A stretch of DNA of 64,000 nucleotides from Zeimonas sediminis. GTDB lineage: Bacteria; Pseudomonadota; Gammaproteobacteria; Burkholderiales; Burkholderiaceae_E. Positions 1 to 64,000 of this stretch are shown piece after piece. The notes under the pieces are model-generated. The model did no database searches and had not been told where the DNA came from. It worked only from the letters and a program-made list of their open reading frames with translations. The stretch spans positions 124,001 through 188,000 of the forward strand of contig NZ_JAMQYE010000001.1 in the NCBI RefSeq assembly GCF_023721795.1, read 5' to 3'. The translations under genes were made by a program, and so were the position numbers. Each line of letters begins with the position of its first letter. Position 1 is the stretch's first letter.

Positions 1-341
1 GTATTCCGCATCGACCCGCGTTCCTCGCCCGGCTCGGGGCAGGGGAACCGCGGTTTCATGTTCGTTCCGTCGTGTCCGCGACCGACCGGCCGGCGCCCGC
101 GAGGACGTTCGGCCGGTACAATCCCGGCAATCGATCCGCAACGGTTCCGCTCCGGACCGGCGAAAAACCGCTGGCGCCACTGGGCGGCGCACGGAGCGGA
201 GATCGGGCGGCCCGGACACCCGGACGCCGGCTGACAGGGCCGGAAAAACGGCCCTGGACAAGGCGCCGGAAGCGGATATCCGGCTCGACAGCGCAGGAAC
301 CGGCAGCACCGGATCGCGCACGACCTGACGAGTATACCAAC
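1..341. other. Noncoding leader upstream of rluC
   Basis: No convincing protein gene lies here, although rluC's frame stays open upstream to a possible start at 72. In many proteobacteria rluC is divergent from rne, so this stretch probably carries the rluC promoter and the long 5' leader of an rne gene left of the window. That is inference from known gene order, since rne itself is not visible. The one clear structure is a perfect 8-bp inverted repeat at 235-256, listed separately. Confidence 0.4.
235..256. promoter_or_regulatory. 8-bp stem-loop in the rluC upstream leader
   Basis: CAGGGCCG (235-242) and CGGCCCTG (249-256) are perfect inverted repeats around a six-base loop. No U-tract follows on the plus strand, so it does not look like a terminator for rightward transcription. 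If rne lies to the left, this could be an RNase E leader hairpin of the autoregulatory kind known in E. coli; that is inference. Confidence 0.4.
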
Positions 342-1412
342 GTGGACAGCCCCAGGGAAAGGGCGGAAGGGCGCAAGGCGCCCGAAAGAACGGGCGCGGC
401 GACGGTCCGGATCGTCGAGATCGACGCGGATCGCGCCGGCCAGCGCCTCGACAATTTCGTCGTCGGCCTGTGCAAGGGCGTACCGAAGAGTCACGTGTAC
501 CGCCTGATCCGCAGTGGCCAGCTCCGGGTCAACGGCGGGCGCAAGAGCGCCGACTATCGGCTTCAGGCTGGCGATTCCGTCAGGATTCCGCCGGTCCGGG
601 TGGCCGCCGCCGCGCGTCCGGAAGCGGCCGACGAGGCGGGCCTGCCGGGCGCCGGCGAACCCGACCAGGCCCTGCGCGCCCGCGCGGCGCTGGCGCGACG
701 CCTGCCGGTGCTCCACGAGGACGACTCGCTGCTGGTCATCGACAAGCCCGAGTCGGTCGCCGTGCACGGCGGCAGCGGCGTGTCGAGCGGCGTCATCGAG
801 CGCCTGCGCGCCGCCCGGCCCGAGGAGCGCTTCCTCGAGCTGGCCCACAGGATCGATCGCGAAACCTCCGGCGTGCTCGTCGTGGCCCGCCGCCGGGCCG
901 CCTTGCTGGCCCTGCAGGCGCAGTGGCGCGAGCGGGCGCCGGCCAAGCGCTACCTGGCGATCGTGGTCGGCCGCTGGCCGTTGCGCAGCAAGACGCTGGC
1001 CGTGCCGCTGCGCCGGATGCCGGCGCCGGGCGGCGATCGCCGGGTCGCGGTGCATGCCGAAGGGCAGGAGGCGATCACCCGGGTGCGGGGCCTCGCGCAC
1101 CTCGCCTTGCCGGGCCTCGGCGAGTTCTCGCTGGTCGAGGCCCGGATCGAGACCGGCCGCACCCACCAGATCCGCGTCCACCTGAGCCATGCCGGCTTTC
1201 CGATCGCCGGCGACGACAAATACGGCGACTACGCGCTGAACCGGGCGCTGGCCGCGAGAGGCTTCCGCCGGATGTACCTGCACGCCGCGTCGCTGACGCT
1301 GCGCCATCCCGACACCGGCCGCCCGCTGTCCCTCGAGGCGCCATTGCCCGAGAGCTTCGCGGCGATGCTGCGCGCCGGCGGGGTGGCCGAACTCCCGACC
1401 GAGGAACACTGA
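342..1412 (+). CDS. rluC: 23S rRNA pseudouridine synthase RluC
   Basis: Predicted 356-residue RluA-family pseudouridine synthase, which modifies uridines 955, 2504 and 2580 of 23S rRNA in E. coli. An S4 RNA-binding domain covers about residues 33-85. The catalytic motif HRIDRETSG sits at 169-177 with the nucleophile at Asp172. I start at the GTG at 342 because the translation from there (RIVEIDADRAGQRLDNF near residues 23-39) lines up with the usual RluC N-terminus; the frame stays open upstream to 72 but that part looks noncoding. No strong ribosome binding site is visible before 342, so the start is uncertain. The next gene begins 4 bases after the stop. Confidence 0.9.
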   Translation: MDSPRERAEGRKAPERTGAATVRIVEIDADRAGQRLDNFVVGLCKGVPKSHVYRLIRSGQLRVNGGRKSADYRLQAGDSVRIPPVRVAAAARPEAADEAGLPGAGEPDQALRARAALARRLPVLHEDDSLLVIDKPESVAVHGGSGVSSGVIERLRAARPEERFLELAHRIDRETSGVLVVARRRAALLALQAQWRERAPAKRYLAIVVGRWPLRSKTLAVPLRRMPAPGGDRRVAVHAEGQEAITRVRGLAHLALPGLGEFSLVEARIETGRTHQIRVHLSHAGFPIAGDDKYGDYALNRALAARGFRRMYLHAASLTLRHPDTGRPLSLEAPLPESFAAMLRAGGVAELPTEEH

Positions 1413-1416
1413 CACG

Positions 1417-2079
1417 ATGTCCGCCAGACGCTATCGCCTCGTCGTCTTCGACTGGGACGGCACCCTCGTCGACTCCACCGCCGCGATCGTCCACGCGATC
1501 CGCGCGTCGGCGGCCGATCTCGGGCTGCCGGTGCCGAGCCGCGAGCAGGCCTCGCACGTGATCGGCCTCGGGCTGCTCGACGCGATCCACCGGGCGGTTC
1601 CGGCGATCGAGCGCGAGCAGGTGCCGCTCTACGTGCAGCGCTACCGCTATCACTACCTGAAGGAGGATGCGGCCCTGCAGGCCTTCGAGGGGGTGCCGCG
1701 ACTGCTGGAGGAGCTCGCCGATTCGGGGGCCTGGCTGGCGGTCGCGACCGGCAAGTCCCGGGCGGGCCTGAACCGTGCGCTGGACCAGATGGGCTGGACA
1801 GGCCGCTTCCTGACCACCCGCTGCGCCGACGAGGGCATCCCGAAGCCCGATCCGTGGATGCTGCGCGACATCTGCGAGGAGCTCGGCCTGGACACCGGCG
1901 AGGCGCTGATGATCGGCGACACGACCCACGACCTGGGCATGGCCCGGTCGGCCGGCTCCGACGCGGTGGCGGTCACCTACGGCGCGCACACCCGGGAGGA
2001 GCTGGAGCGCGAGCCGGCGATCGCCTTCGTCGATTCGGTGCTCGAGCTGCGCGACGAGCTGTTGCTGCGGATCCGATGA
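1417..2079 (+). CDS. HAD-family phosphatase, Gph-like
   Basis: 220-residue haloacid-dehalogenase-type hydrolase. Motif I is FDWDGTLVDS with the nucleophile Asp12 and acid/base Asp14; a helical cap follows, then the lysine motif (ATGKSRAGL, about 108-116) and the acidic motif MIGDTTHDLGMA near 167-178. This is the phosphoglycolate phosphatase-like (HAD-IA) layout. In many betaproteobacteria a gene of this type follows rluC, as here, but the substrate is not shown by sequence. It starts 4 bases after rluC and its stop overlaps the Rieske start as ATGA, so the genes are probably co-transcribed and translationally coupled. Confidence 0.85.
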   Translation: MSARRYRLVVFDWDGTLVDSTAAIVHAIRASAADLGLPVPSREQASHVIGLGLLDAIHRAVPAIEREQVPLYVQRYRYHYLKEDAALQAFEGVPRLLEELADSGAWLAVATGKSRAGLNRALDQMGWTGRFLTTRCADEGIPKPDPWMLRDICEELGLDTGEALMIGDTTHDLGMARSAGSDAVAVTYGAHTREELEREPAIAFVDSVLELRDELLLRIR

Positions 2080-2471
2080 CGACGCCGGGCTGGATCCGCG
2101 TCTGCACGAGCGCCGAGCTCGTCGAGGGGGGCGACGGCGTGCGCTTCGAATTGCCGGCGCCTCGAGCCGGCGCGCCCGCCCGGCAGGCCTTCGTCGTGCG
2201 CTACGACGGCCGGGTCCACGGCTGGCTGAACCGCTGCGCGCACGTGCCGGTGGAGCTCGACTGGATGCCCGGCAAGTTCTTCGACGAGAGCGGGCTTTAC
2301 CTGATCTGCGCCACGCATGGTGCAATCTACGAGCCGGACACCGGCCGATGCGCGGGCGGCCCCTGCCGCGGAGCGGGGCTCGAGGCGGTCCCGGTGCTCG
2401 AGCGTGATGGCATCATCTGGGGAGCGGATCCCGGCGGTCCGCCCCCCGGACACCCAGCAAGCGACCGATGA
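2076..2471 (+). CDS. Rieske [2Fe-2S] domain protein
   Basis: 131-residue soluble single-domain Rieske protein. The two cluster-ligand boxes are C54-A-H56 and C78-A-T-H81, spaced as in Rieske ferredoxins. The start at 2076 overlaps the stop of the HAD gene (ATGA), and its own stop overlaps sppA the same way, placing it in the middle of a four-gene coupled run rluC-HAD-Rieske-sppA. No oxygenase partner is adjacent, so it is probably a small electron carrier or redox sensor of unknown partner. No signal peptide or membrane segment is seen. Confidence 0.85.
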   Translation: MTTPGWIRVCTSAELVEGGDGVRFELPAPRAGAPARQAFVVRYDGRVHGWLNRCAHVPVELDWMPGKFFDESGLYLICATHGAIYEPDTGRCAGGPCRGAGLEAVPVLERDGIIWGADPGGPPPGHPASDR

Positions 2472-3490
2472 GCGATACCCACGATTTCGACGATCCCGCC
2501 GGCAACGATCCGTCGGCACCCCGTCCGCGCCCGGCGCGCCCCGGCGCGGACGGGAACTGGGAGCGCGGCGTGCTCGAGAAACTGGTGCTGGAGACGCTGG
2601 CCGAGCGCCGGCGCGCCCGGCGCTGGTCGATCTTCCTGCGCCTGCTCACCCTTGCCTGGTTCAGCGTCGTGCTGCTGGCCTTCGCGGGCTGGTTCTCGGC
2701 CGACGTGGCGAAGAAGACCGAACGGCACACCGCGCTGATCGACGTCGAGGGCGTGATCGCCGCCGGCGGCGAAACATCCGCCGACGAACTGGTCGAGTCG
2801 CTGAAGGCGGCCTTCGAGGACGACAAGACGGCCGGCATCGTGCTGCGCATCAACAGCCCCGGCGGCAGCCCGGTGCAGTCGGGCATCATCCACGACGAGA
2901 TCCTGCGCCTGCGCGGCAAGCATCCCGACACGCCGCTCTACGCGGTGATCGAGGAGGTCGGCGCCTCCGGCGGCTACTACGTCGCGGCGGCCGCCGACCG
3001 GATCTACGTCGACAAGGCGAGCCTGGTCGGCTCGATCGGCGTGCTGATGGGCGGCTTCGGCTTCGTCGATGTCATGGAGAAGGTCGGCGTCGAGCGAAGG
3101 CTGCTCACCGCGGGCGACAAGAAGGGCTTCCTCGACAGCTTCTCGCCGCTCTCCGACGAGCAGCGCGCGCATGCCCAGCAGATGCTCGACCAGATCCACC
3201 GGCAGTTCATCGATGTCGTGCGCAAGGGACGCGCCGAGCGCCTTTCCGACGACCCGGACCTCTTCAGCGGCCTGGTCTGGACCGGCGAGCGCAGCGTGGA
3301 GCTCGGCCTGGCCGACGGCCTCGGGTCGGTCGCCTCGGTGGCCCGCGACGTGATCAAGGTCGAGACGATCGTCGACTACTCGCCGCGCGAGAACCTCGCC
3401 GAGAAGCTCGCGCGCCGGGTCGGCGCTAGCGCGGGCGAGACGATCGCCCGGGTGCTGGGCGTCGACGCGCAGGGCTGGTCGCTTCGCTGA
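2468..3490 (+). CDS. sppA: Signal peptide peptidase SppA, S49 family
   Basis: 340-residue short-form S49 peptidase. A cytoplasmic Pro/Arg-rich N-terminus is followed by one membrane helix at about 55-77 and the protease domain. The nucleophile motif ASGGYY puts the serine at about residue 167, and GSIGVLMGG (188-196) lies where the S49 lysine region is expected. The enzyme cleaves remnant signal peptides in the inner membrane. It starts in an ATGA overlap with the Rieske gene. Its 3' end overlaps the end of the convergent methyltransferase gene by 65 bases. Confidence 0.92.
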   Translation: MSDTHDFDDPAGNDPSAPRPRPARPGADGNWERGVLEKLVLETLAERRRARRWSIFLRLLTLAWFSVVLLAFAGWFSADVAKKTERHTALIDVEGVIAAGGETSADELVESLKAAFEDDKTAGIVLRINSPGGSPVQSGIIHDEILRLRGKHPDTPLYAVIEEVGASGGYYVAAAADRIYVDKASLVGSIGVLMGGFGFVDVMEKVGVERRLLTAGDKKGFLDSFSPLSDEQRAHAQQMLDQIHRQFIDVVRKGRAERLSDDPDLFSGLVWTGERSVELGLADGLGSVASVARDVIKVETIVDYSPRENLAEKLARRVGASAGETIARVLGVDAQGWSLR

Positions 3491-4268
3491 CCCGCCGCGC
3501 CGCCGGGGCGAGCGGGGCGGCCAGCATCGCGAACACCGTCGGCTCGCGCGGGATGTCGGCCGGCGCCTTGCGCCAGTCGTGCACCTGCCGCGCGGCGATC
3601 GACTCGCCGGCCAGCGTGAGCTGCGAGGCCACCGTGAGCCGGGTCTGCGGGGCCAGCACGGCCAGCGCCGACTCCAGCACCTGCCGGTTCCGGTAGGGGG
3701 TCTCGATCCACAGGATGGTTTCGTCGCCGGCAGCCGAGCGCCTTTCCAGCTCGCGCAGCCGGGCCGCCCTGGCCTCCGGTTGCGCGGGCAGGTAGCCGAC
3801 GAAGGTGAAGCGCTGACCGTTCAGGCCCGAGGCCATCAGCGCCAGCAGCAGCGAGCTCGGCCCGACCAGCGGCACCACCGGGATGCCGGCTTCGTGGGCG
3901 GCCGCCACCAGTGCCGCGCCGGGGTCGGCGACGGCCGGGCAGCCGGCCTCGGACAGCAGGCCGACGTCGCGCCCGGCCTTCAGCGGTGCGAGCAGCGCGG
4001 GGATCGCCTGCGGCGCCGTGTGCTCGCTGAGTTCGGCCATCTCCAGCGTCTGCAGCGGCGCCTGCGTGCCGGCGGCCTTCAGGAAGGCGCGGGCCGTCTT
4101 CGCGTTCTCGACGACGAAGCAGTCGAGCCGTGCCACGACCGCCAGCGTGTCGGCCGGAAGCACCCGCCGCGGGTCGCAGTCGGCCCCGAGCGGCGTGGGA
4201 ATCAGGTAGAGCCGTCCGGGCCCGGCGGCGCCGGCCGGGGCTCGCGTTTCGGGATGCCCGGCGTTCAT
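3426..4268 (-). CDS. RsmI-like SAM-dependent methyltransferase (tetrapyrrole methylase fold)
   Basis: About 280 residues. The N-terminal GRLYLIPTPLG motif, the glycine-rich LLSEAGCPAVADPG segment and VPLVGPSSLLLALMASGL are typical of the COG0313/RsmI family, which 2'-O-methylates C1402 of 16S rRNA. The sequence diverges from canonical RsmI (no EDTR box after the first motif), and betaproteobacteria often have a second RsmI-like protein next to Maf, so I do not assign the symbol. I chose the ATG at 4268 because GGAG lies just upstream of it and 17 bases after the maf stop. The C-terminal tail is Arg/Pro-rich and overlaps sppA. Confidence 0.75.
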   Translation of the reverse strand: MNAGHPETRAPAGAAGPGRLYLIPTPLGADCDPRRVLPADTLAVVARLDCFVVENAKTARAFLKAAGTQAPLQTLEMAELSEHTAPQAIPALLAPLKAGRDVGLLSEAGCPAVADPGAALVAAAHEAGIPVVPLVGPSSLLLALMASGLNGQRFTFVGYLPAQPEARAARLRELERRSAAGDETILWIETPYRNRQVLESALAVLAPQTRLTVASQLTLAGESIAARQVHDWRKAPADIPREPTVFAMLAAPLAPAARRVSEATSPARRRPAPGRSSRPR

Positions 4269-4284
4269 CGGGGATGCTCCAGGT

Positions 4285-4878
4285 TCACTCCAGCCCGCGC
4301 AGCGGGGGAAGGCCTGCGCGGCACAGTGCATCGGTCAGCGCGATCAGCGGCAGGCCGATCAGGGCGGTCGGGTCCGGCCCGTCCAGCGCCGCGAGCAGCG
4401 CGATGCCCAGCCCCTCGGCCTTCGCCGAGCCGGCGCAGTCGTACGGGCGTTCCGCGAGCAGATAGGCCTCGATCGCCGCGTCGGACAGCTCGCGGAAGCG
4501 CACCCGGGTCTCGACGACCTGCTCGTGCGCGAAGCCGTCCGAGCGCCGGACCACGGCCAGCGCGGTGTGGAAGACCATCTCGCGCCCCGAGGCGGCCCGC
4601 AGTTGGGCGCGGGCGCGCTCGTGCCCGCCGGGCTTGCCGAGGATCGCGACGCCGTCCAGCGTGGCAGTCTGGTCGGAGCCGACGACCAGCGCGCCGGGGC
4701 GGCCGGCGGCGACCGCTTCCGCCTTCGCGCGGGCCAGCCGCGCGGCCGCCGCCGCCGGCGTCTCGCCCTCGAGCGGGGTCTCGTCGACCTGCGGGCCGAC
4801 GACCTCGAAAGGCAGGCGCAGCCTTTGCAGCAGCTCGCGGCGATAGGGCGAGGTCGAGGCGAGGATCAGTTCGGGCAT
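4285..4878 (-). CDS. Maf-family nucleotide pyrophosphatase, YceF type
   Basis: 197-residue Maf protein. The start LILASTSPYRRELLQRL and the downstream VDETPLEGETP, SDQTATLDGVAILGKPG and KAEG motifs are diagnostic of the family. Maf proteins hydrolyse non-canonical or modified nucleoside triphosphates. YceF-type members (7-methyl-GTP) are encoded beside yceD-rpmF, as here, which favours that subtype. It is divergent from yceD with 118 bases between the starts and probably forms a two-gene operon with the methyltransferase. Confidence 0.85.
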   Translation of the reverse strand: MPELILASTSPYRRELLQRLRLPFEVVGPQVDETPLEGETPAAAAARLARAKAEAVAAGRPGALVVGSDQTATLDGVAILGKPGGHERARAQLRAASGREMVFHTALAVVRRSDGFAHEQVVETRVRFRELSDAAIEAYLLAERPYDCAGSAKAEGLGIALLAALDGPDPTALIGLPLIALTDALCRAGLPPLRGLE

Positions 4879-4996
4879 CTTGCGGTACGGGGCGGGCGGA
4901 TCGCTGCGGGGAGGCCGATCGATACGGGGCAGGGCGGATCGAGACGAGGCGCGGCGGATCGATCCCGGCGCCGCGATCGCGCATTATCATCGAAGC

Positions 4997-5557
4997 ATGG
5001 AAAAGATCCCCGACACCGGCCGCCTGCCGCTCGTCATCGACAGCCGCGAGGCGGCGCGCACCGGTCGCGTCCTGGAAGGCGCCTTCGAGATCCGCCGCCT
5101 GGCCCGCCTGGTCACGATGCTGAGCCACGAGGGCGGGCTGCTGGCATGGCGGGCCGCGTTCGAGCGCAAGGAGCGGCCCGACGGCGGGCACGACGACTTC
5201 GTCCACCTGCGGCTCGACGGCGAGGTGTCGATGCAGTGCGTGCGCTGCCTGGGCGACGCCCGAATCCCGGTGCACCTGGAGCGCGGCTTCAGGCTCGTCG
5301 CGAACGAGGTGCAGGCCGCCCGTGAGGACGCGGAGGAGGCCGAATTCGACGTGCTGGCCGGCGGGCCCCGCTTCGACCTGGGCGAGCTGATCGAGGACGA
5401 GGCGATCATGGCCCTGCCGCCGATCGCCAGGCACGACAATTGCGACCTGCCGCTCGGCGCGGCCGGGCCCCAGGGTGCGGCCGGCGAGGAGATGCCCGGC
5501 GAGGAGCGGATCCGCCCGTTCGCCGGTCTCGCGGACCTGAAGAAGCGCGGGCACTGA
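4997..5557 (+). CDS. yceD: DUF177 protein YceD (large ribosomal subunit accumulation protein)
   Basis: 186 residues starting at ATG 4997 (MEKIPDTGRLPLVIDS). The central region has the QCVRCLGD Cys pair typical of DUF177, followed by an acidic stretch and the conserved LGELIEDEAIMALP segment. The family is linked to 23S rRNA/50S maturation and is nearly always next to rpmF, as here. The longer open frame back to 4880 is probably noncoding. Confidence 0.85.
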   Translation: MEKIPDTGRLPLVIDSREAARTGRVLEGAFEIRRLARLVTMLSHEGGLLAWRAAFERKERPDGGHDDFVHLRLDGEVSMQCVRCLGDARIPVHLERGFRLVANEVQAAREDAEEAEFDVLAGGPRFDLGELIEDEAIMALPPIARHDNCDLPLGAAGPQGAAGEEMPGEERIRPFAGLADLKKRGH

Positions 5558-5580
5558 GCGAGCCATGTCGCGCAATACGC

Positions 5581-5589
5581 TGATATAAT
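5581..5589 (+). promoter_or_regulatory. Extended -10 promoter for rpmF
   Basis: TGATATAAT gives a perfect -10 (TATAAT, 5584-5589) preceded by the TGn extension, 34 bases before the rpmF start. No good -35 is seen at the right distance, which is usual for extended -10 promoters. It would drive rpmF and the fatty-acid genes behind it. Confidence 0.6.
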
Positions 5590-5623
5590 TGCAGATTAGC
5601 CTTTTTCCGACGAAGGATCGAAC

Positions 5624-5806
5624 ATGGCTGTCCAGCAGAACAAGAAGTCGCCGTCGAAGCGCGGCATGCATCGCGCCCACGACTTCCTCGCCAATCCCCC
5701 GCTCGCGGTCGAGCCGACCACCGGCGAGGCCCACCTGCGCCATCACGTGAGCCCCAACGGTTTCTACCGGGGCAAGAAGGTCGTCAAGACCAAGGCCGAC
5801 GAGTAA
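5624..5806 (+). CDS. rpmF: 50S ribosomal protein L32
   Basis: 60 residues, the normal size. The N-terminus [20 protein letters not shown] and the C-terminal GFYRGKKVV are the L32 signature. The four-cysteine zinc site of C+ paralogues is absent, so this is a zinc-free type. It lies between yceD and plsX, the classic bacterial junction of ribosome and lipid synthesis genes. Confidence 0.97.
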
Positions 5807-5825
5807 CCCTCCCCGGCCTTCCGGG

Positions 5826-6920
5826 ATGAGCGTCCGCGTCGCGATCGATTGCATGGGGGGCGACCACGGCCTGCCGGTCACGATTCCGGCGGCCTTGTCG
5901 TTCCTTCGCCACGCGGACGATGCCAAGGTCGTCCTGGTCGGCATCTCGGAACGGATCGAGCAGGCGCTCGCCGAGGCAGGCGTGCCTGCGGGCTCTGCCG
6001 GGCTGCGCGAGCGCGTCGAGGTGCGCCACGCCTCCGAGGTCGTCGAGATGGACGACTCGCTGCAGGTCGCGCTGCGCGGCAAGCGCGATTCGTCGATGCG
6101 CGTGGCGGTCGAGCTGGTGCGCGACGGCCAGGCCGACGTCTGCGTCAGCGCCGGCAATACCGGGGCGCTGATGGCGGTGTCGCGCTTCGTGCTCAAGACG
6201 CTCGACGGCATCGACCGGCCGGCGATCGCCACCCAGATGCCCAACCGCACCGGCGGCACGACCACCGTTCTCGACCTCGGCGCCAACGTCGACTGCGAGC
6301 CCGAGCACTACCTGCAGTTCGGCATCATGGGCTCGGCACTGGTGTCGGCGCTCGGCGGCCCCGAGCGGCCCAGTGTGGGCCTGCTGAACATCGGCGAGGA
6401 AGTCATCAAGGGCAACGACACGGTCAAGCAGGCCGCAGAACTGTTGCGCGCGAGCACGCTGAACTTCCGGGGCAACGTCGAGGGCAACGACATCTACGAA
6501 GGCACGACCGACGTCGTCGTGTGCGACGGCTTCGTGGGCAACGTCGCGCTCAAGACCTCCGAAGGGCTGGCGCGGATGCTCGGCGACTTCATTCGCGAGG
6601 AATACAAGCGCCACGTCTTCACCCGGCTGATGGCGCTGCTGTCGTTCCCGGTGCTGCGGCGCTTCCGCAAGCGGCTGGACCATCGGCGCTACAACGGCGC
6701 CAGCCTCGTCGGCCTGCGCGGCGTCGTCATCAAGAGCCACGGCTCGGCCGACGCGTACGCGTTCGAGGTCGCCCTGCAGCGCGGCTACGACGCCGCCCGC
6801 AACGGCCTGCTCTCGCGCATCGCGCAGACGCTCGCGCGGATGCGCGCCGACACTCCCGTTTCGTCCACCGGCGCGTCCGGCGGGCAATCCTCTCCGGCCG
6901 CGGCCGCCGGCCAGACCTGA
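5826..6920 (+). CDS. plsX: Phosphate acyltransferase PlsX
   Basis: 364 residues. The enzyme makes acyl-phosphate from acyl-ACP and phosphate as the first step of phosphatidic acid synthesis with PlsY. Conserved segments include the N-terminal [42 protein letters not shown] and [15 protein letters not shown]. The C-terminal 25 residues are Ala/Gly/Ser-rich and probably disordered. It starts 19 bases after rpmF and is followed by fabH after 18 bases. Confidence 0.96.
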
Positions 6921-6938
6921 CCTGGGGGCCTCTGCTCC

Positions 6939-7919
6939 ATGACCGCCCGCTTCTCGAAGATCGTCGGCACCGGTAGCTGCCTTCCCGGCGCGCCGGTCAG
7001 CAACGACGAGCTCGCTCGCCGCCTGGCCGAGCGCGGCATCGAAACCTCCGACAGCTGGATCGTCGAGCGCACCGGGATCCGCCAGCGCCACCTGGCCGAG
7101 ACCGGCGTGACCAGCAGCCAGCTGGGTGCCGAGGCCGCCCGCGAGGCCCTGAAGGCTGCCGGGCTGGAGGCCACCGACATCGACCTGATCGTCGTGGCGA
7201 CCTCCACGCCCGACTGGGTCTTCCCGAGCACCGCCTGCCTGGTCCAGAAGGCCCTCGGCGCGCCCGGCGGCGCCGCCTTCGACGTGCAGGCGGTCTGCAC
7301 CGGCTTCGCCTACGCGATGTCGGTCGCCGACTCGATGATCCGCACCGGTGCCGCCCATCGCGCGCTGGTCATCGGCGCCGAGGTCTTCTCCCGCATCCTC
7401 GACTGGAACGACCGCGGCACCTGCGTGCTGTTCGGCGACGGCGCCGGGGCGGTCGTGCTCGCCGCCAGCGACGAACCCGGGGTGCTCGCCACCCGCCTGC
7501 ACGCCGACGGCCGTTACGAGAACATCCTGCGCACCGCCGGCCACGTCAGCGGCGGCTCGATCACCGGCTACCCCTTCCTCACGATGGACGGGCAGGCGGT
7601 CTTCAAGCTCGCCGTGTCCGTGCTCGACTCGGTCGCTCGCGAGACCGTCGAGGCCGCCGGGCTGCAGCTGGCCGACGTCGACTGGCTGATTCCGCACCAG
7701 GCCAACGTCCGCATCCTCCAGGCCACGGCCCGCAAGCTGGGAATGGAGCAGGACAAGGTCGTGGTCACGGTCGACCGTCACGCCAACACCTCGGCGGCGT
7801 CGGTGCCGCTGGCGCTCGACGTCGCGGTGCGCGACGGCCGGATCCGGCCGGGCCACAACGTGCTGATGGAGGGCGTCGGAGGCGGCTTCACCTGGGGCGC
7901 CGTGCTGGCGCGGATGTAA
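6939..7919 (+). CDS. fabH: 3-oxoacyl-ACP synthase III (KAS III)
   Basis: 326 residues. It initiates fatty-acid elongation by condensing acetyl-CoA with malonyl-ACP. The Cys-His-Asn triad is visible: Cys120 in [10 protein letters not shown], His in PHQANVRI and Asn in [13 protein letters not shown] near the C-terminus. The end [13 protein letters not shown] is typical of FabH. It sits in the plsX-fabH-fabD-fabG-acpP-fabF cluster. Confidence 0.96.
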
Positions 7920-8007
7920 TCCGCCGGCCCGGCCGGCACGGGTGGCGCCGAGCGACGCGTTCGCGCCTTTCCGCCAACGAACGATCCACGAACATCTCGA
8001 GACAACG

Positions 8008-8946
8008 ATGACGCTTGCCTTCGTCTTTCCGGGCCAGGGTTCCCAGTCGGTCGGCATGCTCGACGGCTTCGCCGCCTCGCCGGCGGTGCAGGGCCTGCAG
8101 GCCGAGGCCGACGCGGCCCTCGGCGAGCCGCTCTCCAGGCTGATCGCCGAGGGGCCTGCCGAGGCCCTGTCGCTCACCGTCAACACGCAGCCGGCCATGC
8201 TGGTCGCCGGCCTGGCCTGCTATCGCGCGTGGCGCGAGGCCGGCGGGCCCGAGCCGCAGGCGGTCGCCGGGCACAGCCTCGGCGAGTACACCGCGCTGGC
8301 CGCGGCCGGCGCGATCGGGGTGGCCGATGCGGTCAGGCTGGTGCGCCTGCGCGCCCAGGCCATGCAGGAGGCGGTTCCGGTCGGGCAGGGCGGCATGGCG
8401 GCGATCCTCGGGCTCGACGACGCCGCGGTGGCGCAAGCCTGCCGCGAGGCCGTCGAAGGCCATCCGGGCGAGGTCGTCGAGCCGGTCAACTTCAACGCGC
8501 CGTCGCAGGTCGTCATCGCCGGCCACAAGACCGCCGTCGACCGCGCCTGCGAGCGCGCGAAGGCGCTGGGCGCCAAGCGCGCGCTGCCGCTGCCGGTGTC
8601 CGCGCCCTTCCACTCTTCGCTGCTCGAGCCGGCCGGTCGCCGCCTGGCCGACGCGCTCGCCGGCATCGAGCTGCGCGCGCCGGCCTTCCAGCTGGTCAAC
8701 AACGTCGACGTCGCGATCGAGACCGACCCGGCCCGCATCCGCGATGCGCTGGTCAGGCAGGCGTCGCATGCGGTACGCTGGGTCGAGGTCGTGCACAAGC
8801 TGAAGTCGCTCGGCGTCACGCGGGTCATCGAGTTCGGGCCGGGCAAGGTGCTCGCGGGCCTCGTGTCGCGGATCGACAAGTCGCTGTCGGTCGCCGCCGT
8901 CCACGATCCCGCCTCGCTCGAGAACGCCCTGAAGGAGACCGCATGA
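8008..8946 (+). CDS. fabD: Malonyl-CoA:ACP transacylase
   Basis: 312 residues from ATG 8008 (MTLAFVFPGQGSQ). The enzyme loads malonyl units onto ACP. The nucleophilic serine is in GHSLGEYTAL (Ser90) and the catalytic His is in SAPFHSSLLEP. Its stop overlaps the fabG start by 4 bases, indicating coupled translation. The 88 bases before it, after fabH, contain no gene. Confidence 0.96.
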   Translation: MTLAFVFPGQGSQSVGMLDGFAASPAVQGLQAEADAALGEPLSRLIAEGPAEALSLTVNTQPAMLVAGLACYRAWREAGGPEPQAVAGHSLGEYTALAAAGAIGVADAVRLVRLRAQAMQEAVPVGQGGMAAILGLDDAAVAQACREAVEGHPGEVVEPVNFNAPSQVVIAGHKTAVDRACERAKALGAKRALPLPVSAPFHSSLLEPAGRRLADALAGIELRAPAFQLVNNVDVAIETDPARIRDALVRQASHAVRWVEVVHKLKSLGVTRVIEFGPGKVLAGLVSRIDKSLSVAAVHDPASLENALKETA

Positions 8947-9698
8947 ACCCCGCTCGCCCCCTGGAGAACCAGGTCGCGCTGGTCACCGGCGCCTCCCGCG
9001 GCATCGGCCGCGCGATCGCGCTGGAACTCGGCCGCCGCGGCGCCTTCGTGATCGGCACCGCGACCAGCGAATCCGGCGCCTCGGCGATCTCGGCCGGGCT
9101 CGCCGGGGCCGGCGTCGCCGGCCGCGGCGAAGCGATGGACGTCAACGACGCTGCGCGCTGCGAGGCCCTGGTCGAGGCGATCCAGAAGGAGAAGGGCGGC
9201 GTCTCCATCCTGGTCAACAACGCCGGCATCACCCGCGACAACCTCGCGATGCGCATGAAGGACGACGAGTGGCAGTCGGTGATCGACACCAACCTCAGCG
9301 CCGTCTTCCGGATGTCGCGGCTCGTGATGCGCCCGATGATGAAGGCCAAGTACGGCCGCATCGTCAACATCACCTCGGTCGTCGGTTCGAGCGGCAACCC
9401 GGGGCAGGCGAACTACGCGGCGGCCAAGGCCGGCGTCGCCGGCATGACCCGGGCGCTGGCGCGCGAGCTCGGCAGCCGGAACATCACGGTCAATTGCGTG
9501 GCGCCCGGCTTCATCGACACCGACATGACCCGCAGCCTGACCGAGCAGCAGACTTCGGCGCTGCTCCAGCAGATTCCCGCGGGCCGCTTCGGCCAGCCCG
9601 AGGACATCGCCGATGCGGTGGCCTTCCTCGCAGGGCCGCAGGCGGGCTACGTGACCGGGGTCACGCTGCACGTAAACGGTGGGATGTACATGGAATGA
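8943..9698 (+). CDS. fabG: 3-oxoacyl-ACP reductase
   Basis: 251-residue classical short-chain dehydrogenase. The NADPH motif GASRGIG is at 16-22, NNAG at 92-95, and the catalytic Ser145, Tyr158 and Lys162 have the S-x12-Y-x3-K spacing of E. coli FabG. The C-terminal GYVTGVTLHVNGGMYM is diagnostic. It overlaps fabD by 4 bases and is followed by 184 bases leading to acpP, which probably has its own promoter. Confidence 0.96.
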   Translation: MNPARPLENQVALVTGASRGIGRAIALELGRRGAFVIGTATSESGASAISAGLAGAGVAGRGEAMDVNDAARCEALVEAIQKEKGGVSILVNNAGITRDNLAMRMKDDEWQSVIDTNLSAVFRMSRLVMRPMMKAKYGRIVNITSVVGSSGNPGQANYAAAKAGVAGMTRALARELGSRNITVNCVAPGFIDTDMTRSLTEQQTSALLQQIPAGRFGQPEDIADAVAFLAGPQAGYVTGVTLHVNGGMYME

Positions 9699-9882
9699 AG
9701 GACGTTCGCGGAAGATCGCGAGCGTTCGGTCCGGATTGCGGCGGCATCGCAGGCCGTCCGGATCTAGGGGGCGCCTCGATCGGGGCTGTTGACCGACCGA
9801 AGTGCTATACAATCGCGCCGCGCCGGCGAGCCTGGGACTGCATCGCAGGGGGCCGTGGCGGCGTGGCCAAAGGAGCAAGGAA

Positions 9883-10122
9883 ATGGAAAGCATCGAACAG
9901 CGCGTCAAGAAGATCGTCGCCGAACAACTCGGCGTCAACGAAGCCGACATCAAGAACGAGTCGTCCTTCGTCGACGATCTGGGCGCAGACTCGCTCGACA
10001 CGGTCGAGCTGGTGATGGCGCTCGAGGACGAGTTCGAGACCGAGATCCCCGACGAAGAGGCCGAGAAGATCACCACGGTCCAGCAGGCGATCGACTACGT
10101 GAAGGCGCACTCGAAGGCCTGA
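9883..10122 (+). CDS. acpP: Acyl carrier protein
   Basis: 79 residues and strongly acidic. The phosphopantetheine attachment site is Ser37 in [11 protein letters not shown]. The start at 9883 is preceded by AGGAG at 9871-9875. A TATACAAT -10-like sequence lies at 9806-9813, about 70 bases upstream, in keeping with the high, separate expression of acpP, although no well-spaced -35 is evident. fabF follows after 64 bases. Confidence 0.98.
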
Positions 10123-10186
10123 GCGCGGCGAATCGCCGGGCCCGGTTTGCCGGTCACCGCAATCTGATCTGTCCAGGAGCAGCACC

Positions 10187-11422
10187 GTGAGTCGACGCCG
10201 TGTCGTGGTCACCGGCCTGGGGGTGGTTTCCCCGGTCGGCAACGATGTTTCGTCCGCCTGGCAGAACCTGGTGGCCGGCAAGTCGGGCATTTCCCGGATC
10301 ACCCGCTTCGACGCGTCGGCCTTCCCGACGCAGATCGCCGGGGTGGTCAAGGATTTCGATGTGTCGGAGTACATGGCCTCGAAAGAGGCGCGTCACTTCG
10401 ACACCTTCGTGCACTACGGCATCGCAGCCGGCGTGCAGGCGCTCCGCGACAGCGGGCTGTCGGTCGACGAGTCGAACGCCGATCGGGTCGGCGTCATCAT
10501 CGGCTCGGGCATCGGCGGCCTGCCGCTGATCGAGCACACGCACGACGAACTGAAGAACCGCGGCGTGCGCCGGCTGTCGCCGTTCTTCGTCCCCGGTTCG
10601 ATCATCAACATGATCTCCGGGCAGATGTCGATCATGTACGGGCTCAAGGGCCCGAACTACGCGCTGGTCAGCGCCTGCACCACCGGCCTGCACTGCATCG
10701 GCGACGCGGCGCGGCTGATCCAGTACGGCGACGCCGACGCGATCCTCGCAGGCGGCGCCGAGTGCACGGTGTCGCCGCTGGGGTTGGGAGGCTTCTGCGC
10801 GGCGCGCGCGCTGTCGACCCGCAACGACGATCCCGAGACCGCCAGCCGGCCCTGGGACCGCGATCGCGACGGTTTCGTGCTCGGCGAGGGCGCCGGCGTG
10901 ATGATGCTCGAGGAATACGAGCAGGCCAAGGCGCGCGGCGCGAAGATCTACGCGGAGATCGTCGGCTTCGGCATGAGCGCCGACGCGCATCACATCACGG
11001 CGCCCGACATGGACGGCCCGCGCCGCTGCATGCTGAACGCGCTGCGCGACGCCAAGGTCGGCACCGACGCGATCCACTACCTGAACGCGCACGGCACGTC
11101 CACGCCCCTGGGCGACAAGAACGAGACCGACGCGATCAAGGCGGCGCTGGGCGAAGACAACGCCCGCAAGCTGGTGGTGAATTCCACCAAGTCGATGACC
11201 GGCCACCTGCTGGGCGGGGCGGGCGGCATCGAGAGCGTCTTCACCGCGCTGGCGATCCACCACCAGGTCTCGCCGCCGACGATCAACATCTTCAACCAGG
11301 ATCCGGAGTGCGATCTCGACTACTGCGCGAACGAGGCGCGGCAGATGAAGATCGACTACGCGATGAAGAACTCGTTCGGCTTCGGCGGCACGAACGGGAC
11401 GCTGGTCCTGAAGCGGGTCTGA
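10187..11422 (+). CDS. fabF: 3-oxoacyl-ACP synthase II (KAS II)
   Basis: 411 residues with a GTG start at 10187 preceded by CAGGAG. It elongates acyl-ACP by condensation with malonyl-ACP. The catalytic Cys164 is in ALVSACTTG, and the two histidines are in LNAHGTSTPLGD and KSMTGHLLGGAGG, followed by the FGFGGTNGTLVL C-terminus. It is the last gene of the fatty-acid cluster. Confidence 0.97.
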   Translation: MSRRRVVVTGLGVVSPVGNDVSSAWQNLVAGKSGISRITRFDASAFPTQIAGVVKDFDVSEYMASKEARHFDTFVHYGIAAGVQALRDSGLSVDESNADRVGVIIGSGIGGLPLIEHTHDELKNRGVRRLSPFFVPGSIINMISGQMSIMYGLKGPNYALVSACTTGLHCIGDAARLIQYGDADAILAGGAECTVSPLGLGGFCAARALSTRNDDPETASRPWDRDRDGFVLGEGAGVMMLEEYEQAKARGAKIYAEIVGFGMSADAHHITAPDMDGPRRCMLNALRDAKVGTDAIHYLNAHGTSTPLGDKNETDAIKAALGEDNARKLVVNSTKSMTGHLLGGAGGIESVFTALAIHHQVSPPTINIFNQDPECDLDYCANEARQMKIDYAMKNSFGFGGTNGTLVLKRV

Positions 11423-11453
11423 CCCCGCCGCCTCGAGGGGCGAAACCCTGTCC

Positions 11454-11900
11454 GTGTCCGACGACGCGACCGGCTTCGAGATCGCGGTGCGACCCTCGAG
11501 GGCGGTGCGAGCGCTGCGTGCCTCGGTCGTCGGGCTCGGCGTCGTCGGCTTCGCGCTCGCCGCCTGGCTGTCCCGGGGCCGCGAAAACGGCTGGATTCTT
11601 CTCGCGCTGGGAGCGATGATGCTGTGGGCCGGGTGGCGTCATTCCGGCTTCGGCCTGAGCTGGGGCGCACTGCGGGTCTCGGCCGACGGCAGGGCCGCGT
11701 GGCGGCCCGAGGGGGGCGGATTCGAGCCGGTCCGCATCGAGCGCTGGTTTTCCGGCGAGGGGCTCGTCTGGCTCAGGATGCGAGGCGCGGAGGGTGACCG
11801 CCGCGACGTCCTCGTCGGGCGGGCCGGGCTGGCCGACGACGACTGGCGCAGGCTCTGCGCGTGGCTGGTCTGGATGCGACGGGGGCGGTCCGCGGGGTGA
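11454..11900 (+). CDS. Small membrane protein of unknown function
   Basis: 148 residues with a GTG start. Two adjacent hydrophobic segments at about 22-40 and 47-61 suggest a membrane hairpin, followed by a soluble Arg/Trp-rich domain (WLRMRGAEGDRRDV, DDWRRLCAWLVWMRRG). The topology resembles YgfX/CptA-type proteins, but I cannot claim membership. In related genomes this place, between fabF and mucD, often holds rpoE-rseA-rseB with a similar small membrane protein. The 191 bases after it show no gene. Confidence 0.55.
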   Translation: MSDDATGFEIAVRPSRAVRALRASVVGLGVVGFALAAWLSRGRENGWILLALGAMMLWAGWRHSGFGLSWGALRVSADGRAAWRPEGGGFEPVRIERWFSGEGLVWLRMRGAEGDRRDVLVGRAGLADDDWRRLCAWLVWMRRGRSAG

Positions 11901-12091
11901 GCGGCAGGGGCGCCGGATCGGCCCAGGGCACCGCCGCGCCGGATCGGCCGAGCGGCGCCCGCGCCACCGTCAAGGGTCTTGAAATCCGCCGCAACGGCTC
12001 GCATCTTGCAGGGAAAGGTCGGCGCGCGCCGCACGACCCCGTTTCGTGCGCCGAGTCAGGCGATCGTTAAACCGAGGACAACGACAGACCG

Positions 12092-13558
12092 ATGAAAAAG
12101 CTGATCCTGGCGCTCGCGATGACGAGCGCGAGCCTGTTCATGGCGCCGGGCCCGCAGGCCCAGCCTGTCAGGCTGCCCGATTTCGCCGATCTGGTCGAGC
12201 AGGCCGGACCCGCGGTCGTCAACATCCGCACCACCGCGCGGCTCAGCGCCGAGCGCGGCGGCTCGTCGGGCTTCCCGTTCCCGCTGCCCGAGGGGATGGA
12301 CGAGAACGACCCGATGTTCGAGTTCTTCAGGCGCTTCTTCCCGCCGCGCCAGCCCGGCGAGCCGGGCCAGCGCGGGCCCAACGGCCAGCGCGGGCCGGGC
12401 CAGGAAGTGCCGCGCGGCGTCGGCTCGGGCTTCATCATCTCGGCGGACGGCTACATCCTGACCAACCAGCACGTCGTCGACGGCGCCGACGAGATCTACG
12501 TGACCCTCACCGACAAGCGCGAGCTGCGCGGCAAGGTGATCGGCTCGGATCGCCGCACCGACGTCGCGCTGGTCAAGATCGACGCGCAGCGCCTGCCCAC
12601 GCTGAAGATCGGCGACTCGTCGAAGCTGCGGGTCGGCGAGTGGGTGGTGGCGATCGGCTCGCCCTTCGGGCTCGACAACACGGTCACCGCCGGCATCGTG
12701 TCGGCCAAGAGCCGCGACACCGGCGACTACCTGCCCTTCATCCAGACCGACGTCGCGGTCAACCCGGGCAACTCCGGCGGCCCGCTGCTGAACATGGCGG
12801 GCGAGGTCGTCGGCATCAACTCGCAGATCTACAGCCGCACCGGCGGCTTCATGGGCATCTCGTTCGCGATCCCGATCGACGAGGCGATGCGCGTGGCCGA
12901 CCAGTTGCGCGAGACCGGCCGGGTGATCCGCGGCCGCATCGGCGTCGGCATCGCCGAGGTGACGCGCGACGTTGCCGAGCCGCTCGGGCTGCCGCGCGCC
13001 GCCGGCGCGCTGGTGCGCAGCGTGGAGCGCGGCGGTCCGGCCGAGAAGGCCGGCGTCGAGGTCGGCGACATCATCCTTCGATTCGACGGCCGGCAGATCG
13101 ACCGGGCGAGCGACCTGCCGCGGCTGGTCGGCGGCACCAAGCCGGGCACGCAGGTCACGATGCAGGTCTGGCGGCGCGGGCAGCAGCGCGACCTGAGCAT
13201 CACGGTCGACGAACTGAAGCCCGAGGCGACGGCCCGGGCCGGTGGCCAGGGCTCGCCCGGCCAGCAGGCGCCGGCGCAGCCGGAGATGACGGCGCTCGGC
13301 CTGGCGGTGGTCGACATTCCCGCCGAGCGCCAGTCGCAGCTGCGGATCAGCGGCGGCGTTCTGGTGCAGGGGGTCGAGGGCGCGGCGGCGCGCGCCGGCC
13401 TGCGCGCCGGCGACATCGTGCTCGCGGTCAACAACACCGCGGTCACCAGCGCGAGCCAGTTCGCGCAGCTGGTCGGGAAGCTCGACCGCTCCCGCACGGC
13501 CGTGCTGCTGGTGCGTCGCGGCGACAGCGCTCAGTACGTGCCGATCCGGCCCGAGTGA
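12092..13558 (+). CDS. mucD: Periplasmic serine endoprotease, DegP/MucD family
   Basis: 488 residues with an N-terminal signal peptide (about 1-24, cut after AQA-Q region). The trypsin-like domain has the triad His127 (TNQHVVDG), Asp157 (RRTDVALVKI) and Ser228 (GNSGGPLLN). Two PDZ domains follow at about 270-375 and 400-485. A Pro/Gly/Gln-rich loop at 84-108 corresponds to the LA-loop region. It degrades misfolded envelope proteins. It lies just before lepA as in other betaproteobacteria, but without the usual rpoE-rseAB genes in front. Confidence 0.92.
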   Translation: MKKLILALAMTSASLFMAPGPQAQPVRLPDFADLVEQAGPAVVNIRTTARLSAERGGSSGFPFPLPEGMDENDPMFEFFRRFFPPRQPGEPGQRGPNGQRGPGQEVPRGVGSGFIISADGYILTNQHVVDGADEIYVTLTDKRELRGKVIGSDRRTDVALVKIDAQRLPTLKIGDSSKLRVGEWVVAIGSPFGLDNTVTAGIVSAKSRDTGDYLPFIQTDVAVNPGNSGGPLLNMAGEVVGINSQIYSRTGGFMGISFAIPIDEAMRVADQLRETGRVIRGRIGVGIAEVTRDVAEPLGLPRAAGALVRSVERGGPAEKAGVEVGDIILRFDGRQIDRASDLPRLVGGTKPGTQVTMQVWRRGQQRDLSITVDELKPEATARAGGQGSPGQQAPAQPEMTALGLAVVDIPAERQSQLRISGGVLVQGVEGAAARAGLRAGDIVLAVNNTAVTSASQFAQLVGKLDRSRTAVLLVRRGDSAQYVPIRPE

Positions 13559-13633
13559 GCGCGCGCCGGCGCCCGGCGCTTCGCAGCGCTGCCGGCGGGC
13601 CCGGCTGCTAAAATCTCCGGTTTGCCCCGGTCC

Positions 13634-13667
13634 GGGCGCCGCGCCGCCGAAAGGCGGCCCGGCGCCC
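13634..13667 (+). promoter_or_regulatory. Strong GC-rich stem-loop in the lepA leader
   Basis: GGGCGCC (13634-13640) pairs with GGCGCCC (13661-13667), and an inner CCGCC/GGCGG stem closes a GAAA tetraloop. It sits between a TAAAAT -10-like sequence near 13606 and the lepA start at 13699. No U-run follows, so it is more likely a leader structure or mRNA stabiliser than an intrinsic terminator. Confidence 0.45.
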
Positions 13668-13698
13668 GCGGCCAGCAGCCTCCGCCACCCAGGGCCCG

Positions 13699-15504
<1,806 letters not shown>

Positions 15505-15531
15505 CGCAACCCTCCCCCGGATCCTCCCACG

Positions 15532-16428
15532 ATGAACTTCGCGCTGTTGCTCTTCCTGCTTCTGGTCGTCACCTTCGCGGCCTGGGTGGCCGACCGCTTC
15601 GTGTTCGCGCCCCGGCGCGCGCGGGCGGCCGACGCCGCGCTTGCCGGCTTCGACCGCGACGCCGCGCCCGGCCTCAGGGCTTCGGGCGGGGAAGGGGCGG
15701 TGGCCGCCGAGCGCCAGGCCCTTCGCGAGAAGCTCGAGCGTCAGCCGATCTGGCTCGAGTACACCGCCGGCCTGTTCCCGGTCATCCTGCTCGTGTTCGG
15801 GCTGCGCTCCTTCGTGGCCGAGCCGTTCAAGATCCCTTCGGAGTCGATGCTGCCCACGCTGGTGGTCGGCGACCTGATCCTGGTGAACAAGTTCAGCTAC
15901 GGCCTGCGACTGCCGGTGATCCACACCAAGATCCTCGACACCGGCTCGCCGCAGCGCGGCGACGTGATGGTGTTCCGCTACCCGAGCGATCCCTCGGTCG
16001 ACTACATCAAGCGGGTGATCGGCGTGCCGGGCGACGTGGTCGCCTACCAGGACAAGCGGCTGTCGATCAACGGGCAGCCGGTTCCGCTGGAGCGGGACGG
16101 CGAGTTCGAGGATCGCCGGCGGCTCACGATCGCTCCGCAATATTCAGAAAAGGTGGGAGAAACCTCCCATAAGATATTGACAGAATTGGAAAAACCGCCT
16201 TTCATACAGCCGATGGAGCGGTTTCCCCACTTCGAGAAGTGCCGCTACGACAGCCGGGGCGTCACCTGCACCGTGCCCGACGGCCATTACTTCGTGATGG
16301 GCGACAACCGGGAGAACAGCCTCGACAGCCGATTCTGGGGCTTCGTTCCGGAAGGCAACATCGTCGGCAAGGCCTTCTTCATCTGGATGAACTTCGGCGA
16401 CCTTTCCCGGATCGGAAGCTTCGAATGA
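15532..16428 (+). CDS. lepB: Signal peptidase I
   Basis: 298 residues. Two N-terminal membrane helices (about 1-22 and 77-95) precede the periplasmic catalytic domain. The catalytic Ser105 lies in PSESMLPT and Lys160 in SVDYIKRVIG; GDNRENSLDSRFWG near the end is box E. Codon use is odd in a short patch at about 16139-16206, where AT-rich codons interrupt otherwise GC-saturated sequence (see findings). Its stop overlaps the DUF4845 start (ATGA). Confidence 0.96.
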   Translation: MNFALLLFLLLVVTFAAWVADRFVFAPRRARAADAALAGFDRDAAPGLRASGGEGAVAAERQALREKLERQPIWLEYTAGLFPVILLVFGLRSFVAEPFKIPSESMLPTLVVGDLILVNKFSYGLRLPVIHTKILDTGSPQRGDVMVFRYPSDPSVDYIKRVIGVPGDVVAYQDKRLSINGQPVPLERDGEFEDRRRLTIAPQYSEKVGETSHKILTELEKPPFIQPMERFPHFEKCRYDSRGVTCTVPDGHYFVMGDNRENSLDSRFWGFVPEGNIVGKAFFIWMNFGDLSRIGSFE

Positions 16429-16829
16429 GCCCAATCAACACCCTGGTACCCGTGGCCGGTTCCCGCACCCGCCTCCCGCACCGGCGAGCGCAGCGCGGGT
16501 TGTCGCTGATCGGCCTGCTGTTCGTCGCGGCGATCGTCATCGGGATCGCGGTCGTCGCGATGCGGATCGTCCCGTCGGCGCTCGAGTACATGGCGATCAA
16601 GGGCGCGGTCGAGAAGGTGGTCACCTCGGGCGCGCCGAGTGCGCGCGAGGTCCAGGTCGCCTTCGACCGGTTCGCGGCAGTCGACGACATCACGTCGATC
16701 AACGGGCGCGACCTGATCGTCGAGAAGGTCGACGGCGCGACCGTCGTCTCCTTCTCCTACGAGAAGCGGATCGAACTCGCCGGCCCGGTGTCGCTGATCA
16801 TCCACTATCACGGCAGCAGCCGTCGCTGA
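16425..16829 (+). CDS. DUF4845 membrane protein
   Basis: 134 residues. A basic N-terminus ([12 protein letters not shown]) is followed by one membrane helix (about 28-45, [22 protein letters not shown]) and a short periplasmic domain, matching the DUF4845 proteins found between lepB and rnc in many beta- and gammaproteobacteria. The N-terminal GLSLIGLL resembles a prepilin-like segment. Function is unknown. It starts inside the lepB stop (ATGA) and is followed by rnc after 34 bases. Confidence 0.75.
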
Positions 16830-16863
16830 CCGCGGCGGCCGCTCCTCCTGGCCAGCGCGCGGA

Positions 16864-17589
16864 ATGGACCTCGACCGCCTGCAGCAGCTGATCGGGCATC
16901 GATTCGCCGACGAGGCACTGCTGCGCCAGGCGCTCACGCACCGCAGCTACGGCCAGCCGAACAACGAGCGGCTCGAGTTCCTCGGCGACTCGGTGCTGAA
17001 CTGTGTCGTCGCTTCGATGCTGTACCGGCATTTCGGCCGGCTCGACGAAGGCGATCTCTCGCGGCTGCGCTCGAACCTGGTCAAGCAGCAGGCGCTCTAC
17101 GAGATCGCGCAGCGCCTCGGCCTGTCCGAGCAGCTGCTGCTCGGCGAGGGAGAGCTGCGCAGCGGCGGCCATCGCCGGCCGTCGATCCTGGCCGACGCGC
17201 TGGAAGGCATCTTCGGCGCGGTCTTCCTCGATGCCGGATTCGAGGCCGCCGCGAGGGCCATCACCTCGCTGTACGAGCCGGTGCTGCGCGCGGTCGACCC
17301 GCTCACGCTGGGCAAGGACGCCAAGACGCTGCTGCAGGAGTGGCTGCAGAGCCGCAAGCTCCCGTTGCCCGTGTACTCGGTCGTCGCCACCCACGGCGCG
17401 GCGCACAGCCAGATGTTCGAGGTCGAGTGCGCGATCCCCAAGCTGCAGATCCAGGTCCTCGGCAGCGGCGCCAGCCGGCGGGCGGCCGAGCAGGGCGCCG
17501 CGCGGCGCGCGCTCGAGGCCGCCCAGGCCGCGATGCCGGCCGAGCGCAAGCGCGCCCGCGCACGCGGCGACGCGCCCGCAGCCGCCTGA
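16864..17589 (+). CDS. rnc: Ribonuclease III
   Basis: 241 residues. The RNase III signature [11 protein letters not shown] (36-46) carries the metal-binding acidic residues, and [17 protein letters not shown] contributes the second acidic pair. A C-terminal double-stranded-RNA-binding domain covers about 155-222, followed by a basic Ala/Arg tail. It processes rRNA precursors and is in the standard rnc-era-recO order. Confidence 0.96.
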
Positions 17590-17640
17590 GCGGCGGCACG
17601 CCGGATCCCGCGCTTCCCCGAACCTCTCTTGCGGCACGTG

Positions 17641-18543
17641 ATGAACGAACCCGACAAGCCGGCCACTCACCGCAGCGGCCACGTCGCGATCGTCGGCAGG
17701 CCCAACGTCGGCAAGTCGACGCTGCTCAACCGGATGGTCGGCCAGAAGCTCTCGATCACCTCCGACCGTCCGCAGACCACGCGCCACCGGATCGCCGGCA
17801 TCGTGACCCGCCCCGACGCGCAACTGGTGTTCATCGACAGCCCCGGCTACCAGACCCGCAGCGGCGGCGCGCTGAACCGGGTGCTCAATCGCACCGCGGT
17901 GCAGGTCGCCGAGGATGCCGACGTCGTCGTGCTGGTCTGCGACGCGCGCGGCTGGACCGCGGCCGACGAGCGGATCGCGAAGCTGCTGCCCGCCGACCGG
18001 CCGGTGCTGCTGGCGATCAACAAGGTCGATGCGGTGCCCGACAAGGCCCGGCTGCTCGACCTGGTGAAGCGGGCCACCGCCTGCCGCGACTTCGACGAGG
18101 TGGTGCCGATCAGCGCGAAGACCGGCCGGCAGGTCCCGCTGCTGCTCGACCTTTGCGCGGCGCGCCTGCCCGAGGGGCCGCCGATGTACGACCCGGACTC
18201 GCTGACCGATCGCAGCGAGCGCTTCCTGGCCGCCGAGCTGATCCGTGAGAAGCTGTTCCGCCGCCTCGGCGACGAGGTGCCGTACGACAGCACCGTCGAG
18301 ATCGAGCGCTTCGAGGAGCTGCCGAAGCTGCGTCGCATCCACGCGGCGATCCTGATCGAGCGGGAAGGGCAGAAGCCGATCGTTCTGGGCGCCGGCGGCG
18401 AGCGGATCAAGCGGATCGCCACCGAGGCCCGGCAGGACCTCGAGAAGCTGTTCGGCTGCAAGGTCTACCTCGAGCTGTTCGTCAAGGTGAAGTCGGGCTG
18501 GGCGGCCAGCGAGCAGAGCCTGCGCGCCTATGGCTACGAGTAG
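17641..18543 (+). CDS. era: GTPase Era
   Basis: 300 residues from ATG 17641; TTG 17629 and GTG 17638 are alternative starts. The G1 loop GRPNVGKST is at 19-27, G3 is DSPGY, and NKVD is G4. A C-terminal KH domain carries the VLGAGGERIKRI loop. Era binds the 3' end of 16S rRNA and checks 30S maturation. Its last 14 bases overlap recO. Confidence 0.96.
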   Translation: MNEPDKPATHRSGHVAIVGRPNVGKSTLLNRMVGQKLSITSDRPQTTRHRIAGIVTRPDAQLVFIDSPGYQTRSGGALNRVLNRTAVQVAEDADVVVLVCDARGWTAADERIAKLLPADRPVLLAINKVDAVPDKARLLDLVKRATACRDFDEVVPISAKTGRQVPLLLDLCAARLPEGPPMYDPDSLTDRSERFLAAELIREKLFRRLGDEVPYDSTVEIERFEELPKLRRIHAAILIEREGQKPIVLGAGGERIKRIATEARQDLEKLFGCKVYLELFVKVKSGWAASEQSLRAYGYE

Positions 18544-19237
18544 GACCAGCGCCGCCGCCTTCCTGCTGCACTCGACGCCGTACCGCGAAACCAGCCTGGT
18601 CGTCGACCTGTTCACCCGCGAGCACGGCCGCATCGCGGCGGTCGCCAAGGGCGCGAAGCGGCCGCGCTCGGCGCTGCGGGCGGTGTTGCTGCAGTTCCAG
18701 CCGCTGGTGGCCAGCTGGACCGGCAACCGCGAGCTGCGCACGCTGACCGGCGCCGAGTGGACCGGCGGCCTGCCCGCGCCGCAGGGCGACGCGCTGCTCT
18801 GCGCCTTCTACCTGAACGAGTTGCTGATGCGCCTGCTGCCGCGCGAGGACGCGCACCCGGCGCTGTACGACGCGTACGAGCAGGCGCTGCGCGAGCTGTC
18901 CGAAGGCGCGCCCGCCGACGAGACGCTGCGCCGCTTCGAGTGGCTGCTGCTGCGCGAGACCGGCTACGCGCCGGATCTCGGGCACGATGCCTCGCAGCGG
19001 CCGATCGAGGCGGGGCGCCGGTACCGCTGGAGCCCGGGCGGCGGCTTCGTGGCGGCCGATCCCGGCGAGCCCTCGACGGTGGCCGGCGCCACGCTGCGCG
19101 AGCTCGCCGAGGGGCGGTTCGCGTCCGCGGCCAGCCGCCAGCAGGCAAAATACCTGACGCGCGCGATCCTGGCCCATCACCTGGACGGCGCTCCGCTAAA
19201 CACCCGGCAGATCCTGATCGACCTGCACAAGCTCTGA
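18530..19237 (+). CDS. recO: DNA repair protein RecO
   Basis: 235 residues. An N-terminal OB-fold (FLLHSTPYRETSLVVDLFTREHGRIAAVAKGAKRP region) precedes a helical domain. RecO loads RecA together with RecR. The zinc-finger cysteines of some RecO proteins are absent. It begins within the era coding sequence with a 14-base overlap, which implies translational coupling. Confidence 0.93.
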   Translation: MATSRTSAAAFLLHSTPYRETSLVVDLFTREHGRIAAVAKGAKRPRSALRAVLLQFQPLVASWTGNRELRTLTGAEWTGGLPAPQGDALLCAFYLNELLMRLLPREDAHPALYDAYEQALRELSEGAPADETLRRFEWLLLRETGYAPDLGHDASQRPIEAGRRYRWSPGGGFVAADPGEPSTVAGATLRELAEGRFASAASRQQAKYLTRAILAHHLDGAPLNTRQILIDLHKL

Positions 19238-19243
19238 AGCACC

Positions 19244-20005
19244 ATGATCGAACTCGGCGTCAACATCGACCACGTGGCCACCGTCCGGCAGGCCCGGCGA
19301 ACCTGGGAGCCCGACCCGGTCTGGGCGGCGGTCGAGGCGCACCTGGGCGGCGCCGACGGCATCACCGTGCACCTGCGCGAAGACCGCCGGCACATCCAGG
19401 ACGACGACGTGCGCCGGCTGCGCGAGCTCACCCACATCAAGCTGAACCTGGAGATGGCGGCGACCGACGAGATGGTCGGCATCGCCTGCGCGCTGAAGCC
19501 CGAGATGGCGATGCTGGTGCCCGAGGGGCGCCACGAGGTCACCACCGAGGGCGGGCTGGACATCGTGTCGCAGGAGTCGCGGCTGCGCGAGGTCATCGCC
19601 AGGCTGGCCGACGCCGGCATCGTCACCAGCGTCTTCATCGATGCCGAGCTGCAGCAGGTCGAGGCGGCGCGGCGGATCGGCGCCAGGGTCTGCGAGATCC
19701 ACACCGGCCCCTACGCCCATGCATTCCACGCCCGCGGGCGCGACCCGGAGAGCCCTGCGGTCATCGCCGAGCTGGCCCGCATCCGCGCCGCCGGCGAGGC
19801 GATCCTCGCCCACGGCATGCGCTTCAACGCCGGCCACGCGCTGAACTACTTCAACGTGCAGCCGGTCGCCCGGCTGGCGGGCGTGCGCGAGCTGCACATC
19901 GGCCACGCGATCGTCTCGCGGGCGATGTTCGTGGGGATGCGCGAGGCGGTGCGCGAGATGAAGCGGCTGATCCGCGAGGCGGCCGCCACCGGTCCGGCGC
20001 GATGA
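19244..20005 (+). CDS. pdxJ: Pyridoxine 5'-phosphate synthase
   Basis: 253-residue TIM-barrel enzyme that condenses 1-deoxyxylulose 5-phosphate with 3-amino-2-oxopropyl phosphate to give vitamin B6 phosphate. Recognisable segments are the N-terminal LGVNIDHVATVRQAR, HLREDRRHI, EIHTGPYAH and FNAGHALNYFNV. Its stop overlaps the acpS start (ATGA). Confidence 0.97.
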   Translation: MIELGVNIDHVATVRQARRTWEPDPVWAAVEAHLGGADGITVHLREDRRHIQDDDVRRLRELTHIKLNLEMAATDEMVGIACALKPEMAMLVPEGRHEVTTEGGLDIVSQESRLREVIARLADAGIVTSVFIDAELQQVEAARRIGARVCEIHTGPYAHAFHARGRDPESPAVIAELARIRAAGEAILAHGMRFNAGHALNYFNVQPVARLAGVRELHIGHAIVSRAMFVGMREAVREMKRLIREAAATGPAR

Positions 20006-20412
20006 TCCACGGCATCGGGACCGACATCGTCCTGGTCGAGCGCATCCAGGACCTGCTCGCGCGCTACGGCGACCGCTTCGCGCGGCGCGTGCTCGGTCCC
20101 GACGAGCTGGCCGAGTTCGTGCGCCGGCGCGGCCGCGGCGACCACGGCCCGGCCTACGCCGCGCGCTACCTGGCCAAGCGCTTCGCCGCCAAGGAGGCCT
20201 ACGGCAAGGCGCTCGGGCTGGGCCTGCGCGCGCCGATGACGCTGCTCTCGCTGCAGGTGCTCAACAATCCGCGCGGGCAGCCGGTCGCGCATCCCCGAAA
20301 GGCGCTGGCCGACTACGTGCGCGAACGCGGGCTGGTCGCCCATGTGTCGCTGTCCGACGAGGTCGACAGCGCCGTGGCCTTCGTCATCATCGAACGCAAG
20401 CAGGAGCCTTGA
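20002..20412 (+). CDS. acpS: Holo-ACP synthase
   Basis: 136 residues from ATG 20002. It transfers 4'-phosphopantetheine from CoA to apo-ACP, activating the product of acpP upstream. The magnesium ligands are Asp8 (GIGTDIV) and Glu65 (RFAAKEAYGKA). It overlaps pdxJ by 4 bases and nagZ by 4 bases. Confidence 0.95.
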   Translation: MIHGIGTDIVLVERIQDLLARYGDRFARRVLGPDELAEFVRRRGRGDHGPAYAARYLAKRFAAKEAYGKALGLGLRAPMTLLSLQVLNNPRGQPVAHPRKALADYVRERGLVAHVSLSDEVDSAVAFVIIERKQEP

Positions 20413-21377
20413 ACGTGCCGAAGACTGCAACGAATCTGCCGCGCGGCCCGGTGGTCGTCGACGTCGAGGGCACCTCGCTCACCGATGCCGAGCGCGCGCG
20501 CCTGCTGCACCCGCTGGTCGGCGGCGTCATCATCTTCGCCCGCAACTTCGAGTCGCGCAGCCAGCTGAAGAAGCTGTGCCGCGAGATCCGCAGGCTGCGC
20601 AAGCCGCGGCTGCTGATCTGCGTCGACCACGAGGGCGGACGGGTGCAGCGCTTCCTGAAGGGCTTCACGAAGATCCCGCCGATGCGCGAGCTCGGCCGCC
20701 AGTGGGACGAGGACGTGCTGGGCGCCTGCCGTCGCGCCACCGAGATCGGCCGCACGATCGGCGAGGAGCTGCGCGAGGTCGGCATCGACCTTAGCTTCAC
20801 GCCGGTGCTCGACCTCGACTGGGGCCCGTCGAGCGTGATCGGCGACCGCGCCTTCCACCGGGACGCGCGGGTGGTGGCGATGCTGGCGCGCTGCCTGAAC
20901 CACGGGCTGCTGCTCGGCGGCATGGGCAACTGCGGCAAGCACTTCCCCGGCCACGGCTTCGCGCACGGCGACTCGCACTTCGAGCTGCCGATCGACGAAC
21001 GCGAGCTCGAGGCCATCCTGGCCGACGACGCCGCGCCCTACCACTGGCTCGGCGACACGCTGCTGTCGGTGATGCCGGCGCACGTGATCTACCCGAAGGT
21101 CGACGCGCAGCCGGCCGGCTTCTCGAAGCGCTGGCTGCAGGAGATCCTGCGCGGCCGCCTCGGCTTCCGCGGCCTCGTGTTCAGCGACGACCTCACGATG
21201 GAAGGCGCCTCGATGGCCGGCGACATCGAAGCGCGGGCGCGCGCGGCCTTCGACGCAGGCTGCGACATGGTCCTGGTCTGCAACCGCCCCGACCTGGCCG
21301 ACGAGCTGCTGGCGAAGCTCGACTGGAAGCGGCCGAAGGGCTTCGACAAGCGGCTCGGCGCGCTGTTCAGGGGCTGA
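20409..21377 (+). CDS. nagZ: Beta-N-acetylhexosaminidase (NagZ)
   Basis: 322-residue family 3 glycosidase that releases GlcNAc from recycled muropeptides. The motif KHFPGHG carries the catalytic histidine loop, [10 protein letters not shown] is conserved, and [11 protein letters not shown] carries the aspartate nucleophile. I use the TTG at 20409, which overlaps the acpS stop; the GTG at 20415 is an alternative. The stop shares one base with the uvrC start. Confidence 0.94.
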
Positions 21378-23356
21378 TGCCGATGGCAGGCAAGCCGGAC
21401 AGTCCGGCGCCGCCCGCATTCGACCTGCGGCAGTTCCTGTCGCAGCTGCCGAACCTGCCGGGCGTGTACCGGATGATCGGCGCCGGAGACGCGCTGCTCT
21501 ACGTCGGCAAGGCCCGCGACCTGAAGAAGCGGGTCGCCTCGTACTTCAACAAGGGGCCGCATTCGCCGCGCATCGCGCTGATGATCGGGAAGATCGAGCG
21601 CGTCGAGATCACGGTCACCGGGTCCGAGGCCGAGGCGCTGCTGCTCGAGAACAACCTGATCAAGACCGGGGCGCCGCGCTACAACATCCTGTTCCGCGAC
21701 GACAAGTCCTACCCCTACCTGAAGATCTCGGGTCACGAGTTCCCGCGCATCGCCTACTACCGCGGCGCGGTCGACCGGCGCAGCCGCTTCTTCGGGCCGT
21801 TCCCGAGCGCCTGGGCGGTCAGGGAGAGCATCCAGGTGCTGCAGAAGGTCTTCCGGCTGCGCACCTGCGAGGACAGCGTGTTCGCCAATCGCTCGCGGCC
21901 CTGCCTGCTGTACCAGATCGGCCGGTGCAGCGGTCCGTGCGTCGGCGCGGTCTCGAAGGATGACTACGCGGCCGACGTGTCGGCGGCGCTGCGTTTCCTG
22001 GGCGGCGGCCACCGCGAGGTGCTCGCCGAGATCGAGGCCAGGATGCTGGAGGCGGCCGCGGCGCTGCGCTTCGAGGAGGCGGCCGCGCTGCGCGACCGGA
22101 TGAGCGCGCTCGGCAAGGTGATGCACCAGCAGGCGATGGAAACCGGCGGCGACACCGATGCCGACGTGATCGCCGCGGTGACCCGGGGCGGCCGGCTGTG
22201 CGTGAACCTCGCGATGGTGCGCGGCGGGCGGCATCTCGGGGACAAGGCCTACTTTCCCGCCGGCGCCGTCGCCGGGAACGTGGCCGGCCCGGATGCGGGC
22301 GCGGACGCCGCACCGGATGCCTCGCCGGAGATCCGCCCGGACGCCGGACTGGAGATCCGACCGGAGTCAGCCTCCGACGAGTTGCTCGCCGAGGCGATCG
22401 AGGCCTTCGTCGTGCAGCACTACGACGAGGCCTTCGTGCCGCCGGTGCTGATCGTGGCGGGGCCGAAGCCCGATCCGGCGCTGCTCGACTTCCTGCAGCA
22501 GCGCGCGGGTCGGCAGGTCGCGTGGATCCGGCAACCGCAGGGGCATCGCCGCAAGTGGCTGGAACTGGCGATCCAGAACGCCGAGCTCGCGATGGCCCGC
22601 TCGCTGGCCGAGGAGGGTTCGCAGAAGGCGCGCACCAGGGCGCTCGCGCAACTGCTCGGGCTCGACGACGGCGGCGACCTGGGCGCCTTGCGGATCGAGT
22701 GCTTCGACATCAGCCACACGATGGGCGAGGCGACGCAGGCCTCGTGCGTCGTCTACCAGGATCACGCGATGCGGCCGGCCGAGTACCGGCGCTTCAACAT
22801 CGAGGGCATCGAGCCCGGCGACGACTACGCGGCGATGCGCCAGGCGCTCGCCCGCCGCTACGCTTCGCTGGCCGGCGACGGCGAGCCGGCCTCGCGCGGC
22901 AAGGCCGCCCGCCTGCCCGACATCGTGCTGATCGACGGCGGCAAGGGCCAGGTCGAGGTCGCGCGGCAGGTCTTCGAGGAACTGGGCCTGGACGTCGGCG
23001 TGCTGGTCGGCGTGGCCAAGGGCGAGGGCAGGCGGGTCGGGCTGGAGACCCTGGTCTTCGCGGACGGGCGCGCGCCGATCGTGCCGGGCCGCGAGTCGGC
23101 CGCGCTTCTGCTGGTGGCCCAGGTCCGGGACGAGGCGCACCGCTTCGCGATCACCGGGATGCGCGCGCGCCGCGCCAAGGCGAGGCAGGCGTCCCGGCTC
23201 GACGAGATCGATGGTGTCGGACCGAAACGCCGGCAGCGCCTGCTGGCGCGCTTCGGCGGCCTGCGTGGCATCATGGCGGCTAGCGTCGACGACCTGGCCT
23301 CGGTCGATGGGGTTTCGCGGTCGCTGGCCGAGGAGATCTATCGCCGGCTCCACTGA
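21377..23356 (+). CDS. uvrC: Excinuclease ABC subunit C
   Basis: 659 residues. The GIY-YIG nuclease domain ([18 protein letters not shown]) is at about 28-100, a UVR segment ([13 protein letters not shown]) near 230, the RNase H-like C-terminal nuclease ([17 protein letters not shown]) around 440-600, and two helix-hairpin-helix motifs at the end. It incises damaged DNA with UvrAB. An unusual Ala/Gly/Asp/Pro-rich segment with short repeats is inserted at about residues 296-333 (see findings). Confidence 0.97.
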
Positions 23357-23433
23357 GTGCGATCGCCGCTCCCGCCGGGGAAACCGGCATCGCGCAAGGG
23401 GCCGTCAGGGCTGGCCGGACGAACCTCCAGACC

Positions 23434-24030
23434 ATGCATTCGAACCTTCCGACACTGCTGACCTGGGCCCGCGTGGTGGCCATCCCGCTGCTGGTCGCGG
23501 TGTTCTTCCTGCCGCTGCCGCACGCAGTGCAGAACCTGATCGCCACGGTCCTGTTCACCGGCGCGGCAATCACCGACTGGCTCGACGGCTGGCTCGCCCG
23601 GCGCTGGGGCCAGACCTCGGCCTTCGGCGCCTTCCTCGATCCGGTGGCCGACAAGCTGATCGTCTGCGTGGCGCTGGTCATGCTGGTCGACCTGGGCCGG
23701 GTCGACGCGATCGTCGCCGCGATCATCGTCGGGCGCGAGCTCACGATCTCGGCGCTGCGCGAGTGGATGGCCCAGATGGGCGCGCGCGCCAGCGTGGCGG
23801 TGCATTCGATCGGCAAGCTGAAGACCGTCGCGCAACTGGTGGCGATTCCGCTGCTGCTGTTCGACGGCAGGCTGTTCGGCGTGCTGCACACCCGGCCGAT
23901 CGGCACTTGGCTGGTCTGGATCGCCGCGGTGCTCACGGTGTGGTCGATGCTGTACTACCTCCGGCAGGCCTGGCCCGTGCTGCGCGACGGCGCGAATCAC
24001 GCGCGGGGCAGGGCGAGCCGGGAGCCCTGA
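23434..24030 (+). CDS. pgsA: CDP-diacylglycerol-glycerol-3-phosphate 3-phosphatidyltransferase
   Basis: 198-residue integral membrane CDP-alcohol phosphatidyltransferase making phosphatidylglycerol phosphate. The family motif DGWLARRWGQTSAFGAFLD fits D-G-x2-A-R-x8-G-x3-D, followed by DPVADK. Multiple hydrophobic helices are evident. It lies after uvrC and before the tRNA-Gly/tRNA-Cys pair, as in many betaproteobacteria. Confidence 0.95.
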   Translation: MHSNLPTLLTWARVVAIPLLVAVFFLPLPHAVQNLIATVLFTGAAITDWLDGWLARRWGQTSAFGAFLDPVADKLIVCVALVMLVDLGRVDAIVAAIIVGRELTISALREWMAQMGARASVAVHSIGKLKTVAQLVAIPLLLFDGRLFGVLHTRPIGTWLVWIAAVLTVWSMLYYLRQAWPVLRDGANHARGRASREP

Positions 24031-24143
24031 GCACGGCCGGGGCATTCTGCCCGATCCTGTCGCGCTTGATGCGGGTCAACACCCGACGTCCCGCGCGCGC
24101 CGAAAGTATCGGCATGCGAATTCTTCGGATTGGAGGGCAGGTC

Positions 24144-24767
24144 ATGCCGAACACGATTCTGCGGCGCATCGCGCGCGCCCTTGCGGCGGGCCTGCTCGTC
24201 GTCGGCGCGCTTGCCGGCTGCGGCTCGAACGACAGCAGTTCCTTCACGGAACTCAGCGCCGACGAAGTCGACAGCCTCTACTACATGCGCGAGGAGGAGA
24301 AGCTCGCGCGCGACGTCTACCTGGCGCTCTACGAAGTCTGGAAGGACCAGATCTTCTCGAACGTCGCCGCCAGCGAGCAGACCCACACCGATGCGGTCAA
24401 GGACCTGCTGTACAAGTACGGGCTGATCGACCTGGCCGCCAACAATCCCCCTGGGGTCTTCGTCGATCCGAAGTTCCAGCAGATCTACGACAGCTACGTG
24501 GCGCTGGGCAAGCAAAGCCGGCAGAACGCGCTGGTCGTCGGGGTCACGATCGAGGAACTCGACATCAAGGACATCGCCCACTGGCTCACGCTGGTCGACA
24601 GCGACGACATCCGCAAGGTCTACGAGAGCCTGGTCTGCGGCTCGCGCAACCACCTGCGCAGCTACTACGCGGAGCTGCTCGCGTCGGGCGGCTCCTACGT
24701 GCCGCAGTTCATCACCCAGCCGGAGTTCGACGCGATCGTGGGTTCGCCGATGGAGACCTGCGGCTGA
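24144..24767 (+). CDS. DUF2202 lipoprotein
   Basis: 207 residues. The start at 24144 is preceded by GGAGG (24132-24136). A lipoprotein signal ends at LAGC with the lipidated Cys26. The mature part is a ferritin-like helical domain; YYMREEEKLARDVYLALYEVW is the DUF2202 signature, with Glu and His residues at possible metal positions (EEEKLARD, HTDAV, CGSRNHLRSY). Function is unknown; such proteins are proposed to bind metal. It lies between pgsA and the tRNA genes, unlike the usual pgsA-tRNA adjacency. Confidence 0.8.
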   Translation: MPNTILRRIARALAAGLLVVGALAGCGSNDSSSFTELSADEVDSLYYMREEEKLARDVYLALYEVWKDQIFSNVAASEQTHTDAVKDLLYKYGLIDLAANNPPGVFVDPKFQQIYDSYVALGKQSRQNALVVGVTIEELDIKDIAHWLTLVDSDDIRKVYESLVCGSRNHLRSYYAELLASGGSYVPQFITQPEFDAIVGSPMETCG

Positions 24768-24802
24768 ACGCAGGGCCCGAGCCGCCAGGGGAGGGGGTCG
24801 AT

Positions 24803-24830
24803 TTGACAGGCGTTTTTCGTCGGCTATAAT
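24803..24830 (+). promoter_or_regulatory. Consensus sigma-70 promoter for tRNA-Gly
   Basis: TTGACA (24803-24808), a 16-bp spacer and TATAAT (24825-24830) are perfect consensus hexamers, ending 16 bases before the tRNA. This is the strongest canonical promoter in the window. Confidence 0.9.
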
Positions 24831-24846
24831 CGCGTTCTCGGTTGAT

Positions 24847-24922
24847 GCGGGAGTAGCTCAGTTGGTAGAGCGCAACCTTGCCAAGGTTGAGGTCGCGAGT
24901 TCGAGACTCGTCTCCCGCTCCA
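24847..24922 (+). tRNA. tRNA-Gly (GCC anticodon)
   Basis: 76 nt with encoded CCA. Acceptor strands GCGGGAG and CTCCCGC pair fully; the D-loop AGCTCAGTTGGTAGAGC, an anticodon loop TTGCCAA (anticodon GCC) closed by CAACC/GGTTG, and the T-loop GTTCGAGAC are all present. It is transcribed from the consensus promoter just upstream and followed by an intrinsic terminator. Confidence 0.97.
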
Positions 24923-24930
24923 GTTTCCAA

Positions 24931-24955
24931 AGGGAAGCTAGCTAGCTTCCCTTTT
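24931..24955 (+). terminator. Intrinsic terminator after tRNA-Gly
   Basis: AGGGAAGC (24931-24938) pairs with GCTTCCCT (24945-24952) around the loop TAGCTA, followed by T residues. The stem can extend through the loop as a near-perfect palindrome. It separates tRNA-Gly from tRNA-Cys, so tRNA-Cys may rely on readthrough or its own weak promoter. Confidence 0.8.
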
Positions 24956-24995
24956 TCATTCCGGGTCCGTCCGGTTCGCGGCGGCCCGCGCCCCA

Positions 24996-25069
24996 GGCGG
25001 GGTGGCAGAGTGGTCATGCAGCGGCCTGCAAAGCCGTCTACGCCGGTTCGATTCCGACCTCCGCCTCCA
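24996..25069 (+). tRNA. tRNA-Cys (GCA anticodon)
   Basis: 74 nt with encoded CCA. The acceptor GGCGGGG pairs with CTCCGCC (one G-T pair). The anticodon loop CTGCAAA gives GCA, and the T-loop is GGTTCGATTCC. It is the only tRNA-Cys in the window and lies 73 bases after tRNA-Gly. Confidence 0.96.
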
Positions 25070-25222
25070 TCACCTCTTCATCGCTCCCGGCGCCGCTTCA
25101 CCGCGAGGCGCGCTCCATGCTCACGGCCGCCACCTTTCCCGCCCCGCAGGGCAGGGTCGCGCCTGCCGGCGGGCGGGCCGGTGTATCTTCGGGCACTGGT
25201 GCAGGCGCGAACGGAGCGTGAG

Positions 25223-25579
25223 ATGGGCTGGTTCTCGAAGAAGGAAGACGACGGCTTCTTCCTCGCCACGGTGGTTCCCGAGGGCGGCGCCGCGCGCGTC
25301 GAGAAGTTCCTCGGCGTGGTCAACGGCGAGGCGATCATCGGCGCCAACATCTTCCGCGACATGTTCTCGTCGATCCGCGACGTCGTCGGCGGTCGCGCCG
25401 GCGGCTACGAGCGCGCGCTGTCGGGCGCCCGCGACGCGGCGCTCGACGACATGATCGCGGCCGCGCGCGAGCTCGGCGCCGACGGCGTGGTCGGCATCGA
25501 CTTCGACTACGAGGTGCTCGGCGAGAACAACGGAATGATGATGGTCTCGGTCAGCGGCACCGCGGTGAAGATGGGCTGA
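25223..25579 (+). CDS. YbjQ/UPF0145 (DUF74) family protein
   Basis: 118 residues from ATG 25223, with GGAG upstream. The segment [29 protein letters not shown] and the following [25 protein letters not shown] are typical of the YbjQ family, whose members form pentameric rings. A heavy-metal-binding role has been suggested for the family but is not demonstrated by this sequence. No operon partner is evident. Confidence 0.85.
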
Positions 25580-25631
25580 GCGCGCCCGTGCGCGGGTGGG
25601 GTGAGCGGGCCTGTTCCTTCGCGGGCGCGAC

Positions 25632-26675
25632 TCAGAAGCGGTGCGTCGTGAAGACCGCGGTGCCGGGCACCTGCACGAATTCGAGCACGCCGTCCGTGAT
25701 TCGCTGGGCCCGGCTGCCGGGCCGGTCGCGGAAAACGGTGGCGTCCAGGACCTTCGAGAGGTTCAGCGAGATGCCCACGTAGAGGCGGCGGCTGCGCTCT
25801 CCGGGCAGGCCGCCCACGTCGTCGAAGCCGCGGGCGTTGTAGCCGATCGCGAGCTCCAGGTAGCGCCATGGGGCCTTGCGCTGCAGGCCCGGCATTCCGC
25901 TGCCCTTGAGCGCGAGCACCCAGGTCTGTCCGCCGTAGTCGCCGAAGGGGTCCCAGGCCTGTCGCGATCCACCGTCGTTCGAAGGCAGGTAGTGGATCCT
26001 GAAGTCGACGAGCGCATCGAAGGCCGGATACTTCTCGGTCAGGTAGCCGATGCCGGCGCCGGCCAGGTTCATCAGCGCGTCTTCCCTGCTGAAGGCCCAG
26101 TCCTTCGCGTAGCCGTCGATCAGCTCGACCGCGGTGAAGGTTCCGAGCGTGGTCGCGAACGCAAGGCGACGCGCGTGCTCCGGATCGTGGCCGATGCCCT
26201 CGAAGGTCCAGGTCAGCAGCCGGGTGCCGGTGTAGTTGGAGAAGGCGTGGCCGAGCTTGTCCGCGCCGCCGTAGCGGGTGTCGCTGCCGAACCAGCCTTC
26301 GTATTGCGTCTTGAAGCCGCCCGAGAAGCCGTCGCCCCACCACTTGTTGCCGCCGTAGACCATCACCGCGGCCGCCGCGCCGGCCACGACGAGCCGGGTG
26401 TTTCGCCGTTGCCGAGGGTCGAGGGGCGCGGCGGCGTCGCCGGTAGGGCGCTCGGCCGACGCTGTGTCGGCGAGCGCCGGGAGGCGCGTGCCCGGGTCGG
26501 GCGCCAGCCGGTCGGACGGGGGGCTCGAAGCCTGGGCGGCGGCCCCGCCGGCCGGCAGGCAGAGCGCGATCGCGAGCGCGGCCGCCCGGCCTGCCGCCGC
26601 CGCGCCCGACGAACGTGCGCGGGGTGCCGGGAAGCCCGAGAGGCGTGCTCGGCGGAGCGGCCGGGAAGCCCTCAA
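25632..26675 (-). CDS. DUF2279 envelope protein
   Basis: Up to 347 residues. An Ala-rich N-terminal signal region (AAALAIALCLPAGGAAAQA) precedes a second hydrophobic segment and the DUF2279-type core GGADKLGHAFSNYTGTRLL and AVELIDGYAKDWAFSREDALMN. The last 100 residues look beta-rich and may form an outer-membrane-like module ending in F (TTHRF). The only open start is TTG at 26675, so the N-terminus is uncertain. It starts 16 bases after the phasin gene on the same strand. Function unknown. Confidence 0.65.
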   Translation of the reverse strand: MRASRPLRRARLSGFPAPRARSSGAAAAGRAAALAIALCLPAGGAAAQASSPPSDRLAPDPGTRLPALADTASAERPTGDAAAPLDPRQRRNTRLVVAGAAAAVMVYGGNKWWGDGFSGGFKTQYEGWFGSDTRYGGADKLGHAFSNYTGTRLLTWTFEGIGHDPEHARRLAFATTLGTFTAVELIDGYAKDWAFSREDALMNLAGAGIGYLTEKYPAFDALVDFRIHYLPSNDGGSRQAWDPFGDYGGQTWVLALKGSGMPGLQRKAPWRYLELAIGYNARGFDDVGGLPGERSRRLYVGISLNLSKVLDATVFRDRPGSRAQRITDGVLEFVQVPGTAVFTTHRF

Positions 26676-26691
26676 GGCGGCTGCTCGCGCG

Positions 26692-27204
26692 TCAGCGCTT
26701 TCCGGCCTTCCCGCCGCCCGCCGCCTGCGCGAACTGCTGCGCTGCCGCCTGCATCTGCTCGTAGGCGGCCTTGGCGGCGTTCATGCTCTGCGCGATGAAG
26801 TCGTTCGCGTTCGGGGTGCCGGCGGGCACGCCCTTGGCCAGCGACTCCACGGCAGCGGCCAGCTGCGCGTTGCTCTCGGCGATCTGTTTCTGGACCATCG
26901 CGGCGAGCTCGCCGCCGGTCTCGCTCGAGATCGCGTAGACCGCCTTCGCGTAGGCCGAGAACTGCTCGGGCGAGAGCTTCGCCATGCTGGTGACCAGGTC
27001 GGCGAGCGTCTTCGCGTCGCGCGCCGACAGCAGGGCCTCGATCTGCTCGGTGGACTGCTCCAGGGCCGACCGCGCGGTCTGCATGTTCAGCGCGGCGAGC
27101 TTCTGGAAGCCTTCGAGGGTCTTGGCGGCGGCGGCGCTGGAGGCCTCGAGCGCCTCTCGCTGCATCTTCTTCAGGTCTTCGGTCCCGGGAGTCTTGCTGG
27201 CCAT
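26692..27204 (-). CDS. phaP: Phasin family protein
   Basis: 170 residues from ATG 27204, with GGAGA upstream. The amphipathic helical core (LEGFQKLAALNMQTARSALEQSTEQIEALL) and the Ala/Lys/Gln-rich C-terminus ending AGKR are typical of polyhydroxyalkanoate-granule phasins (phasin_2). It coats storage granules and limits their coalescence. It suggests PHA storage from the acetyl-CoA that aromatic breakdown yields; no PHA synthase is in the window. The 180 bases upstream to the ferritin-like gene hold no other gene. Confidence 0.85.
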   Translation of the reverse strand: MASKTPGTEDLKKMQREALEASSAAAAKTLEGFQKLAALNMQTARSALEQSTEQIEALLSARDAKTLADLVTSMAKLSPEQFSAYAKAVYAISSETGGELAAMVQKQIAESNAQLAAAVESLAKGVPAGTPNANDFIAQSMNAAKAAYEQMQAAAQQFAQAAGGGKAGKR

Positions 27205-27384
27205 CTCGGTCTCCTCGTGTGCACCGCGGCGCTGCGCGGAGGGTTGCGGCAAGGGCGCACGGGGCATCGCCGGATGCTCCGGGCACGGCTGCGGGCATCG
27301 TGGACGCGCGATGGCGGCGCGTCAAGCGCAACCCCTGGCGTTGGGTCGAGCGCCGTTCCGCCGCCGCGGGCCCGGCCGAACCGT

Positions 27385-27906
27385 TCAGTCGGTGTAGCGG
27401 GGCGGGTCGGGATCGTCGTCCCAGTCCTGCTCGGGCCTGGGCACCTTCTGCATCCACTCTTCGATCAGCGTGACGTGCCCGAGTTCCTCGTCGCGCAGCT
27501 CGAGCGCGGCGGCGCGCACTGCCGGGTCGCCCGCCGTCTCGGCGATCGCGGCGAAGAAGCGGACGGCGCGCTGCTCGCCGGCCAGCGCCAGCGCCAGCGC
27601 ATGCCAGGGACGCATCAGGTAGTGAACGTCGTCGACCGCGACGGTCTCGGGCGCCTCGAAGCCCTCCCAGTCGATCGGCTGCGGCGCAGGCGGCTCGGCC
27701 CAGCCCATCTGGGCGAGGATCTGGCTCGCGTGCCGCGACTCGATCACGGCCATCCGGCGGAACAGGTCGGCGACCTCGCGATTGTTGTGCGTCTGCATCG
27801 CGTCGGCCAGGTCGGCGTAGCGCTGGCCGGCCTCGACTTCCATCGTGTAGGCCTGCCGCATCAGCGCGTCGAGCGAGGCGGGCGCAAGGGTGGAGGCGGG
27901 CTTCAT
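27385..27906 (-). CDS. Ferritin-like/rubrerythrin-type protein coupled to korB
   Basis: 173 residues, all-helical. Diiron-type Glu/His positions recur: MEVEAGQRYADL, VIESRHASQI, ALAGEQRAVRFF and RDEELGHVTLIEEW. The C-terminal rubredoxin domain of full rubrerythrins is absent. Its ATG overlaps the korB stop (ATGA), so it is translationally coupled to the oxygen-sensitive KorAB enzyme. A peroxide- or oxygen-protective role is a plausible inference. Confidence 0.75.
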   Translation of the reverse strand: MKPASTLAPASLDALMRQAYTMEVEAGQRYADLADAMQTHNNREVADLFRRMAVIESRHASQILAQMGWAEPPAPQPIDWEGFEAPETVAVDDVHYLMRPWHALALALAGEQRAVRFFAAIAETAGDPAVRAAALELRDEELGHVTLIEEWMQKVPRPEQDWDDDPDPPRYTD

Positions 27907-28757
27907 GGCGCGAACTCCGCTTCGATGTCGGCGATGCTCGCCGAGGCGGCACGCGCGGGCCCGGGAAAGGCCGGCCGGTCTCCCGCGTAGAGCACGCCGA
28001 GGTTGAAGCCGTCGTCGGTCATGATCCGCCGGGCGGCGCGCGCCGGGTCGTCGGTGGCTTCGACCGGCGCGCCGTGCACGCGCTCCTTCCAGCCGCGCTG
28101 CTCCGGCCGGAAGGTCACGCAGGGGCTCAGGATCTCGACGAAGGAGAAGCCGGGATGCCGGATCGCGCGGGCGAGGATGTCCGCCGTGCCGTTCGGGTCC
28201 CCCGAGAAGGCCCGTGCCACGAAGTTCGCGCCCGAGGCCAGCGCGATGACCAGCGGGTGGAAGCTGCGAAGGCCGGTGCCACCGGGGGCGAGCTTGGAGT
28301 CCCAGTCGGGCTCGGTGGTCGGCGAGGGCTGGCCCTTGGTCATCCCGTACACGTGGTTGTCCATGACGATGTAGGTCAGGTCGACGTTGCGGCGGCAGGC
28401 GTGCAGGAAGTGGTTGCCGCCTATCGAGTAGCCGTCGCCGTCGCCGCTGGCGACCAGCACGGTCAGGTCGGGGCGGGCGACCTTGAGCCCGGTCGCGGCG
28501 GCGAGCGAGCGGCCGTGCACGCCGTGGAAGCCGTAGCAGGCGGTGTAGGCGGGTATGCGCGACGAGCAGCCGATGCCCGACACGACCGCAACCTTCTCCG
28601 GCCGGAGTTGCAGCGCGGCGAGCGCCTTGGTGATCGACGACAGCACCGTGTAGTCGCCGCAGCCGGGGCACCAGATCGGCTTGTAGTTCGACTTGTAGTC
28701 CTGAGCGGTCAGCGGCGCACAGGGCGGCGCGGCCTCTCCGAGGGCGAGCTGGTTCAT
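27903..28757 (-). CDS. korB: 2-oxoacid:ferredoxin oxidoreductase beta subunit (KorB)
   Basis: 284 residues. It is the thiamine-diphosphate and [4Fe-4S] subunit: WCPGCGDY (Cys30, Cys33) and GIGCSSR (Cys64) are cluster ligands, and GDGDGYSIGGNHF (from about 105) with MDNHVYGMTKGQ is the ThDP-Mg motif. In Thauera, KorAB regenerates reduced ferredoxin for benzoyl-CoA reductase from 2-oxoglutarate. I start at 28757, where a GGAG precedes ATGA overlapping the korA stop. The 3' end overlaps the ferritin-like gene. Confidence 0.9.
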   Translation of the reverse strand: MNQLALGEAAPPCAPLTAQDYKSNYKPIWCPGCGDYTVLSSITKALAALQLRPEKVAVVSGIGCSSRIPAYTACYGFHGVHGRSLAAATGLKVARPDLTVLVASGDGDGYSIGGNHFLHACRRNVDLTYIVMDNHVYGMTKGQPSPTTEPDWDSKLAPGGTGLRSFHPLVIALASGANFVARAFSGDPNGTADILARAIRHPGFSFVEILSPCVTFRPEQRGWKERVHGAPVEATDDPARAARRIMTDDGFNLGVLYAGDRPAFPGPARAASASIADIEAEFAP

Positions 28758-30580
28758 CTGCTTCTCCATTCGATGATCGCGTCGGCGAGCTCGCCGGGCC
28801 GGATCGGCAGGGGGCCGGGCCGATGGAAGCTGGCCGGCCTGCCGGGCAGGTCGTGCATCGCGCGCAGGTACCGGAACAGCTGGGCCGAGTGGTTCTGCTC
28901 GACGACCAGGACGCGCTCGACGCCGGCGAGCGCCTCCGCAAGCTGCTCGGGCAGCGCCGGCGCGAGCAGCCGCAGCGCGACGAGCCGGAGCGCGATCCCT
29001 TGCGCGGCGAGCCGTGCCAGCGCCTCGCGCGCGACGCCGGTCACCGAGCCGAAGGTGAGGATCGCCGCGTCGCCGCTGCCCTCCAGGTCGGCCCACCACC
29101 GGCCGTAGTCGTGCTGCCGCAGCTTGCGCTCGCGCTTGTCGAGCTGCAGCGAGTGGTCGCGCGCCTGGCTGCTCGGGATCCCCGCCTCGGTCTTCTCGAG
29201 GCCGTCGGCCGTGTAGACCGTGCCGGGCGTGCCGGGAATCGCCATCGGCGAGACGCCGGACTCGGTGTTCCGGTAGCGCCTGAAGTCCGGCGCGTCCGCT
29301 TCGGCCACGAGGCGCCGGGCCGCGAAGCCGGGATCCGGCGGGCGATCGACGATCGCGCGGGACTGCCCCATGAACTGGTCGGACAGCACGATGGCCGGCG
29401 CCTGGGTCGCCTCGGCCAGCTCGACCGCCCACTGGGTCGTCGCCACGCAGTCGGTGATCGAAGTCGGCGCCAGCACGAGCCGCGGCGCATCGCCGTGCAG
29501 GCCGTCGACCGCGAAGGACAGGTCGCTCTGCTCGCTCTTGGCCGGGATGCCGGTCGAGGGGCCGCCGCGCATCACGTCGACGATCACGACCGGCACCTCG
29601 GCGCTGACCGCCAGCCCGATGCCCTCGGCCATCAGCGACAGGCCCGGGCCCGCGGTGGCGGTCAGCGACGGCACGCCGCCGAAGGACGCGCCGATCGCCA
29701 TGTTGATCGAGGCGAGCTCGTCCTCGGCCTGCAGCAGCGTGCCGCCGACCCGGGTGAGCGCGGGCGCCAGCCACTCGAGCATCTCGGTGGCGGGCGTGAT
29801 CGGGTAGGCGGCCACGAAGCGGATGCCGCCGCGCAGCGCGCCCAGGCCCGCGCCCTCGTTGCCGCTCAGCAGCCAGCGGTCGGCCGAAGCGGTGCCGGGC
29901 GCCGCTCCGGGTGTCGTACCTTGTGTTGCACTGGCCGGTGCGAGCGCCGGCGCGCCATGGCCTGCCTCGACGGCGCCCCCGGCCTCGAAGCCGGCGCGCA
30001 GCGCCTGCAGGTTGGCCTCGAGGCCCGCCGCGTCGCGCTTCCACGAGGCCTGCACCGCGGCCTCCAGCGCCTGCGCGGGAATGCCAGCCAGCCTGCCCGC
30101 TACGCCGAGCGCGACCATGTTGGTCCAGGCGCCGCGGATCGCCTTCGCGGTCTTCTTGAGCGGCAGCGACACGAAGCGCGCGCCGCCGGCCAGGAACACC
30201 GGCGGCGGCTCGCCCTCGTCGGCGTCGCCCAGCAGCAGGCCGGAGGCCCTGAGCGGGATCTCGTCGGCGAAGCGGTTCACGTTCTGCCAGTCGAGGGCCA
30301 GCAGCAGGTCGAAGCCGTCGTCGAGCGATTCGGTCGGCACGGTGGCCAGCCTCAGCAGCGCGGCGGCCTCGCCGCCGCGGATCTGCGGGCCGCTGGTGCG
30401 CACCATCAGGCCGTACAGGCCGGCGCGGGCGGCCGCGTCGAGCAGAAGGTTGCCGGCGGTCATCACCCCGCTGCCGCCGCTGCCGGCCAGCGCGATCGAG
30501 ATGCTCCCCCCGGGGCGCGGCGGCTCGGGGCCGGATGCCGCGGGCCTTGCCGCTGGTTCCCTGGTCGACGCGAGTTCCAT
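28754..30580 (-). CDS. korA: 2-oxoacid:ferredoxin oxidoreductase, fused gamma-alpha subunit (KorA)
   Basis: 608 residues. The N-terminal gamma domain (about 26-200) starts with ALAGSGGSGVMTAGN; the alpha (pyrimidine-binding) domain from about 230 contains AYPITPATEMLEWLA, SLTATAGPGLSLMAE and MRGGPSTGIPAKSEQSDL. This gamma-alpha fusion is typical of KorA. The start at 30580 follows AGGAGG. It diverges from bcrC across 232 bases containing an FNR box and the shared 23-bp element, which argues for 2-oxoglutarate-driven ferredoxin reduction for ring reduction. Use of phenylglyoxylate as substrate cannot be excluded. Confidence 0.9.
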   Translation of the reverse strand: MELASTREPAARPAASGPEPPRPGGSISIALAGSGGSGVMTAGNLLLDAAARAGLYGLMVRTSGPQIRGGEAAALLRLATVPTESLDDGFDLLLALDWQNVNRFADEIPLRASGLLLGDADEGEPPPVFLAGGARFVSLPLKKTAKAIRGAWTNMVALGVAGRLAGIPAQALEAAVQASWKRDAAGLEANLQALRAGFEAGGAVEAGHGAPALAPASATQGTTPGAAPGTASADRWLLSGNEGAGLGALRGGIRFVAAYPITPATEMLEWLAPALTRVGGTLLQAEDELASINMAIGASFGGVPSLTATAGPGLSLMAEGIGLAVSAEVPVVIVDVMRGGPSTGIPAKSEQSDLSFAVDGLHGDAPRLVLAPTSITDCVATTQWAVELAEATQAPAIVLSDQFMGQSRAIVDRPPDPGFAARRLVAEADAPDFRRYRNTESGVSPMAIPGTPGTVYTADGLEKTEAGIPSSQARDHSLQLDKRERKLRQHDYGRWWADLEGSGDAAILTFGSVTGVAREALARLAAQGIALRLVALRLLAPALPEQLAEALAGVERVLVVEQNHSAQLFRYLRAMHDLPGRPASFHRPGPLPIRPGELADAIIEWRSR

Positions 30581-30640
30581 GCCGCCCCTCCTTGTCCTGT
30601 CGCGCTGCGCCGGGCGCCCGGCCAGTGCTGCGGTTCGGGT

Positions 30641-30654
30641 TTGATCCAGATCAA
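30641..30654. promoter_or_regulatory. FNR-type binding site between korA and bcrC
   Basis: TTGATCCAGATCAA matches the FNR/AcpR consensus TTGAT-N4-ATCAA perfectly. It lies 60 bases upstream of korA and 158 bases upstream of bcrC. Anaerobic activation of bcr by an FNR homologue is known in Azoarcus (AcpR); here it could serve either side, and the arrangement fits activation of the rightward bcr transcript better. Confidence 0.85.
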
Positions 30655-30693
30655 GATCGGCGAGACGCCTTTGCGTCACGATCCGGTCATAAA

Positions 30694-30716
30694 TACGCAT
30701 TACAGTACCGAAATAC
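30694..30716 (-). promoter_or_regulatory. Shared 23-bp element, copy A (kor/bcr)
   Basis: On the minus strand it reads GTATT-TCG-GTAC-TGT-AATGCGTA. It matches copy B (55387-55409) at 17 of 23 positions. It includes TGTAAT (30699-30704), a good -10 for leftward korA transcription, so a protein bound here would block RNA polymerase. Candidate operator for the local Rrf2 (BadM-like) regulator; that assignment is inference. Confidence 0.6.
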
Positions 30717-30812
30717 AAGAATAATCACGGCGAGCGCGCAGGTCAACACCGCGAAGCGGGGAACGGACGAAGGAATCGAGGCGGCGAGCGAAGGCCGCGA
30801 TTGGGGGCAACG

Positions 30813-31994
30813 ATGACGAACGAAACAGGATCCGTGCAGCAGATCGTCGGCCGCTGCCAGGCGCTGTTCGAGGATCTCGACTTCGGCGCGGTGAAGGCCT
30901 GGAAGGCCGCCGAGCCCGGCCGCAAGGCGATCGGCTACATGCCGGTCTACGTGCCGCGCGAGCTGGTCCACGCGGCCGGCATGCTGCCCGTCGGCATCCT
31001 CGGCGGCGGCGACCAGCTCGAGGTGATCCAGGGCGACGCCTACTACCAGAGCTACATCTGCCGGATCCCGCGCTCGACGATCGAGCTCGGCCTGACCGGC
31101 CGTCTCGACTGCCTCGACGGCATGCTGTTCCCGTCGATCTGCGACGTGATCCGCAACCTGTCGGGCATGTGGCAGCTGATGTTCAAGGACAAGTACGTCC
31201 GTTACTTCGACGTGCCGCAGAACTACCAGGACGAGGTCGGTGGCCGCTTCTATGTCGAGGAGCTCGAGGTCCTGCGGCGCGACCTCGGCGAGCTGCGCGG
31301 CGCGCCGATCGGCGACGACGAGCTCAACGCGTCGATCGCGGTGTACAACGAGAACCGCCGCGCGATCCGCGAGCTCTACGCCTACCGGGCGGCCAGGCCG
31401 TGGCAGGCGCCGACCTCCGAGGTCTACCTGGTGCTGCGCGCAGGCATGGTCCTGCCGCCGGAGGAGCACACCCGGCTGGTTCGCGACTACCTGGCCGCGA
31501 CCGACGCGGTGTCCAGGCCGATGCGCGACAACGCGCGAATCGTGATCAACGGCTCGTTCTGCGAGCAGCCCCCGCTGAGCCTGATCAAGTCGATCGAGCT
31601 GTCGGGCTGCTACATCGTCGACGACGACTTCATGCTGGTGACCCGCTGGCTGCTCGACGACGTGCCCGAGGACGGCAAGCCGCTCGAGGAACTCTCCAGG
31701 GCCTTCCTGCACCGCTCGGCCTCGACCGCCGCGAAGTACGACGCGCGGCGCGAGGACAAGGGGCAGTTCCTGCTCAGGCAGGTCAAGGGCGCTGCCGCAG
31801 AGGGGGTCGTGTTCGCGGCGCCGTCGTTCTGCGACCCGGCCCTCCTGGAGCGACCGATGCTGCAGGACGTGCTCGCGAAGCACGGCGTTCCGTACACCGC
31901 CTTCAAGTACGCGGAGAACACCGGCCAGATGGCGCCGATCCGGGAGCAGTCGGGAACCTTCGCAGACTCGATCAAACTCTGGAGCGCAGCATGA
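30813..31994 (+). CDS. bcrC: Benzoyl-CoA reductase gamma subunit (BcrC)
   Basis: 393 residues of the 2-hydroxyacyl-CoA dehydratase D-component (HgdB) family. Landmarks are [60 protein letters not shown] and [21 protein letters not shown]; the Cys residues are candidate [4Fe-4S] ligands and the protein helps form the benzoyl-CoA site with BcrB. I start at ATG 30813. It overlaps bcrB by 4 bases. Size and order fit the Thauera bcrCBAD type. An FNR box and the shared element lie upstream. Confidence 0.93.
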
Positions 31995-33304
31995 GCACCG
32001 TCGCCACGCCCGCGAGCGGCCGCAAGCCGGAAGTCCAGAAAGAGGACGCGATGTGGCTCCAGAAGGAGCTGATCAATCGCAACTACGCCGAGCTCGCGCG
32101 GGCGCGCGCCGAGAACCGCAAGGTGTCGGCGACCTTCGTGCCCGGCAACCTGAACGAGCTGCTGATGTGCTTCGACTTCGCGCGCAGCCTGCCCGAGACG
32201 AACGCGCTGCAGAACGGCATGCGCAAGAAGTCCGGCAAGTTCATCATGGACGCAGAGCGCGAAGGCCAGTCCGAGGACGTCTGCACCTACGTGAAGGCCG
32301 ACCTCGGGATGATGCAGGGCGGCGAGGTCGGCCCGACCGGCGAGCCGCTGCCGCGGCCCGACGTGCTGCTGCTGTCCTACACCGGCTGCTTCACCTTCAT
32401 GAAGTGGTTCGAGCTGATCCGTCACAAGTACGGCTGCGAGACGGTCATGCTGCACGTGCCCTACCAGGGCGAGGGCAGGATCGCGCCGAACATGCGCGAC
32501 TACGTGGTGCGGCAGCTCAAGGAATCGGTGATCCCGACGCTCGAGCGCATCTCCGGCGTGAAGTTCGACATCGACCGTCTGCGCGAGTACATGAAGGAGT
32601 CGGCGAAGGCCGAGGAGGACCTGGTCGCGGTGCTGCAGTCCGCGAAGAACCGCCCCTCGCCGATCGACGGCTACTTCGGCGCCGTCTACTACATCGGCCC
32701 GATCTTCACCGCCTTCCGCGGCACGCCGGAGGCCACGCAGTACTACCGGCAGCTTCGCGGCGAGATCGAGGAGCGGGTCCGGCTGGGCAAGGGGCCGGTC
32801 ACGCCCGACGGCGAGATGGGCGAGGAGCGGTACCGGCTGATCGTCGAGGGGCCGCCGAACTGGACCAGCTTCCGCGACTTCTGGAAGATGTTCTACGACG
32901 AGGGCGCGGTCGTGGTCTCGTCCACCTACGCGAAGGTCGGCGGGCTCTACGACTTCGGCTTCCGGCACGACCCCGACCATCCGCTCGAGTCGCTGGCCGA
33001 GTACTGCCTCGGCTGCTACACCAACCTGAACCTGCCGTCGCGCGTCGACATGATCTGCCGGTACATCGAGGAGTACCAGGCGGACGGCCTGCTGATCAAC
33101 TCGATCAAGAGCTGCAACAGCTTCTCGGCCGGCCAGTTGCTGATCCTGCGCGAGGTGGAGAAGCGCACCGGCAAGCCGGCGGCCTTCATCGAGACCGACC
33201 TGGTCGACCCGCGCTACTTCTCGGCGGCCAACGTCAAGAACCGCCTGGAGAGCTACTTCCAGATGGTCAGGCAAAAGCGCGGCGCCGCGGTCGGCGCCCA
33301 CTGA
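31991..33304 (+). CDS. bcrB: Benzoyl-CoA reductase beta subunit (BcrB)
   Basis: 437 residues, HgdB family. [82 protein letters not shown] and [15 protein letters not shown] segments hold the candidate cluster cysteines. With BcrC it binds benzoyl-CoA and carries out Birch-like reduction to the cyclic dienoyl-CoA. It starts in an ATGA overlap with bcrC and is followed by an AAGGAGG ribosome site for bcrA. Confidence 0.94.
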
Positions 33305-33315
33305 AGGAGGCCGCC

Positions 33316-34656
33316 ATGCGTTGCTTCATCGGCATCGACCTGGGATCGACGACGACCAAGGCGGTCGTCCTCGACGAGCAGCAGAACGTGATCGGGCGGG
33401 GCATCACCAATTCCCGCTCGAACTACGACACCGCGGCCGCGATCGCCAAGCAGGAGGCGCTGGTCAACGGCCGCTTCCACCTGTTCCGGCAGGCGCTCGC
33501 GCAGACCGGCGCGCTGAACGGCCAGCTCGAGGGGTTCCTGGCGCAGCTCGAGCGCGACTTCCGCGCCGAGCAGTACCTCGAGCAGCTGGACGACCTCGCC
33601 GTGACCTGCCAACGGAGCCTGGCGAGCGCGAAGTTCGGCGACGACGCGAAGGTGGTCGGCGAGGCGCTCGACGAGGTCTTCCGGCGCATTGCCGCCGAGG
33701 CCCCGGCCCTGTTCGCGCCCGGCGCGCGCCGCAAGTCGGACTTCTTCCGCGACATCGCCGGCAGCCAGTACCTGGCCGCGGGCGAGGCGGTCGCCAAGGA
33801 GCTCGGCATCCGCTACGACTACCTGCTGAACGTGTTCGACCGATCGATCATCGAGGTCGAGAACCGGGTCTACGCGGGATCGATCCGTCGCCACCTGCTG
33901 GCCGCGCTGGAGCGCACCTTCGAAGCGATGCCCGGGACCGCCGGGCGGCGCACGCAGGTCGAGGCGCCGGTCAAGGGGATCCTCGATACCGAGATGGAGG
34001 AGACCTACGTGGTCGGCACCGGCTACGGCCGCGCCCGGCTGCCGTTTTCGAAGGAGCACGTTCGCTCGGAGATCCTGTGCCACGGGCTGGGCGCGCACGT
34101 GATGTACCCGCAGACCGCCACCGTGCTCGACATCGGCGGGCAGGACACCAAGGCGATCCAGGTCGACCCGACCGGCATCGTCGAGAGCTTCCAGATGAAC
34201 GATCGCTGCGCGGCCGGCTGCGGACGCTACCTCGGCTACATCGCCGACGAGATGAACATGGGCCTGCACGAGCTCGGGCCCCTGGCGATGAAGTCGACGA
34301 AGACGGTCCGGATCAACTCGACCTGCACCGTGTTCGCGGGGGCCGAGCTGCGCGACCGGCTCGCGCTCGGGGACAAGCGCGAGGACATCATGGCCGGGCT
34401 GCACCGATCGATCATCCTGCGCGCGATGTCGATCCTGGCCCGCTCGGGCGGGATCCGCAACGAGTTCACCTTCACCGGCGGCGTGGCCAAGAACGAGGCG
34501 GCGGTCAAGGCGCTGAAGGAGCTGGTGTTCGAGAACTACGGCGAGATGACGCTCAACATCGATCCCGACTCGATCTACACCGGCGCGCTGGGCGGGGCGA
34601 CCTTCGCCTGGCGGGCGGTGGTCGAGGAGGGCAAGACCGCCGAGGCGCGGGCCTGA
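33316..34656 (+). CDS. bcrA: Benzoyl-CoA reductase alpha subunit, ATPase (BcrA)
   Basis: 446 residues of the BadF/BcrA ATPase family (actin/Hsp70-like fold). The N-terminal phosphate loop is [35 protein letters not shown] and [12 protein letters not shown] carry the second nucleotide loop and the Cys residues for a [4Fe-4S] cluster shared with BcrD. It couples ATP hydrolysis to low-potential electron transfer. The long N-terminal half (about 45-225) distinguishes it from BcrD. Strong AAGGAGG at 33304-33310. Confidence 0.94.
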
Positions 34657-34682
34657 GCCGTGCGCACGAACGGGAGAACGCA

Positions 34683-35519
34683 ATGACCTGCACGATCGGA
34701 ATCGACATCGGCTCGGGCGCGGTCAAGACCGTGCTGTTCGAGGTGGACGGAGACAGGCAGACCTGGCTCGCGAAGCGCTGCGAGCGGATCCGCCGCCGCG
34801 ACCCGATGCAGCTGGCCGAGGAGGGGCGCGACGGCGTGCTGGCCGACGCCGGCCTGGACCCCTCGGCGGTGGACTACATCGCGACCACCGGCGAGGGCGA
34901 GAACGTGGCCTTCGCGACCGGTCACTTCTACTCGATGACCACGCACGCGCGCGGCGGGGTCTTCCTGCACCCCGGGGCGCGGGCGGTCGTCGACATCGGG
35001 GCCCTGAACGGGCGGGCGATCTACGTCGACGAGCGCGGCAAGGTGCTCGCCTACAAGATGACCAGCCAGTGCGCGTCGGGCTCCGGGCAGTTCCTCGAGA
35101 ACATCGCGCGCTACCTGGGCGTGGCGGTCGAGGAGATCGGTCCGCTGTCGCAGAGCTCCGAGGACCCGGAGAAGGTCAGCTCGATCTGCGCGGTGCTGGC
35201 CGAGACCGACGTGATCAACATGGTCTCGCGCAGCATCGCGCCGGCCGACATCCTGAAGGGAATCCACCTGTCGATGGCCTCCAGGATCATCAAGCTGCTG
35301 AAGGTGACCGGCATCAAGGAGGGCACCGCGCTGATGACCGGCGGGCTCGCGCTCGACACCGGCCTGATCGCCGCGCTGCGCGAGGAAATCGCGAACGAGA
35401 AGACCGCGGTCGAGATCGTGAACCATCCGGACTCGATCTACGCCGGCGCGATCGGCGCGGCGCTGTGGGGCGCGTTCCGGCACGGCCGGCTGGCCGCGCT
35501 GCAGGCGCAGGCGGCCTGA
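34683..35519 (+). CDS. bcrD: Benzoyl-CoA reductase delta subunit, ATPase (BcrD)
   Basis: 278 residues, short BadG/BcrD-type ATPase. GIDIGSGAVKTVLFE is the phosphate-1 loop, VVDIGALNGRAI the phosphate-2 loop, CASGSGQFLENIA and SSICAVLAETD carry the bridging-cluster cysteines, and LMTGGLALDTGL the adenosine motif. It pairs with BcrA as the electron activator accepting electrons from ferredoxin. It follows bcrA after 26 bases; 108 bases then precede the ferredoxin gene. Confidence 0.94.
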   Translation: MTCTIGIDIGSGAVKTVLFEVDGDRQTWLAKRCERIRRRDPMQLAEEGRDGVLADAGLDPSAVDYIATTGEGENVAFATGHFYSMTTHARGGVFLHPGARAVVDIGALNGRAIYVDERGKVLAYKMTSQCASGSGQFLENIARYLGVAVEEIGPLSQSSEDPEKVSSICAVLAETDVINMVSRSIAPADILKGIHLSMASRIIKLLKVTGIKEGTALMTGGLALDTGLIAALREEIANEKTAVEIVNHPDSIYAGAIGAALWGAFRHGRLAALQAQAA

Positions 35520-35529
35520 GGTGCGTCGA

Positions 35530-35590
35530 CGCGGGCGCCCGCCCGGGCCCGCCGGGCGACGCGACCGTCGAACACCGGTGTCGAACACCG
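35530..35590. repeat. GC palindrome plus 11-bp direct repeats before the ferredoxin gene
   Basis: The 108-base gap between bcrD and the ferredoxin gene contains a 12-bp perfect palindrome GCGGGCGCCCGC (35531-35542) and two direct copies of GTCGAACACCG (35567-35577 and 35580-35590) spaced by 13 bases. The hairpin may separate mRNA segments for bcr and ferredoxin; the direct repeats could be a protein site. Function is not shown. Confidence 0.5.
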
Positions 35591-35627
35591 ATTCCCCGGA
35601 AATTGCCCAGACGAAAGGGAGGCCGAC

Positions 35628-35873
35628 ATGGCACTGACGATCAACGAGAACTGCACCGCCTGCGACGCCTGCAAGCCGGTCTGTCCGAACGACGCGATCA
35701 GCGTCGGCGACCCGGCCTACGTGATCGACCCGCTGCGCTGCACCGAGTGCGTCGGGGCAGAGGACGAGCCCCAGTGCATGCTGGTCTGTCCGGCCGACTG
35801 CATCGAGCCGCATCCGGACTTCCGCGAGACGCCAGAGGAACTGCTCGCGAAGTACGAGTCGCTTCACGGCTGA
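35628..35873 (+). CDS. 2[4Fe-4S] ferredoxin for benzoyl-CoA reductase
   Basis: 81 residues. Cluster I ligands are C9, C12, C15 and C19; cluster II has the unusual C38-x2-C41-x8-C50-x3-C54 spacing typical of the low-potential ferredoxins of the Thauera/Allochromatium class that serve benzoyl-CoA reductase. A C-terminal helical extension (ETPEELLAKYESLHG) is also typical. AGGGAGG precedes the ATG. It probably accepts electrons from KorAB. Its last 10 bases overlap the end of the convergent NnrS-like gene. Confidence 0.92.
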   Translation: MALTINENCTACDACKPVCPNDAISVGDPAYVIDPLRCTECVGAEDEPQCMLVCPADCIEPHPDFRETPEELLAKYESLHG

Positions 35874-37078
35874 CGCGCGCAGGCCTCCTTTTCCGCGCGG
35901 CGTTCCCGCGCGCCGGCGGCGACGGCCGCCGCGGTGCCGACGACGAAGGCTGCGAGCGCCAGCGCGTTCAGCAGGCCGCCGGTGCGAGACAGCGCGAACG
36001 CGCCGCTCGCGTCGCCGGCCAGCCTCAGCAGCAGCGACAGGTGCAGCAGTGCCAGCGGCAGGTAGAACCAGCGCCGATAGGGCACCGCGACGCGCAGCAC
36101 CGCCGGAAAGATGATCGGCGCGTGGCCGAGGACCATCGAGAACACGAATCCCAGCGCGAGCGCGTGTATTGCCGCGCCGTAGGCGGGGCTGCCCGGCGAC
36201 AGCCCGCCGGCGGCCGCGACGATCGCCCCGCCCAAGGCCAGCCAGGCGTAGCCGGCCAGCAGGCAAATCGCGATGAAGCGGGTCAGGCCCCCCTTGCGGA
36301 CGGTGCGGCGTGCGATGTCGTGGCGCAGCAGCCACGCCGCCAGCAGTACCAGCCCCGCGCCGAAGGCGGAGCCGGCCCACGGCCCGTCACCGGCGGCCAG
36401 CACGAACAGCATCAGCGCCAGCACCGCCCCGAACGCGAGCTTCGCCGCTTGCGAAGGCGGCATGAAGCGCGACAGTTCGAGCCGCTCGCCGGCGATCGTC
36501 AGCACCAGGAAGGCCATCCACCAGCCGGCGACCTCGTGGACGGCCGCGCCGGCGGCCCACAGCGCGGTCCCGAGCGGCCAGCAGGCCGCGGCCGCCGCCA
36601 TCGTGAAGGTGAACAGCGCCGGCTGCCGGCGAAGCACGTCGAGCGACGCGACGAGCAGGACCAGTCCGGCCAGGAACCAGGCGACGGCCGCCAGGCCGGC
36701 GGCGCTGCCGAGCGCCGGCAGTCCGGCGCCGCCGAGCGCGAGCATCGTTCCCGCGCCGGCCAGCAGCGGCCCCGAATAGGCCCACGGGCGCCCGATCGCA
36801 ACCGCGCGCTCCAGCGAGATCACCGTGCCGAAGAAACCGCAGACGACCAGCGGGCCGTGCAGACCCGCCGACTGCGCGGCGATGTCCGGCATGCTCCAGC
36901 CGAGCCGGGCAAGGCCTGCGCCGACGCCTGCCAGCAGCCCGGCGAAGCCCAGCACCAGGATCGGCGCCCGCCACGGCGGCGGGATTCCCCGGCTCGCCGG
37001 CTTGCCGGGTGGCGAGGTCGTGGTCGGGGCCGGGGTCGGCGCGGCCGGCCGCGCACCGCCTTGGGGGGACGCGGGCAC
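35864..37078 (-). CDS. NnrS-like polytopic membrane protein
   Basis: 404 residues, GTG start, with about 12 hydrophobic segments after a Pro-rich N-terminus. GAAIHALALGFVFSMVLGHAPIIFPAVLRV and the conserved histidines in membrane helices (LHGPLVVCGF, HEVAGWW) resemble NnrS-family heme/copper membrane proteins linked to nitric-oxide tolerance in denitrifiers. Family assignment is by appearance, not by search. It is the last gene of the hemerythrin-GNAT-DUF59 group. Confidence 0.6.
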   Translation of the reverse strand: MPASPQGGARPAAPTPAPTTTSPPGKPASRGIPPPWRAPILVLGFAGLLAGVGAGLARLGWSMPDIAAQSAGLHGPLVVCGFFGTVISLERAVAIGRPWAYSGPLLAGAGTMLALGGAGLPALGSAAGLAAVAWFLAGLVLLVASLDVLRRQPALFTFTMAAAAACWPLGTALWAAGAAVHEVAGWWMAFLVLTIAGERLELSRFMPPSQAAKLAFGAVLALMLFVLAAGDGPWAGSAFGAGLVLLAAWLLRHDIARRTVRKGGLTRFIAICLLAGYAWLALGGAIVAAAGGLSPGSPAYGAAIHALALGFVFSMVLGHAPIIFPAVLRVAVPYRRWFYLPLALLHLSLLLRLAGDASGAFALSRTGGLLNALALAAFVVGTAAAVAAGARERRAEKEACARQP

Positions 37079-37082
37079 CGGA

Positions 37083-37394
37083 CTACCAGCCGAAGTGCTC
37101 GCGGGCGATGCCGGTCATCCGGTCGGGCGTCCACGGCGGGTCCCAGACCAGCTCGATGTCGACGCGCGCGGTGTCGGGAACGAGTTCCGAGACGACCCGG
37201 CGCGCGGCCTCGACGATCATGTCGGCCATCGGGCAGGCGGCAGTGGTCATCGTCATCTCGACCCGGACCGAGTCCTCCGACACGTCGATGCCGTAGACGA
37301 GCCCGAGATCGACGATGTTCATGCCGGCTTCCGGGTCGTCGACCTGGCGCAGCGCCTCGCGCACCGCGTCGTCGTCGGGCATGCCCTCGATCAC
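37083..37394 (-). CDS. DUF59/MIP18 family iron-sulfur assembly-type protein
   Basis: 103 residues. The N-terminal VREALRQVDDPEAGMNIVDLGLVYGIDV and the Cys-containing MTTAACPMADMI are the DUF59 signature found in SufT, PaaD and related Fe-S maturation factors. I choose the GTG at 37394 because it overlaps the GNAT stop as GTGA and has GGGAG at a good distance; ATG 37382 is the alternative. It may help mature or repair Fe-S enzymes of this island. Confidence 0.75.
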   Translation of the reverse strand: MIEGMPDDDAVREALRQVDDPEAGMNIVDLGLVYGIDVSEDSVRVEMTMTTAACPMADMIVEAARRVVSELVPDTARVDIELVWDPPWTPDRMTGIAREHFGW

Positions 37395-38473
37395 TGTCGT
37401 GCTCCCGGCGCCACCGGCGCTCGCGGTTTCACCGGCCCGCCGAGGCGTCTGGCGAAGGCGAGCCGCTGCGAGGGTGCGAAGCCGGCGTCGTACAGGAAGC
37501 CCTGCAGCGCCAGGTCCTGCGGCGCGACCTGGGTCTCCACGCGTTCGATCCGCAGCGCCGCGAGGTTCAGGAACAACTGCGACAGCAGCGCGTGGCCCAC
37601 GCCGCGGTGGGCGTATTCCGGATCGACGCCGATCGTGTCGATGACCGCCACCGGCTCGGTGCGTCCGAAATCGCCGAAGTCGGCGCGGGCCATCACGAAG
37701 CCGACCACGACGCCGTCCAGCCGCGCGCCCAGCGAGACGCGCAGCGCCGAATCCGCGAGCGTCTCGCCGAGCTTGCGCGCCATGTAGTCGCGCCGGTCCC
37801 GCCCGGTGATGCCGCGATCGATGCGGGCCAGATCGGGCAGGTCGGCGGGCTCGAGCGCCCGGATGTCGGCGGTGTCGCGCGCCAGGCGCTCGAAGTCGTT
37901 CGACTCGCCGCGGCCGTAGTCGATCTCGCGAACCGGCGGCGCTCCCGGCAGCACCGGACCGGGCGAGGCGTCGCCGACGGCGCCCTCGGGCTCGTTCGCG
38001 ATCGTGTCGATCTCCCCGTGGACCGGGCGGTCGACCACGTGGGCCGCAGCGAGCGAGAACCCGGCTGCGTCGAGCCAGCCGAGCATGCGGTGCGCGTTCC
38101 AGGCGGCCTGGGTGCGGAGGTCCGGAACCCCGTGGCGGCCGGCCCATCCGGCGAGCCCGTCGAACAGCAGCCGGCCGATGCCGCGGCCGCGCGCGTCGGC
38201 GCGAACGCCGATCGCCTCCAGGCGAAGGCTGCGGTCGCGCTGCCCGAACTCGCCCTCTAGCACTCGTGCCAGCACGTAGCCGGCGAGGCCGCGGGCGTCG
38301 CGCACCGCGAACTGGGCATGCAGCCCCGGCTCGCGCAAGGCGGCGGCCAGCCGCCGCTCGAAGTAGAGCCGCCGCGAGCGGCCTTCCCAGGCCGCGTCGA
38401 TCGCGACGACGTCCTCGAGATCGTCGCCCGCCAGCGGGCCCAGGGTGTCCTGGTGGGCAGCAGCGTTGTCCAT
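37391..38473 (-). CDS. Tandem GNAT-domain acetyltransferase
   Basis: 360 residues with two GNAT domains. In the first (about 15-150), acetyl-CoA loop-like GVRADARGRGIGRLL; in the second (about 205-350), GVDPEYAHRGVGHALL. Both halves, like the single-domain GNAT at 55449-55937, begin with a DL-x4-ID-x4-G-x3-R/D-Y pattern, indicating a paralogous family. BadL of Rhodopseudomonas is a related GNAT encoded with benzoate genes. The substrate is unknown; lysine acetylation of CoA-ligases is a possible role. It follows hemerythrin after 34 bases and is GTGA-coupled to DUF59. Confidence 0.8.
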   Translation of the reverse strand: MDNAAAHQDTLGPLAGDDLEDVVAIDAAWEGRSRRLYFERRLAAALREPGLHAQFAVRDARGLAGYVLARVLEGEFGQRDRSLRLEAIGVRADARGRGIGRLLFDGLAGWAGRHGVPDLRTQAAWNAHRMLGWLDAAGFSLAAAHVVDRPVHGEIDTIANEPEGAVGDASPGPVLPGAPPVREIDYGRGESNDFERLARDTADIRALEPADLPDLARIDRGITGRDRRDYMARKLGETLADSALRVSLGARLDGVVVGFVMARADFGDFGRTEPVAVIDTIGVDPEYAHRGVGHALLSQLFLNLAALRIERVETQVAPQDLALQGFLYDAGFAPSQRLAFARRLGGPVKPRAPVAPGARQ

Positions 38474-38507
38474 GGATGCGCTCCCGTTCCGGTTGGGCGT
38501 GCCGCGA

Positions 38508-39002
38508 TCAGCCGGCCGCGTAGGCGAAGGCGAGTTCGCGATCGGTGTCTTCGTCGAGCAGGTCGTCGAGCATCGGCAGAAGGGCCATCGTTTCCTTCTG
38601 GATGTGGGAGACCTGCCGCTCGACGATCTCCAGCGCGCCGACCTTCAGCGCATTCCAGCCCGAGTCGTCCAGCACGCCTTCGGCGGCAGCGCGCGCCAGC
38701 GGCAGCGTCGAGCGGGCGGCGTCGCGGATCGCGGCATGCTCGTCGGCGAGCAGGCCGGCGATGTCGGCTTCCCCGGCCTCGGCCAGAAGCGGGAACAGCT
38801 GCTGCTCCTCGAAATCGAAGTGCCGCTCGAGCTCTTGCTCGAGATGCCGGGCGAGGGCGGCCGCGATCCGTGCGAGCTCGGGGTCGCCGCCGGCGCCGGA
38901 CCGGGGCAGGCGCGCGAAGGCCTGCTCGACCTTGCCGAGCAGGTCGAGGTTGACGCGGTGCTCCTCGTCGAGCGCGTGGCTGACCTGACGCTGGAAATTC
39001 AT
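38508..39002 (-). CDS. Hemerythrin-like (HHE domain) protein
   Basis: 164 residues, all-helical. Candidate diiron ligands recur as DEEHR, HLEQELERHFDFEEQQLF, DEHAAIR and HIQKETMALLPML. Bacterial single-domain hemerythrins bind O2 or NO and are often linked to denitrification and Fe-S repair. It heads a minus-strand group hemerythrin-GNAT-DUF59-NnrS-like and has copy C of the 23-bp element just upstream of its ATG. Confidence 0.8.
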   Translation of the reverse strand: MNFQRQVSHALDEEHRVNLDLLGKVEQAFARLPRSGAGGDPELARIAAALARHLEQELERHFDFEEQQLFPLLAEAGEADIAGLLADEHAAIRDAARSTLPLARAAAEGVLDDSGWNALKVGALEIVERQVSHIQKETMALLPMLDDLLDEDTDRELAFAYAAG

Positions 39003-39015
39003 GCCGACCCCAATT

Positions 39016-39038
39016 ACGGTATTCGAATACCAAAATAC
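39016..39038 (-). promoter_or_regulatory. Shared 23-bp element, copy C (hemerythrin promoter)
   Basis: Minus strand reads GTATT-TTG-GTAT-TCG-AATACCGT, containing a perfect inner palindrome GGTATTCGAATACC. It matches copy A at 15 of 23 positions. It lies 13 bases upstream of the hemerythrin start and 23 bases from an FNR-like palindrome, in the same order as copy B. Candidate Rrf2-type operator. Confidence 0.55.
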
Positions 39039-40390
39039 TAGTCGCGTCGACCGGACGCGCCTTGACCCGGGTCAAGGGGCCGGATCAAGGGCCGGGTCGG
39101 GGGCGGGCGCCGCATCCGCAGCACGACGACGGCGAAGAAGGCCGCGAAGGCGCAGGCGCCGACCGCGCCGACAGCGGCAGCGGCGGCGGCGATCGGCGGG
39201 CTGTCGAGGACGACTGCCAGGCCGAGCAGGCCGAGCGCGGCGAAATGGCACCAGAAGTGCACCGCGAGCGGCCGGTCGTCGGTCAACGACGACGGCGTGC
39301 GCGGCGGACCGCCCCCGGGCGGCTTGTGCATCGACGCGAGGAACGGAAGGATCCGTTGCAGGATGCCGAACAGGAAGCCCAGCAGCCAGCCGCCGACGAG
39401 CAGCAGGCCGAACAGCGTCGGCGCGCCTTCGAGCGGCAGGTCCAGCGCCACCGCCAGGCCGGCGGGCACGCTCGCGGCCAGGAGCGCCCAGGAGACGCGG
39501 ACCATGGTGAACGAGCGGCCGAGTTCGCGGCGCATGCCCTCGCGCAGCGCGCGCAGCATCAGCCGCAGGTGGATCGCGATCGCTACTGCCGCCGCGAGCG
39601 TGGCGCCGGCCCGCAGCGCGGCCGCGGCCGTTGTCGGTGCCAGCGCCGCGGCTGCGGCCAACCCCAGCGCCAGAGCGGCGAGGCCGCAGGACACGAGGGC
39701 CGGGCGAGCGGCCGGCGCCGGCGACAGCGCGAACATCGGCACCAGGATGTACGACAGGCCCAGCGCGAGCATGCCCATGAAGCCGTACGCGGAGAGGGCC
39801 ACGTGCAGCGCGAGTGCGGTGCCGCGGTCCGGCGCCGGCAGCCCGGCATTGGCCAGCACCAGCGACACGCCGGTGGCCAGCGTGGCGAGCAGGGCCGCGA
39901 GCGCGACCCAGCCGTGGGCCACGACCGCCGGCATGCCGCGGGCGCCCGCGAGATTCCTGGCGAGCAGGGCCGCAAAGACCGCCAGGCCGGACACGGCCGC
40001 GACCGCGCCGGCCCCGAGGAGCCAGGACGCTCCGGTACCCATGCCGATCGCGAGCGCGGCCACGCCCGGCGTGTAGAGCCACCACAGCAGCGCGGGCAGG
40101 CGCGTCGCGCCGACCGGCTGGCGGGTCGCGACCGGCAGCAACTGCAGGCTGGCGCCGATCGCGGTCATCGCCAGCACGCCCAGCGTGGCCAGGTGCAGTC
40201 CGGCGAGCGTCCAGCCGAGTCCGCCGGCGAACCTGGGCAGCGTGGCGCTGCCGGCCAGCAGCGCGAGCCAGGCGAGCAGGTGGAAGGTCGCGGCAGCGCC
40301 GAAGAAGCGCAACGGGATCGACGCCGGCAGCAGGCGGCTGCCGGCCCCGGCCAGGAGCAGCCCCGCCGAGGGCCTGGCGGTCGGGCGCAT
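39038..40390 (-). CDS. Polytopic membrane protein, possibly heme-binding (NnrS or oxidase-subunit-I-like)
   Basis: 450 residues with about 12 hydrophobic segments and histidines inside helices: AATFHLLAWLALL, GLHLATLGVLAMTAIGASLQLLPVATRQPVG, LALHVALSAYGFMGMLALGLSYILVPMF and VHFWCHFAALG. The pattern resembles subunit-I-like or NnrS-like membrane proteins of denitrifiers. It starts 3 bases after the DUF2249 stop and is the last gene of the long transporter-pad-hcr transcription unit. Its 3' end contains the FNR-like site for the hemerythrin gene. Confidence 0.6.
   Translation of the reverse strand: MRPTARPSAGLLLAGAGSRLLPASIPLRFFGAAATFHLLAWLALLAGSATLPRFAGGLGWTLAGLHLATLGVLAMTAIGASLQLLPVATRQPVGATRLPALLWWLYTPGVAALAIGMGTGASWLLGAGAVAAVSGLAVFAALLARNLAGARGMPAVVAHGWVALAALLATLATGVSLVLANAGLPAPDRGTALALHVALSAYGFMGMLALGLSYILVPMFALSPAPAARPALVSCGLAALALGLAAAAALAPTTAAAALRAGATLAAAVAIAIHLRLMLRALREGMRRELGRSFTMVRVSWALLAASVPAGLAVALDLPLEGAPTLFGLLLVGGWLLGFLFGILQRILPFLASMHKPPGGGPPRTPSSLTDDRPLAVHFWCHFAALGLLGLAVVLDSPPIAAAAAAVGAVGACAFAAFFAVVVLRMRRPPPTRPLIRPLDPGQGASGRRD
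39062..39075. promoter_or_regulatory. FNR/DNR-like palindrome upstream of hemerythrin
   Basis: TTGACCCGGGTCAA is a perfect palindrome matching FNR-superfamily boxes with TTGAC/GTCAA arms instead of TTGAT/ATCAA. It lies within the last codons of the membrane-protein gene, 60 bases before the hemerythrin ATG. The variant arms might favour a DNR/NnrR-type regulator; that is inference. Confidence 0.55.
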
Positions 40391-40393
40391 GGC

Positions 40394-40699
40394 TCAGCCG
40401 GAGATCGGCGCGAGCCTGAGCCTGACTTCGCCCGGCGCGCCTTCGATTCGCGTGGCCGCCCAGCCAAGTTCTGCGAGCTCGGGGTAGAGAAGCTTCGGGT
40501 CCCTGTCGTGATGCACGATCAGCGGCCCGCCGTCGGTCATCGAGCCGACCAGCGCGAGGATCGCGACCAGGGGCCCGGGCGGCGCAAGCCCGCGCACGTC
40601 GACGTGCAGCCCGTCGTCCTCGCGCCAACGGCGGGCCGGCCCGCCGCCCGCCTGCCCGGTCACGGCCGGCCCGCAGCCTTGCTTCGGCCCCTCGCTCAT
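40394..40699 (-). CDS. DUF2249 protein
   Basis: 101 residues. The segment LHVDVRGLAPPGPLVAILALVGSM, HHDRDPKLLYPELAELGW and the C-terminal VRLRLAPI match DUF2249, a TusA-like small domain often encoded with hemerythrins and NO-related membrane proteins. The ATG at 40699 overlaps the hcrB stop (ATGA), so it is coupled to the reductase genes. Role unknown. Confidence 0.75.
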   Translation of the reverse strand: MSEGPKQGCGPAVTGQAGGGPARRWREDDGLHVDVRGLAPPGPLVAILALVGSMTDGGPLIVHHDRDPKLLYPELAELGWAATRIEGAPGEVRLRLAPISG

Positions 40700-41721
40700 G
40701 CGTGTTCCTGTCCGGAGGCCGGCGGCGCATCGGGTCGAGACGCCGCGGCGAGCTCGGCCAGCAGGCGCCGCGCGGCGACCGCGGCGACCTGCCGGCGGTA
40801 GTTCGACGGCGTCACCGTGGTGCGCATCGGGCCGACCTGCTTCTGGACCATCTTGCCCAGCGCCGCGAGCGCGGCCTCGTCGACCTCTCGCCCGAGCAGG
40901 GCCTGCGTGCCCGACACCACGAGGGGATGCGAGTTGGTGCCGGTCAGCGCCACCCGCAGAAACCCGAGAGCGCCGCGCTCGTCGAGCTCGACCGCGCAGG
41001 CCACGCCGGCCAGCGGGAAGTCGATCGCTCCGCGGGTGGCGACCTTCCGGTAGGCCGACCGAAGTCCGTCGGGCGCCGGCGGCACGCGCACGCTGGCGAG
41101 GATCTCGTCCGGCGCGACGGTCAGGTGGGCCGCACCGTCGTCGCGGAACAGCTGCGCGAGCGGCACGACGCGCATTCCCCGGGCGCTCACCAGTTCGGCC
41201 TCCGCCCCGTGGACCAGCAGCGCGGGCGCGAGGTCGCCCGAGTAGGCCGCGTGGCAGCGCTCGCCTTGCGGCGCGACGTGGCAGGTGTCGCCGCCGCGCT
41301 TCAGGCAGTAGCCGTTCGCCGCGCGCCACCACTCGCTCTGGTTGTAGTAGACGCAGCGCGTGTCCAGGCAGAGGTTGCCGCCCAGCGTCGCGACGCTTCG
41401 GTGCGCGGGCGCACCGACCGCGGCCGCGGCCTCGGCGATCGCTGGCCACGACCTGGCGAGCGCCTGGTCGGCGGCGATCCGGGCGAGCGTCGTGCCGGCG
41501 CCCAGCCGGAGCCCCAGTTCGTCGAACTCGATCGAGTCGAAGCCGGACAGGCCGCCGAGGTCGACGAGCACCGCCGGTCGCTCGATGCCGCGACGAAGGT
41601 TGGGCAGCAGGCCGGTGCCGCCGGCGATCAGGCGGGCGCCCGGCATCCCGGCCAGGATGGCCGCGGCCTCGGCCAGGCTGGCCGGCCGCCTGAGCTCGAA
41701 TTCGTGCAGCGCTTCCATCAT
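40696..41721 (-). CDS. hcrB: 4-hydroxybenzoyl-CoA reductase beta subunit (HcrB)
   Basis: 341 residues, FAD-binding subunit of the xanthine-oxidase family. The FAD motif LIAGGTGLLPNLRRG is near 31-45 and ATLGGNLCLDTRC near 111-123. An insertion with four cysteines (Cys123, 139, 147, 156) carries the extra [4Fe-4S] cluster that sets HcrB apart from related enzymes and allows reductive dehydroxylation to benzoyl-CoA. Start 41721 overlaps the hcrA stop; the next ATG (41718) is an alternative. Confidence 0.93.
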   Translation of the reverse strand: MMEALHEFELRRPASLAEAAAILAGMPGARLIAGGTGLLPNLRRGIERPAVLVDLGGLSGFDSIEFDELGLRLGAGTTLARIAADQALARSWPAIAEAAAAVGAPAHRSVATLGGNLCLDTRCVYYNQSEWWRAANGYCLKRGGDTCHVAPQGERCHAAYSGDLAPALLVHGAEAELVSARGMRVVPLAQLFRDDGAAHLTVAPDEILASVRVPPAPDGLRSAYRKVATRGAIDFPLAGVACAVELDERGALGFLRVALTGTNSHPLVVSGTQALLGREVDEAALAALGKMVQKQVGPMRTTVTPSNYRRQVAAVAARRLLAELAAASRPDAPPASGQEHA

Positions 41722-44135
41722 CGGCCTCCGAGGGAATCCGCGGCGGCTGCGGCGGCGCCAGCAGCGGCTCCTGCGGCGGCCAGCCGCTCGCGCCGGCGCC
41801 GCGCCTGGATCGCGTCGAGAATCCGGTCGGGCGAGGCCGGCAGTTCGTCGAGCCTGATGCCGATCGCGTCGCAGATTGCGTTGGTCAGCGCCGGCGGGAA
41901 GCCGTGCAGCGCGCCTTCGCTCGCCTCCTTCGCGCCGAAGGGCCCGAGCGGGTCCATGCTCTCGACCAGCATCACGTCGATCGGCGGCGACTCGGCGATC
42001 GTCGGGATCCGGTAGTCGAGCAGGTTGGGCCGCATCGTCAGCCCCTCGTGGTACTCGTTCTCCTCGCACAGCGCCTGGCCCATCCCCATCCAGACGGCGC
42101 CCTGCACCTGCCCCTCGGCGGCCAGCGGATTGATCGCCCGGCCGCAGTCGTGCGCGACCCACACCCTTTCGACCGTGACGATCCCGGTGTCTTCGTCGAC
42201 CGAGACCTCGACCACCTGGGCGGCGTACGAGAAGCCGGCGGCGGAACCGACTGCCGCTCCGCGGAACTTGCCGCCCTGGGTCTCGGGCGGTGTCGACCAG
42301 GCGCCCTTGACCGTCAGGGTGCCGGAGTCGGCCAGCGCGGCCTCCACGACGCGGCGGAACTCGAGCGTTCGGTCGGCGCCGGCCACGCGGCAGCGCTCGC
42401 CCGCCCACTCGATCTGGTCCGCGCTCGCGTCCAGCGCGCGGGCGGCGGCCTCGGTCAGCGTCCGGCGCAGCGCCTGGGCGGCGCGCAGCGCCGCGTTGCC
42501 GACCATGAAGGAAACCCGCGACGAGTACGAGCCGTTGTCCTTCGGGGTCAGCGCGCTGTCGGCGGCGATCACCCGGATCCGCGCGAGCGGCAGCTCCAGC
42601 ACCTCGGCGACCACCTGCGCGAGCAGCGTCGACGATCCCTGGCCGATGTCGGCCGCGCCGGTCAGCAGCGTGATCCCGCCGTCGAAGTCGAGCTTCAGGT
42701 TGACCACCGCGTGCGGCTCGCCGCTCCAGTGCACCGGCTTGGCCGATCCGGACACGTAGTGCGAGCAGGCCATGCCGAGGCCGCGGCCGGGCGGCAGGCG
42801 GCCGCGCCGCTCGCGCCAGCCCGAGGCCTTCTCGACCCGGTCCAGGCACTCGGGAAGGCCGCAAGAGTTCACCTGCAGATCGTTCAGCGTGCGCCAGGGC
42901 GGGACGATCAGGTTCGCGCGCCGGACCTCGAAGGGGTCGAGCCCGAGCTCGGCGCCCATCTCGTCGAGCAGCGACTCGAACGCGTGGCGCGCGTCCACCG
43001 CGCCGTGGCCGCGCATCGCCCCGCAGGGCGGCGTGTTCGAGTAGACCCTGAAGCCGCGGTAGCGGACCGCGCCGACGCGGTACAGCGCGTGCAGCAGCGC
43101 GCCGGCGTACAGGATCGTGACCAGCCCGTAGCCTGCATAGGCTCCGCCGCGCTGGACGATCTCGCAGTCGACCGCGGCGATCTCGCCGGCGCGGGTCATG
43201 CCGATCTTCAGCCGGATGTCGGTCTCGGGCCGGGCGCGATGCGTGAGGAAGCTGTCCTCGCGCGACTGCTCGATGCGCACGTTGCCGCCGGCGGCGCGCG
43301 CCAGCGCCGCGGTGACCATCTCGAAGTTCAGCGGCTCGACCCGGTGCCCGAAGCCGCCGCCGACGAAGGGCTTGACGACGCGGATCCGGGAGCTGTCCAT
43401 GCCGAGGCAGCGCGCCAGCGTCAGGTGCAGGTAGAAGGGCACCTGGGTGACCGAATGCGAGGTCAGCAGGTCGCGCTCCGGCTCGTAGCAGGCTACCGCG
43501 GCGTTGAGCTCGATCTGGCCGTGGGAGACCTCGGCGTAGCGGAAGCGCTTCTCGCGAACCAGGTCGGCCCGCGCGAAGCCGGCGTCGACCTCGCCGAAGC
43601 AGTGGTCGACCTCGCGCTCGATGTTGCCCGCCTTGCCGTCGTGCAGCAGCACCGCGTCGGGCGCCCGGGCCTCGGCGGCGCCGAAGTACGCGGGAAGCGG
43701 CTCGATGTCGAGCCCGATCGCGGCGATCGCGGCGTCGGCGGTGGCCGCGTCGACCGCGGCGACCGCCGCCACCGGCTCGCCCCGGTAGCGGACCTTGTCG
43801 CGCGCCAAAGGCCACTCGTTCTGGGCGATCGGGATCACCCCGTAGGGCGCGGCGAAGTCCTCGCCGGTGATCACGGCGCGCACGCCGGGCATCGCGCGGG
43901 CGCGGCGGACGTCGATGCCGCGGATCACGCCGTGCGCGACCGGGCTGCGCAGGATGCGGCCGACGAGCAGCTCCCCGAAGGGCAGGTCGGCGGTGTAGCG
44001 GGCCCGCCCGGTGACCTTCTCGATGCCGTCGATCAGCGGCGTGCGGCGGCCGACCGCGTGCCCGGCAGCTGCCGTGTCCGTCGCGTCGATGCCGGGTCCG
44101 CCGTGCGGGCGCGGGGAGGTGTCGCTCCAGTTCAT
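41718..44135 (-). CDS. hcrA: 4-hydroxybenzoyl-CoA reductase alpha subunit, molybdenum (HcrA)
   Basis: 805 residues, molybdopterin-cytosine-dinucleotide catalytic subunit. GKVTGRARYTADLPFGELLVGRILRSP-type N-terminus, KPFVGGGFGHRVEP, GADIGQGSSTLLAQVVAE and GPFGAKEASEGALHG (conserved active-site Glu) are typical of the family. With HcrB and HcrC it removes the 4-hydroxyl group as water. The C-terminus has an Ala-rich tail. It starts 4 bases after hcrC. Confidence 0.93.
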   Translation of the reverse strand: MNWSDTSPRPHGGPGIDATDTAAAGHAVGRRTPLIDGIEKVTGRARYTADLPFGELLVGRILRSPVAHGVIRGIDVRRARAMPGVRAVITGEDFAAPYGVIPIAQNEWPLARDKVRYRGEPVAAVAAVDAATADAAIAAIGLDIEPLPAYFGAAEARAPDAVLLHDGKAGNIEREVDHCFGEVDAGFARADLVREKRFRYAEVSHGQIELNAAVACYEPERDLLTSHSVTQVPFYLHLTLARCLGMDSSRIRVVKPFVGGGFGHRVEPLNFEMVTAALARAAGGNVRIEQSREDSFLTHRARPETDIRLKIGMTRAGEIAAVDCEIVQRGGAYAGYGLVTILYAGALLHALYRVGAVRYRGFRVYSNTPPCGAMRGHGAVDARHAFESLLDEMGAELGLDPFEVRRANLIVPPWRTLNDLQVNSCGLPECLDRVEKASGWRERRGRLPPGRGLGMACSHYVSGSAKPVHWSGEPHAVVNLKLDFDGGITLLTGAADIGQGSSTLLAQVVAEVLELPLARIRVIAADSALTPKDNGSYSSRVSFMVGNAALRAAQALRRTLTEAAARALDASADQIEWAGERCRVAGADRTLEFRRVVEAALADSGTLTVKGAWSTPPETQGGKFRGAAVGSAAGFSYAAQVVEVSVDEDTGIVTVERVWVAHDCGRAINPLAAEGQVQGAVWMGMGQALCEENEYHEGLTMRPNLLDYRIPTIAESPPIDVMLVESMDPLGPFGAKEASEGALHGFPPALTNAICDAIGIRLDELPASPDRILDAIQARRRRERLAAAGAAAGAAAAAADSLGGR

Positions 44136-44139
44136 CGCG

Positions 44140-44604
44140 TCATGCTCCGGATGCGGCCTTGACCGACTCGACGATCTTCACGTAGCCGGTGCAGCGGCAC
44201 AGGTTCCCGGACAGGGCCTCGCGGATCTCGGCTTCCGACGGCGCCGGATTGCGCCTGAGCAGCGCTTCGGAGGCCATGACCATGCCCGGGGTGCAGAAGC
44301 CGCACTGCGTGCCGAGGTTCTCGTGGAAGGCCTGCTGCAGCCGGCTCATCCGTCCGGCACTGGCCAGACCCTCGATCGTCTCGACCCGCGCGCCCGCGCA
44401 GCTCGCGGCGAGCGTCAGGCAGGCGAGCCGCGGCAGGCCGTCGACCAGCACGGTGCAGGCGCCGCACTCGCCGCCGTCGCAGCCCTGCTTGGTGCCGGTG
44501 AGCCCGGCCGTGTCGCGCAGGTAGTCGACGAGCAGCGTCTCGTCGGCGACCGCGTCGTGGCGCTGCCGGCCGTTCACGTCGATCGCGAGAAGTCTGGTCG
44601 CCAT
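44140..44604 (-). CDS. hcrC: 4-hydroxybenzoyl-CoA reductase gamma subunit, 2x[2Fe-2S] (HcrC)
   Basis: 154 residues. The plant-type ferredoxin cluster has Cys42, 47, 50 and 62 (GCDGGECGACTVLVDG), and the second cluster motif is CGFCTPGMVM...CRCTGYVKIVESV. It passes electrons from ferredoxin into the enzyme. Gene order in transcription is hcrC-hcrA-hcrB, preceded by the CoA ligase gene after 4 bases. Confidence 0.94.
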   Translation of the reverse strand: MATRLLAIDVNGRQRHDAVADETLLVDYLRDTAGLTGTKQGCDGGECGACTVLVDGLPRLACLTLAASCAGARVETIEGLASAGRMSRLQQAFHENLGTQCGFCTPGMVMASEALLRRNPAPSEAEIREALSGNLCRCTGYVKIVESVKAASGA

Positions 44605-44608
44605 CGCC

Positions 44609-45961
44609 TCATGCCTCCTTGCGGCGCAGGTCGCGCACGCGAACCGCCTTGCCCTCCGAGCGCGGGATCTCGCCGGGCGACCTGACCCGGACCTCGCAGC
44701 TCACGCCGAGGGTGGACTTCAGGCGCTGCGCGGCCCGGCCGGCGATTGCGGGGAAGGCATCATTCGCCACGCCCGGCGCCGCCTCGATCTCGACCGCCAG
44801 GGTGTCGAGGCGACCCTGCCGGTCGACGACCAGCTGGTAGTGCGGCGCGGTGCCGTCCAGCCCCACCAGCACCGCCTCGATCTGCGACGGATAGACGTTG
44901 ACGCCGCGCACGATCAGCATGTCGTCGTTGCGGCCGGTGACCCTGAGGATCCTCAGGTGGGTTCGGCCGCAGTCGCAGCGCGCGGTGGTCACGCGGGTGA
45001 TGTCGCGCGTCCGGTAGCGCAGCATCGGCAGCGCCTGCTTGGTCAGCGTCGTGATGACCAGTTCGCCGGCCTCGCCCTCGGGCAGCGGGGCGCCGGTTTC
45101 CGGATCGACGACCTCGAACGCGAAGTGGTCCTCCCAGCCGTGCAGGCCGGCCTGCGCCTCGCACTCGCAGGCAACGCCCGGCCCCATGATTTCGGACAGG
45201 CCGTAGACGTCGATCGCGCGCAGGCCGAGCCGGGCCTCGATCTCGGCGCGCATCGCGTCGCTCCACGGCTCGGCGCCAAACATGCCGACCTCGAGCGCGG
45301 AGTCCTTCGCGAGGTCGACGCCGTTCTGCTCGGCCATCTCGGCGATCGCCAGCGCGTAGGACGGCGTTGAGCACAGCACGCGGGCACGGAAGTCGACGAG
45401 CAGCGACACCTGCCTCGCGGTCGAGCCGCCGGACACCGGCACGACGACCGCGCCGAGCCGCTCGGCGCCGTAGTGCGCACCCAGGCCGCCGGTGAACAGG
45501 CCGTAGCCGTAGGCGTTGTGCAGGACATCGCCGCGCCGCGCGCCGGCCGCGTGCAACGAGCGGGCCATCAGCCACGACCATCGGTCGAGGTCGTCGCCCG
45601 TGTAGCCGACGACGGTCGGCTTGCCGGTGGTGCCCGACGACGCGTGCAGGCGCGCCAGCTCGCCCAGCGGGCGGGCGAACATGCCGAACGGGTAGTGCTC
45701 GCGCAGGTCGGCCTTGGCGGTGAACGGCAACAGGTGCAGGTCGGCCAGCGAGCGGACGTCGGCCGGCCGCACGCCGGCCGCGTCCATGCGCGCGCGATGC
45801 AGGGGCACGCGCTCGTACGCGTCGGCCACCGTGGCCCGCAGCCTCGAGAGCTGCAGCGCGGCGAGCTCGTCGCGCGACATCGTCTCCTCGGCCGCGTTCA
45901 GGTAGCGGGCGGCACCGGGAAGCTGCGCCGCTTCTCCCGCGTTCCAGATCCTGGTTCCCAT
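44609..45961 (-). CDS. Phenylacetate-CoA ligase family protein
   Basis: 450 residues, adenylate-forming PaaK-type ligase. ATP motif ASSGTTGKPTVVGYT; motifs YGLSEIMGPGVACEC, TTLTKQALPMLRYRTRDI and the C-terminal RGVNVYPSQIEAVL are characteristic. Placed between PadBCD-like genes and hcr, it could activate phenylacetate (PadJ role) or 4-hydroxyphenylacetate; family similarity favours arylacetates over benzoates. Followed by hcrC with 4 bases between. Confidence 0.85.
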   Translation of the reverse strand: MGTRIWNAGEAAQLPGAARYLNAAEETMSRDELAALQLSRLRATVADAYERVPLHRARMDAAGVRPADVRSLADLHLLPFTAKADLREHYPFGMFARPLGELARLHASSGTTGKPTVVGYTGDDLDRWSWLMARSLHAAGARRGDVLHNAYGYGLFTGGLGAHYGAERLGAVVVPVSGGSTARQVSLLVDFRARVLCSTPSYALAIAEMAEQNGVDLAKDSALEVGMFGAEPWSDAMRAEIEARLGLRAIDVYGLSEIMGPGVACECEAQAGLHGWEDHFAFEVVDPETGAPLPEGEAGELVITTLTKQALPMLRYRTRDITRVTTARCDCGRTHLRILRVTGRNDDMLIVRGVNVYPSQIEAVLVGLDGTAPHYQLVVDRQGRLDTLAVEIEAAPGVANDAFPAIAGRAAQRLKSTLGVSCEVRVRSPGEIPRSEGKAVRVRDLRRKEA

Positions 45962-45992
45962 TCCCGGCTCCTCGATGCTTGGGGTCGGCGGC

Positions 45993-46838
45993 TCAAAGGC
46001 GCGCGCCGCGCACCGGCAGCGCCGCCAGCGCGAACCCCTGGTTGAACCCGGCGCGGGTGATCAGCGTGTGCTTGAGGTTCGCGCCGGCGAATGCCGCGGC
46101 CGCCCCGGCCGCGACGGCCAGCGCCTGTGCCGCGAGGCCGCTCGCCAGGCCGATGCCGACCGGCGCGATGAGCGCGAAGGCCAGGTAGCTGCCGACCCTC
46201 TGCAGCGTGTCTCCGGCCCGGTCGAGCGCCGCGCGCGCTGGCGCCGCGACCCGGTTGCCGAGCCGGCGGCGGTAGGCGACCCAGTTGGCCCAGCGAAGGG
46301 CCACCAGCGCGGCGAACACGGCCATCAGGACCGGACCGGCGCTGCCGTGGACCGGCTGCAGGACCAGGTACAGGCCGCATCCCTCGGTGAGCCCGGTCGC
46401 GACGATCAGCGGGACGATTCCAGGCTGCCGCCAGGCCGGGATGCCGCGCGACGCGCGCAGGATGCGCGCCTGGCAGTAGAGGAAGGCCAGCGCCAGCAGG
46501 CCGGCGGCCCAGGCCGCCGGCGCGTACCCGGCGGCGCCGGCCAGGCCCGCCGGGAAGAGCAGGGCGGCCGCGAACGCCTCCCGGCTCATCCACGAGGTGC
46601 GCGGGTTGAAGAACACGTGCAGCGCGCGCCAGGGCCGCCCGATCTCGAGCCACACGCAGCTCAGGCCGGCGCCGACCAGGGCGAGCCCGAGCAGGATCAG
46701 GGCGGCGCGCGCACCCGCTTCCGTGCCGCCGAACGCGGCGAACACGAGCAGGCCCGCGCCGGCGCCGCCGCAGACGAAGTTGCCGGCCGCCCGCCAGTCC
46801 CAGTGCGCCTGCTGCCAGGGTGTCGGTCCGTAGCTCAT
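45993..46838 (-). CDS. padD: NrfD/DmsC-type membrane anchor, PadD-like
   Basis: 281 residues with about eight membrane segments. WDWRAAGNFVCGGAGAGLLVFAA and the conserved FNPRTSWMSREA motif fit the NrfD/PsrC-like anchors that pass electrons from an Fe-S subunit to the quinone pool. It is ATGA-coupled to the Fe-S gene. By context it is the membrane anchor of a phenylacetyl-CoA:acceptor oxidoreductase; the gene symbol is assigned by context. Confidence 0.72.
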   Translation of the reverse strand: MSYGPTPWQQAHWDWRAAGNFVCGGAGAGLLVFAAFGGTEAGARAALILLGLALVGAGLSCVWLEIGRPWRALHVFFNPRTSWMSREAFAAALLFPAGLAGAAGYAPAAWAAGLLALAFLYCQARILRASRGIPAWRQPGIVPLIVATGLTEGCGLYLVLQPVHGSAGPVLMAVFAALVALRWANWVAYRRRLGNRVAAPARAALDRAGDTLQRVGSYLAFALIAPVGIGLASGLAAQALAVAAGAAAAFAGANLKHTLITRAGFNQGFALAALPVRGARL

Positions 46839-47485
46839 TCGCCGGCTCCGTCCCACAGGTAGTGGAAGCCCGGTCCGGTGCCGAGCTCCTCGTGCATCCG
46901 GAAGCTGCGGTTCTCGGCCAGCAGCCGCGAGACCTCGCTGTCCGGGTCGTCGAGGTTCCCGAAGGCCAGCGCCCTGGCGATGCAGGCGTTCACGCAGGCC
47001 GGCGTGGCCTCCGGGTCGGTGCCCGGGCGCAGGCCCTTCGCCAGGCCGTCGTCGATCCGGTCGACGCAGAAGGTGCACTTGGTCGCGACCGCGAGCCGCG
47101 CGTCGTCGTGCCGGGCCGCCTCCTGCTCGGTCGGCTTGCCGTAGGCGAAGACGGCCCGGTCGGTCTTGTAGCGCGCCTGGTACGGGCAGGCGACCGCGCA
47201 GTAGGCGCAGCCGATGCACAGGTCGTAGTCGATCGTGACGATGCCGTCGGCGCGCTTCTTCGTGGCCGTGGTCGGGCAGACCTCCATGCACGGCGGGTCC
47301 TCGCAGTGCTGGCAGCCGGTCGGCACGAAGGCCCGCTGCACGTCCGGGTACTCGCCGAATTCCATGTCGAGCACGCGCCGCCACTGCACGCCGGGCGGCG
47401 TCGCGTTGGCGTGCCGGCAGGCCGCGGTGCAGGTCTGGCAGCCGACGCAGCGGCGCAGGTCGGCGACCATCGCCCAGCGTGTCAT
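46835..47485 (-). CDS. padC: Four-cluster Fe-S electron-transfer subunit, PadC-like
   Basis: 216 residues, DmsB/PsrB-type. Cys motifs CVGCQTCTAAC, CQHCEDPPCMEVCP, CIGCAYCAVACPYQ and CTFC...ACVNAC indicate four [4Fe-4S] clusters. The ATG (47485) overlaps the stop of the molybdenum subunit gene. It relays electrons from the active site to the NrfD-like anchor. Confidence 0.85.
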   Translation of the reverse strand: MTRWAMVADLRRCVGCQTCTAACRHANATPPGVQWRRVLDMEFGEYPDVQRAFVPTGCQHCEDPPCMEVCPTTATKKRADGIVTIDYDLCIGCAYCAVACPYQARYKTDRAVFAYGKPTEQEAARHDDARLAVATKCTFCVDRIDDGLAKGLRPGTDPEATPACVNACIARALAFGNLDDPDSEVSRLLAENRSFRMHEELGTGPGFHYLWDGAGE

Positions 47486-50250
47486 CGCGCAACCCTCCCG
47501 ATGCTGACCCGCACGATGTCGGCGCTCGAGCCGGTCGCGTCGGTGAGCGCGATCGACATCGGCGCGAGCGTGTTCAGGCTCGGCATGCCGAAGTCCCTGG
47601 CGAAGGGCGTGGCCCAGTGGTCGAACTGCCCGATCAGCAGCAAGGTGTCCGGCCGGATGCCCTGCCTCAGCACCGCGCGGCCGCGCACGCTGCGCGCGGG
47701 CGTCGCGATCTCGACCTCGTCGCCCTCGGCGATGCCGAGCCGTTCGGCGGTCCCGGCGTTCACGATCACGCCGCGGTGGCCCGCGATGTTGTCGGCGACC
47801 TCGCGGATCATCTGCACGCCCACGTTGCCGCCCCACGCGTACTGCATGCTGCGCGCGGTCAGCAGCCAGAACGGGTAGTCCCCGGCCTTTCCGCCGCCGA
47901 GCGTCACCGCGTTCTCCCAGATGCCCGGGAAGTCCTTCCAGACCGGCAGCGCCTGGTACTCGGCCATCTGCCGGTCCCACCAGTGCATGCCCTTCTCGTG
48001 CAGCCGCCTGCCGAGCTCCTCGCCGATCCGCATGAGCCGCTCCTGGTACGGAAGCTCGAAGCGAAGGCCGCGCTCGACCATCGTCGGGTACAGGTACCAG
48101 TCGCTGCGCGGGAAGGGGCGCGTGGCGAGCCCGTGCTCCCGCCACCAGTCCAGCCCGTGCGCCTTCTCGCCGTCGGTCAGCTCGCTGCTCGCCGCGCGGC
48201 AGACCGCGTCCCAGATGCGCTCGCGATCGTGCACCTCGCCGGGGTCCAGCGAGAAGTCGTGATGCTCGCCCTTCAACGGCACGCCGGCCGCGCCCTTGTT
48301 GATCGACCTGACGTAGGCTTCGGTCAGGCCGGTCCGGCGGGCCAGTTCGGTCGCGACGTCGGTGAAGTCGCGGGCCTGTCCGCGCGCGTCGATCGCCGGC
48401 TGGCGCAGCGCGAAGCCTTCGTGGTCCCAGAACTGCTCGACGTACTTGGTGCCGCCGATCCGGATCAGCTGCAGGCTCTCCAGGTCGGTCGCGTCGGGCA
48501 GCAGGATGTCGGCGAAGTGGTTGGTCTCGTCGCGGGTGTAGGCGAAGCAGACCACGAACGGGAAGCGCGCCATCTTGTCGGCGACCGCGTGGGTGTCCCA
48601 GAACGAGATCGCCGGGTTGGTGCGGTACACGAACCAGACGTCCGGGAAGGTCACCTCGGGCAGGCCCTCGGGCGTGCCGTCGAGGAACATCCACGAGAAG
48701 TGGGTCGGGCCGAGCGCCTGGCTCCAGGCGCCGTTGCCGGCCAGCGGCACCATGGTCCGGTAGGCGTTGCGGATGTTCGGCCGGGCCGACCATCCCTCGC
48801 GGTCGGTCGGGTTGAGCGGATAGTCCATGAAGCCGTCGGGCCCCGGCTTCGCGCTGTCGAGCCGCTGCGCCATCGGCCGGGCTAGCCTCACCGTGGTGCC
48901 GATCGTGCCGCCCGGCACCTCGAGCGCCCCGACGAGCGCCGCCAGCATCGTTCGCGCCCAGCAGCACTCGAAGCCGCCCCAGCCGTTGTTCACGGTCTTG
49001 CCCAGCGTGACCGCGACCGGCCGGAACGGCAGCTCCTTGCCATCGATCGTGATCGTCCGGCCCACGCAGGCGTGGTCCAGGTACTCGTTGGCGATGCGCC
49101 GGATGTCGGCCGCCGGCACGTCGCAGATCGCCGACGCCCACTCCGGCGTGTACCGAGCCATGTGCGCGAGCAGCTTGCGGAACGCCGTCTCGCCCGCGAG
49201 CCGGCCCTCGGCCAGGACCTCCCCGTCGGGGCCGGTCTCGATCGCGTCGGTCTCCACCGAGGCGTCGAGGTCCTCGTGCAGCCCGGGGGTGTCGTGCGGC
49301 ACCGCGGCGCCGCTTTGCGCATCGCGCACCAGCGGCTTGCCGCTCGCCCGGTCGCGCAGGTAGTAGCCGTTCGGCCCGACCAGGTAGGCCGAGCCGGTGC
49401 GCACCCGCAGGAAGGGCAGGTCCAGCCGCTCGCGCTGCGCCTCGTGCAGCAGCACGTTGATCAGCGCGTACAGGAAGGCCGCGTCGGTCTTCGGCCTGAT
49501 CGGCACCCAGCGGGCCGAGCAGGCGCCGGTCACCGACAGGTGGGGCTCGACCTGAACCCGCTTCATGCCGCGCACCCGCGCCTGGGAATGCCGCCAGATG
49601 CCGACCACGCCGCCCGAGGCCTCGATGTTGGAGCCGCAGGAGATCAGGTAGTCGCACAGCGGCGTGTCGGCCGACACGATGAAGGCCCGGTGCCAGAACT
49701 CGCCGTACAGGTGCTCGGAGTGGTAGCACTTCACGCCTTGGCCGGAGCCGAAGCCCATGTCGACCGGCCCCCAGGCGGCCAGGAAGGCCGGGAAGGTGCC
49801 CATGTAGGACTGCGGGGTGCCGCCGCCGCCGAAGCTGGCCGCGAGCCGCGGGTAGCCGGAGGCATCGGTGAGCCCGGTCTCGCGGATCCGGTTCAGGCGC
49901 TCGGCGATCGCCTCGAAGGCCTCTTCCCAGCTGATCGGAACGAAGCCCGGGTCCTCGTCGCGTCCCTTCCTCGGGTTGGTCCGGCGCATCGGCGTCAGCA
50001 CCCGGTTCGGGTTGTACGTCTTCTGCACCAGGCCGAAGGCCTTCACGCAGACCTTCCCGCCGCCCGGGTGGACCGGGGCGGCGCAGAAGTTCGGCTCGAC
50101 CTCGGTGGCGACGCCGTCGACGACCTTCACGGTGAGCAGGTCGGGGCCGGCGACGCACTGGTAGCAGTAGGTCGGCACCCGCCGCTCGCCGGGGCGCGGC
50201 GCGCCGCTCCCGGGACCGTGCGCGGCCATCGTGGCGGCAGGCGTCGTCAC
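47482..50250 (-). CDS. padB: Molybdopterin oxidoreductase, PadB-like phenylacetyl-CoA:acceptor oxidoreductase catalytic subunit
   Basis: 922 residues, DMSO-reductase family. The N-terminal [4Fe-4S] motif is C29-x2-C32-x23-C56-x11-C68. No Tat signal is seen, so the protein is probably cytoplasmic, as known for the Thauera enzyme. It oxidises the alpha-carbon of phenylacetyl-CoA to phenylglyoxylate with four electrons. The GTG start at 50250 overlaps the thioesterase stop (GTGA). Order with padC, padD and the ligase supports the role, but other arylacetyl-CoA substrates are possible. Confidence 0.8.
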   Translation of the reverse strand: MTTPAATMAAHGPGSGAPRPGERRVPTYCYQCVAGPDLLTVKVVDGVATEVEPNFCAAPVHPGGGKVCVKAFGLVQKTYNPNRVLTPMRRTNPRKGRDEDPGFVPISWEEAFEAIAERLNRIRETGLTDASGYPRLAASFGGGGTPQSYMGTFPAFLAAWGPVDMGFGSGQGVKCYHSEHLYGEFWHRAFIVSADTPLCDYLISCGSNIEASGGVVGIWRHSQARVRGMKRVQVEPHLSVTGACSARWVPIRPKTDAAFLYALINVLLHEAQRERLDLPFLRVRTGSAYLVGPNGYYLRDRASGKPLVRDAQSGAAVPHDTPGLHEDLDASVETDAIETGPDGEVLAEGRLAGETAFRKLLAHMARYTPEWASAICDVPAADIRRIANEYLDHACVGRTITIDGKELPFRPVAVTLGKTVNNGWGGFECCWARTMLAALVGALEVPGGTIGTTVRLARPMAQRLDSAKPGPDGFMDYPLNPTDREGWSARPNIRNAYRTMVPLAGNGAWSQALGPTHFSWMFLDGTPEGLPEVTFPDVWFVYRTNPAISFWDTHAVADKMARFPFVVCFAYTRDETNHFADILLPDATDLESLQLIRIGGTKYVEQFWDHEGFALRQPAIDARGQARDFTDVATELARRTGLTEAYVRSINKGAAGVPLKGEHHDFSLDPGEVHDRERIWDAVCRAASSELTDGEKAHGLDWWREHGLATRPFPRSDWYLYPTMVERGLRFELPYQERLMRIGEELGRRLHEKGMHWWDRQMAEYQALPVWKDFPGIWENAVTLGGGKAGDYPFWLLTARSMQYAWGGNVGVQMIREVADNIAGHRGVIVNAGTAERLGIAEGDEVEIATPARSVRGRAVLRQGIRPDTLLLIGQFDHWATPFARDFGMPSLNTLAPMSIALTDATGSSADIVRVSIGRVAR

Positions 50251-50651
50251 AGCCCGGCCTTCTTCGCCTTGGCGGCCAGGCGCTCGGCGGTCTTCGCCAC
50301 GTCGACGACGAAGCGGTGGTGGCGGCCGCGGCAGATCGCGTCGATGCCGTCGGTGCCGGCGAACTCGAACACGACGGCTCGGCCGTTCGTCTCGACGACG
50401 CTCACCGTCAGCTCGACGGTCATGCCGAGCAGCGTGGCGGCCAGGTGATCGATCTCCACCCGCGTGCCCACCGAGTCCTCGCCCGGATCCAGGTGCTCCA
50501 GAAGCAGTTCCCGGCAGGCGATCTCGAGGTCCTGCACCAGCATCGGCGTCGCGTAGACGCGCGCCTGCTCGCCCATGAAGTCGATCGTTCGCGCGCGATC
50601 CACGACGATCCGCGAGCTCCGGGTCGTGCCTGCCGCCAGGGATGGTTTCAT
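50247..50651 (-). CDS. FlK-like hot-dog thioesterase coupled to padB
   Basis: 134 residues. Thr35, Glu43 and His69 reproduce the Thr-Glu-His spacing (8 and 26 residues) of fluoroacetyl-CoA thioesterase FlK, in YATPMLVQDLE and VEIDHLA. The gene overlaps padB by 4 bases, suggesting a function in the same reaction, for example hydrolysis of phenylglyoxyl-CoA. In the Thauera enzyme the CoA ester is hydrolysed within the PadBCD reaction, so a separate thioesterase would be a variation or a clean-up activity. It lies 37 bases after livF. Confidence 0.7.
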   Translation of the reverse strand: MKPSLAAGTTRSSRIVVDRARTIDFMGEQARVYATPMLVQDLEIACRELLLEHLDPGEDSVGTRVEIDHLAATLLGMTVELTVSVVETNGRAVVFEFAGTDGIDAICRGRHHRFVVDVAKTAERLAAKAKKAGL

Positions 50652-50688
50652 GTTCGTCTCCGGGTCGTGTTAGTCGGCATGGATTCGC

Positions 50689-51390
50689 TCACAGGCCCAG
50701 GTAGGCCTCGCGGACCGCGTCGTCGTCGAGCAGCTCGCTGCCGCTTCCGGTCAGCGCGATGCGCCCGACCTCGATCACGTAGGCGCGGTCGGCGATCGAC
50801 AGCGCCGCGCGCGCGTTCTGGTCGACCAGCAGGATCGTCGTGGCGGCCTGGCGCAGCGCGCGGATCGTCGCGAAGATCTCCGCCACCAGGCGCGGCGCCA
50901 GCCCCATGCTGGGCTCGTCGAGCAGCAGCAGGCGAGGGCGCGCCATCAGCGCCCGGCCGATCGCGAGCATCTGCTGCTGGCCGCCCGACAGGGTGCCGGC
51001 CGGTTCCTTGCGCTTCTGCGCGAGCACCGGGAACAGCGAGTAGACCTGCTCCAGGCTCCCGGCCACCTCGGCCGACGGGCGCACGAAGGCCCCGAGGCGC
51101 AGGTTGTCCTCGACCGGCAAGGGCGAGAACACTTGCCGACCCTCCGGAACCTGAACGATGCCCATGCGCACGCGCGCGCGCGGCGAGCTGCGCGTCACGT
51201 CGCGCCCTTCGAAGCCGACGCTGCCGCCGCAGGTCGGCTGGATGCCGGACAGCGCGCGCAGCAGCGTCGACTTGCCGGCGCCATTGGCGCCGACCAGCGC
51301 GACCAGCTCACCGCTGTCGACCCGCAGGCTGACGTCGTGCAGCGCGGTGATCCGGCCATAGCGGCTGCTCAGCGAGCTCACTTCAAGCAT
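50689..51390 (-). CDS. Branched-chain-type ABC transporter ATPase (LivF), set 1
   Basis: 233 residues. Walker A GANGAGKST, signature LSGGQQQM and Walker B LLLLDEPSMGL are present, with the LivF-type ending. It is one of two ATPases of the transporter encoded from 55205 downward. The set precedes padB and hcr, so an aromatic acid is a likelier substrate than a branched-chain amino acid. Overlaps livG by 8 bases. Confidence 0.88.
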   Translation of the reverse strand: MLEVSSLSSRYGRITALHDVSLRVDSGELVALVGANGAGKSTLLRALSGIQPTCGGSVGFEGRDVTRSSPRARVRMGIVQVPEGRQVFSPLPVEDNLRLGAFVRPSAEVAGSLEQVYSLFPVLAQKRKEPAGTLSGGQQQMLAIGRALMARPRLLLLDEPSMGLAPRLVAEIFATIRALRQAATTILLVDQNARAALSIADRAYVIEVGRIALTGSGSELLDDDAVREAYLGL

Positions 51391-52165
51391 CGGCGGCCTC
51401 CGCGGCGTCGACCGTGCCGAGATAGGCCTCGATGACGCGTGGGTCGCTCCCGATCTGCCGGGCCGTCCCTTCGCTGAGCTTGCGGCCGTGATCGAGCACC
51501 AGGATGCTGTCGGAGACGCCCATCACCAGGCGCATGTTGTGCTCGACCAGCACGACGGTGGTGCCGGCCTCGCAGAGCCTGCGAATCAGCGCGGCGACCT
51601 CCCCGGACTCGGTCGGGTTCAGGCCGGCGGCCGGCTCGTCGAGCAGCAGGATCCTCGGCTCGCCGGCCAGCGCGCGGGCGATCTCGAGCCGCTTGAGCGC
51701 GCCGTAGGGCATCGTGTCCGCGCTCGCGTCGGCGAGGCCCTCGAGCCCGACGAAGCGCAGCAGCTCGCGCGCCCGCTCTCGGCAGGCCCGCTCGGCGCGC
51801 TGCCGGGAAGGGGTCGGCACCAGGCTCGCGAGCAGGCCGCAGGCCTCGTGCAGGTGGCGCCCGGTCATCACGTTCTCGAGCGCGCTCATGTTGAAGAACA
51901 CCTGCAGGTTCTGGAAGGTCCTGCCGATGCCGGCGGCCGCGAACCGGTGCGGCGGCTGCCCGGTGAGCTCGCGGCCGTCGAGAGCGATGCTGCCGGCGCT
52001 GGGCCGGTAGATGCCGGTCAACAGGTTCAGCAGCGTCGTCTTGCCCGCCCCGTTCGGGCCGATGATCGACTGGACGATGCCGTGCGGGATCGTGAACGAC
52101 AGGTCCTGCACCGCGTGCACGCCGCCGAACGCGCGGGAGACCCGGCTGACCTCGAGCCCGCTCAC
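51383..52165 (-). CDS. Branched-chain-type ABC transporter ATPase (LivG), set 1
   Basis: 260 residues. Walker A GPNGAGKTT, a diverged signature region (DTMPYGALKRLEIARAL) and Walker B ILLLDEPAAGLNP fit LivG. The start is the GTG at 52165, overlapping the livM stop as GTGA. The canonical LSGGQ is replaced by MPYGALK, as is common in LivG. Confidence 0.85.
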   Translation of the reverse strand: MSGLEVSRVSRAFGGVHAVQDLSFTIPHGIVQSIIGPNGAGKTTLLNLLTGIYRPSAGSIALDGRELTGQPPHRFAAAGIGRTFQNLQVFFNMSALENVMTGRHLHEACGLLASLVPTPSRQRAERACRERARELLRFVGLEGLADASADTMPYGALKRLEIARALAGEPRILLLDEPAAGLNPTESGEVAALIRRLCEAGTTVVLVEHNMRLVMGVSDSILVLDHGRKLSEGTARQIGSDPRVIEAYLGTVDAAEAADA

Positions 52166-53160
52166 GACGAGCGCCTCCGCAGCCAGGACTCCAGGGTCGG
52201 CACGGCCCCGCGGGGAAAGAAGATCATCGTCGCCATCATGACCGCGCCGAAGACCACCATCTCGTACTCCCTGACCGCGGTCAGCGCTTGCGGAAGGATG
52301 GTCAGCACCGCGGCGCCGACGACGGCGCCGAAGGTCGAGGCCATGCCGCCGAAGACCACCATCGTCACCAGCTCGACCGAGTGCAGGAAGGAGGCCTTGT
52401 CCGGCGTGACGAAGCCGCTGTAGAAGGCGGTCAGGCCGCCGGCCAGCGCGGCGAACACGGCCGAGAGCACGAAGACCTCCAGCTTGCGCCGCGCGCTGTC
52501 GATGCCGACCACCTCGGCGGCGATCTCCGAGCCGTGCAGCGCCCGCAGCGCGCGGCCGGCCGGCGATTCGATCAGGTTCAGCGCGAGCCAGACCGCGACG
52601 AACAGGCAGGCGCCGACGAGCCAGTACCAGGCCTGCTCCCCCTGGACCAGGTGGCCGAGCACGGTGAAGGGCGGGACCGCCATGCCGTCGGGGCCGCCGG
52701 TGATCCGGTCCTCGTTGGCGATCACGATCGACACGATGACGCCGAGCCCGAGCGTGGCCATCGCCAGGTAGTGACCCTTCAGGCGCAGGATGGGCCGGCC
52801 GACGGCGAAGGCGAGCACGGCCACGCCCGCGGCCGCCAGCGGCAGCGCCGCGAGCGGCGGCACGCCGTAGCGCGAGCAGAGCAGCGCCGAGCCGTAGGCG
52901 CCGAGCCCGAAGAAGCCGGCGTGGCCGAGGCTGATCTGGCCCGCGTAGCCGATCAGCAGGTTCAGGCCCACGCAGACGATCGCGTTCAGGCCGACCAGGA
53001 TCGCGACGTCGTAGAAGTAGTCGTTGGCGAGCACCAGCGGCGCCAGCACGATCACGAGCGCCAGCGCGGCCAACCCCCCGGTGCGCGGCGAGGCCCACCG
53101 GCGACGGTCGGCGGGGCGCCGTTCAGACGCGTTCGCTCCTGACTGCACCAAGGATTCCAT
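52162..53160 (-). CDS. Branched-chain-type ABC transporter permease (LivM), set 1
   Basis: 332 residues with about eight to nine membrane segments; GYAGQISLGHAGFFGLGAY and the EAA-like loop region ALRALHGSEIAAEVVGID are LivM features. The start at 53160 lies 38 bases inside livH, a larger overlap than usual. Confidence 0.85.
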   Translation of the reverse strand: MESLVQSGANASERRPADRRRWASPRTGGLAALALVIVLAPLVLANDYFYDVAILVGLNAIVCVGLNLLIGYAGQISLGHAGFFGLGAYGSALLCSRYGVPPLAALPLAAAGVAVLAFAVGRPILRLKGHYLAMATLGLGVIVSIVIANEDRITGGPDGMAVPPFTVLGHLVQGEQAWYWLVGACLFVAVWLALNLIESPAGRALRALHGSEIAAEVVGIDSARRKLEVFVLSAVFAALAGGLTAFYSGFVTPDKASFLHSVELVTMVVFGGMASTFGAVVGAAVLTILPQALTAVREYEMVVFGAVMMATMIFFPRGAVPTLESWLRRRSS

Positions 53161-53998
53161 CGGGTCTGACGAAGAGGACTGCGAGGATGATCAGGAAGGC
53201 GATCACGTCCTTGTAGGCCGAGGACACGTAGCCGGCCCCGAGGCTCTCGAGCAGGCCGAGCAGCAGGCCGCCGGCGATCGCCCCCGGGAAGCTGCCGATC
53301 CCGCCCAGGATCGCGGCGGCGAATCCCTTCAGGCCGAGCATGATCCCGGCCTCGTAGGAGGTGAAGGTGATCGGCGCGATCAGCACGCCGGCGGCGGCGC
53401 CCAGCGCCGCGGCCAGCCCGAAGCTGGCGAACAGGACGGTCCGCACCTCGATGCCGACCAGTTGCGCGGCGGTGCGGTTGCAGGCGGTGGCGAGCATCGC
53501 CTTGCCGGGAAGGGTGCGCCGGAAGAACCACGACAGGGCGGCCACGATCACGATCGTGACGCCGATCACCCACAGGCTCTGCGGCAGGATCGTCGCCCCG
53601 AAGAACTCGATCGGCGTGTCCCCGGACAGCGGCGCCAGCGCGTGGATGCGCTTGTCCCACACGAGCTGGGCCAGCCCGCGCAGGAAGATCGACGCGCCGA
53701 TCGTGATGATGATCAGGGTGACCACGTCGGCGCTGCGCGCGCGCCCCACCGCCAGGCGCTCGAGCAGCAGGCCGACCACCGCGGCGACGGCCACGGCCCC
53801 GGCGATCGCCAGCGGCATCGGGGCGCCGGCCGCGACCAGCGACACGGCGCTCATGCCGCCGATCATCACGAACTCGCCCTGAGCGAAGTTGATGACCCGG
53901 CTCGCGTTGAAGATGATCGAGAAGCCGAGCGCCACCAGCGCGTAGATCGAGCCCGCCGTCAGGCCGCTGGCCAGGAACTGGACCCACTGTCCGCTCAT
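53123..53998 (-). CDS. Branched-chain-type ABC transporter permease (LivH), set 1
   Basis: 291 residues with about eight membrane segments. ASRVINFAQGEFVMIGGMSAV at about 36-56 is the LivH signature. It follows the binding-protein gene by 40 bases and heads the permease-ATPase part of the operon. Confidence 0.87.
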   Translation of the reverse strand: MSGQWVQFLASGLTAGSIYALVALGFSIIFNASRVINFAQGEFVMIGGMSAVSLVAAGAPMPLAIAGAVAVAAVVGLLLERLAVGRARSADVVTLIIITIGASIFLRGLAQLVWDKRIHALAPLSGDTPIEFFGATILPQSLWVIGVTIVIVAALSWFFRRTLPGKAMLATACNRTAAQLVGIEVRTVLFASFGLAAALGAAAGVLIAPITFTSYEAGIMLGLKGFAAAILGGIGSFPGAIAGGLLLGLLESLGAGYVSSAYKDVIAFLIILAVLFVRPDGILGAVRSERV

Positions 53999-54038
53999 CT
54001 CGGTCCCCGTTCTCGGGCAGGCGCGTCCGCCGCTTCGC

Positions 54039-55205
54039 CTACTTCACGACGGTCCAGGCGCCGTTGCGGATCTCCAGCATCTGGAAGGCGCTGAGGTCCA
54101 GGCCCATGTGGTCGGCCGGCCCCATGTTCACCACCCCGCCGGTGCCCACGTATCCCTTGGTCTTCTCGATCTCGTCGCGGACCTTCTGCCTGTCGGTGCC
54201 GCCTGCTCGCTTGATCGCCTCGACCGCCAGCATCAGGCCGTCGTAGGCGTGGCCGCCGAAGGTCGACACGTCGGACTTGAAGCGCTCCTCGTAGTCGCGC
54301 TTGTAGGCGACGACCACCGGCTTCTGCGGATTGCCCGCGGGCAGGATGTCCGCCACCAGCAGCGCGGCGGCGGGCAGCCGCACGCCCTCGGCCGCGGCGC
54401 CGGCCAGCTTGATGAACTCCTTGGACGCGACGCCGTGCGACTGGTACAGGGGCAGCGTGATTCCGAGCTGCGCGTAGTTCTTCGTGACGATCGCCGGGCC
54501 CTGGCCGAAGCCGGCGTTGAGCACGGCCTGCACGCCGGGCGTGCCCTTGATCTTCGTGAGCTGCGCGGTCATGTCGGTGTCGGCCGCGCCGTAGCTTTCG
54601 TCGGCGACGATCTCGATGCCGTACTTCGGCGCCACCTTCGTGCACTCGCCGCGCATCGACCGGTCGAAGCCGCCGGCGCCGGAGATCAGCGCCAGCTTGT
54701 CCAGCTTGCGCGCGTTCATGTCGGTGAAGATCTTCTCGCAGGCCATCCGGTCGGTGTGCGGCGTCTTGAACACCCACTTCTTGACCGGCTCGACGATCAC
54801 GACCGCGCCGGCCAGCGAGACGAACGGGACCTGCGCCTGCTCGACCAGCGGCACCGCGGCCATCGTCTCGCCGGTCGTGGAGCCGCCGACGATCAGGTCG
54901 ACCTTGTCCTGCTCGATCAGGCGCTTGGTGAAGGTCCGCGCCTTCTCGGCGCTTCCGCCGCTGTCGTAGACGAAGAGCTGCAGCTTGCGACCCAGCACGC
55001 CGCCGGACGCGTTGATCCGCTCGACGTACATCTCCAGCGTCTTCTGCTCAGGGTCGCCGAGGAAGGAGGCCGGACCGGTGGCGGCGAGGAAGGAGCCGAT
55101 CCTGATCGGTTCCTGCGCGACGGCGGGGGCCGCGGCGCAGAGCGCGGCGGCCAGCGCCGCGGCGGCGATGCGAGGGGCGTGGCGGGAGCTTCCAGTCGAA
55201 CGCAT
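54039..55205 (-). CDS. Periplasmic substrate-binding protein of ABC transporter set 1
   Basis: 388 residues from ATG 55205 (AGGAG upstream). A signal peptide (about 1-30, ALCAAAPAVAQ) precedes a type I periplasmic binding fold of the LivK-like family (RIGSFLAATGPASFLGDPEQKTLEMYVERINASGG). It is the first gene of the long leftward unit leading to padBCD and hcrCAB, so it probably binds an aromatic acid. Its 243-base upstream region carries copy B of the 23-bp element and an FNR box. Confidence 0.85.
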   Translation of the reverse strand: MRSTGSSRHAPRIAAAALAAALCAAAPAVAQEPIRIGSFLAATGPASFLGDPEQKTLEMYVERINASGGVLGRKLQLFVYDSGGSAEKARTFTKRLIEQDKVDLIVGGSTTGETMAAVPLVEQAQVPFVSLAGAVVIVEPVKKWVFKTPHTDRMACEKIFTDMNARKLDKLALISGAGGFDRSMRGECTKVAPKYGIEIVADESYGAADTDMTAQLTKIKGTPGVQAVLNAGFGQGPAIVTKNYAQLGITLPLYQSHGVASKEFIKLAGAAAEGVRLPAAALLVADILPAGNPQKPVVVAYKRDYEERFKSDVSTFGGHAYDGLMLAVEAIKRAGGTDRQKVRDEIEKTKGYVGTGGVVNMGPADHMGLDLSAFQMLEIRNGAWTVVK

Positions 55206-55386
55206 GTCTGTCTCCTGACGTTGTCGGACACGCTCCGCGCGCGGTGCATGCCACTGGTGCAACTTCTTCGACCCGACCTCGTGCGCCGCGGTGCGCGGTG
55301 GCAGCCATGGCTGCGCCGCCGCTTCCGGTATCCTCCGCGACAGTGATCGACAGCCGGGGCTGCGTCACCGTTCGCCATCTGCGTTT

Positions 55387-55409
55387 TACGCATTCTGGTA
55401 CGATAATAC
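55387..55409 (-). promoter_or_regulatory. Shared 23-bp element, copy B, overlapping the leftward promoter
   Basis: Minus strand reads GTATT-ATC-GTAC-CAG-AATGCGTA, 17 of 23 identical to copy A. CAGAAT (55392-55397) inside it is positioned as a -10 exactly 32 bases from the centre of the FNR box, the distance expected for a class II FNR-activated promoter with its start near 55385. A repressor bound here would sit between FNR and RNA polymerase. Confidence 0.6.
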
Positions 55410-55419
55410 GATTATTGAT

Positions 55420-55433
55420 TTGATCCTGATCAA
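55420..55433. promoter_or_regulatory. FNR-type binding site between the transporter operon and badL-badM-like genes
   Basis: TTGATCCTGATCAA is a perfect TTGAT-N4-ATCAA match. Its position fits class II activation of the leftward operon starting with the substrate-binding gene. It also lies 15 bases before the GNAT ATG, too close for activation of that gene, so it may repress it. Confidence 0.85.
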
Positions 55434-55448
55434 TATTCGGGGGAGGCG

Positions 55449-55937
55449 ATGACGACCCATCGTTCGGGGAGCGAGGCTTCGCGCGGCCAGCCGGCCAGGG
55501 TGTCGGTGCGCAAGGTCCGGCGCACGGACCTCGAGCGCATCGTCGCGATCGACACCAAGGTGACCGGGATCGCGAAGGACGACTACTGGCACGCGATCTT
55601 CCACCGCTACGGCAGGGGCAACCGCCCGGAGCGGCACTTCCTCGTGGCCGAGTTCGCGGGCCAGGTCGTCGGCTTCGTGATCGGCGAGGTCCGCGACTGG
55701 GAGTTCGGCGAGCCGCCCTGCGGCTGGGTCTTCGCGATCGACGTGCAGCCCGAGCACCGGCTGCACGGCGTGGCCTCGGTGCTGCTGCGCGCGCTGTGCG
55801 ACGCGATGCGCCGCTCCGGCGTGCGAAAGCTGCGCACCATCCTCGCGCGGGACGACATGCTGATCCTGTCGTTCTTTCGCAGCCAGGGCATGCGGACCGG
55901 CCCCTTCGTCCCGCTCGAGATGGACCTCGACGACTGA
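55449..55937 (+). CDS. GNAT acetyltransferase, BadL-like
   Basis: 162 residues, single GNAT domain. AIDVQPEHRLHGVASVLLRAL is the acetyl-CoA-binding region (with LHG where many family members have RxxGxG/A), and a GVRKLRTILARDDMLILSFF motif follows. It precedes the Rrf2 gene by 14 bases, the same pairing as badL-badM in the Rhodopseudomonas benzoate cluster. GGGGGAGG precedes the ATG. Related to both halves of the tandem GNAT at 37391-38473. Target unknown. Confidence 0.75.
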   Translation: MTTHRSGSEASRGQPARVSVRKVRRTDLERIVAIDTKVTGIAKDDYWHAIFHRYGRGNRPERHFLVAEFAGQVVGFVIGEVRDWEFGEPPCGWVFAIDVQPEHRLHGVASVLLRALCDAMRRSGVRKLRTILARDDMLILSFFRSQGMRTGPFVPLEMDLDD

Positions 55938-55951
55938 GCACCGGCCCGACG

Positions 55952-56410
55952 ATGAGACTCCAGAAGAACACCTCGCTCGCCCTTTACAGCGTCATCGAGT
56001 TCGCGGCGAAGCCGGACCGGCACGTTCCGGCCGCGGAGATCGCCGAGAAGTACGGTGTCTCTCCCCACCACCTGGCGAAGGTGCTGTCCGAGCTCGCCCG
56101 CTCGGGCATCGTGGAGTCGGTGCGCGGCGTCGGCGGCGGCTACCGCTTCGCCGGCAACGCGCGGCGCCTCACGCTGCTGGACGTGATCCAGCTGTTCGAG
56201 GACTTCGCCGCGCCGGCTTCCGAACGCAGGGAGCCGGGCGACCTGACGCCGGTCGGCGCGGCGCTCGGCAGCGTGCTCGGCGAGATCGACGAGCACGCGA
56301 AGGCGATCCTCGGCTCGGTCACCATCGCGACGATGCTCGGCATGGTCGAGCGCGCGGCTGGCTCAGACCCCGAGATGGCGGCGAAGCGCCTCCAGGTCGG
56401 AGGCCAGTGA
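55952..56410 (+). CDS. Rrf2-family transcriptional regulator, BadM-like
   Basis: 152 residues. A winged helix with recognition region AAEIAEKYGVSPHHLAKVL (27-45) and wing SGIVESVRGVGGGYRFA (51-67) is the Rrf2 signature. No cysteine is present, so it cannot hold an Fe-S cluster as IscR or NsrR do, and it may instead bind a small ligand such as an aromatic CoA ester. BadM of Rhodopseudomonas, a repressor of benzoyl-CoA reductase genes, is the closest functional analogue. Its 3' end overlaps livF of set 2 by 48 bases (convergent). Confidence 0.8.
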   Translation: MRLQKNTSLALYSVIEFAAKPDRHVPAAEIAEKYGVSPHHLAKVLSELARSGIVESVRGVGGGYRFAGNARRLTLLDVIQLFEDFAAPASERREPGDLTPVGAALGSVLGEIDEHAKAILGSVTIATMLGMVERAAGSDPEMAAKRLQVGGQ

Positions 56411-57076
56411 GTCCGACGGGCCGGCCAGCACGATCCGGCCCTTCTCGAGCACGACCGCGCGATCGGTGTGCGCCAGCACCGCGCGGTAGTTCCGGTCCAC
56501 CACCAGCGACGCGATGCCGCTCGCCCGGATTTCGCCGATCGTGCGCCAGATCTCCGCGACCACCAGCGGCGCCAGCCCCTCGGTGGCCTCGTCGAGGATG
56601 ACCAGGTCGGGATTGGTCATCAGCGCCCGCCCGATCGCGAGCATCTGCTGCTCGCCGCCCGAGAGCTGCGCGCCGCCGTTCGACAGCCGCTCGGCCAGCC
56701 GCGGGAAGGTGGCCAGCACGCGCTCCAGCGTCCAGTCGCGCTGCCCGCGCGTGCCGCTGCGCGCGCCCATCAGCAGGTTGTCGCGCACCGACAGGTTGGG
56801 AAAGATGCCGCGCCCCTCGGGCACGTAGCCGATGCCGTGGCGCACGATCTTTTCGGTCGGCGCGCCGCTCATGTCGCGGCCGGCCACCGACACGCTGCCG
56901 CCGCTGGCGCGCACCAGCCCGAGCAGCGTGCGGATCAGCGTCGTCTTGCCCATGCCGTTGCGCCCGAGCAGGCCGACCGACTCGCCGCGCGCGACGGAAA
57001 GCGTCACGCCCTGCAGCACGTGGCTCTGGCCGTAGTGGGCGTGCAGCTCGCGCGCCTCGATCAGCGGGTGCGTCAT
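56363..57076 (-). CDS. Branched-chain-type ABC transporter ATPase (LivF), set 2
   Basis: 237 residues. Walker A GRNGMGKTT, signature QLSGGEQQM and Walker B LVILDEATEGL are present. It is ATGA-coupled to livG and is the last gene of a second transporter operon reading leftward from the binding protein at 60961. The signature and order differ little from set 1, but the sequences are clearly distinct. Confidence 0.88.
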   Translation of the reverse strand: MTHPLIEARELHAHYGQSHVLQGVTLSVARGESVGLLGRNGMGKTTLIRTLLGLVRASGGSVSVAGRDMSGAPTEKIVRHGIGYVPEGRGIFPNLSVRDNLLMGARSGTRGQRDWTLERVLATFPRLAERLSNGGAQLSGGEQQMLAIGRALMTNPDLVILDEATEGLAPLVVAEIWRTIGEIRASGIASLVVDRNYRAVLAHTDRAVVLEKGRIVLAGPSDSLASDLEALRRHLGV

Positions 57077-57822
57077 TCGTGCCCCAGGTAGGCGAGTTGC
57101 ACCTCGGGGTCGTTGCGGACCGCCTCGGGCGCGTCGCTGGCGATCACCCGCCCGTTCACCATGACGGTGATGCGATCGGCCACCCGGAAGACCGCATCCA
57201 TGTCGTGCTCGACCAGCATGATCGCGTGGCCTGGCACCAGCTCGCGAAGCAGCTCGAGCATCCGCTCGCTCTCCTCGGCGCCCATGCCGGCCAGCGGCTC
57301 GTCGAGGAGCAGGACCTGGGGATCGGTCGCCAGGCACATCGCGATCTCGAGCTGTCGCTTCTGGCCGTGCGACAGGGTGCCGGCGATCCTGTGCGCCACG
57401 TCGGCGAGCCCGGCTCGGTCGATCGCCCGCTCGGCGGCCCCGCGGCTGGCCGGGCAGGCGCTGGCCGGCGTCAGCCAGTCCCAGGGGCGCGGGCGATGGG
57501 CCTGCGCGCTGAGTCGGCAGTTCTCGAATACGGTGAACTCGGGAAAGATCGTGTTGCGCTGGTAGCTGCGGCCCAGGCCGGCCCGCGCCCGGCGCGGCTG
57601 GGTCCAGCGGGTCACGTCTCGCCCCAGCAGCTCGACCGCGCCGGACGTGGCGGCCAGCTCGCCCGACAGCAGGTTGATCAGCGTCGACTTGCCCGCGCCG
57701 TTCGTGCCGATGACCGCATGCAGCGCGCCGCGCTCGAGCTCGAGCGAGACCCCGTCGACCGCGCGCAATCCGCCGAAGGCGCGAGAGAGCTCGCGCGCGG
57801 CCAGCAGCACCTCGCCGCTCAT
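57073..57822 (-). CDS. Branched-chain-type ABC transporter ATPase (LivG), set 2
   Basis: 249 residues. Walker A GTNGAGKST, signature LSHGQKRQL and Walker B VLLLDEPLAGM, followed by LVEHDMDAVF, fit LivG. It overlaps livM by 4 bases and livF by 4 bases. Confidence 0.87.
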   Translation of the reverse strand: MSGEVLLAARELSRAFGGLRAVDGVSLELERGALHAVIGTNGAGKSTLINLLSGELAATSGAVELLGRDVTRWTQPRRARAGLGRSYQRNTIFPEFTVFENCRLSAQAHRPRPWDWLTPASACPASRGAAERAIDRAGLADVAHRIAGTLSHGQKRQLEIAMCLATDPQVLLLDEPLAGMGAEESERMLELLRELVPGHAIMLVEHDMDAVFRVADRITVMVNGRVIASDAPEAVRNDPEVQLAYLGHE

Positions 57823-58775
57823 TGGCGACCCCGGCGCAGCGCGAGGCCGATCAGTCCCTTCGGCATCAGCGCCACGAAGGCGATGATCGTGAGTCCCAGC
57901 GGCAGCTGCCAGTGCTGCGCGAAGTCGCCGACCAGCGCTTGCGACTGGAAGGCCTCCTGCAGCAGCGTGAAGGCCAGCGCGCCGAGCATCGCGCCGCGCA
58001 GGTGGCCGAGCCCGCCGAGGATGATCATCAGCAGCACAGCGCCGCTGTGGTGCCAGCTGAGCAGCTCCGGGTTCACGTAGCCGTCCTTCAGCGCGTACAG
58101 GAAGCCGGCCAGGCCGGCGAGCGCCGCCGACAGCACGAAGGCCGCGAGCTTGTAGCCATAGGTCGGGAAGCCGGCCGCGCGCATGCGCTGCTCGTTGACC
58201 CGGATGCCGGCCAGCGCCCGGCCGAAGCGGCTGCGCAGCATCACCGCCAGCAGCCCGAAGACCAGCACCAGCGACGCGAGCACCGCGTAGTACAGCGTGT
58301 GCCCCTCGGACAGGTCGAAGGGCTGCCAGCCGCCTATCGCCGGATCCGGACGGAAGTCCAGGTAGATGCCGTCGCTGCCGCCGCCGAGCGGCGTGTCGTG
58401 GAAGACGAAGTAGGCCATCTGCGCGAAGGCCAGCGTGATCATGATGAAGTACACGCCCTTCGTGCGCAGCGACAGCGCGCCGACCGGCAGCGCGTAGAGG
58501 GCGGCTGCGCCGACCGAGGCCGGCAGCGCCAGCCACAGCGAGACCGGTCCGCTCATCGGCGTGAGCAGGGTGACCGTGTACGCACCGATGCCGAAGAAGG
58601 CCGCGTGGCCGAAGCAGACGAGGCCGGTCTGGCCGACCAGCAGCTCGAGGCTCAGCGCGAAGATCGCGAGGATCATGATCTTCGTGGCCAGGTCGATTTC
58701 GTAGGCGCCGCCCGCGAGCGGGAACAGGCCGAAGGCGACGAAGGCCAGCGCGACGGGAGCGAGCTTCGTGTTCAC
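57819..58775 (-). CDS. Branched-chain-type ABC transporter permease (LivM), set 2
   Basis: 318 residues with about nine membrane segments. GQTGLVCFGHAAFFGIGAYTVTLL and RVNEQRMRAAGFPTYGYKL (EAA-like loop) are LivM features. It follows livH by 7 bases. Confidence 0.87.
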   Translation of the reverse strand: MNTKLAPVALAFVAFGLFPLAGGAYEIDLATKIMILAIFALSLELLVGQTGLVCFGHAAFFGIGAYTVTLLTPMSGPVSLWLALPASVGAAALYALPVGALSLRTKGVYFIMITLAFAQMAYFVFHDTPLGGGSDGIYLDFRPDPAIGGWQPFDLSEGHTLYYAVLASLVLVFGLLAVMLRSRFGRALAGIRVNEQRMRAAGFPTYGYKLAAFVLSAALAGLAGFLYALKDGYVNPELLSWHHSGAVLLMIILGGLGHLRGAMLGALAFTLLQEAFQSQALVGDFAQHWQLPLGLTIIAFVALMPKGLIGLALRRGRQ

Positions 58776-58782
58776 CGCCGTC

Positions 58783-59664
58783 TCACCCCGCCCGGAACAG
58801 GCCTTCCGGCTTCCAGAGCAGCATCGCCGCCATCAGCAGGTAGACCGAGAGACCCGCCAGCGACGGGAACAGCACCTTGCCGAAGGTGTCGACGAAGCCG
58901 ACCAGCAACGCTGCCACCAGCGCGCCCTTGATCGAGCCGATGCCCCCGATCACGACGACGACGAAGCAGATGATCAGCACCTGGCCGCCCATGTTCGGGT
59001 ACACCGAGCTGACCGGCGCCGCGATCATGCCGGCCAGCGCGGCCAGCGCCACGCCGATCGCGAACACGATCCGGTAGAGCAGCCTGATGTCGACGCCCAT
59101 CGCCCGGACCATCTCGCGATTGGTGGCCCCGGCGCGGATGCGCATGCCGAGCCGGGTGCGGGCCAGCACCAGCCACATCGCCAGCGCGACGGCCACGCAC
59201 ACCGCGGAGATGAACAGCCGGTAGACCGGGTAGGTCATCACCTCGCCCAGCGGCACCGTGCCGGACAGCCATTCGGGCATCGCCACGCCGTGCACGTCGT
59301 TGCCGACGATCAGGCTGCGAAGCTCCTCGAAGACCAGGATCAGGCCGTAGGTCATCAGCACCTGCTGCAGGTGTTCGCGTTCGTACAGGTAGCTGAAGAA
59401 CAGCCACTCGAGCAGGTAGCCGAGCGCGACCGACAGCGCCACGCCGACCGCAAGCGTCGCGAAGAAGCCGCCGCCGAGGTGCTGCTCGACCGCGGGCGCC
59501 AGCGCGTAGGCCATGTAGGCGCCGATCATGTAGAAGCTGCCGTGCGCCAGGTTGATCACGCCCATGATCCCGAAGATCAGCGTGAGGCCGGAGGCGACCA
59601 GGAACAGCAGCAGCCCGTACTGGACGGCGTTCAGGCACTGGATCAGGAAGGTGGCGAGGTCCAT
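58783..59664 (-). CDS. Branched-chain-type ABC transporter permease (LivH), set 2
   Basis: 293 residues from ATG 59664. IFGIMGVINLAHGSFYMIGAYMAY is the LivH signature near residues 30-53, with about eight membrane segments. A 133-base gap with G-rich repeats and a hairpin separates it from the binding-protein gene. Confidence 0.87.
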   Translation of the reverse strand: MDLATFLIQCLNAVQYGLLLFLVASGLTLIFGIMGVINLAHGSFYMIGAYMAYALAPAVEQHLGGGFFATLAVGVALSVALGYLLEWLFFSYLYEREHLQQVLMTYGLILVFEELRSLIVGNDVHGVAMPEWLSGTVPLGEVMTYPVYRLFISAVCVAVALAMWLVLARTRLGMRIRAGATNREMVRAMGVDIRLLYRIVFAIGVALAALAGMIAAPVSSVYPNMGGQVLIICFVVVVIGGIGSIKGALVAALLVGFVDTFGKVLFPSLAGLSVYLLMAAMLLWKPEGLFRAG

Positions 59665-59681
59665 GCGGGAAGCGGGGCGGA

Positions 59682-59740
59682 TCGCGGCAGGCGGGTCAGG
59701 TCGCGGCAGGGGGGCGCGGCAGGGGGCGGGTCGCGGCGGG
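59682..59740. repeat. G-rich tandem motif between binding protein and permease genes
   Basis: Four copies of a ten-base unit close to TCGCGGCAGG lie at 59682, 59701, 59714 and 59731, with extra G-runs between and after. The plus strand could form G-quadruplexes; the mRNA from the minus strand would be C-rich. No coding potential is evident. Function unknown. Confidence 0.55.
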
Positions 59741-59774
59741 GGGAAGGGCGCGCGCACCGGCGCCGCACGCCGGA

Positions 59775-59794
59775 GCGCGCGGCGCCCCGCGCGC
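59775..59794 (-). promoter_or_regulatory. Perfect hairpin just after the binding-protein gene
   Basis: GCGCGCGG (59775-59782) and CCGCGCGC (59787-59794) pair around four bases, 3 bases after the binding-protein stop. Without a U-tract it is likely an mRNA processing or stabilising hairpin that keeps the binding protein more abundant than the permeases, a known arrangement in ABC operons. Confidence 0.6.
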
Positions 59795-59797
59795 CGA

Positions 59798-60961
59798 TTA
59801 CATCTTGCAGCCGCGGGCCGGGTCGGCCAGGGCCTTGATCGCGATGCCCTCGACCTTGTTCTCCTTGCCGACGACCTTGCGCAGGTAGATGTCCTGCACC
59901 GGGTTGTGGGCCTTCGACACGGTGAACTTGCCGCGCGGGCTGTCGATCGTGGCCGAGCGGATCGCCGCCGCGATCTCGGCCTTCTTCGAGACATCGCCGT
60001 TGACCGCCTTCAGGCCCACTGCCAGCATCTGCGCGGCGTCGTAGCCCTGCACCGCGTAGACGTCGGGCTGCAGCTTGAAGGTCTTGGCGTAGGCCAGACG
60101 GAACGCGTTGTCGCGCGGGGTGTTCAGCCCGTCGGCGTAGTGCAGCGTGGTCAGCAGGCCCTGCGCGGCGTCGCCCTGCGCGTCGAGCGTGCCGTCGGTG
60201 AGGAAGCCCGCGCCGTAGAGCGGAACCGCGTCCTTCAGGCCGGCAGCCGCGTAGTCCTTGACGAACTTCACCGCGCCGCCGCCGGCGAAGAAGGTGTAGA
60301 CCGCGTCGGGCTTGGCCGCCGCGATCTCGGTGAGCAGCGCCTGGAACTCGACGTTGGGGAAGGGCACCGTGAGGTCCTTGATCACCTTGCCGCCGTTCTT
60401 CTCGAAGGCTTCCCTGAAGCCGTTGACCGACTCCTCGCCGGCCGCGTACTTCCAGGTGATCGTCATCGCGGTCTTGTGCCCGCGCTTGGCCGCGACCTCG
60501 CCCATTGCGTAGGCCGGCTGCCAGTTCGAGAACGAGCTGCGGAACACGTTGGGCGCGCACAGCGCGCCGGTGATCGCGCCGGCGCCGCCGTTGGGGTTGA
60601 TCATCAGCGTGTTGCTCTGGCGGGCGGCGCGAGCCATCGCGATCGCCACGCCCGAGTGCACGGTGCCGACCAGCACGTCGACCTCGTCGCGCTTGATCAG
60701 CTTGTTGACGTTGTCGGTGGCCTTGGACGGATCCGATTCGTCGTCGACCTTCACGTACTCGATCTCGCGGCCGCCGAGCTTGCCGCCCTGCTCGTCGACG
60801 TAGAGCCGGAAGCCGTTCTCGATCGCGATGCCCAGCGCGGCGTAGGTGCCGGTGTAGGGCAGCATGAAGCCCACCTTCAGCTTGTTGCCCTGGGCCTGGG
60901 CCGGCGCGGCGGCCAGCAGCGCGGCCGAGGCCAGCGTCGCCATGCAATACCTGATCTTCAT
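59798..60961 (-). CDS. Periplasmic substrate-binding protein of ABC transporter set 2
   Basis: 387 residues from ATG 60961 (GGAG upstream). Signal peptide about 1-23 (LASAALLAAAPAQAQ), then a type I periplasmic binding fold (KVGFMLPYTGTYAALGIAIENGF). Position next to the benzoate-CoA ligase gene suggests an aromatic acid as substrate. It follows the alpha/beta hydrolase gene by 19 bases, making ligase-hydrolase-transporter one probable operon. Confidence 0.85.
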   Translation of the reverse strand: MKIRYCMATLASAALLAAAPAQAQGNKLKVGFMLPYTGTYAALGIAIENGFRLYVDEQGGKLGGREIEYVKVDDESDPSKATDNVNKLIKRDEVDVLVGTVHSGVAIAMARAARQSNTLMINPNGGAGAITGALCAPNVFRSSFSNWQPAYAMGEVAAKRGHKTAMTITWKYAAGEESVNGFREAFEKNGGKVIKDLTVPFPNVEFQALLTEIAAAKPDAVYTFFAGGGAVKFVKDYAAAGLKDAVPLYGAGFLTDGTLDAQGDAAQGLLTTLHYADGLNTPRDNAFRLAYAKTFKLQPDVYAVQGYDAAQMLAVGLKAVNGDVSKKAEIAAAIRSATIDSPRGKFTVSKAHNPVQDIYLRKVVGKENKVEGIAIKALADPARGCKM

Positions 60962-60980
60962 CGTCTCCTCTCCTCCTGGT

Positions 60981-61799
60981 TCACAGCGAACGGGCCGGGG
61001 CCCGGTTTGCGATGATGCGTCGCACGAAGCCTTCGCAGGCCTCGATGACCGCATCCGGCCGGTCGCGATGCGGCGAGTGGCCGCAGCGTTCGAGCTTCAG
61101 CAGCATGGTACCGGGCAATGCCTCGGCGATCGCGTCGATCTGCCTCATCGTGCCGTATTCGTCGTCGACGCCCTGGATCGCGAGCACCGGCGCGTCGATC
61201 CGCGCCACCAGCGGCTCGATGTTCCAGTCGCGGAAGGCCGGGTCGAGCCAGACGTCGTTCCAGCCCCAGAACGCCGAGTCCGGGTCGGCGTGATGGCGGG
61301 CCAGCCGCGCGCGCAGGTCGGTGTCGAGGTAGGCCTGGCGGACCTTCTCGATGCTCGCGACCGAGACGTCCTCGACGAACAGGTGGGGCGCGAGCGCGAC
61401 GAGGCCGGCCACGCGCCCCGGGTACAGCGCGGCGTGGATCAGCGCGATCGAGGCGCCGTCGCTGTGGCCGAACAGCAGGTACGGGGCATCGACGCCGAGC
61501 GCCTCGAGCAGCGCCGGCAGCGCTTCGCTCGCCTGACGGTGCATGAAGTCGGGCGCCCAGCGCTCGCCGGGCCGGCGGGGCGTGGAGAGGCCGTAGCCGG
61601 CGCGGGACCACACCAGCCCGCGCAGCCCCAGTGTCTCGCACAGCCGCTGCGGGAAGTCGCGCCACATCGACAGCGAGCCGAGGCCCTCGTGAAGGAACAC
61701 GACGACCGGGCCGGGCGCATCGGCGGCGCCCACCCAGGCGTACTCGATGTCGACGCGCCGTCCGCCGCTGTCGATGCCGGCCAGTGCGCTCCCGCTCAC
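60981..61799 (-). CDS. Alpha/beta hydrolase
   Basis: 272 residues. The nucleophile elbow is GHSDGAS, the acid is in IQGVDDEYGTM and the histidine in RCGHSPHRDRP, an ordinary Ser-Asp-His triad; HEGLGS forms the oxyanion region. Its GTG start (61799) overlaps the ligase stop (GTGA). A role in hydrolysing aromatic esters or a CoA-ester is possible, but the substrate is not clear. Confidence 0.8.
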   Translation of the reverse strand: MSGSALAGIDSGGRRVDIEYAWVGAADAPGPVVVFLHEGLGSLSMWRDFPQRLCETLGLRGLVWSRAGYGLSTPRRPGERWAPDFMHRQASEALPALLEALGVDAPYLLFGHSDGASIALIHAALYPGRVAGLVALAPHLFVEDVSVASIEKVRQAYLDTDLRARLARHHADPDSAFWGWNDVWLDPAFRDWNIEPLVARIDAPVLAIQGVDDEYGTMRQIDAIAEALPGTMLLKLERCGHSPHRDRPDAVIEACEGFVRRIIANRAPARSL

Positions 61800-63412
61800 G
61801 CGTGGCGCCTCGAGCGCTCCTGCTCGCGCAGCCTGAAGCGCTGGATCTTGCCGGTCGCGGTCTTGGGCAGCTCGGACACGAACTCGACTTCGCGCGGGTA
61901 CTTGTGCGGGGCGAGGCGACCCTTGACGAAGGCCTGCAGGGCCTCGGCGAGGGCGGGGCCGGCGCCGGCCGGGTCCTTCAGCACGACGTAGGCCTTTGCC
62001 CGGGTCAGGCCGTCCTCGTTCTCGACGCCGATCACCGCTGCTTCGAGCACCGCATCGTGCTGGACCAGCGTCGACTCGACCTCGAAGGGCGACACGTACT
62101 GGCCGCTGACCTTCAGCATGTCGTCGCTGCGGCCCGCGTAGACGTAGTAGCCGTCGGCATCGCGGTAATACTTGTCGCCGCTCTTGGTCCAGGCTCCGCG
62201 GAAGGTCTCGTCGCTGCGGGCGCGCTGTGTCCAGTACATCAGGGCCGACGAGGGGCCCGAGATGAACAGGTCGCCGACGCGGTCCGGTCCCTCGAGCACG
62301 TGGCCGGTCTCGTCGCGCAGCTCGACCCGGTAGCCGGCGACCGGCTTGCCGGTCGTGCCGTAACGAACGTCGCCTGGTCGGTTGGACAGGAAGATGTGCA
62401 GCATCTCGGTCGAGCCGATGCCGTCGACGATCTCGCAGCCGAAATGGGCGGTGAAGCGCTCGCCGATCTCCCTTGGCAGGGCCTCGCCGGCCGACGAGCA
62501 CAGGCGCAGCGCGACCGCGTTGCGGGCCGGCAGGTTCGGCGAGGCGAGCATGCCGGCGTAGCCGGTCGGGGCGCCGAAGAAGACGGTCGGCTTCAGGCCG
62601 CCGACCCCGCCGGTCCAGCGGCGGAACACCGCGTCGGGCGTGGGGCGCTCGGCCATCAGCAGCACGGTGGCCCCGACGCTGAGCGGAAAAGTCAGCGCGT
62701 TGCCGAGCCCGTAGGCGAAGAAGAGCTTGGCGGCGGAGAAGCAGACGTCGTTCCCGGTGAGCCCCAGGACCGGCGACGCGTAGAGCTCGGCAGTCCAGTA
62801 CAGGTTGCCGTGCGTGTGCACGGTGCCCTTGGGCCGGCCGGTCGAGCCCGACGAGTACAGCCAGAAACCGATGTCGTCGGCCAGCGTGTCGGCGCACGCC
62901 GGCAGCGGGGGCCGGGCCTCGAGCCAGGCGCCGAACTCGACGGCGCCGGCGGGGAGCCCGGACGCGGGCCGGGATACGACCAGGGCACGGACCTCGTGGG
63001 GCGCACGCTCCATGGCAGAGGAGAGCACCGGCAACAGGGCGCCAGACACCAGCGCGGCCTGGGCTCGGCTGTGCGCGAGCATGTAGGCGTAGTCGTCGGC
63101 GGTCAGCAGCGTGTTGACCGCCACCGGCACGACGCCGGCGTACAGGCAGCCGAGGAAGGCGACCGGCCAGTCGTTGCAGTCGTGCATCAGCAGCAGCACC
63201 CGCTCCTCGCGGCGGATCCCGGTCGCGAGCAGCGCGGCCGCGCATCGCCGGGCGCGCTCTTGCAGCTGGCCGTAGCTCAGCGTGCCGGCGTCGTCGACGT
63301 AGGCGGCACGCGCGTCGCGCGACGCGTTGCGCTCGAAGACGTGGCGGGCGAAGTTGAAGCGCTCCGGGGGCGGGACGGCAGTCGTCTCCGGGCTGGCGAT
63401 CGGATCGCTCAT
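61796..63412 (-). CDS. Benzoate-CoA ligase family protein
   Basis: 538 residues, adenylate-forming ligase. ATP motif YSSGSTGRPKGTVHTH, GIGSTEMLHIFLSNRPGDVRYG in the substrate region and the C-terminal lysine motif TATGKIQRF are typical of benzoate-CoA ligases (BclA/BadA/BzdA/HbaA). It makes benzoyl-CoA or 4-hydroxybenzoyl-CoA, feeding Hcr and Bcr. GGAG precedes the ATG at 63412. Divergent from the BzdR-like gene across 182 bases. Confidence 0.9.
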   Translation of the reverse strand: MSDPIASPETTAVPPPERFNFARHVFERNASRDARAAYVDDAGTLSYGQLQERARRCAAALLATGIRREERVLLLMHDCNDWPVAFLGCLYAGVVPVAVNTLLTADDYAYMLAHSRAQAALVSGALLPVLSSAMERAPHEVRALVVSRPASGLPAGAVEFGAWLEARPPLPACADTLADDIGFWLYSSGSTGRPKGTVHTHGNLYWTAELYASPVLGLTGNDVCFSAAKLFFAYGLGNALTFPLSVGATVLLMAERPTPDAVFRRWTGGVGGLKPTVFFGAPTGYAGMLASPNLPARNAVALRLCSSAGEALPREIGERFTAHFGCEIVDGIGSTEMLHIFLSNRPGDVRYGTTGKPVAGYRVELRDETGHVLEGPDRVGDLFISGPSSALMYWTQRARSDETFRGAWTKSGDKYYRDADGYYVYAGRSDDMLKVSGQYVSPFEVESTLVQHDAVLEAAVIGVENEDGLTRAKAYVVLKDPAGAGPALAEALQAFVKGRLAPHKYPREVEFVSELPKTATGKIQRFRLREQERSRRHA

Positions 63413-63499
63413 CTGTGGTCTCCTCGAATGCCGCGCTGCCCGCGCGGCATGCCTGGTTCGTCGTTCCGGCGGGCACCGCGACTTTTTGCGCCGGGGGTG

Positions 63500-63530
63500 C
63501 TTGCAGGTGGAATGCGCAGTATAATGCATG
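63500..63530. promoter_or_regulatory. TGCA-rich promoter/operator region between ligase and bzdR-like gene
   Basis: TATAAT (63520-63525) overlaps a TGCA (63525-63528); a TGCGCA lies at 63513-63518 and another TGCA at 63502-63505. BzdR of Azoarcus binds direct TGCA repeats, so this is a likely BzdR operator, perhaps autoregulatory. No well-spaced -35 is seen. Confidence 0.5.
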
Positions 63531-63594
63531 AAACCGGCTGGCGCATGCGCGCCGCCGTCGAACGATCGCGAGTCCCCCGGCGAGCCTGCATCCG

Positions 63595-64000
63595 ATGGAT
63601 CTTCAAGACCTCAGCGCAGTCGGTCCGGCCCCCGAGACGGCCGACCGCGATCCTTTCCTGCAGGCGCTCGGAGAGCGCGTCCGCTCGCTGCGCGCCCGCA
63701 AGGGCATGACGCGCAAGGCGCTCGCCAGGGCATCCGAGGTGTCGGAACGCCATCTCGCCAACCTCGAGCTCGGCGTCGGGAATGCCTCGATCCTGGTGCT
63801 CAGGCAGGTCGCCAGGGCGCTCGACTGCCCGCTGGCCGAACTGCTAGGCGACGAGACCGCCGCTTCGCCGGAGTGGCTGCTGATCCGGGACCTGCTGCGC
63901 GGGCGCAGCGACGACGCGCTGCGGCGCGCCCGCGTCGCGCTGGCCGAACTCTACGGAGAGGCCGGCCGGCCCGACGCGCGAACGAGCCGGATCGCGCTGG
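63595..64000 (+). CDS. bzdR: BzdR-type regulator (partial, cut by window edge)
   Basis: First 135 residues. After a short leader, a Cro/XRE-type helix-turn-helix spans about 24-84 (LGERVRSLRARKGMTRKALARASEVSERHLANLELG region), followed by the start of the helical linker that joins to a shikimate-kinase-like domain in BzdR proteins. BzdR represses benzoate genes and responds to benzoyl-CoA. The C-terminal domain is outside the window, so the assignment rests on the N-terminus and context. Confidence 0.85.
   Translation, partial: MDLQDLSAVGPAPETADRDPFLQALGERVRSLRARKGMTRKALARASEVSERHLANLELGVGNASILVLRQVARALDCPLAELLGDETAASPEWLLIRDLLRGRSDDALRRARVALAELYGEAGRPDARTSRIAL

Follow-up and report, generated by a model that had tools for sequence, protein, structure and literature searches.

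Three palindromic elements in the stretch of the Zeimonas sediminis genome analysed here (64 kb, referred to as the window) are very probably operators of BadM, the Rrf2-family regulator encoded at 55952–56410, and would lie within composite FNR/AadR–BadM promoters. An earlier note on this DNA had proposed an Rrf2-controlled aromatic regulon, and comparative evidence from the conservation of the dyad, the association of badL with badM and the badD promoter supports that proposal. BadM was already known as a repressor of bad genes; judging by the sequence, a betaproteobacterial regulon that includes hemerythrin and transporter genes appears to extend this knowledge.

Form and position of the predicted operators

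The three 23-mers were found where they had been reported on the minus strand, namely 30694–30716 (GTATTTCGGTACTGTAATGCGTA, read from 30716), 39016–39038 (GTATTTTGGTATTCGAATACCGT, read from 39038) and 55387–55409 (GTATTATCGTACCAGAATGCGTA, read from 55409). The unit proper is an inverted repeat of 20 bp, GYATTnnRGTACYnnAATRC. Because such a dyad matches both strands, and each place indeed also matches on the opposite one, the minus-strand orientation previously assigned to the element is meaningless; a strand-specific 23-bp element was ruled out by the dyad symmetry. The agreement at 17 of 23 positions and the common AATGCGTA hold for one pair of copies, although not for the pair so labelled, the actual pair being 30694 and 55387. 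Likewise, the perfect inner palindrome GGTATTCGAATACC is present but is borne by the copy at 39016, the letters A, B and C of the earlier note crossing the coordinate order. The elements are AT-rich islands within a window of 71 % GC.

Predicted operator A (30694–30716, no strand; core dyad 30697–30716, GCATTACAGTACCGAAATAC on the plus strand) lies between divergent korAB, encoding a 2-oxoacid:ferredoxin oxidoreductase (27903–30463, minus strand), and bcrCBAD plus a ferredoxin gene, encoding the ATP-dependent benzoyl-CoA reductase (30834–35873, plus strand). Predicted operator B (39011–39038, no strand) consists of two overlapping dyads, 39019–39038 and 39011–39030, offset by 8 bp at the hemerythrin promoter, the first being centred about 26 bp 5' of the hemerythrin ATG. 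The gene for this hemerythrin HHE protein is the first behind the operator (38508–39002, minus strand) and is followed by genes for a GNAT-domain protein (360 aa) and a SufT-like FeS-assembly protein (37083–38473, minus strand). Predicted operator C (55387–55409, no strand; core dyad 55390–55409) lies between badL–badM and livK1 of a branched-chain-type ABC transporter, the first presumed minus-strand operon behind it (50689–55205; binding protein 54039–55205), in which we take the four genes behind the binding-protein gene to be livH, M, G and F. Downstream of the transporter are hcrBAC, a phenylacetate-CoA-ligase-like gene, a padDCB-like molybdoenzyme set and a thioesterase gene (40696–50576, minus strand). 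The pad names are our assumption from gene context; none of the pad family models was matched by the molybdoenzyme set.

Each of the three dyads adjoins an FNR/AadR-type box (pattern TTGAY-N4-RTCAA near a promoter), a feature absent from the earlier note. The window contains four TTGAN6TCAA boxes in total, three of which are beside the three dyads (~8e-7 by chance). The box at 30641–30654 (TTGATCCAGATCAA, plus strand) is centred 59 bp from dyad A, compared with 57–61 bp in relatives. The FNR-type box at 39062–39075 (TTGACCCGGGTCAA, minus strand) lies 40 bp away from B's first dyad, a distance found in 8/10 hemerythrin contexts including this one, and the box at 55420–55433 (TTGATCAGGATCAA, minus strand) is 27 bp from dyad C. 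Of 35 badL dyads, nine had no FNR box detected nearby. FNR-type activators bind at −41.5; with start sites predicted by this rule, site C would have its dyad centred near −14.5, site B its two dyads near −1.5 and +6.5, and site A its dyad near +17.5. At B and C, the dyads extend over the predicted −10/start region; at A, the dyad lies beyond the predicted start.

Specificity within the genome

Exact matches to the motif number only three in the 3.86-Mb genome, and all lie inside the window. With up to two mismatches, the window yielded eight strand-wise matches, all at the three places, where dinucleotide shuffles gave an expectation of 0.16. With up to one mismatch, nine strand-wise matches were found genome-wide, seven at the three places and two elsewhere (571,353 and 1,747,559, one mismatch each), compared to none for the reversed-pattern control. 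When the full 20-bp dyad was searched genome-wide with three mismatches allowed, 13 places were found per strand against eight in the control; the three sites ranked top with one mismatch, 985,015 had two and the remainder three. A high frequency at unrelated promoters, the outcome that had been named as refuting the regulon, was not observed; outside the three places the searches gave just near-matches, in numbers close to those of the control. A further near-match is located at 2,740,932. The near-match at 2,730,857, flanked by genes for an IclR-type regulator and an enoyl-CoA-hydratase-like protein, has no FNR box and was set aside.

Conservation of the dyad

In the regions read from the genus, the dyad recurs at these three locations; at A it was present in all 12 regions, 11 of which had been selected by motif match, such that the site counts there are not rates. 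In nine of the 12, had-oah-dch sits between site A and bcrC, although one of these regions (L191) stops before bcrC. No dyad with arms was found in G010, a genus member lacking a BadM orthologue. More distantly, the dyad is located ahead of badL–badM in many Beta- and Alphaproteobacteria, and elsewhere ahead of had-oah-dch-bcr, hemerythrin or transporter genes. A pattern search of 109 loci, with some genomes counted twice, returned 117 strand-wise matches against 0 for the reversed pattern, and 62 of the 109 loci were positive.

A scoring matrix was trained on the genus sites and applied to 80 named BadM loci, three of which were dropped for want of upstream DNA. A site scoring at least 14 was present within 350 bp upstream of badL in 12/12 close loci, a set that overlaps the training organisms, and in 40/65 distant loci, a set that does not (74% cut). 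Column-shuffled symmetric matrices gave means of 0.13 (close) and 0.33 (distant), the largest values being 5 and 4. The other 25 distant loci were below the cut-off before badL, some carrying a site before had instead, and weak sites were seen despite 69–71% BadM identity in L060 (12.6), L061 (10.0) and L069 (5.8). Sites scoring at least 16 numbered 70 in the 80 loci, 50 of them ahead of badL. The remaining 20 were ahead of had/oah (eight), hemerythrin (five), livK (two), hcrC, a GNAT360-like gene and badI (one each), with one inside livG and one without assignment. In another, non-Rhodopseudomonas family of the phylum, used as an independent test, the best match anywhere in the 2–3.4-kb locus scored 18.0–24.2 in all 30 loci examined, drawn from 69 genomes with badM.

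The strict pattern misses G249, in which BadM and the cluster are present (scores 20.8 and 16.1), and G658. The bare core ATTN3GTAYN3AAT is unspecific in AT-richer genomes of the order (e.g. G040: 8 and 11 matches vs 10 and 8 in the control). It is likewise present in members of the family without BadM; those of them that were fetched have no FNR box. Core matches near ilvD in genus members L155, L157, L159 and probably L167 were set aside, as they have neither a symmetric GTA/TAC arm pair nor an FNR box; the ilvD identity is by family model in L155 only, and L167 has a look-alike long gene.

BadM and BadL

The gene at 55952–56410 (plus strand), rightly singled out previously as the candidate regulator, is badM, and its product is presumed to bind all three operators. 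The protein matches the Pfam Rrf2 model with 91.3 bits (cut-off 30) and NCBIfam rrf2_super with 101.9 (cut-off 73.3). Its 14 sequence matches in the PDB are all regulators, or putative ones, of the Rrf2 type; by fold, the named matches at E ≤ 0.001 are RsrR, IscR, CymR and NsrR. Identity to a Rhodopseudomonas-like BadM is 52% by alignment and 48% by tblastn, higher than the 27–33% to the three other Rrf2-like matches in its own genome. Directly 5' of badM is badL (55500–55937, plus strand), a match to which is present in 80/80 named BadM loci; it encodes a GNAT acetyltransferase and, from its function in R. palustris (PMC6191541), is presumed to make the BadM ligand. The window BadM is cysteine-free, as had been claimed, and cluster-ligating cysteines of the IscR/NsrR type were not found in it; any cysteine occurs in 12/48 aligned BadM sequences and is not conserved. 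Residues S37, H40, L41, K43, V44, L48, R58 and G59 of the recognition region are identical in 48/48 of these sequences.

The dyad could instead be bound by another regulator, either a MarR-type BadR-like protein or a different Rrf2 paralogue, with BadM merely nearby. The genome does encode three further Rrf2-like matches, at 27–33% identity to the window BadM, and inverted repeats of such length also fit MarR proteins. We consider this improbable, however, as the dyad tracks badL–badM over Beta- and Alphaproteobacteria, its armed form is absent from the badM-less genus member, and it is present in the badD promoter, the R. palustris counterpart of which is bound by BadM (PMC6191541).

Proposed regulation

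With BadM as the regulator, an FNR/AadR-type activator on TTGA-N6-TCAA would recruit RNA polymerase at low oxygen, and a BadM dimer on the 20-bp dyad would cover the −10/start region and block transcription until released by an aromatic-derived ligand. Benzoyl-CoA, named previously as the ligand, is not the likeliest: BadM of R. palustris responds to acetamidobenzoates produced by BadL (PMC6191541), and by this analogy an acetamidobenzoate made by BadL is the more likely inducer here. The predicted targets are bcrCBAD-fdx and probably the divergent korAB, hemerythrin-GNAT-sufT, the ABC transporter and perhaps also the pad–hcr genes behind it, and the badL–badM operon itself.

That dyad A lies 59 bp from its FNR box, past the predicted start, would suit a reading in which BadM, instead of repressing, activates transcription or assists the FNR-type protein as a co-factor, but this is very unlikely given that dyads B and C coincide in part with the predicted −10/start and that badDEFGAB transcription returns when badM is deleted from an R. 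palustris badL mutant (PMC6191541). It is hardly credible that the likeness arose by chance or from −10 and FNR elements common to promoters in AT-rich intergenic regions: the elements are AT-rich and the bare core is unspecific in AT-richer genomes, but the shuffle expectation, the controls with reversed patterns and shuffled matrices, and the conservation of the dyad at non-syntenic locations all argue against it.

We further consider it reasonably probable that BadM serves more than one operon and is an old regulator common to Alpha- and Betaproteobacteria. Through it, a single acetylated aromatic signal would govern benzoyl-CoA reductase, substrate uptake and the oxygen-binding hemerythrin, in most cases jointly with an FNR-type activator of anaerobic expression. 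In relatives, a second BCR-like enzyme, uncharacterised so far, would also respond, as perhaps would a second molybdoenzyme of the PadB-like kind. With BadM and a definable operator in many Burkholderiales, the regulon would be predictable from DNA alone, and hemerythrin would be tied by regulation to benzoyl-CoA reductase, an oxygen-sensitive enzyme. For anaerobic aromatic metabolism, BadM and its operator would also offer a compact pairing of sensor with promoter.

Comparison with known systems

The closest counterpart is the BadM/badDEFGAB system of Rhodopseudomonas palustris, reportedly described by Peres and Harwood in 2006 and Hirakawa et al. in 2015. Both systems have an Rrf2 repressor beside BadL and a benzoyl-CoA reductase operon as target, which in the present case is predicted. 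In gel shifts, R. palustris BadM binds a badD fragment from −191 to +21 (PMC6191541). An FNR box, 10 bp and the dyad are located upstream of badD in 4/4 Rhodopseudomonas-like genomes; the dyad, the box and the 27-bp spacing are those of site C. The systems differ in that the present host is a betaproteobacterium and in that the dyad is also found before hemerythrin, transporter and badL–badM genes. The strict pattern occurs in three of the four Rhodopseudomonas-like genomes, at badD and one further site (in G713, ahead of alcohol dehydrogenase, hydrolase and boxC genes), and G658 has no strict match. Among 24 other bcrC loci of the Rhodopseudomonas family, taken irrespective of BadM status and operon head and exclusive of these four genomes and L269/L270, no good site was found within 1.5 kb, the best scoring 7.4.

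Among solved Rrf2 proteins, IscR, NsrR, RsrR and CymR share the sequence superfamily and fold of the window BadM. IscR, NsrR and RsrR carry Fe-S clusters, whereas the window BadM is cysteine-free.

In the available text of the literature searched, which included PMC6191541, PMC4263372, PMC4344238, PMC6974649, PMC6449761, PMC10803450, PMC6678401, PMC4424350 and PMC4268860 and stood apart from the primary BadM papers PMC1698244 and PMC4475878, no BadM operator sequence, betaproteobacterial BadM regulon or BadM–hemerythrin link was found. In the accessible part of a 2024 study, the benzoate-CoA ligase gene contexts reported to contain BadM are all alphaproteobacterial (PMC10803450). The available text of PMC6449761, in which no mention of BadM or Rrf2 was found, reports no BzdR/BoxR site upstream of had-oah-dch-bcrCBAD in Thauera sp. 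MZ1T and calls the role of hemerythrin beside benzoate genes unclear. BzdR/BoxR and BenR of Betaproteobacteria resemble the proposed system in regulating benzoate/benzoyl-CoA pathways, with some of their regulons holding the hemerythrin gene COG3945, and differ from it in belonging to other protein families and recognizing other sites (PMC6449761).

The dyad and its candidate regulator

Sequence was read at 30694–30716, 39016–39038 and 55387–55409, and the three elements proposed in the earlier note were found at exactly these coordinates. Two of its descriptions had been attached to the wrong copies: the pair that agrees at 17 of 23 positions and shares AATGCGTA consists of the copies at 30694–30716 (site A) and 55387–55409 (site C), and the perfect GGTATTCGAATACC palindrome is that at 39016–39038 (site B). 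Because the motif was matched on the opposite strand too at all three places, the unit was taken to be a dyad of 20 bp, GYATTnnRGTACYnnAATRC; two such dyads, offset by 8 bp, are present in the 39-kb copy. Chance resemblance was excluded by the shuffle expectation (eight strand-wise matches in the window against 0.16) and by the genome-wide search suggested earlier, in which all three exact matches in 3.86 Mb lay inside the window and the control gave none. Two one-mismatch matches were found elsewhere in this genome. With a matrix trained on sites from other genus members, the window sites scored 25.6–32.4; no other, non-overlapping position in the window scored above 3.2.

The Rrf2 protein put forward as regulator is indeed cysteine-free in the window sequence. 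Its gene adjoins badL, it is 52% identical to BadM of a Rhodopseudomonas-like genome, and its predicted fold (mean pLDDT 87) matches RsrR, IscR, CymR and NsrR. Across all 48 aligned BadM sequences, the recognition-region residues do not vary.

Gene content around the sites

Genes were assigned using NCBIfam and Pfam family models. Site A separates korAB (27903–30463, minus strand) from bcrCBAD and a ferredoxin gene (30834–35873, plus strand), with bcrCBAD directly behind the operator (gap 30717–30833). At site B is the hemerythrin gene (38508–39002, minus strand), followed by genes for a GNAT protein and an FeS-assembly protein. The 4-hydroxybenzoyl-CoA reductase (40696–44604, minus strand) is followed in the annotation by a phenylacetate-CoA-ligase-like gene, a pad-like molybdoenzyme set and a thioesterase, and then by an ABC-transporter binding protein (54039–55205, minus strand). 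Beyond site C are the GNAT gene badL (55500–55937) and the Rrf2 gene badM (55952–56410), both on the plus strand, and a benzoate-CoA ligase family gene is located at 61796–63412 (minus strand).

The stretches 39038–40390, 35864–36955 and 40394–40699 had no NCBIfam match, and the first two none in Pfam either; all three are conserved neighbours, recurring next to hemerythrin or hcr in relatives. No match to had was found in this genome (TIGR03201, E up to 1e-50), a search that matched no control genome either, and a true oah was not found, the best TIGR03200 score being 113 bits versus 624–632 in the genomes G002 and G013.

Conservation within the genus

Regions of other genus members were mostly fetched around motif matches, so the counts indicate where a site lies rather than how frequent it is. 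The dyad was present in all 12 intervals read between korA and the catabolic operon (11 by strict pattern, G007 by a matrix score of 24.4). The first genes after site A were had-oah-dch in nine of these and bcrC directly, as in the window, in three; G007, G001 and G016 had no had-oah-dch in this region and no true oah (TIGR03200). Of ten regions, nine had a strict match before hemerythrin and one (G008, as locus L047) a weaker match scoring 22.0. In three genus members the dyad preceded a second padB-like gene, without an exact FNR box (TTGA-N6-TCAA).

Protein rather than motif matches were used to fetch badM loci from 16 genus members and three more distant genomes; the best matrix matches in these 19 loci scored 11.2–30.0, some of these organisms having also trained the matrix. 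G010, the genus member without a BadM orthologue, had no dyad with GTA/TAC arms, only a single core match lacking arms and FNR box; G017, with BadM, had no exact core match and a best score of 17.9. Core matches also exist in BadM-less members of the family and order, in AT-richer genomes as often as matches to the reversed control, and no FNR box was found beside those fetched. A core match (ATTCCGGTATCGCAAT or similar) without an FNR box occurs near ilvD, identified by family model in L155 only, in the genus loci L155, L157, L159 and L167, reflecting another regulator or chance.

Distribution of the dyad outside the genus

Of 121 named BadM loci, the best 80 were used, and three of these had too little upstream sequence. 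A site scoring at least 14 was found within 350 bp of badL in 12/12 close and 40/65 distant loci, against means of 0.13 and 0.33 for symmetric column-shuffled matrices on the same loci. Random windows of these loci gave 2/120 and 18/650 matches, some of which may be genuine. The 25 distant misses include the fairly close L060, L061 and L069; several others have a site before had/oah-dch-bcr instead (L099, L100, L102, L105, L116 and, weakly at 14.1, L107). These best 80 loci hold 70 strong sites. Of these, 50 stand before badL, and all but two of the remaining 20 stand before had/oah, hemerythrin, livK, hcrC, a GNAT gene or badI; for L099 and L100, where the automated assignment gave the gene on the opposite side of the site, had was assigned by direct reading.

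A further family of the same phylum, taken to be alphaproteobacterial, gave a match of at least 18.0 in each of the 30 loci examined. A close BadM relative occurs in 69/75 genomes of this family (that of G198), a strikingly even distribution for a benzoate regulator. Weighing against conservation of the dyad beyond the genus, another 24 bcrC loci from the Rhodopseudomonas family, chosen by bcrC without regard to BadM or operon head, had nothing above 7.4 within 1.5 kb.

A second bcr-like cluster

Nine genus members (L154 at 3045–5601, L156, L158 and L161–L166) have a second bcr-like cluster, 37–39% identical to BcrC, that is likewise preceded by a dyad, with an FNR box 46–48 bp from it. The one cluster scanned, that of L154, did not reach the cut-offs for the bcr and bzd family models. 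The same arrangement was found in L269 and L270 of the Rhodopseudomonas family (scores 22.7 and 19.1), both retrieved with a BcrC family model rather than through the motif. The cluster may encode a reductase acting on a different aromatic acyl-CoA; one candidate substrate is 4-methylbenzoyl-CoA, as for MbrCBAD of Magnetospirillum pMbN1 (PMC4268860).

Promoter layout

The distance between FNR box and dyad was nearly fixed within each promoter class. In livK/badL contexts (n=35) it was 27–28 bp in 17, 22 bp in eight and 66 bp in one, with no box in nine; in hemerythrin contexts it was 40 bp in eight of ten (61 and 37 in the others), and at korA/bcr 57–61. If FNR acts here from −41.5, its usual position, the dyad would cover the −10 or start region at sites C and B and lie just past the start at site A. 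These predicted positions fit a mechanism in which low oxygen would activate and BadM would repress until an aromatic ligand arrives. The hemerythrin might protect the oxygen-sensitive reductase; a survey of benzoate regulons in Betaproteobacteria places this type of gene under different regulators and leaves its role unclear (PMC6449761).

The window holds a fourth FNR-type box (TTGATGCGGGTCAA, 24066–24079), which lies outside the aromatic cluster, between ORFs at 23434–24030 and 24144–24767 (both plus strand), and has no dyad.

Relation to the described BadM system

BadM, its target bad operon and FNR-type co-activation are already known. The literature searched yielded no description of the operator, of a BadM regulon in Betaproteobacteria or of a link to hemerythrin; two primary BadM papers lay outside that search, so the operator sequence may already be in print there. 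One study reports finding BadM only in alphaproteobacterial contexts (PMC10803450).

In Rhodopseudomonas-like G713 (L283:10531–14456), a second FNR box and dyad, at 26 bp, precede genes for an alcohol dehydrogenase, a hydrolase and boxC, and by similarity G643 (L284) has this dyad next to the same genes. BadM in G713 may thus also touch the aerobic box pathway.

According to PMC6191541, R. palustris BadM binds a badD fragment from −191 to +21 and represses badDEFGAB, and BadL makes acetamidobenzoates, the binding of which lowers the affinity of BadM. The badD promoter of four Rhodopseudomonas-like genomes consists of an FNR/AadR box, 10 bp and the dyad (GCATTCTAATACTAGATTAC in G643), with a centre-to-centre distance of 27 bp computed in three and the same layout read from the sequence in the fourth. 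From this promoter layout, the published BadM binding and the invariant recognition residues, we infer that BadM binds the window dyads and conclude that they are its operators; the layout at site C is exactly that of the Rhodopseudomonas-like badD promoter.
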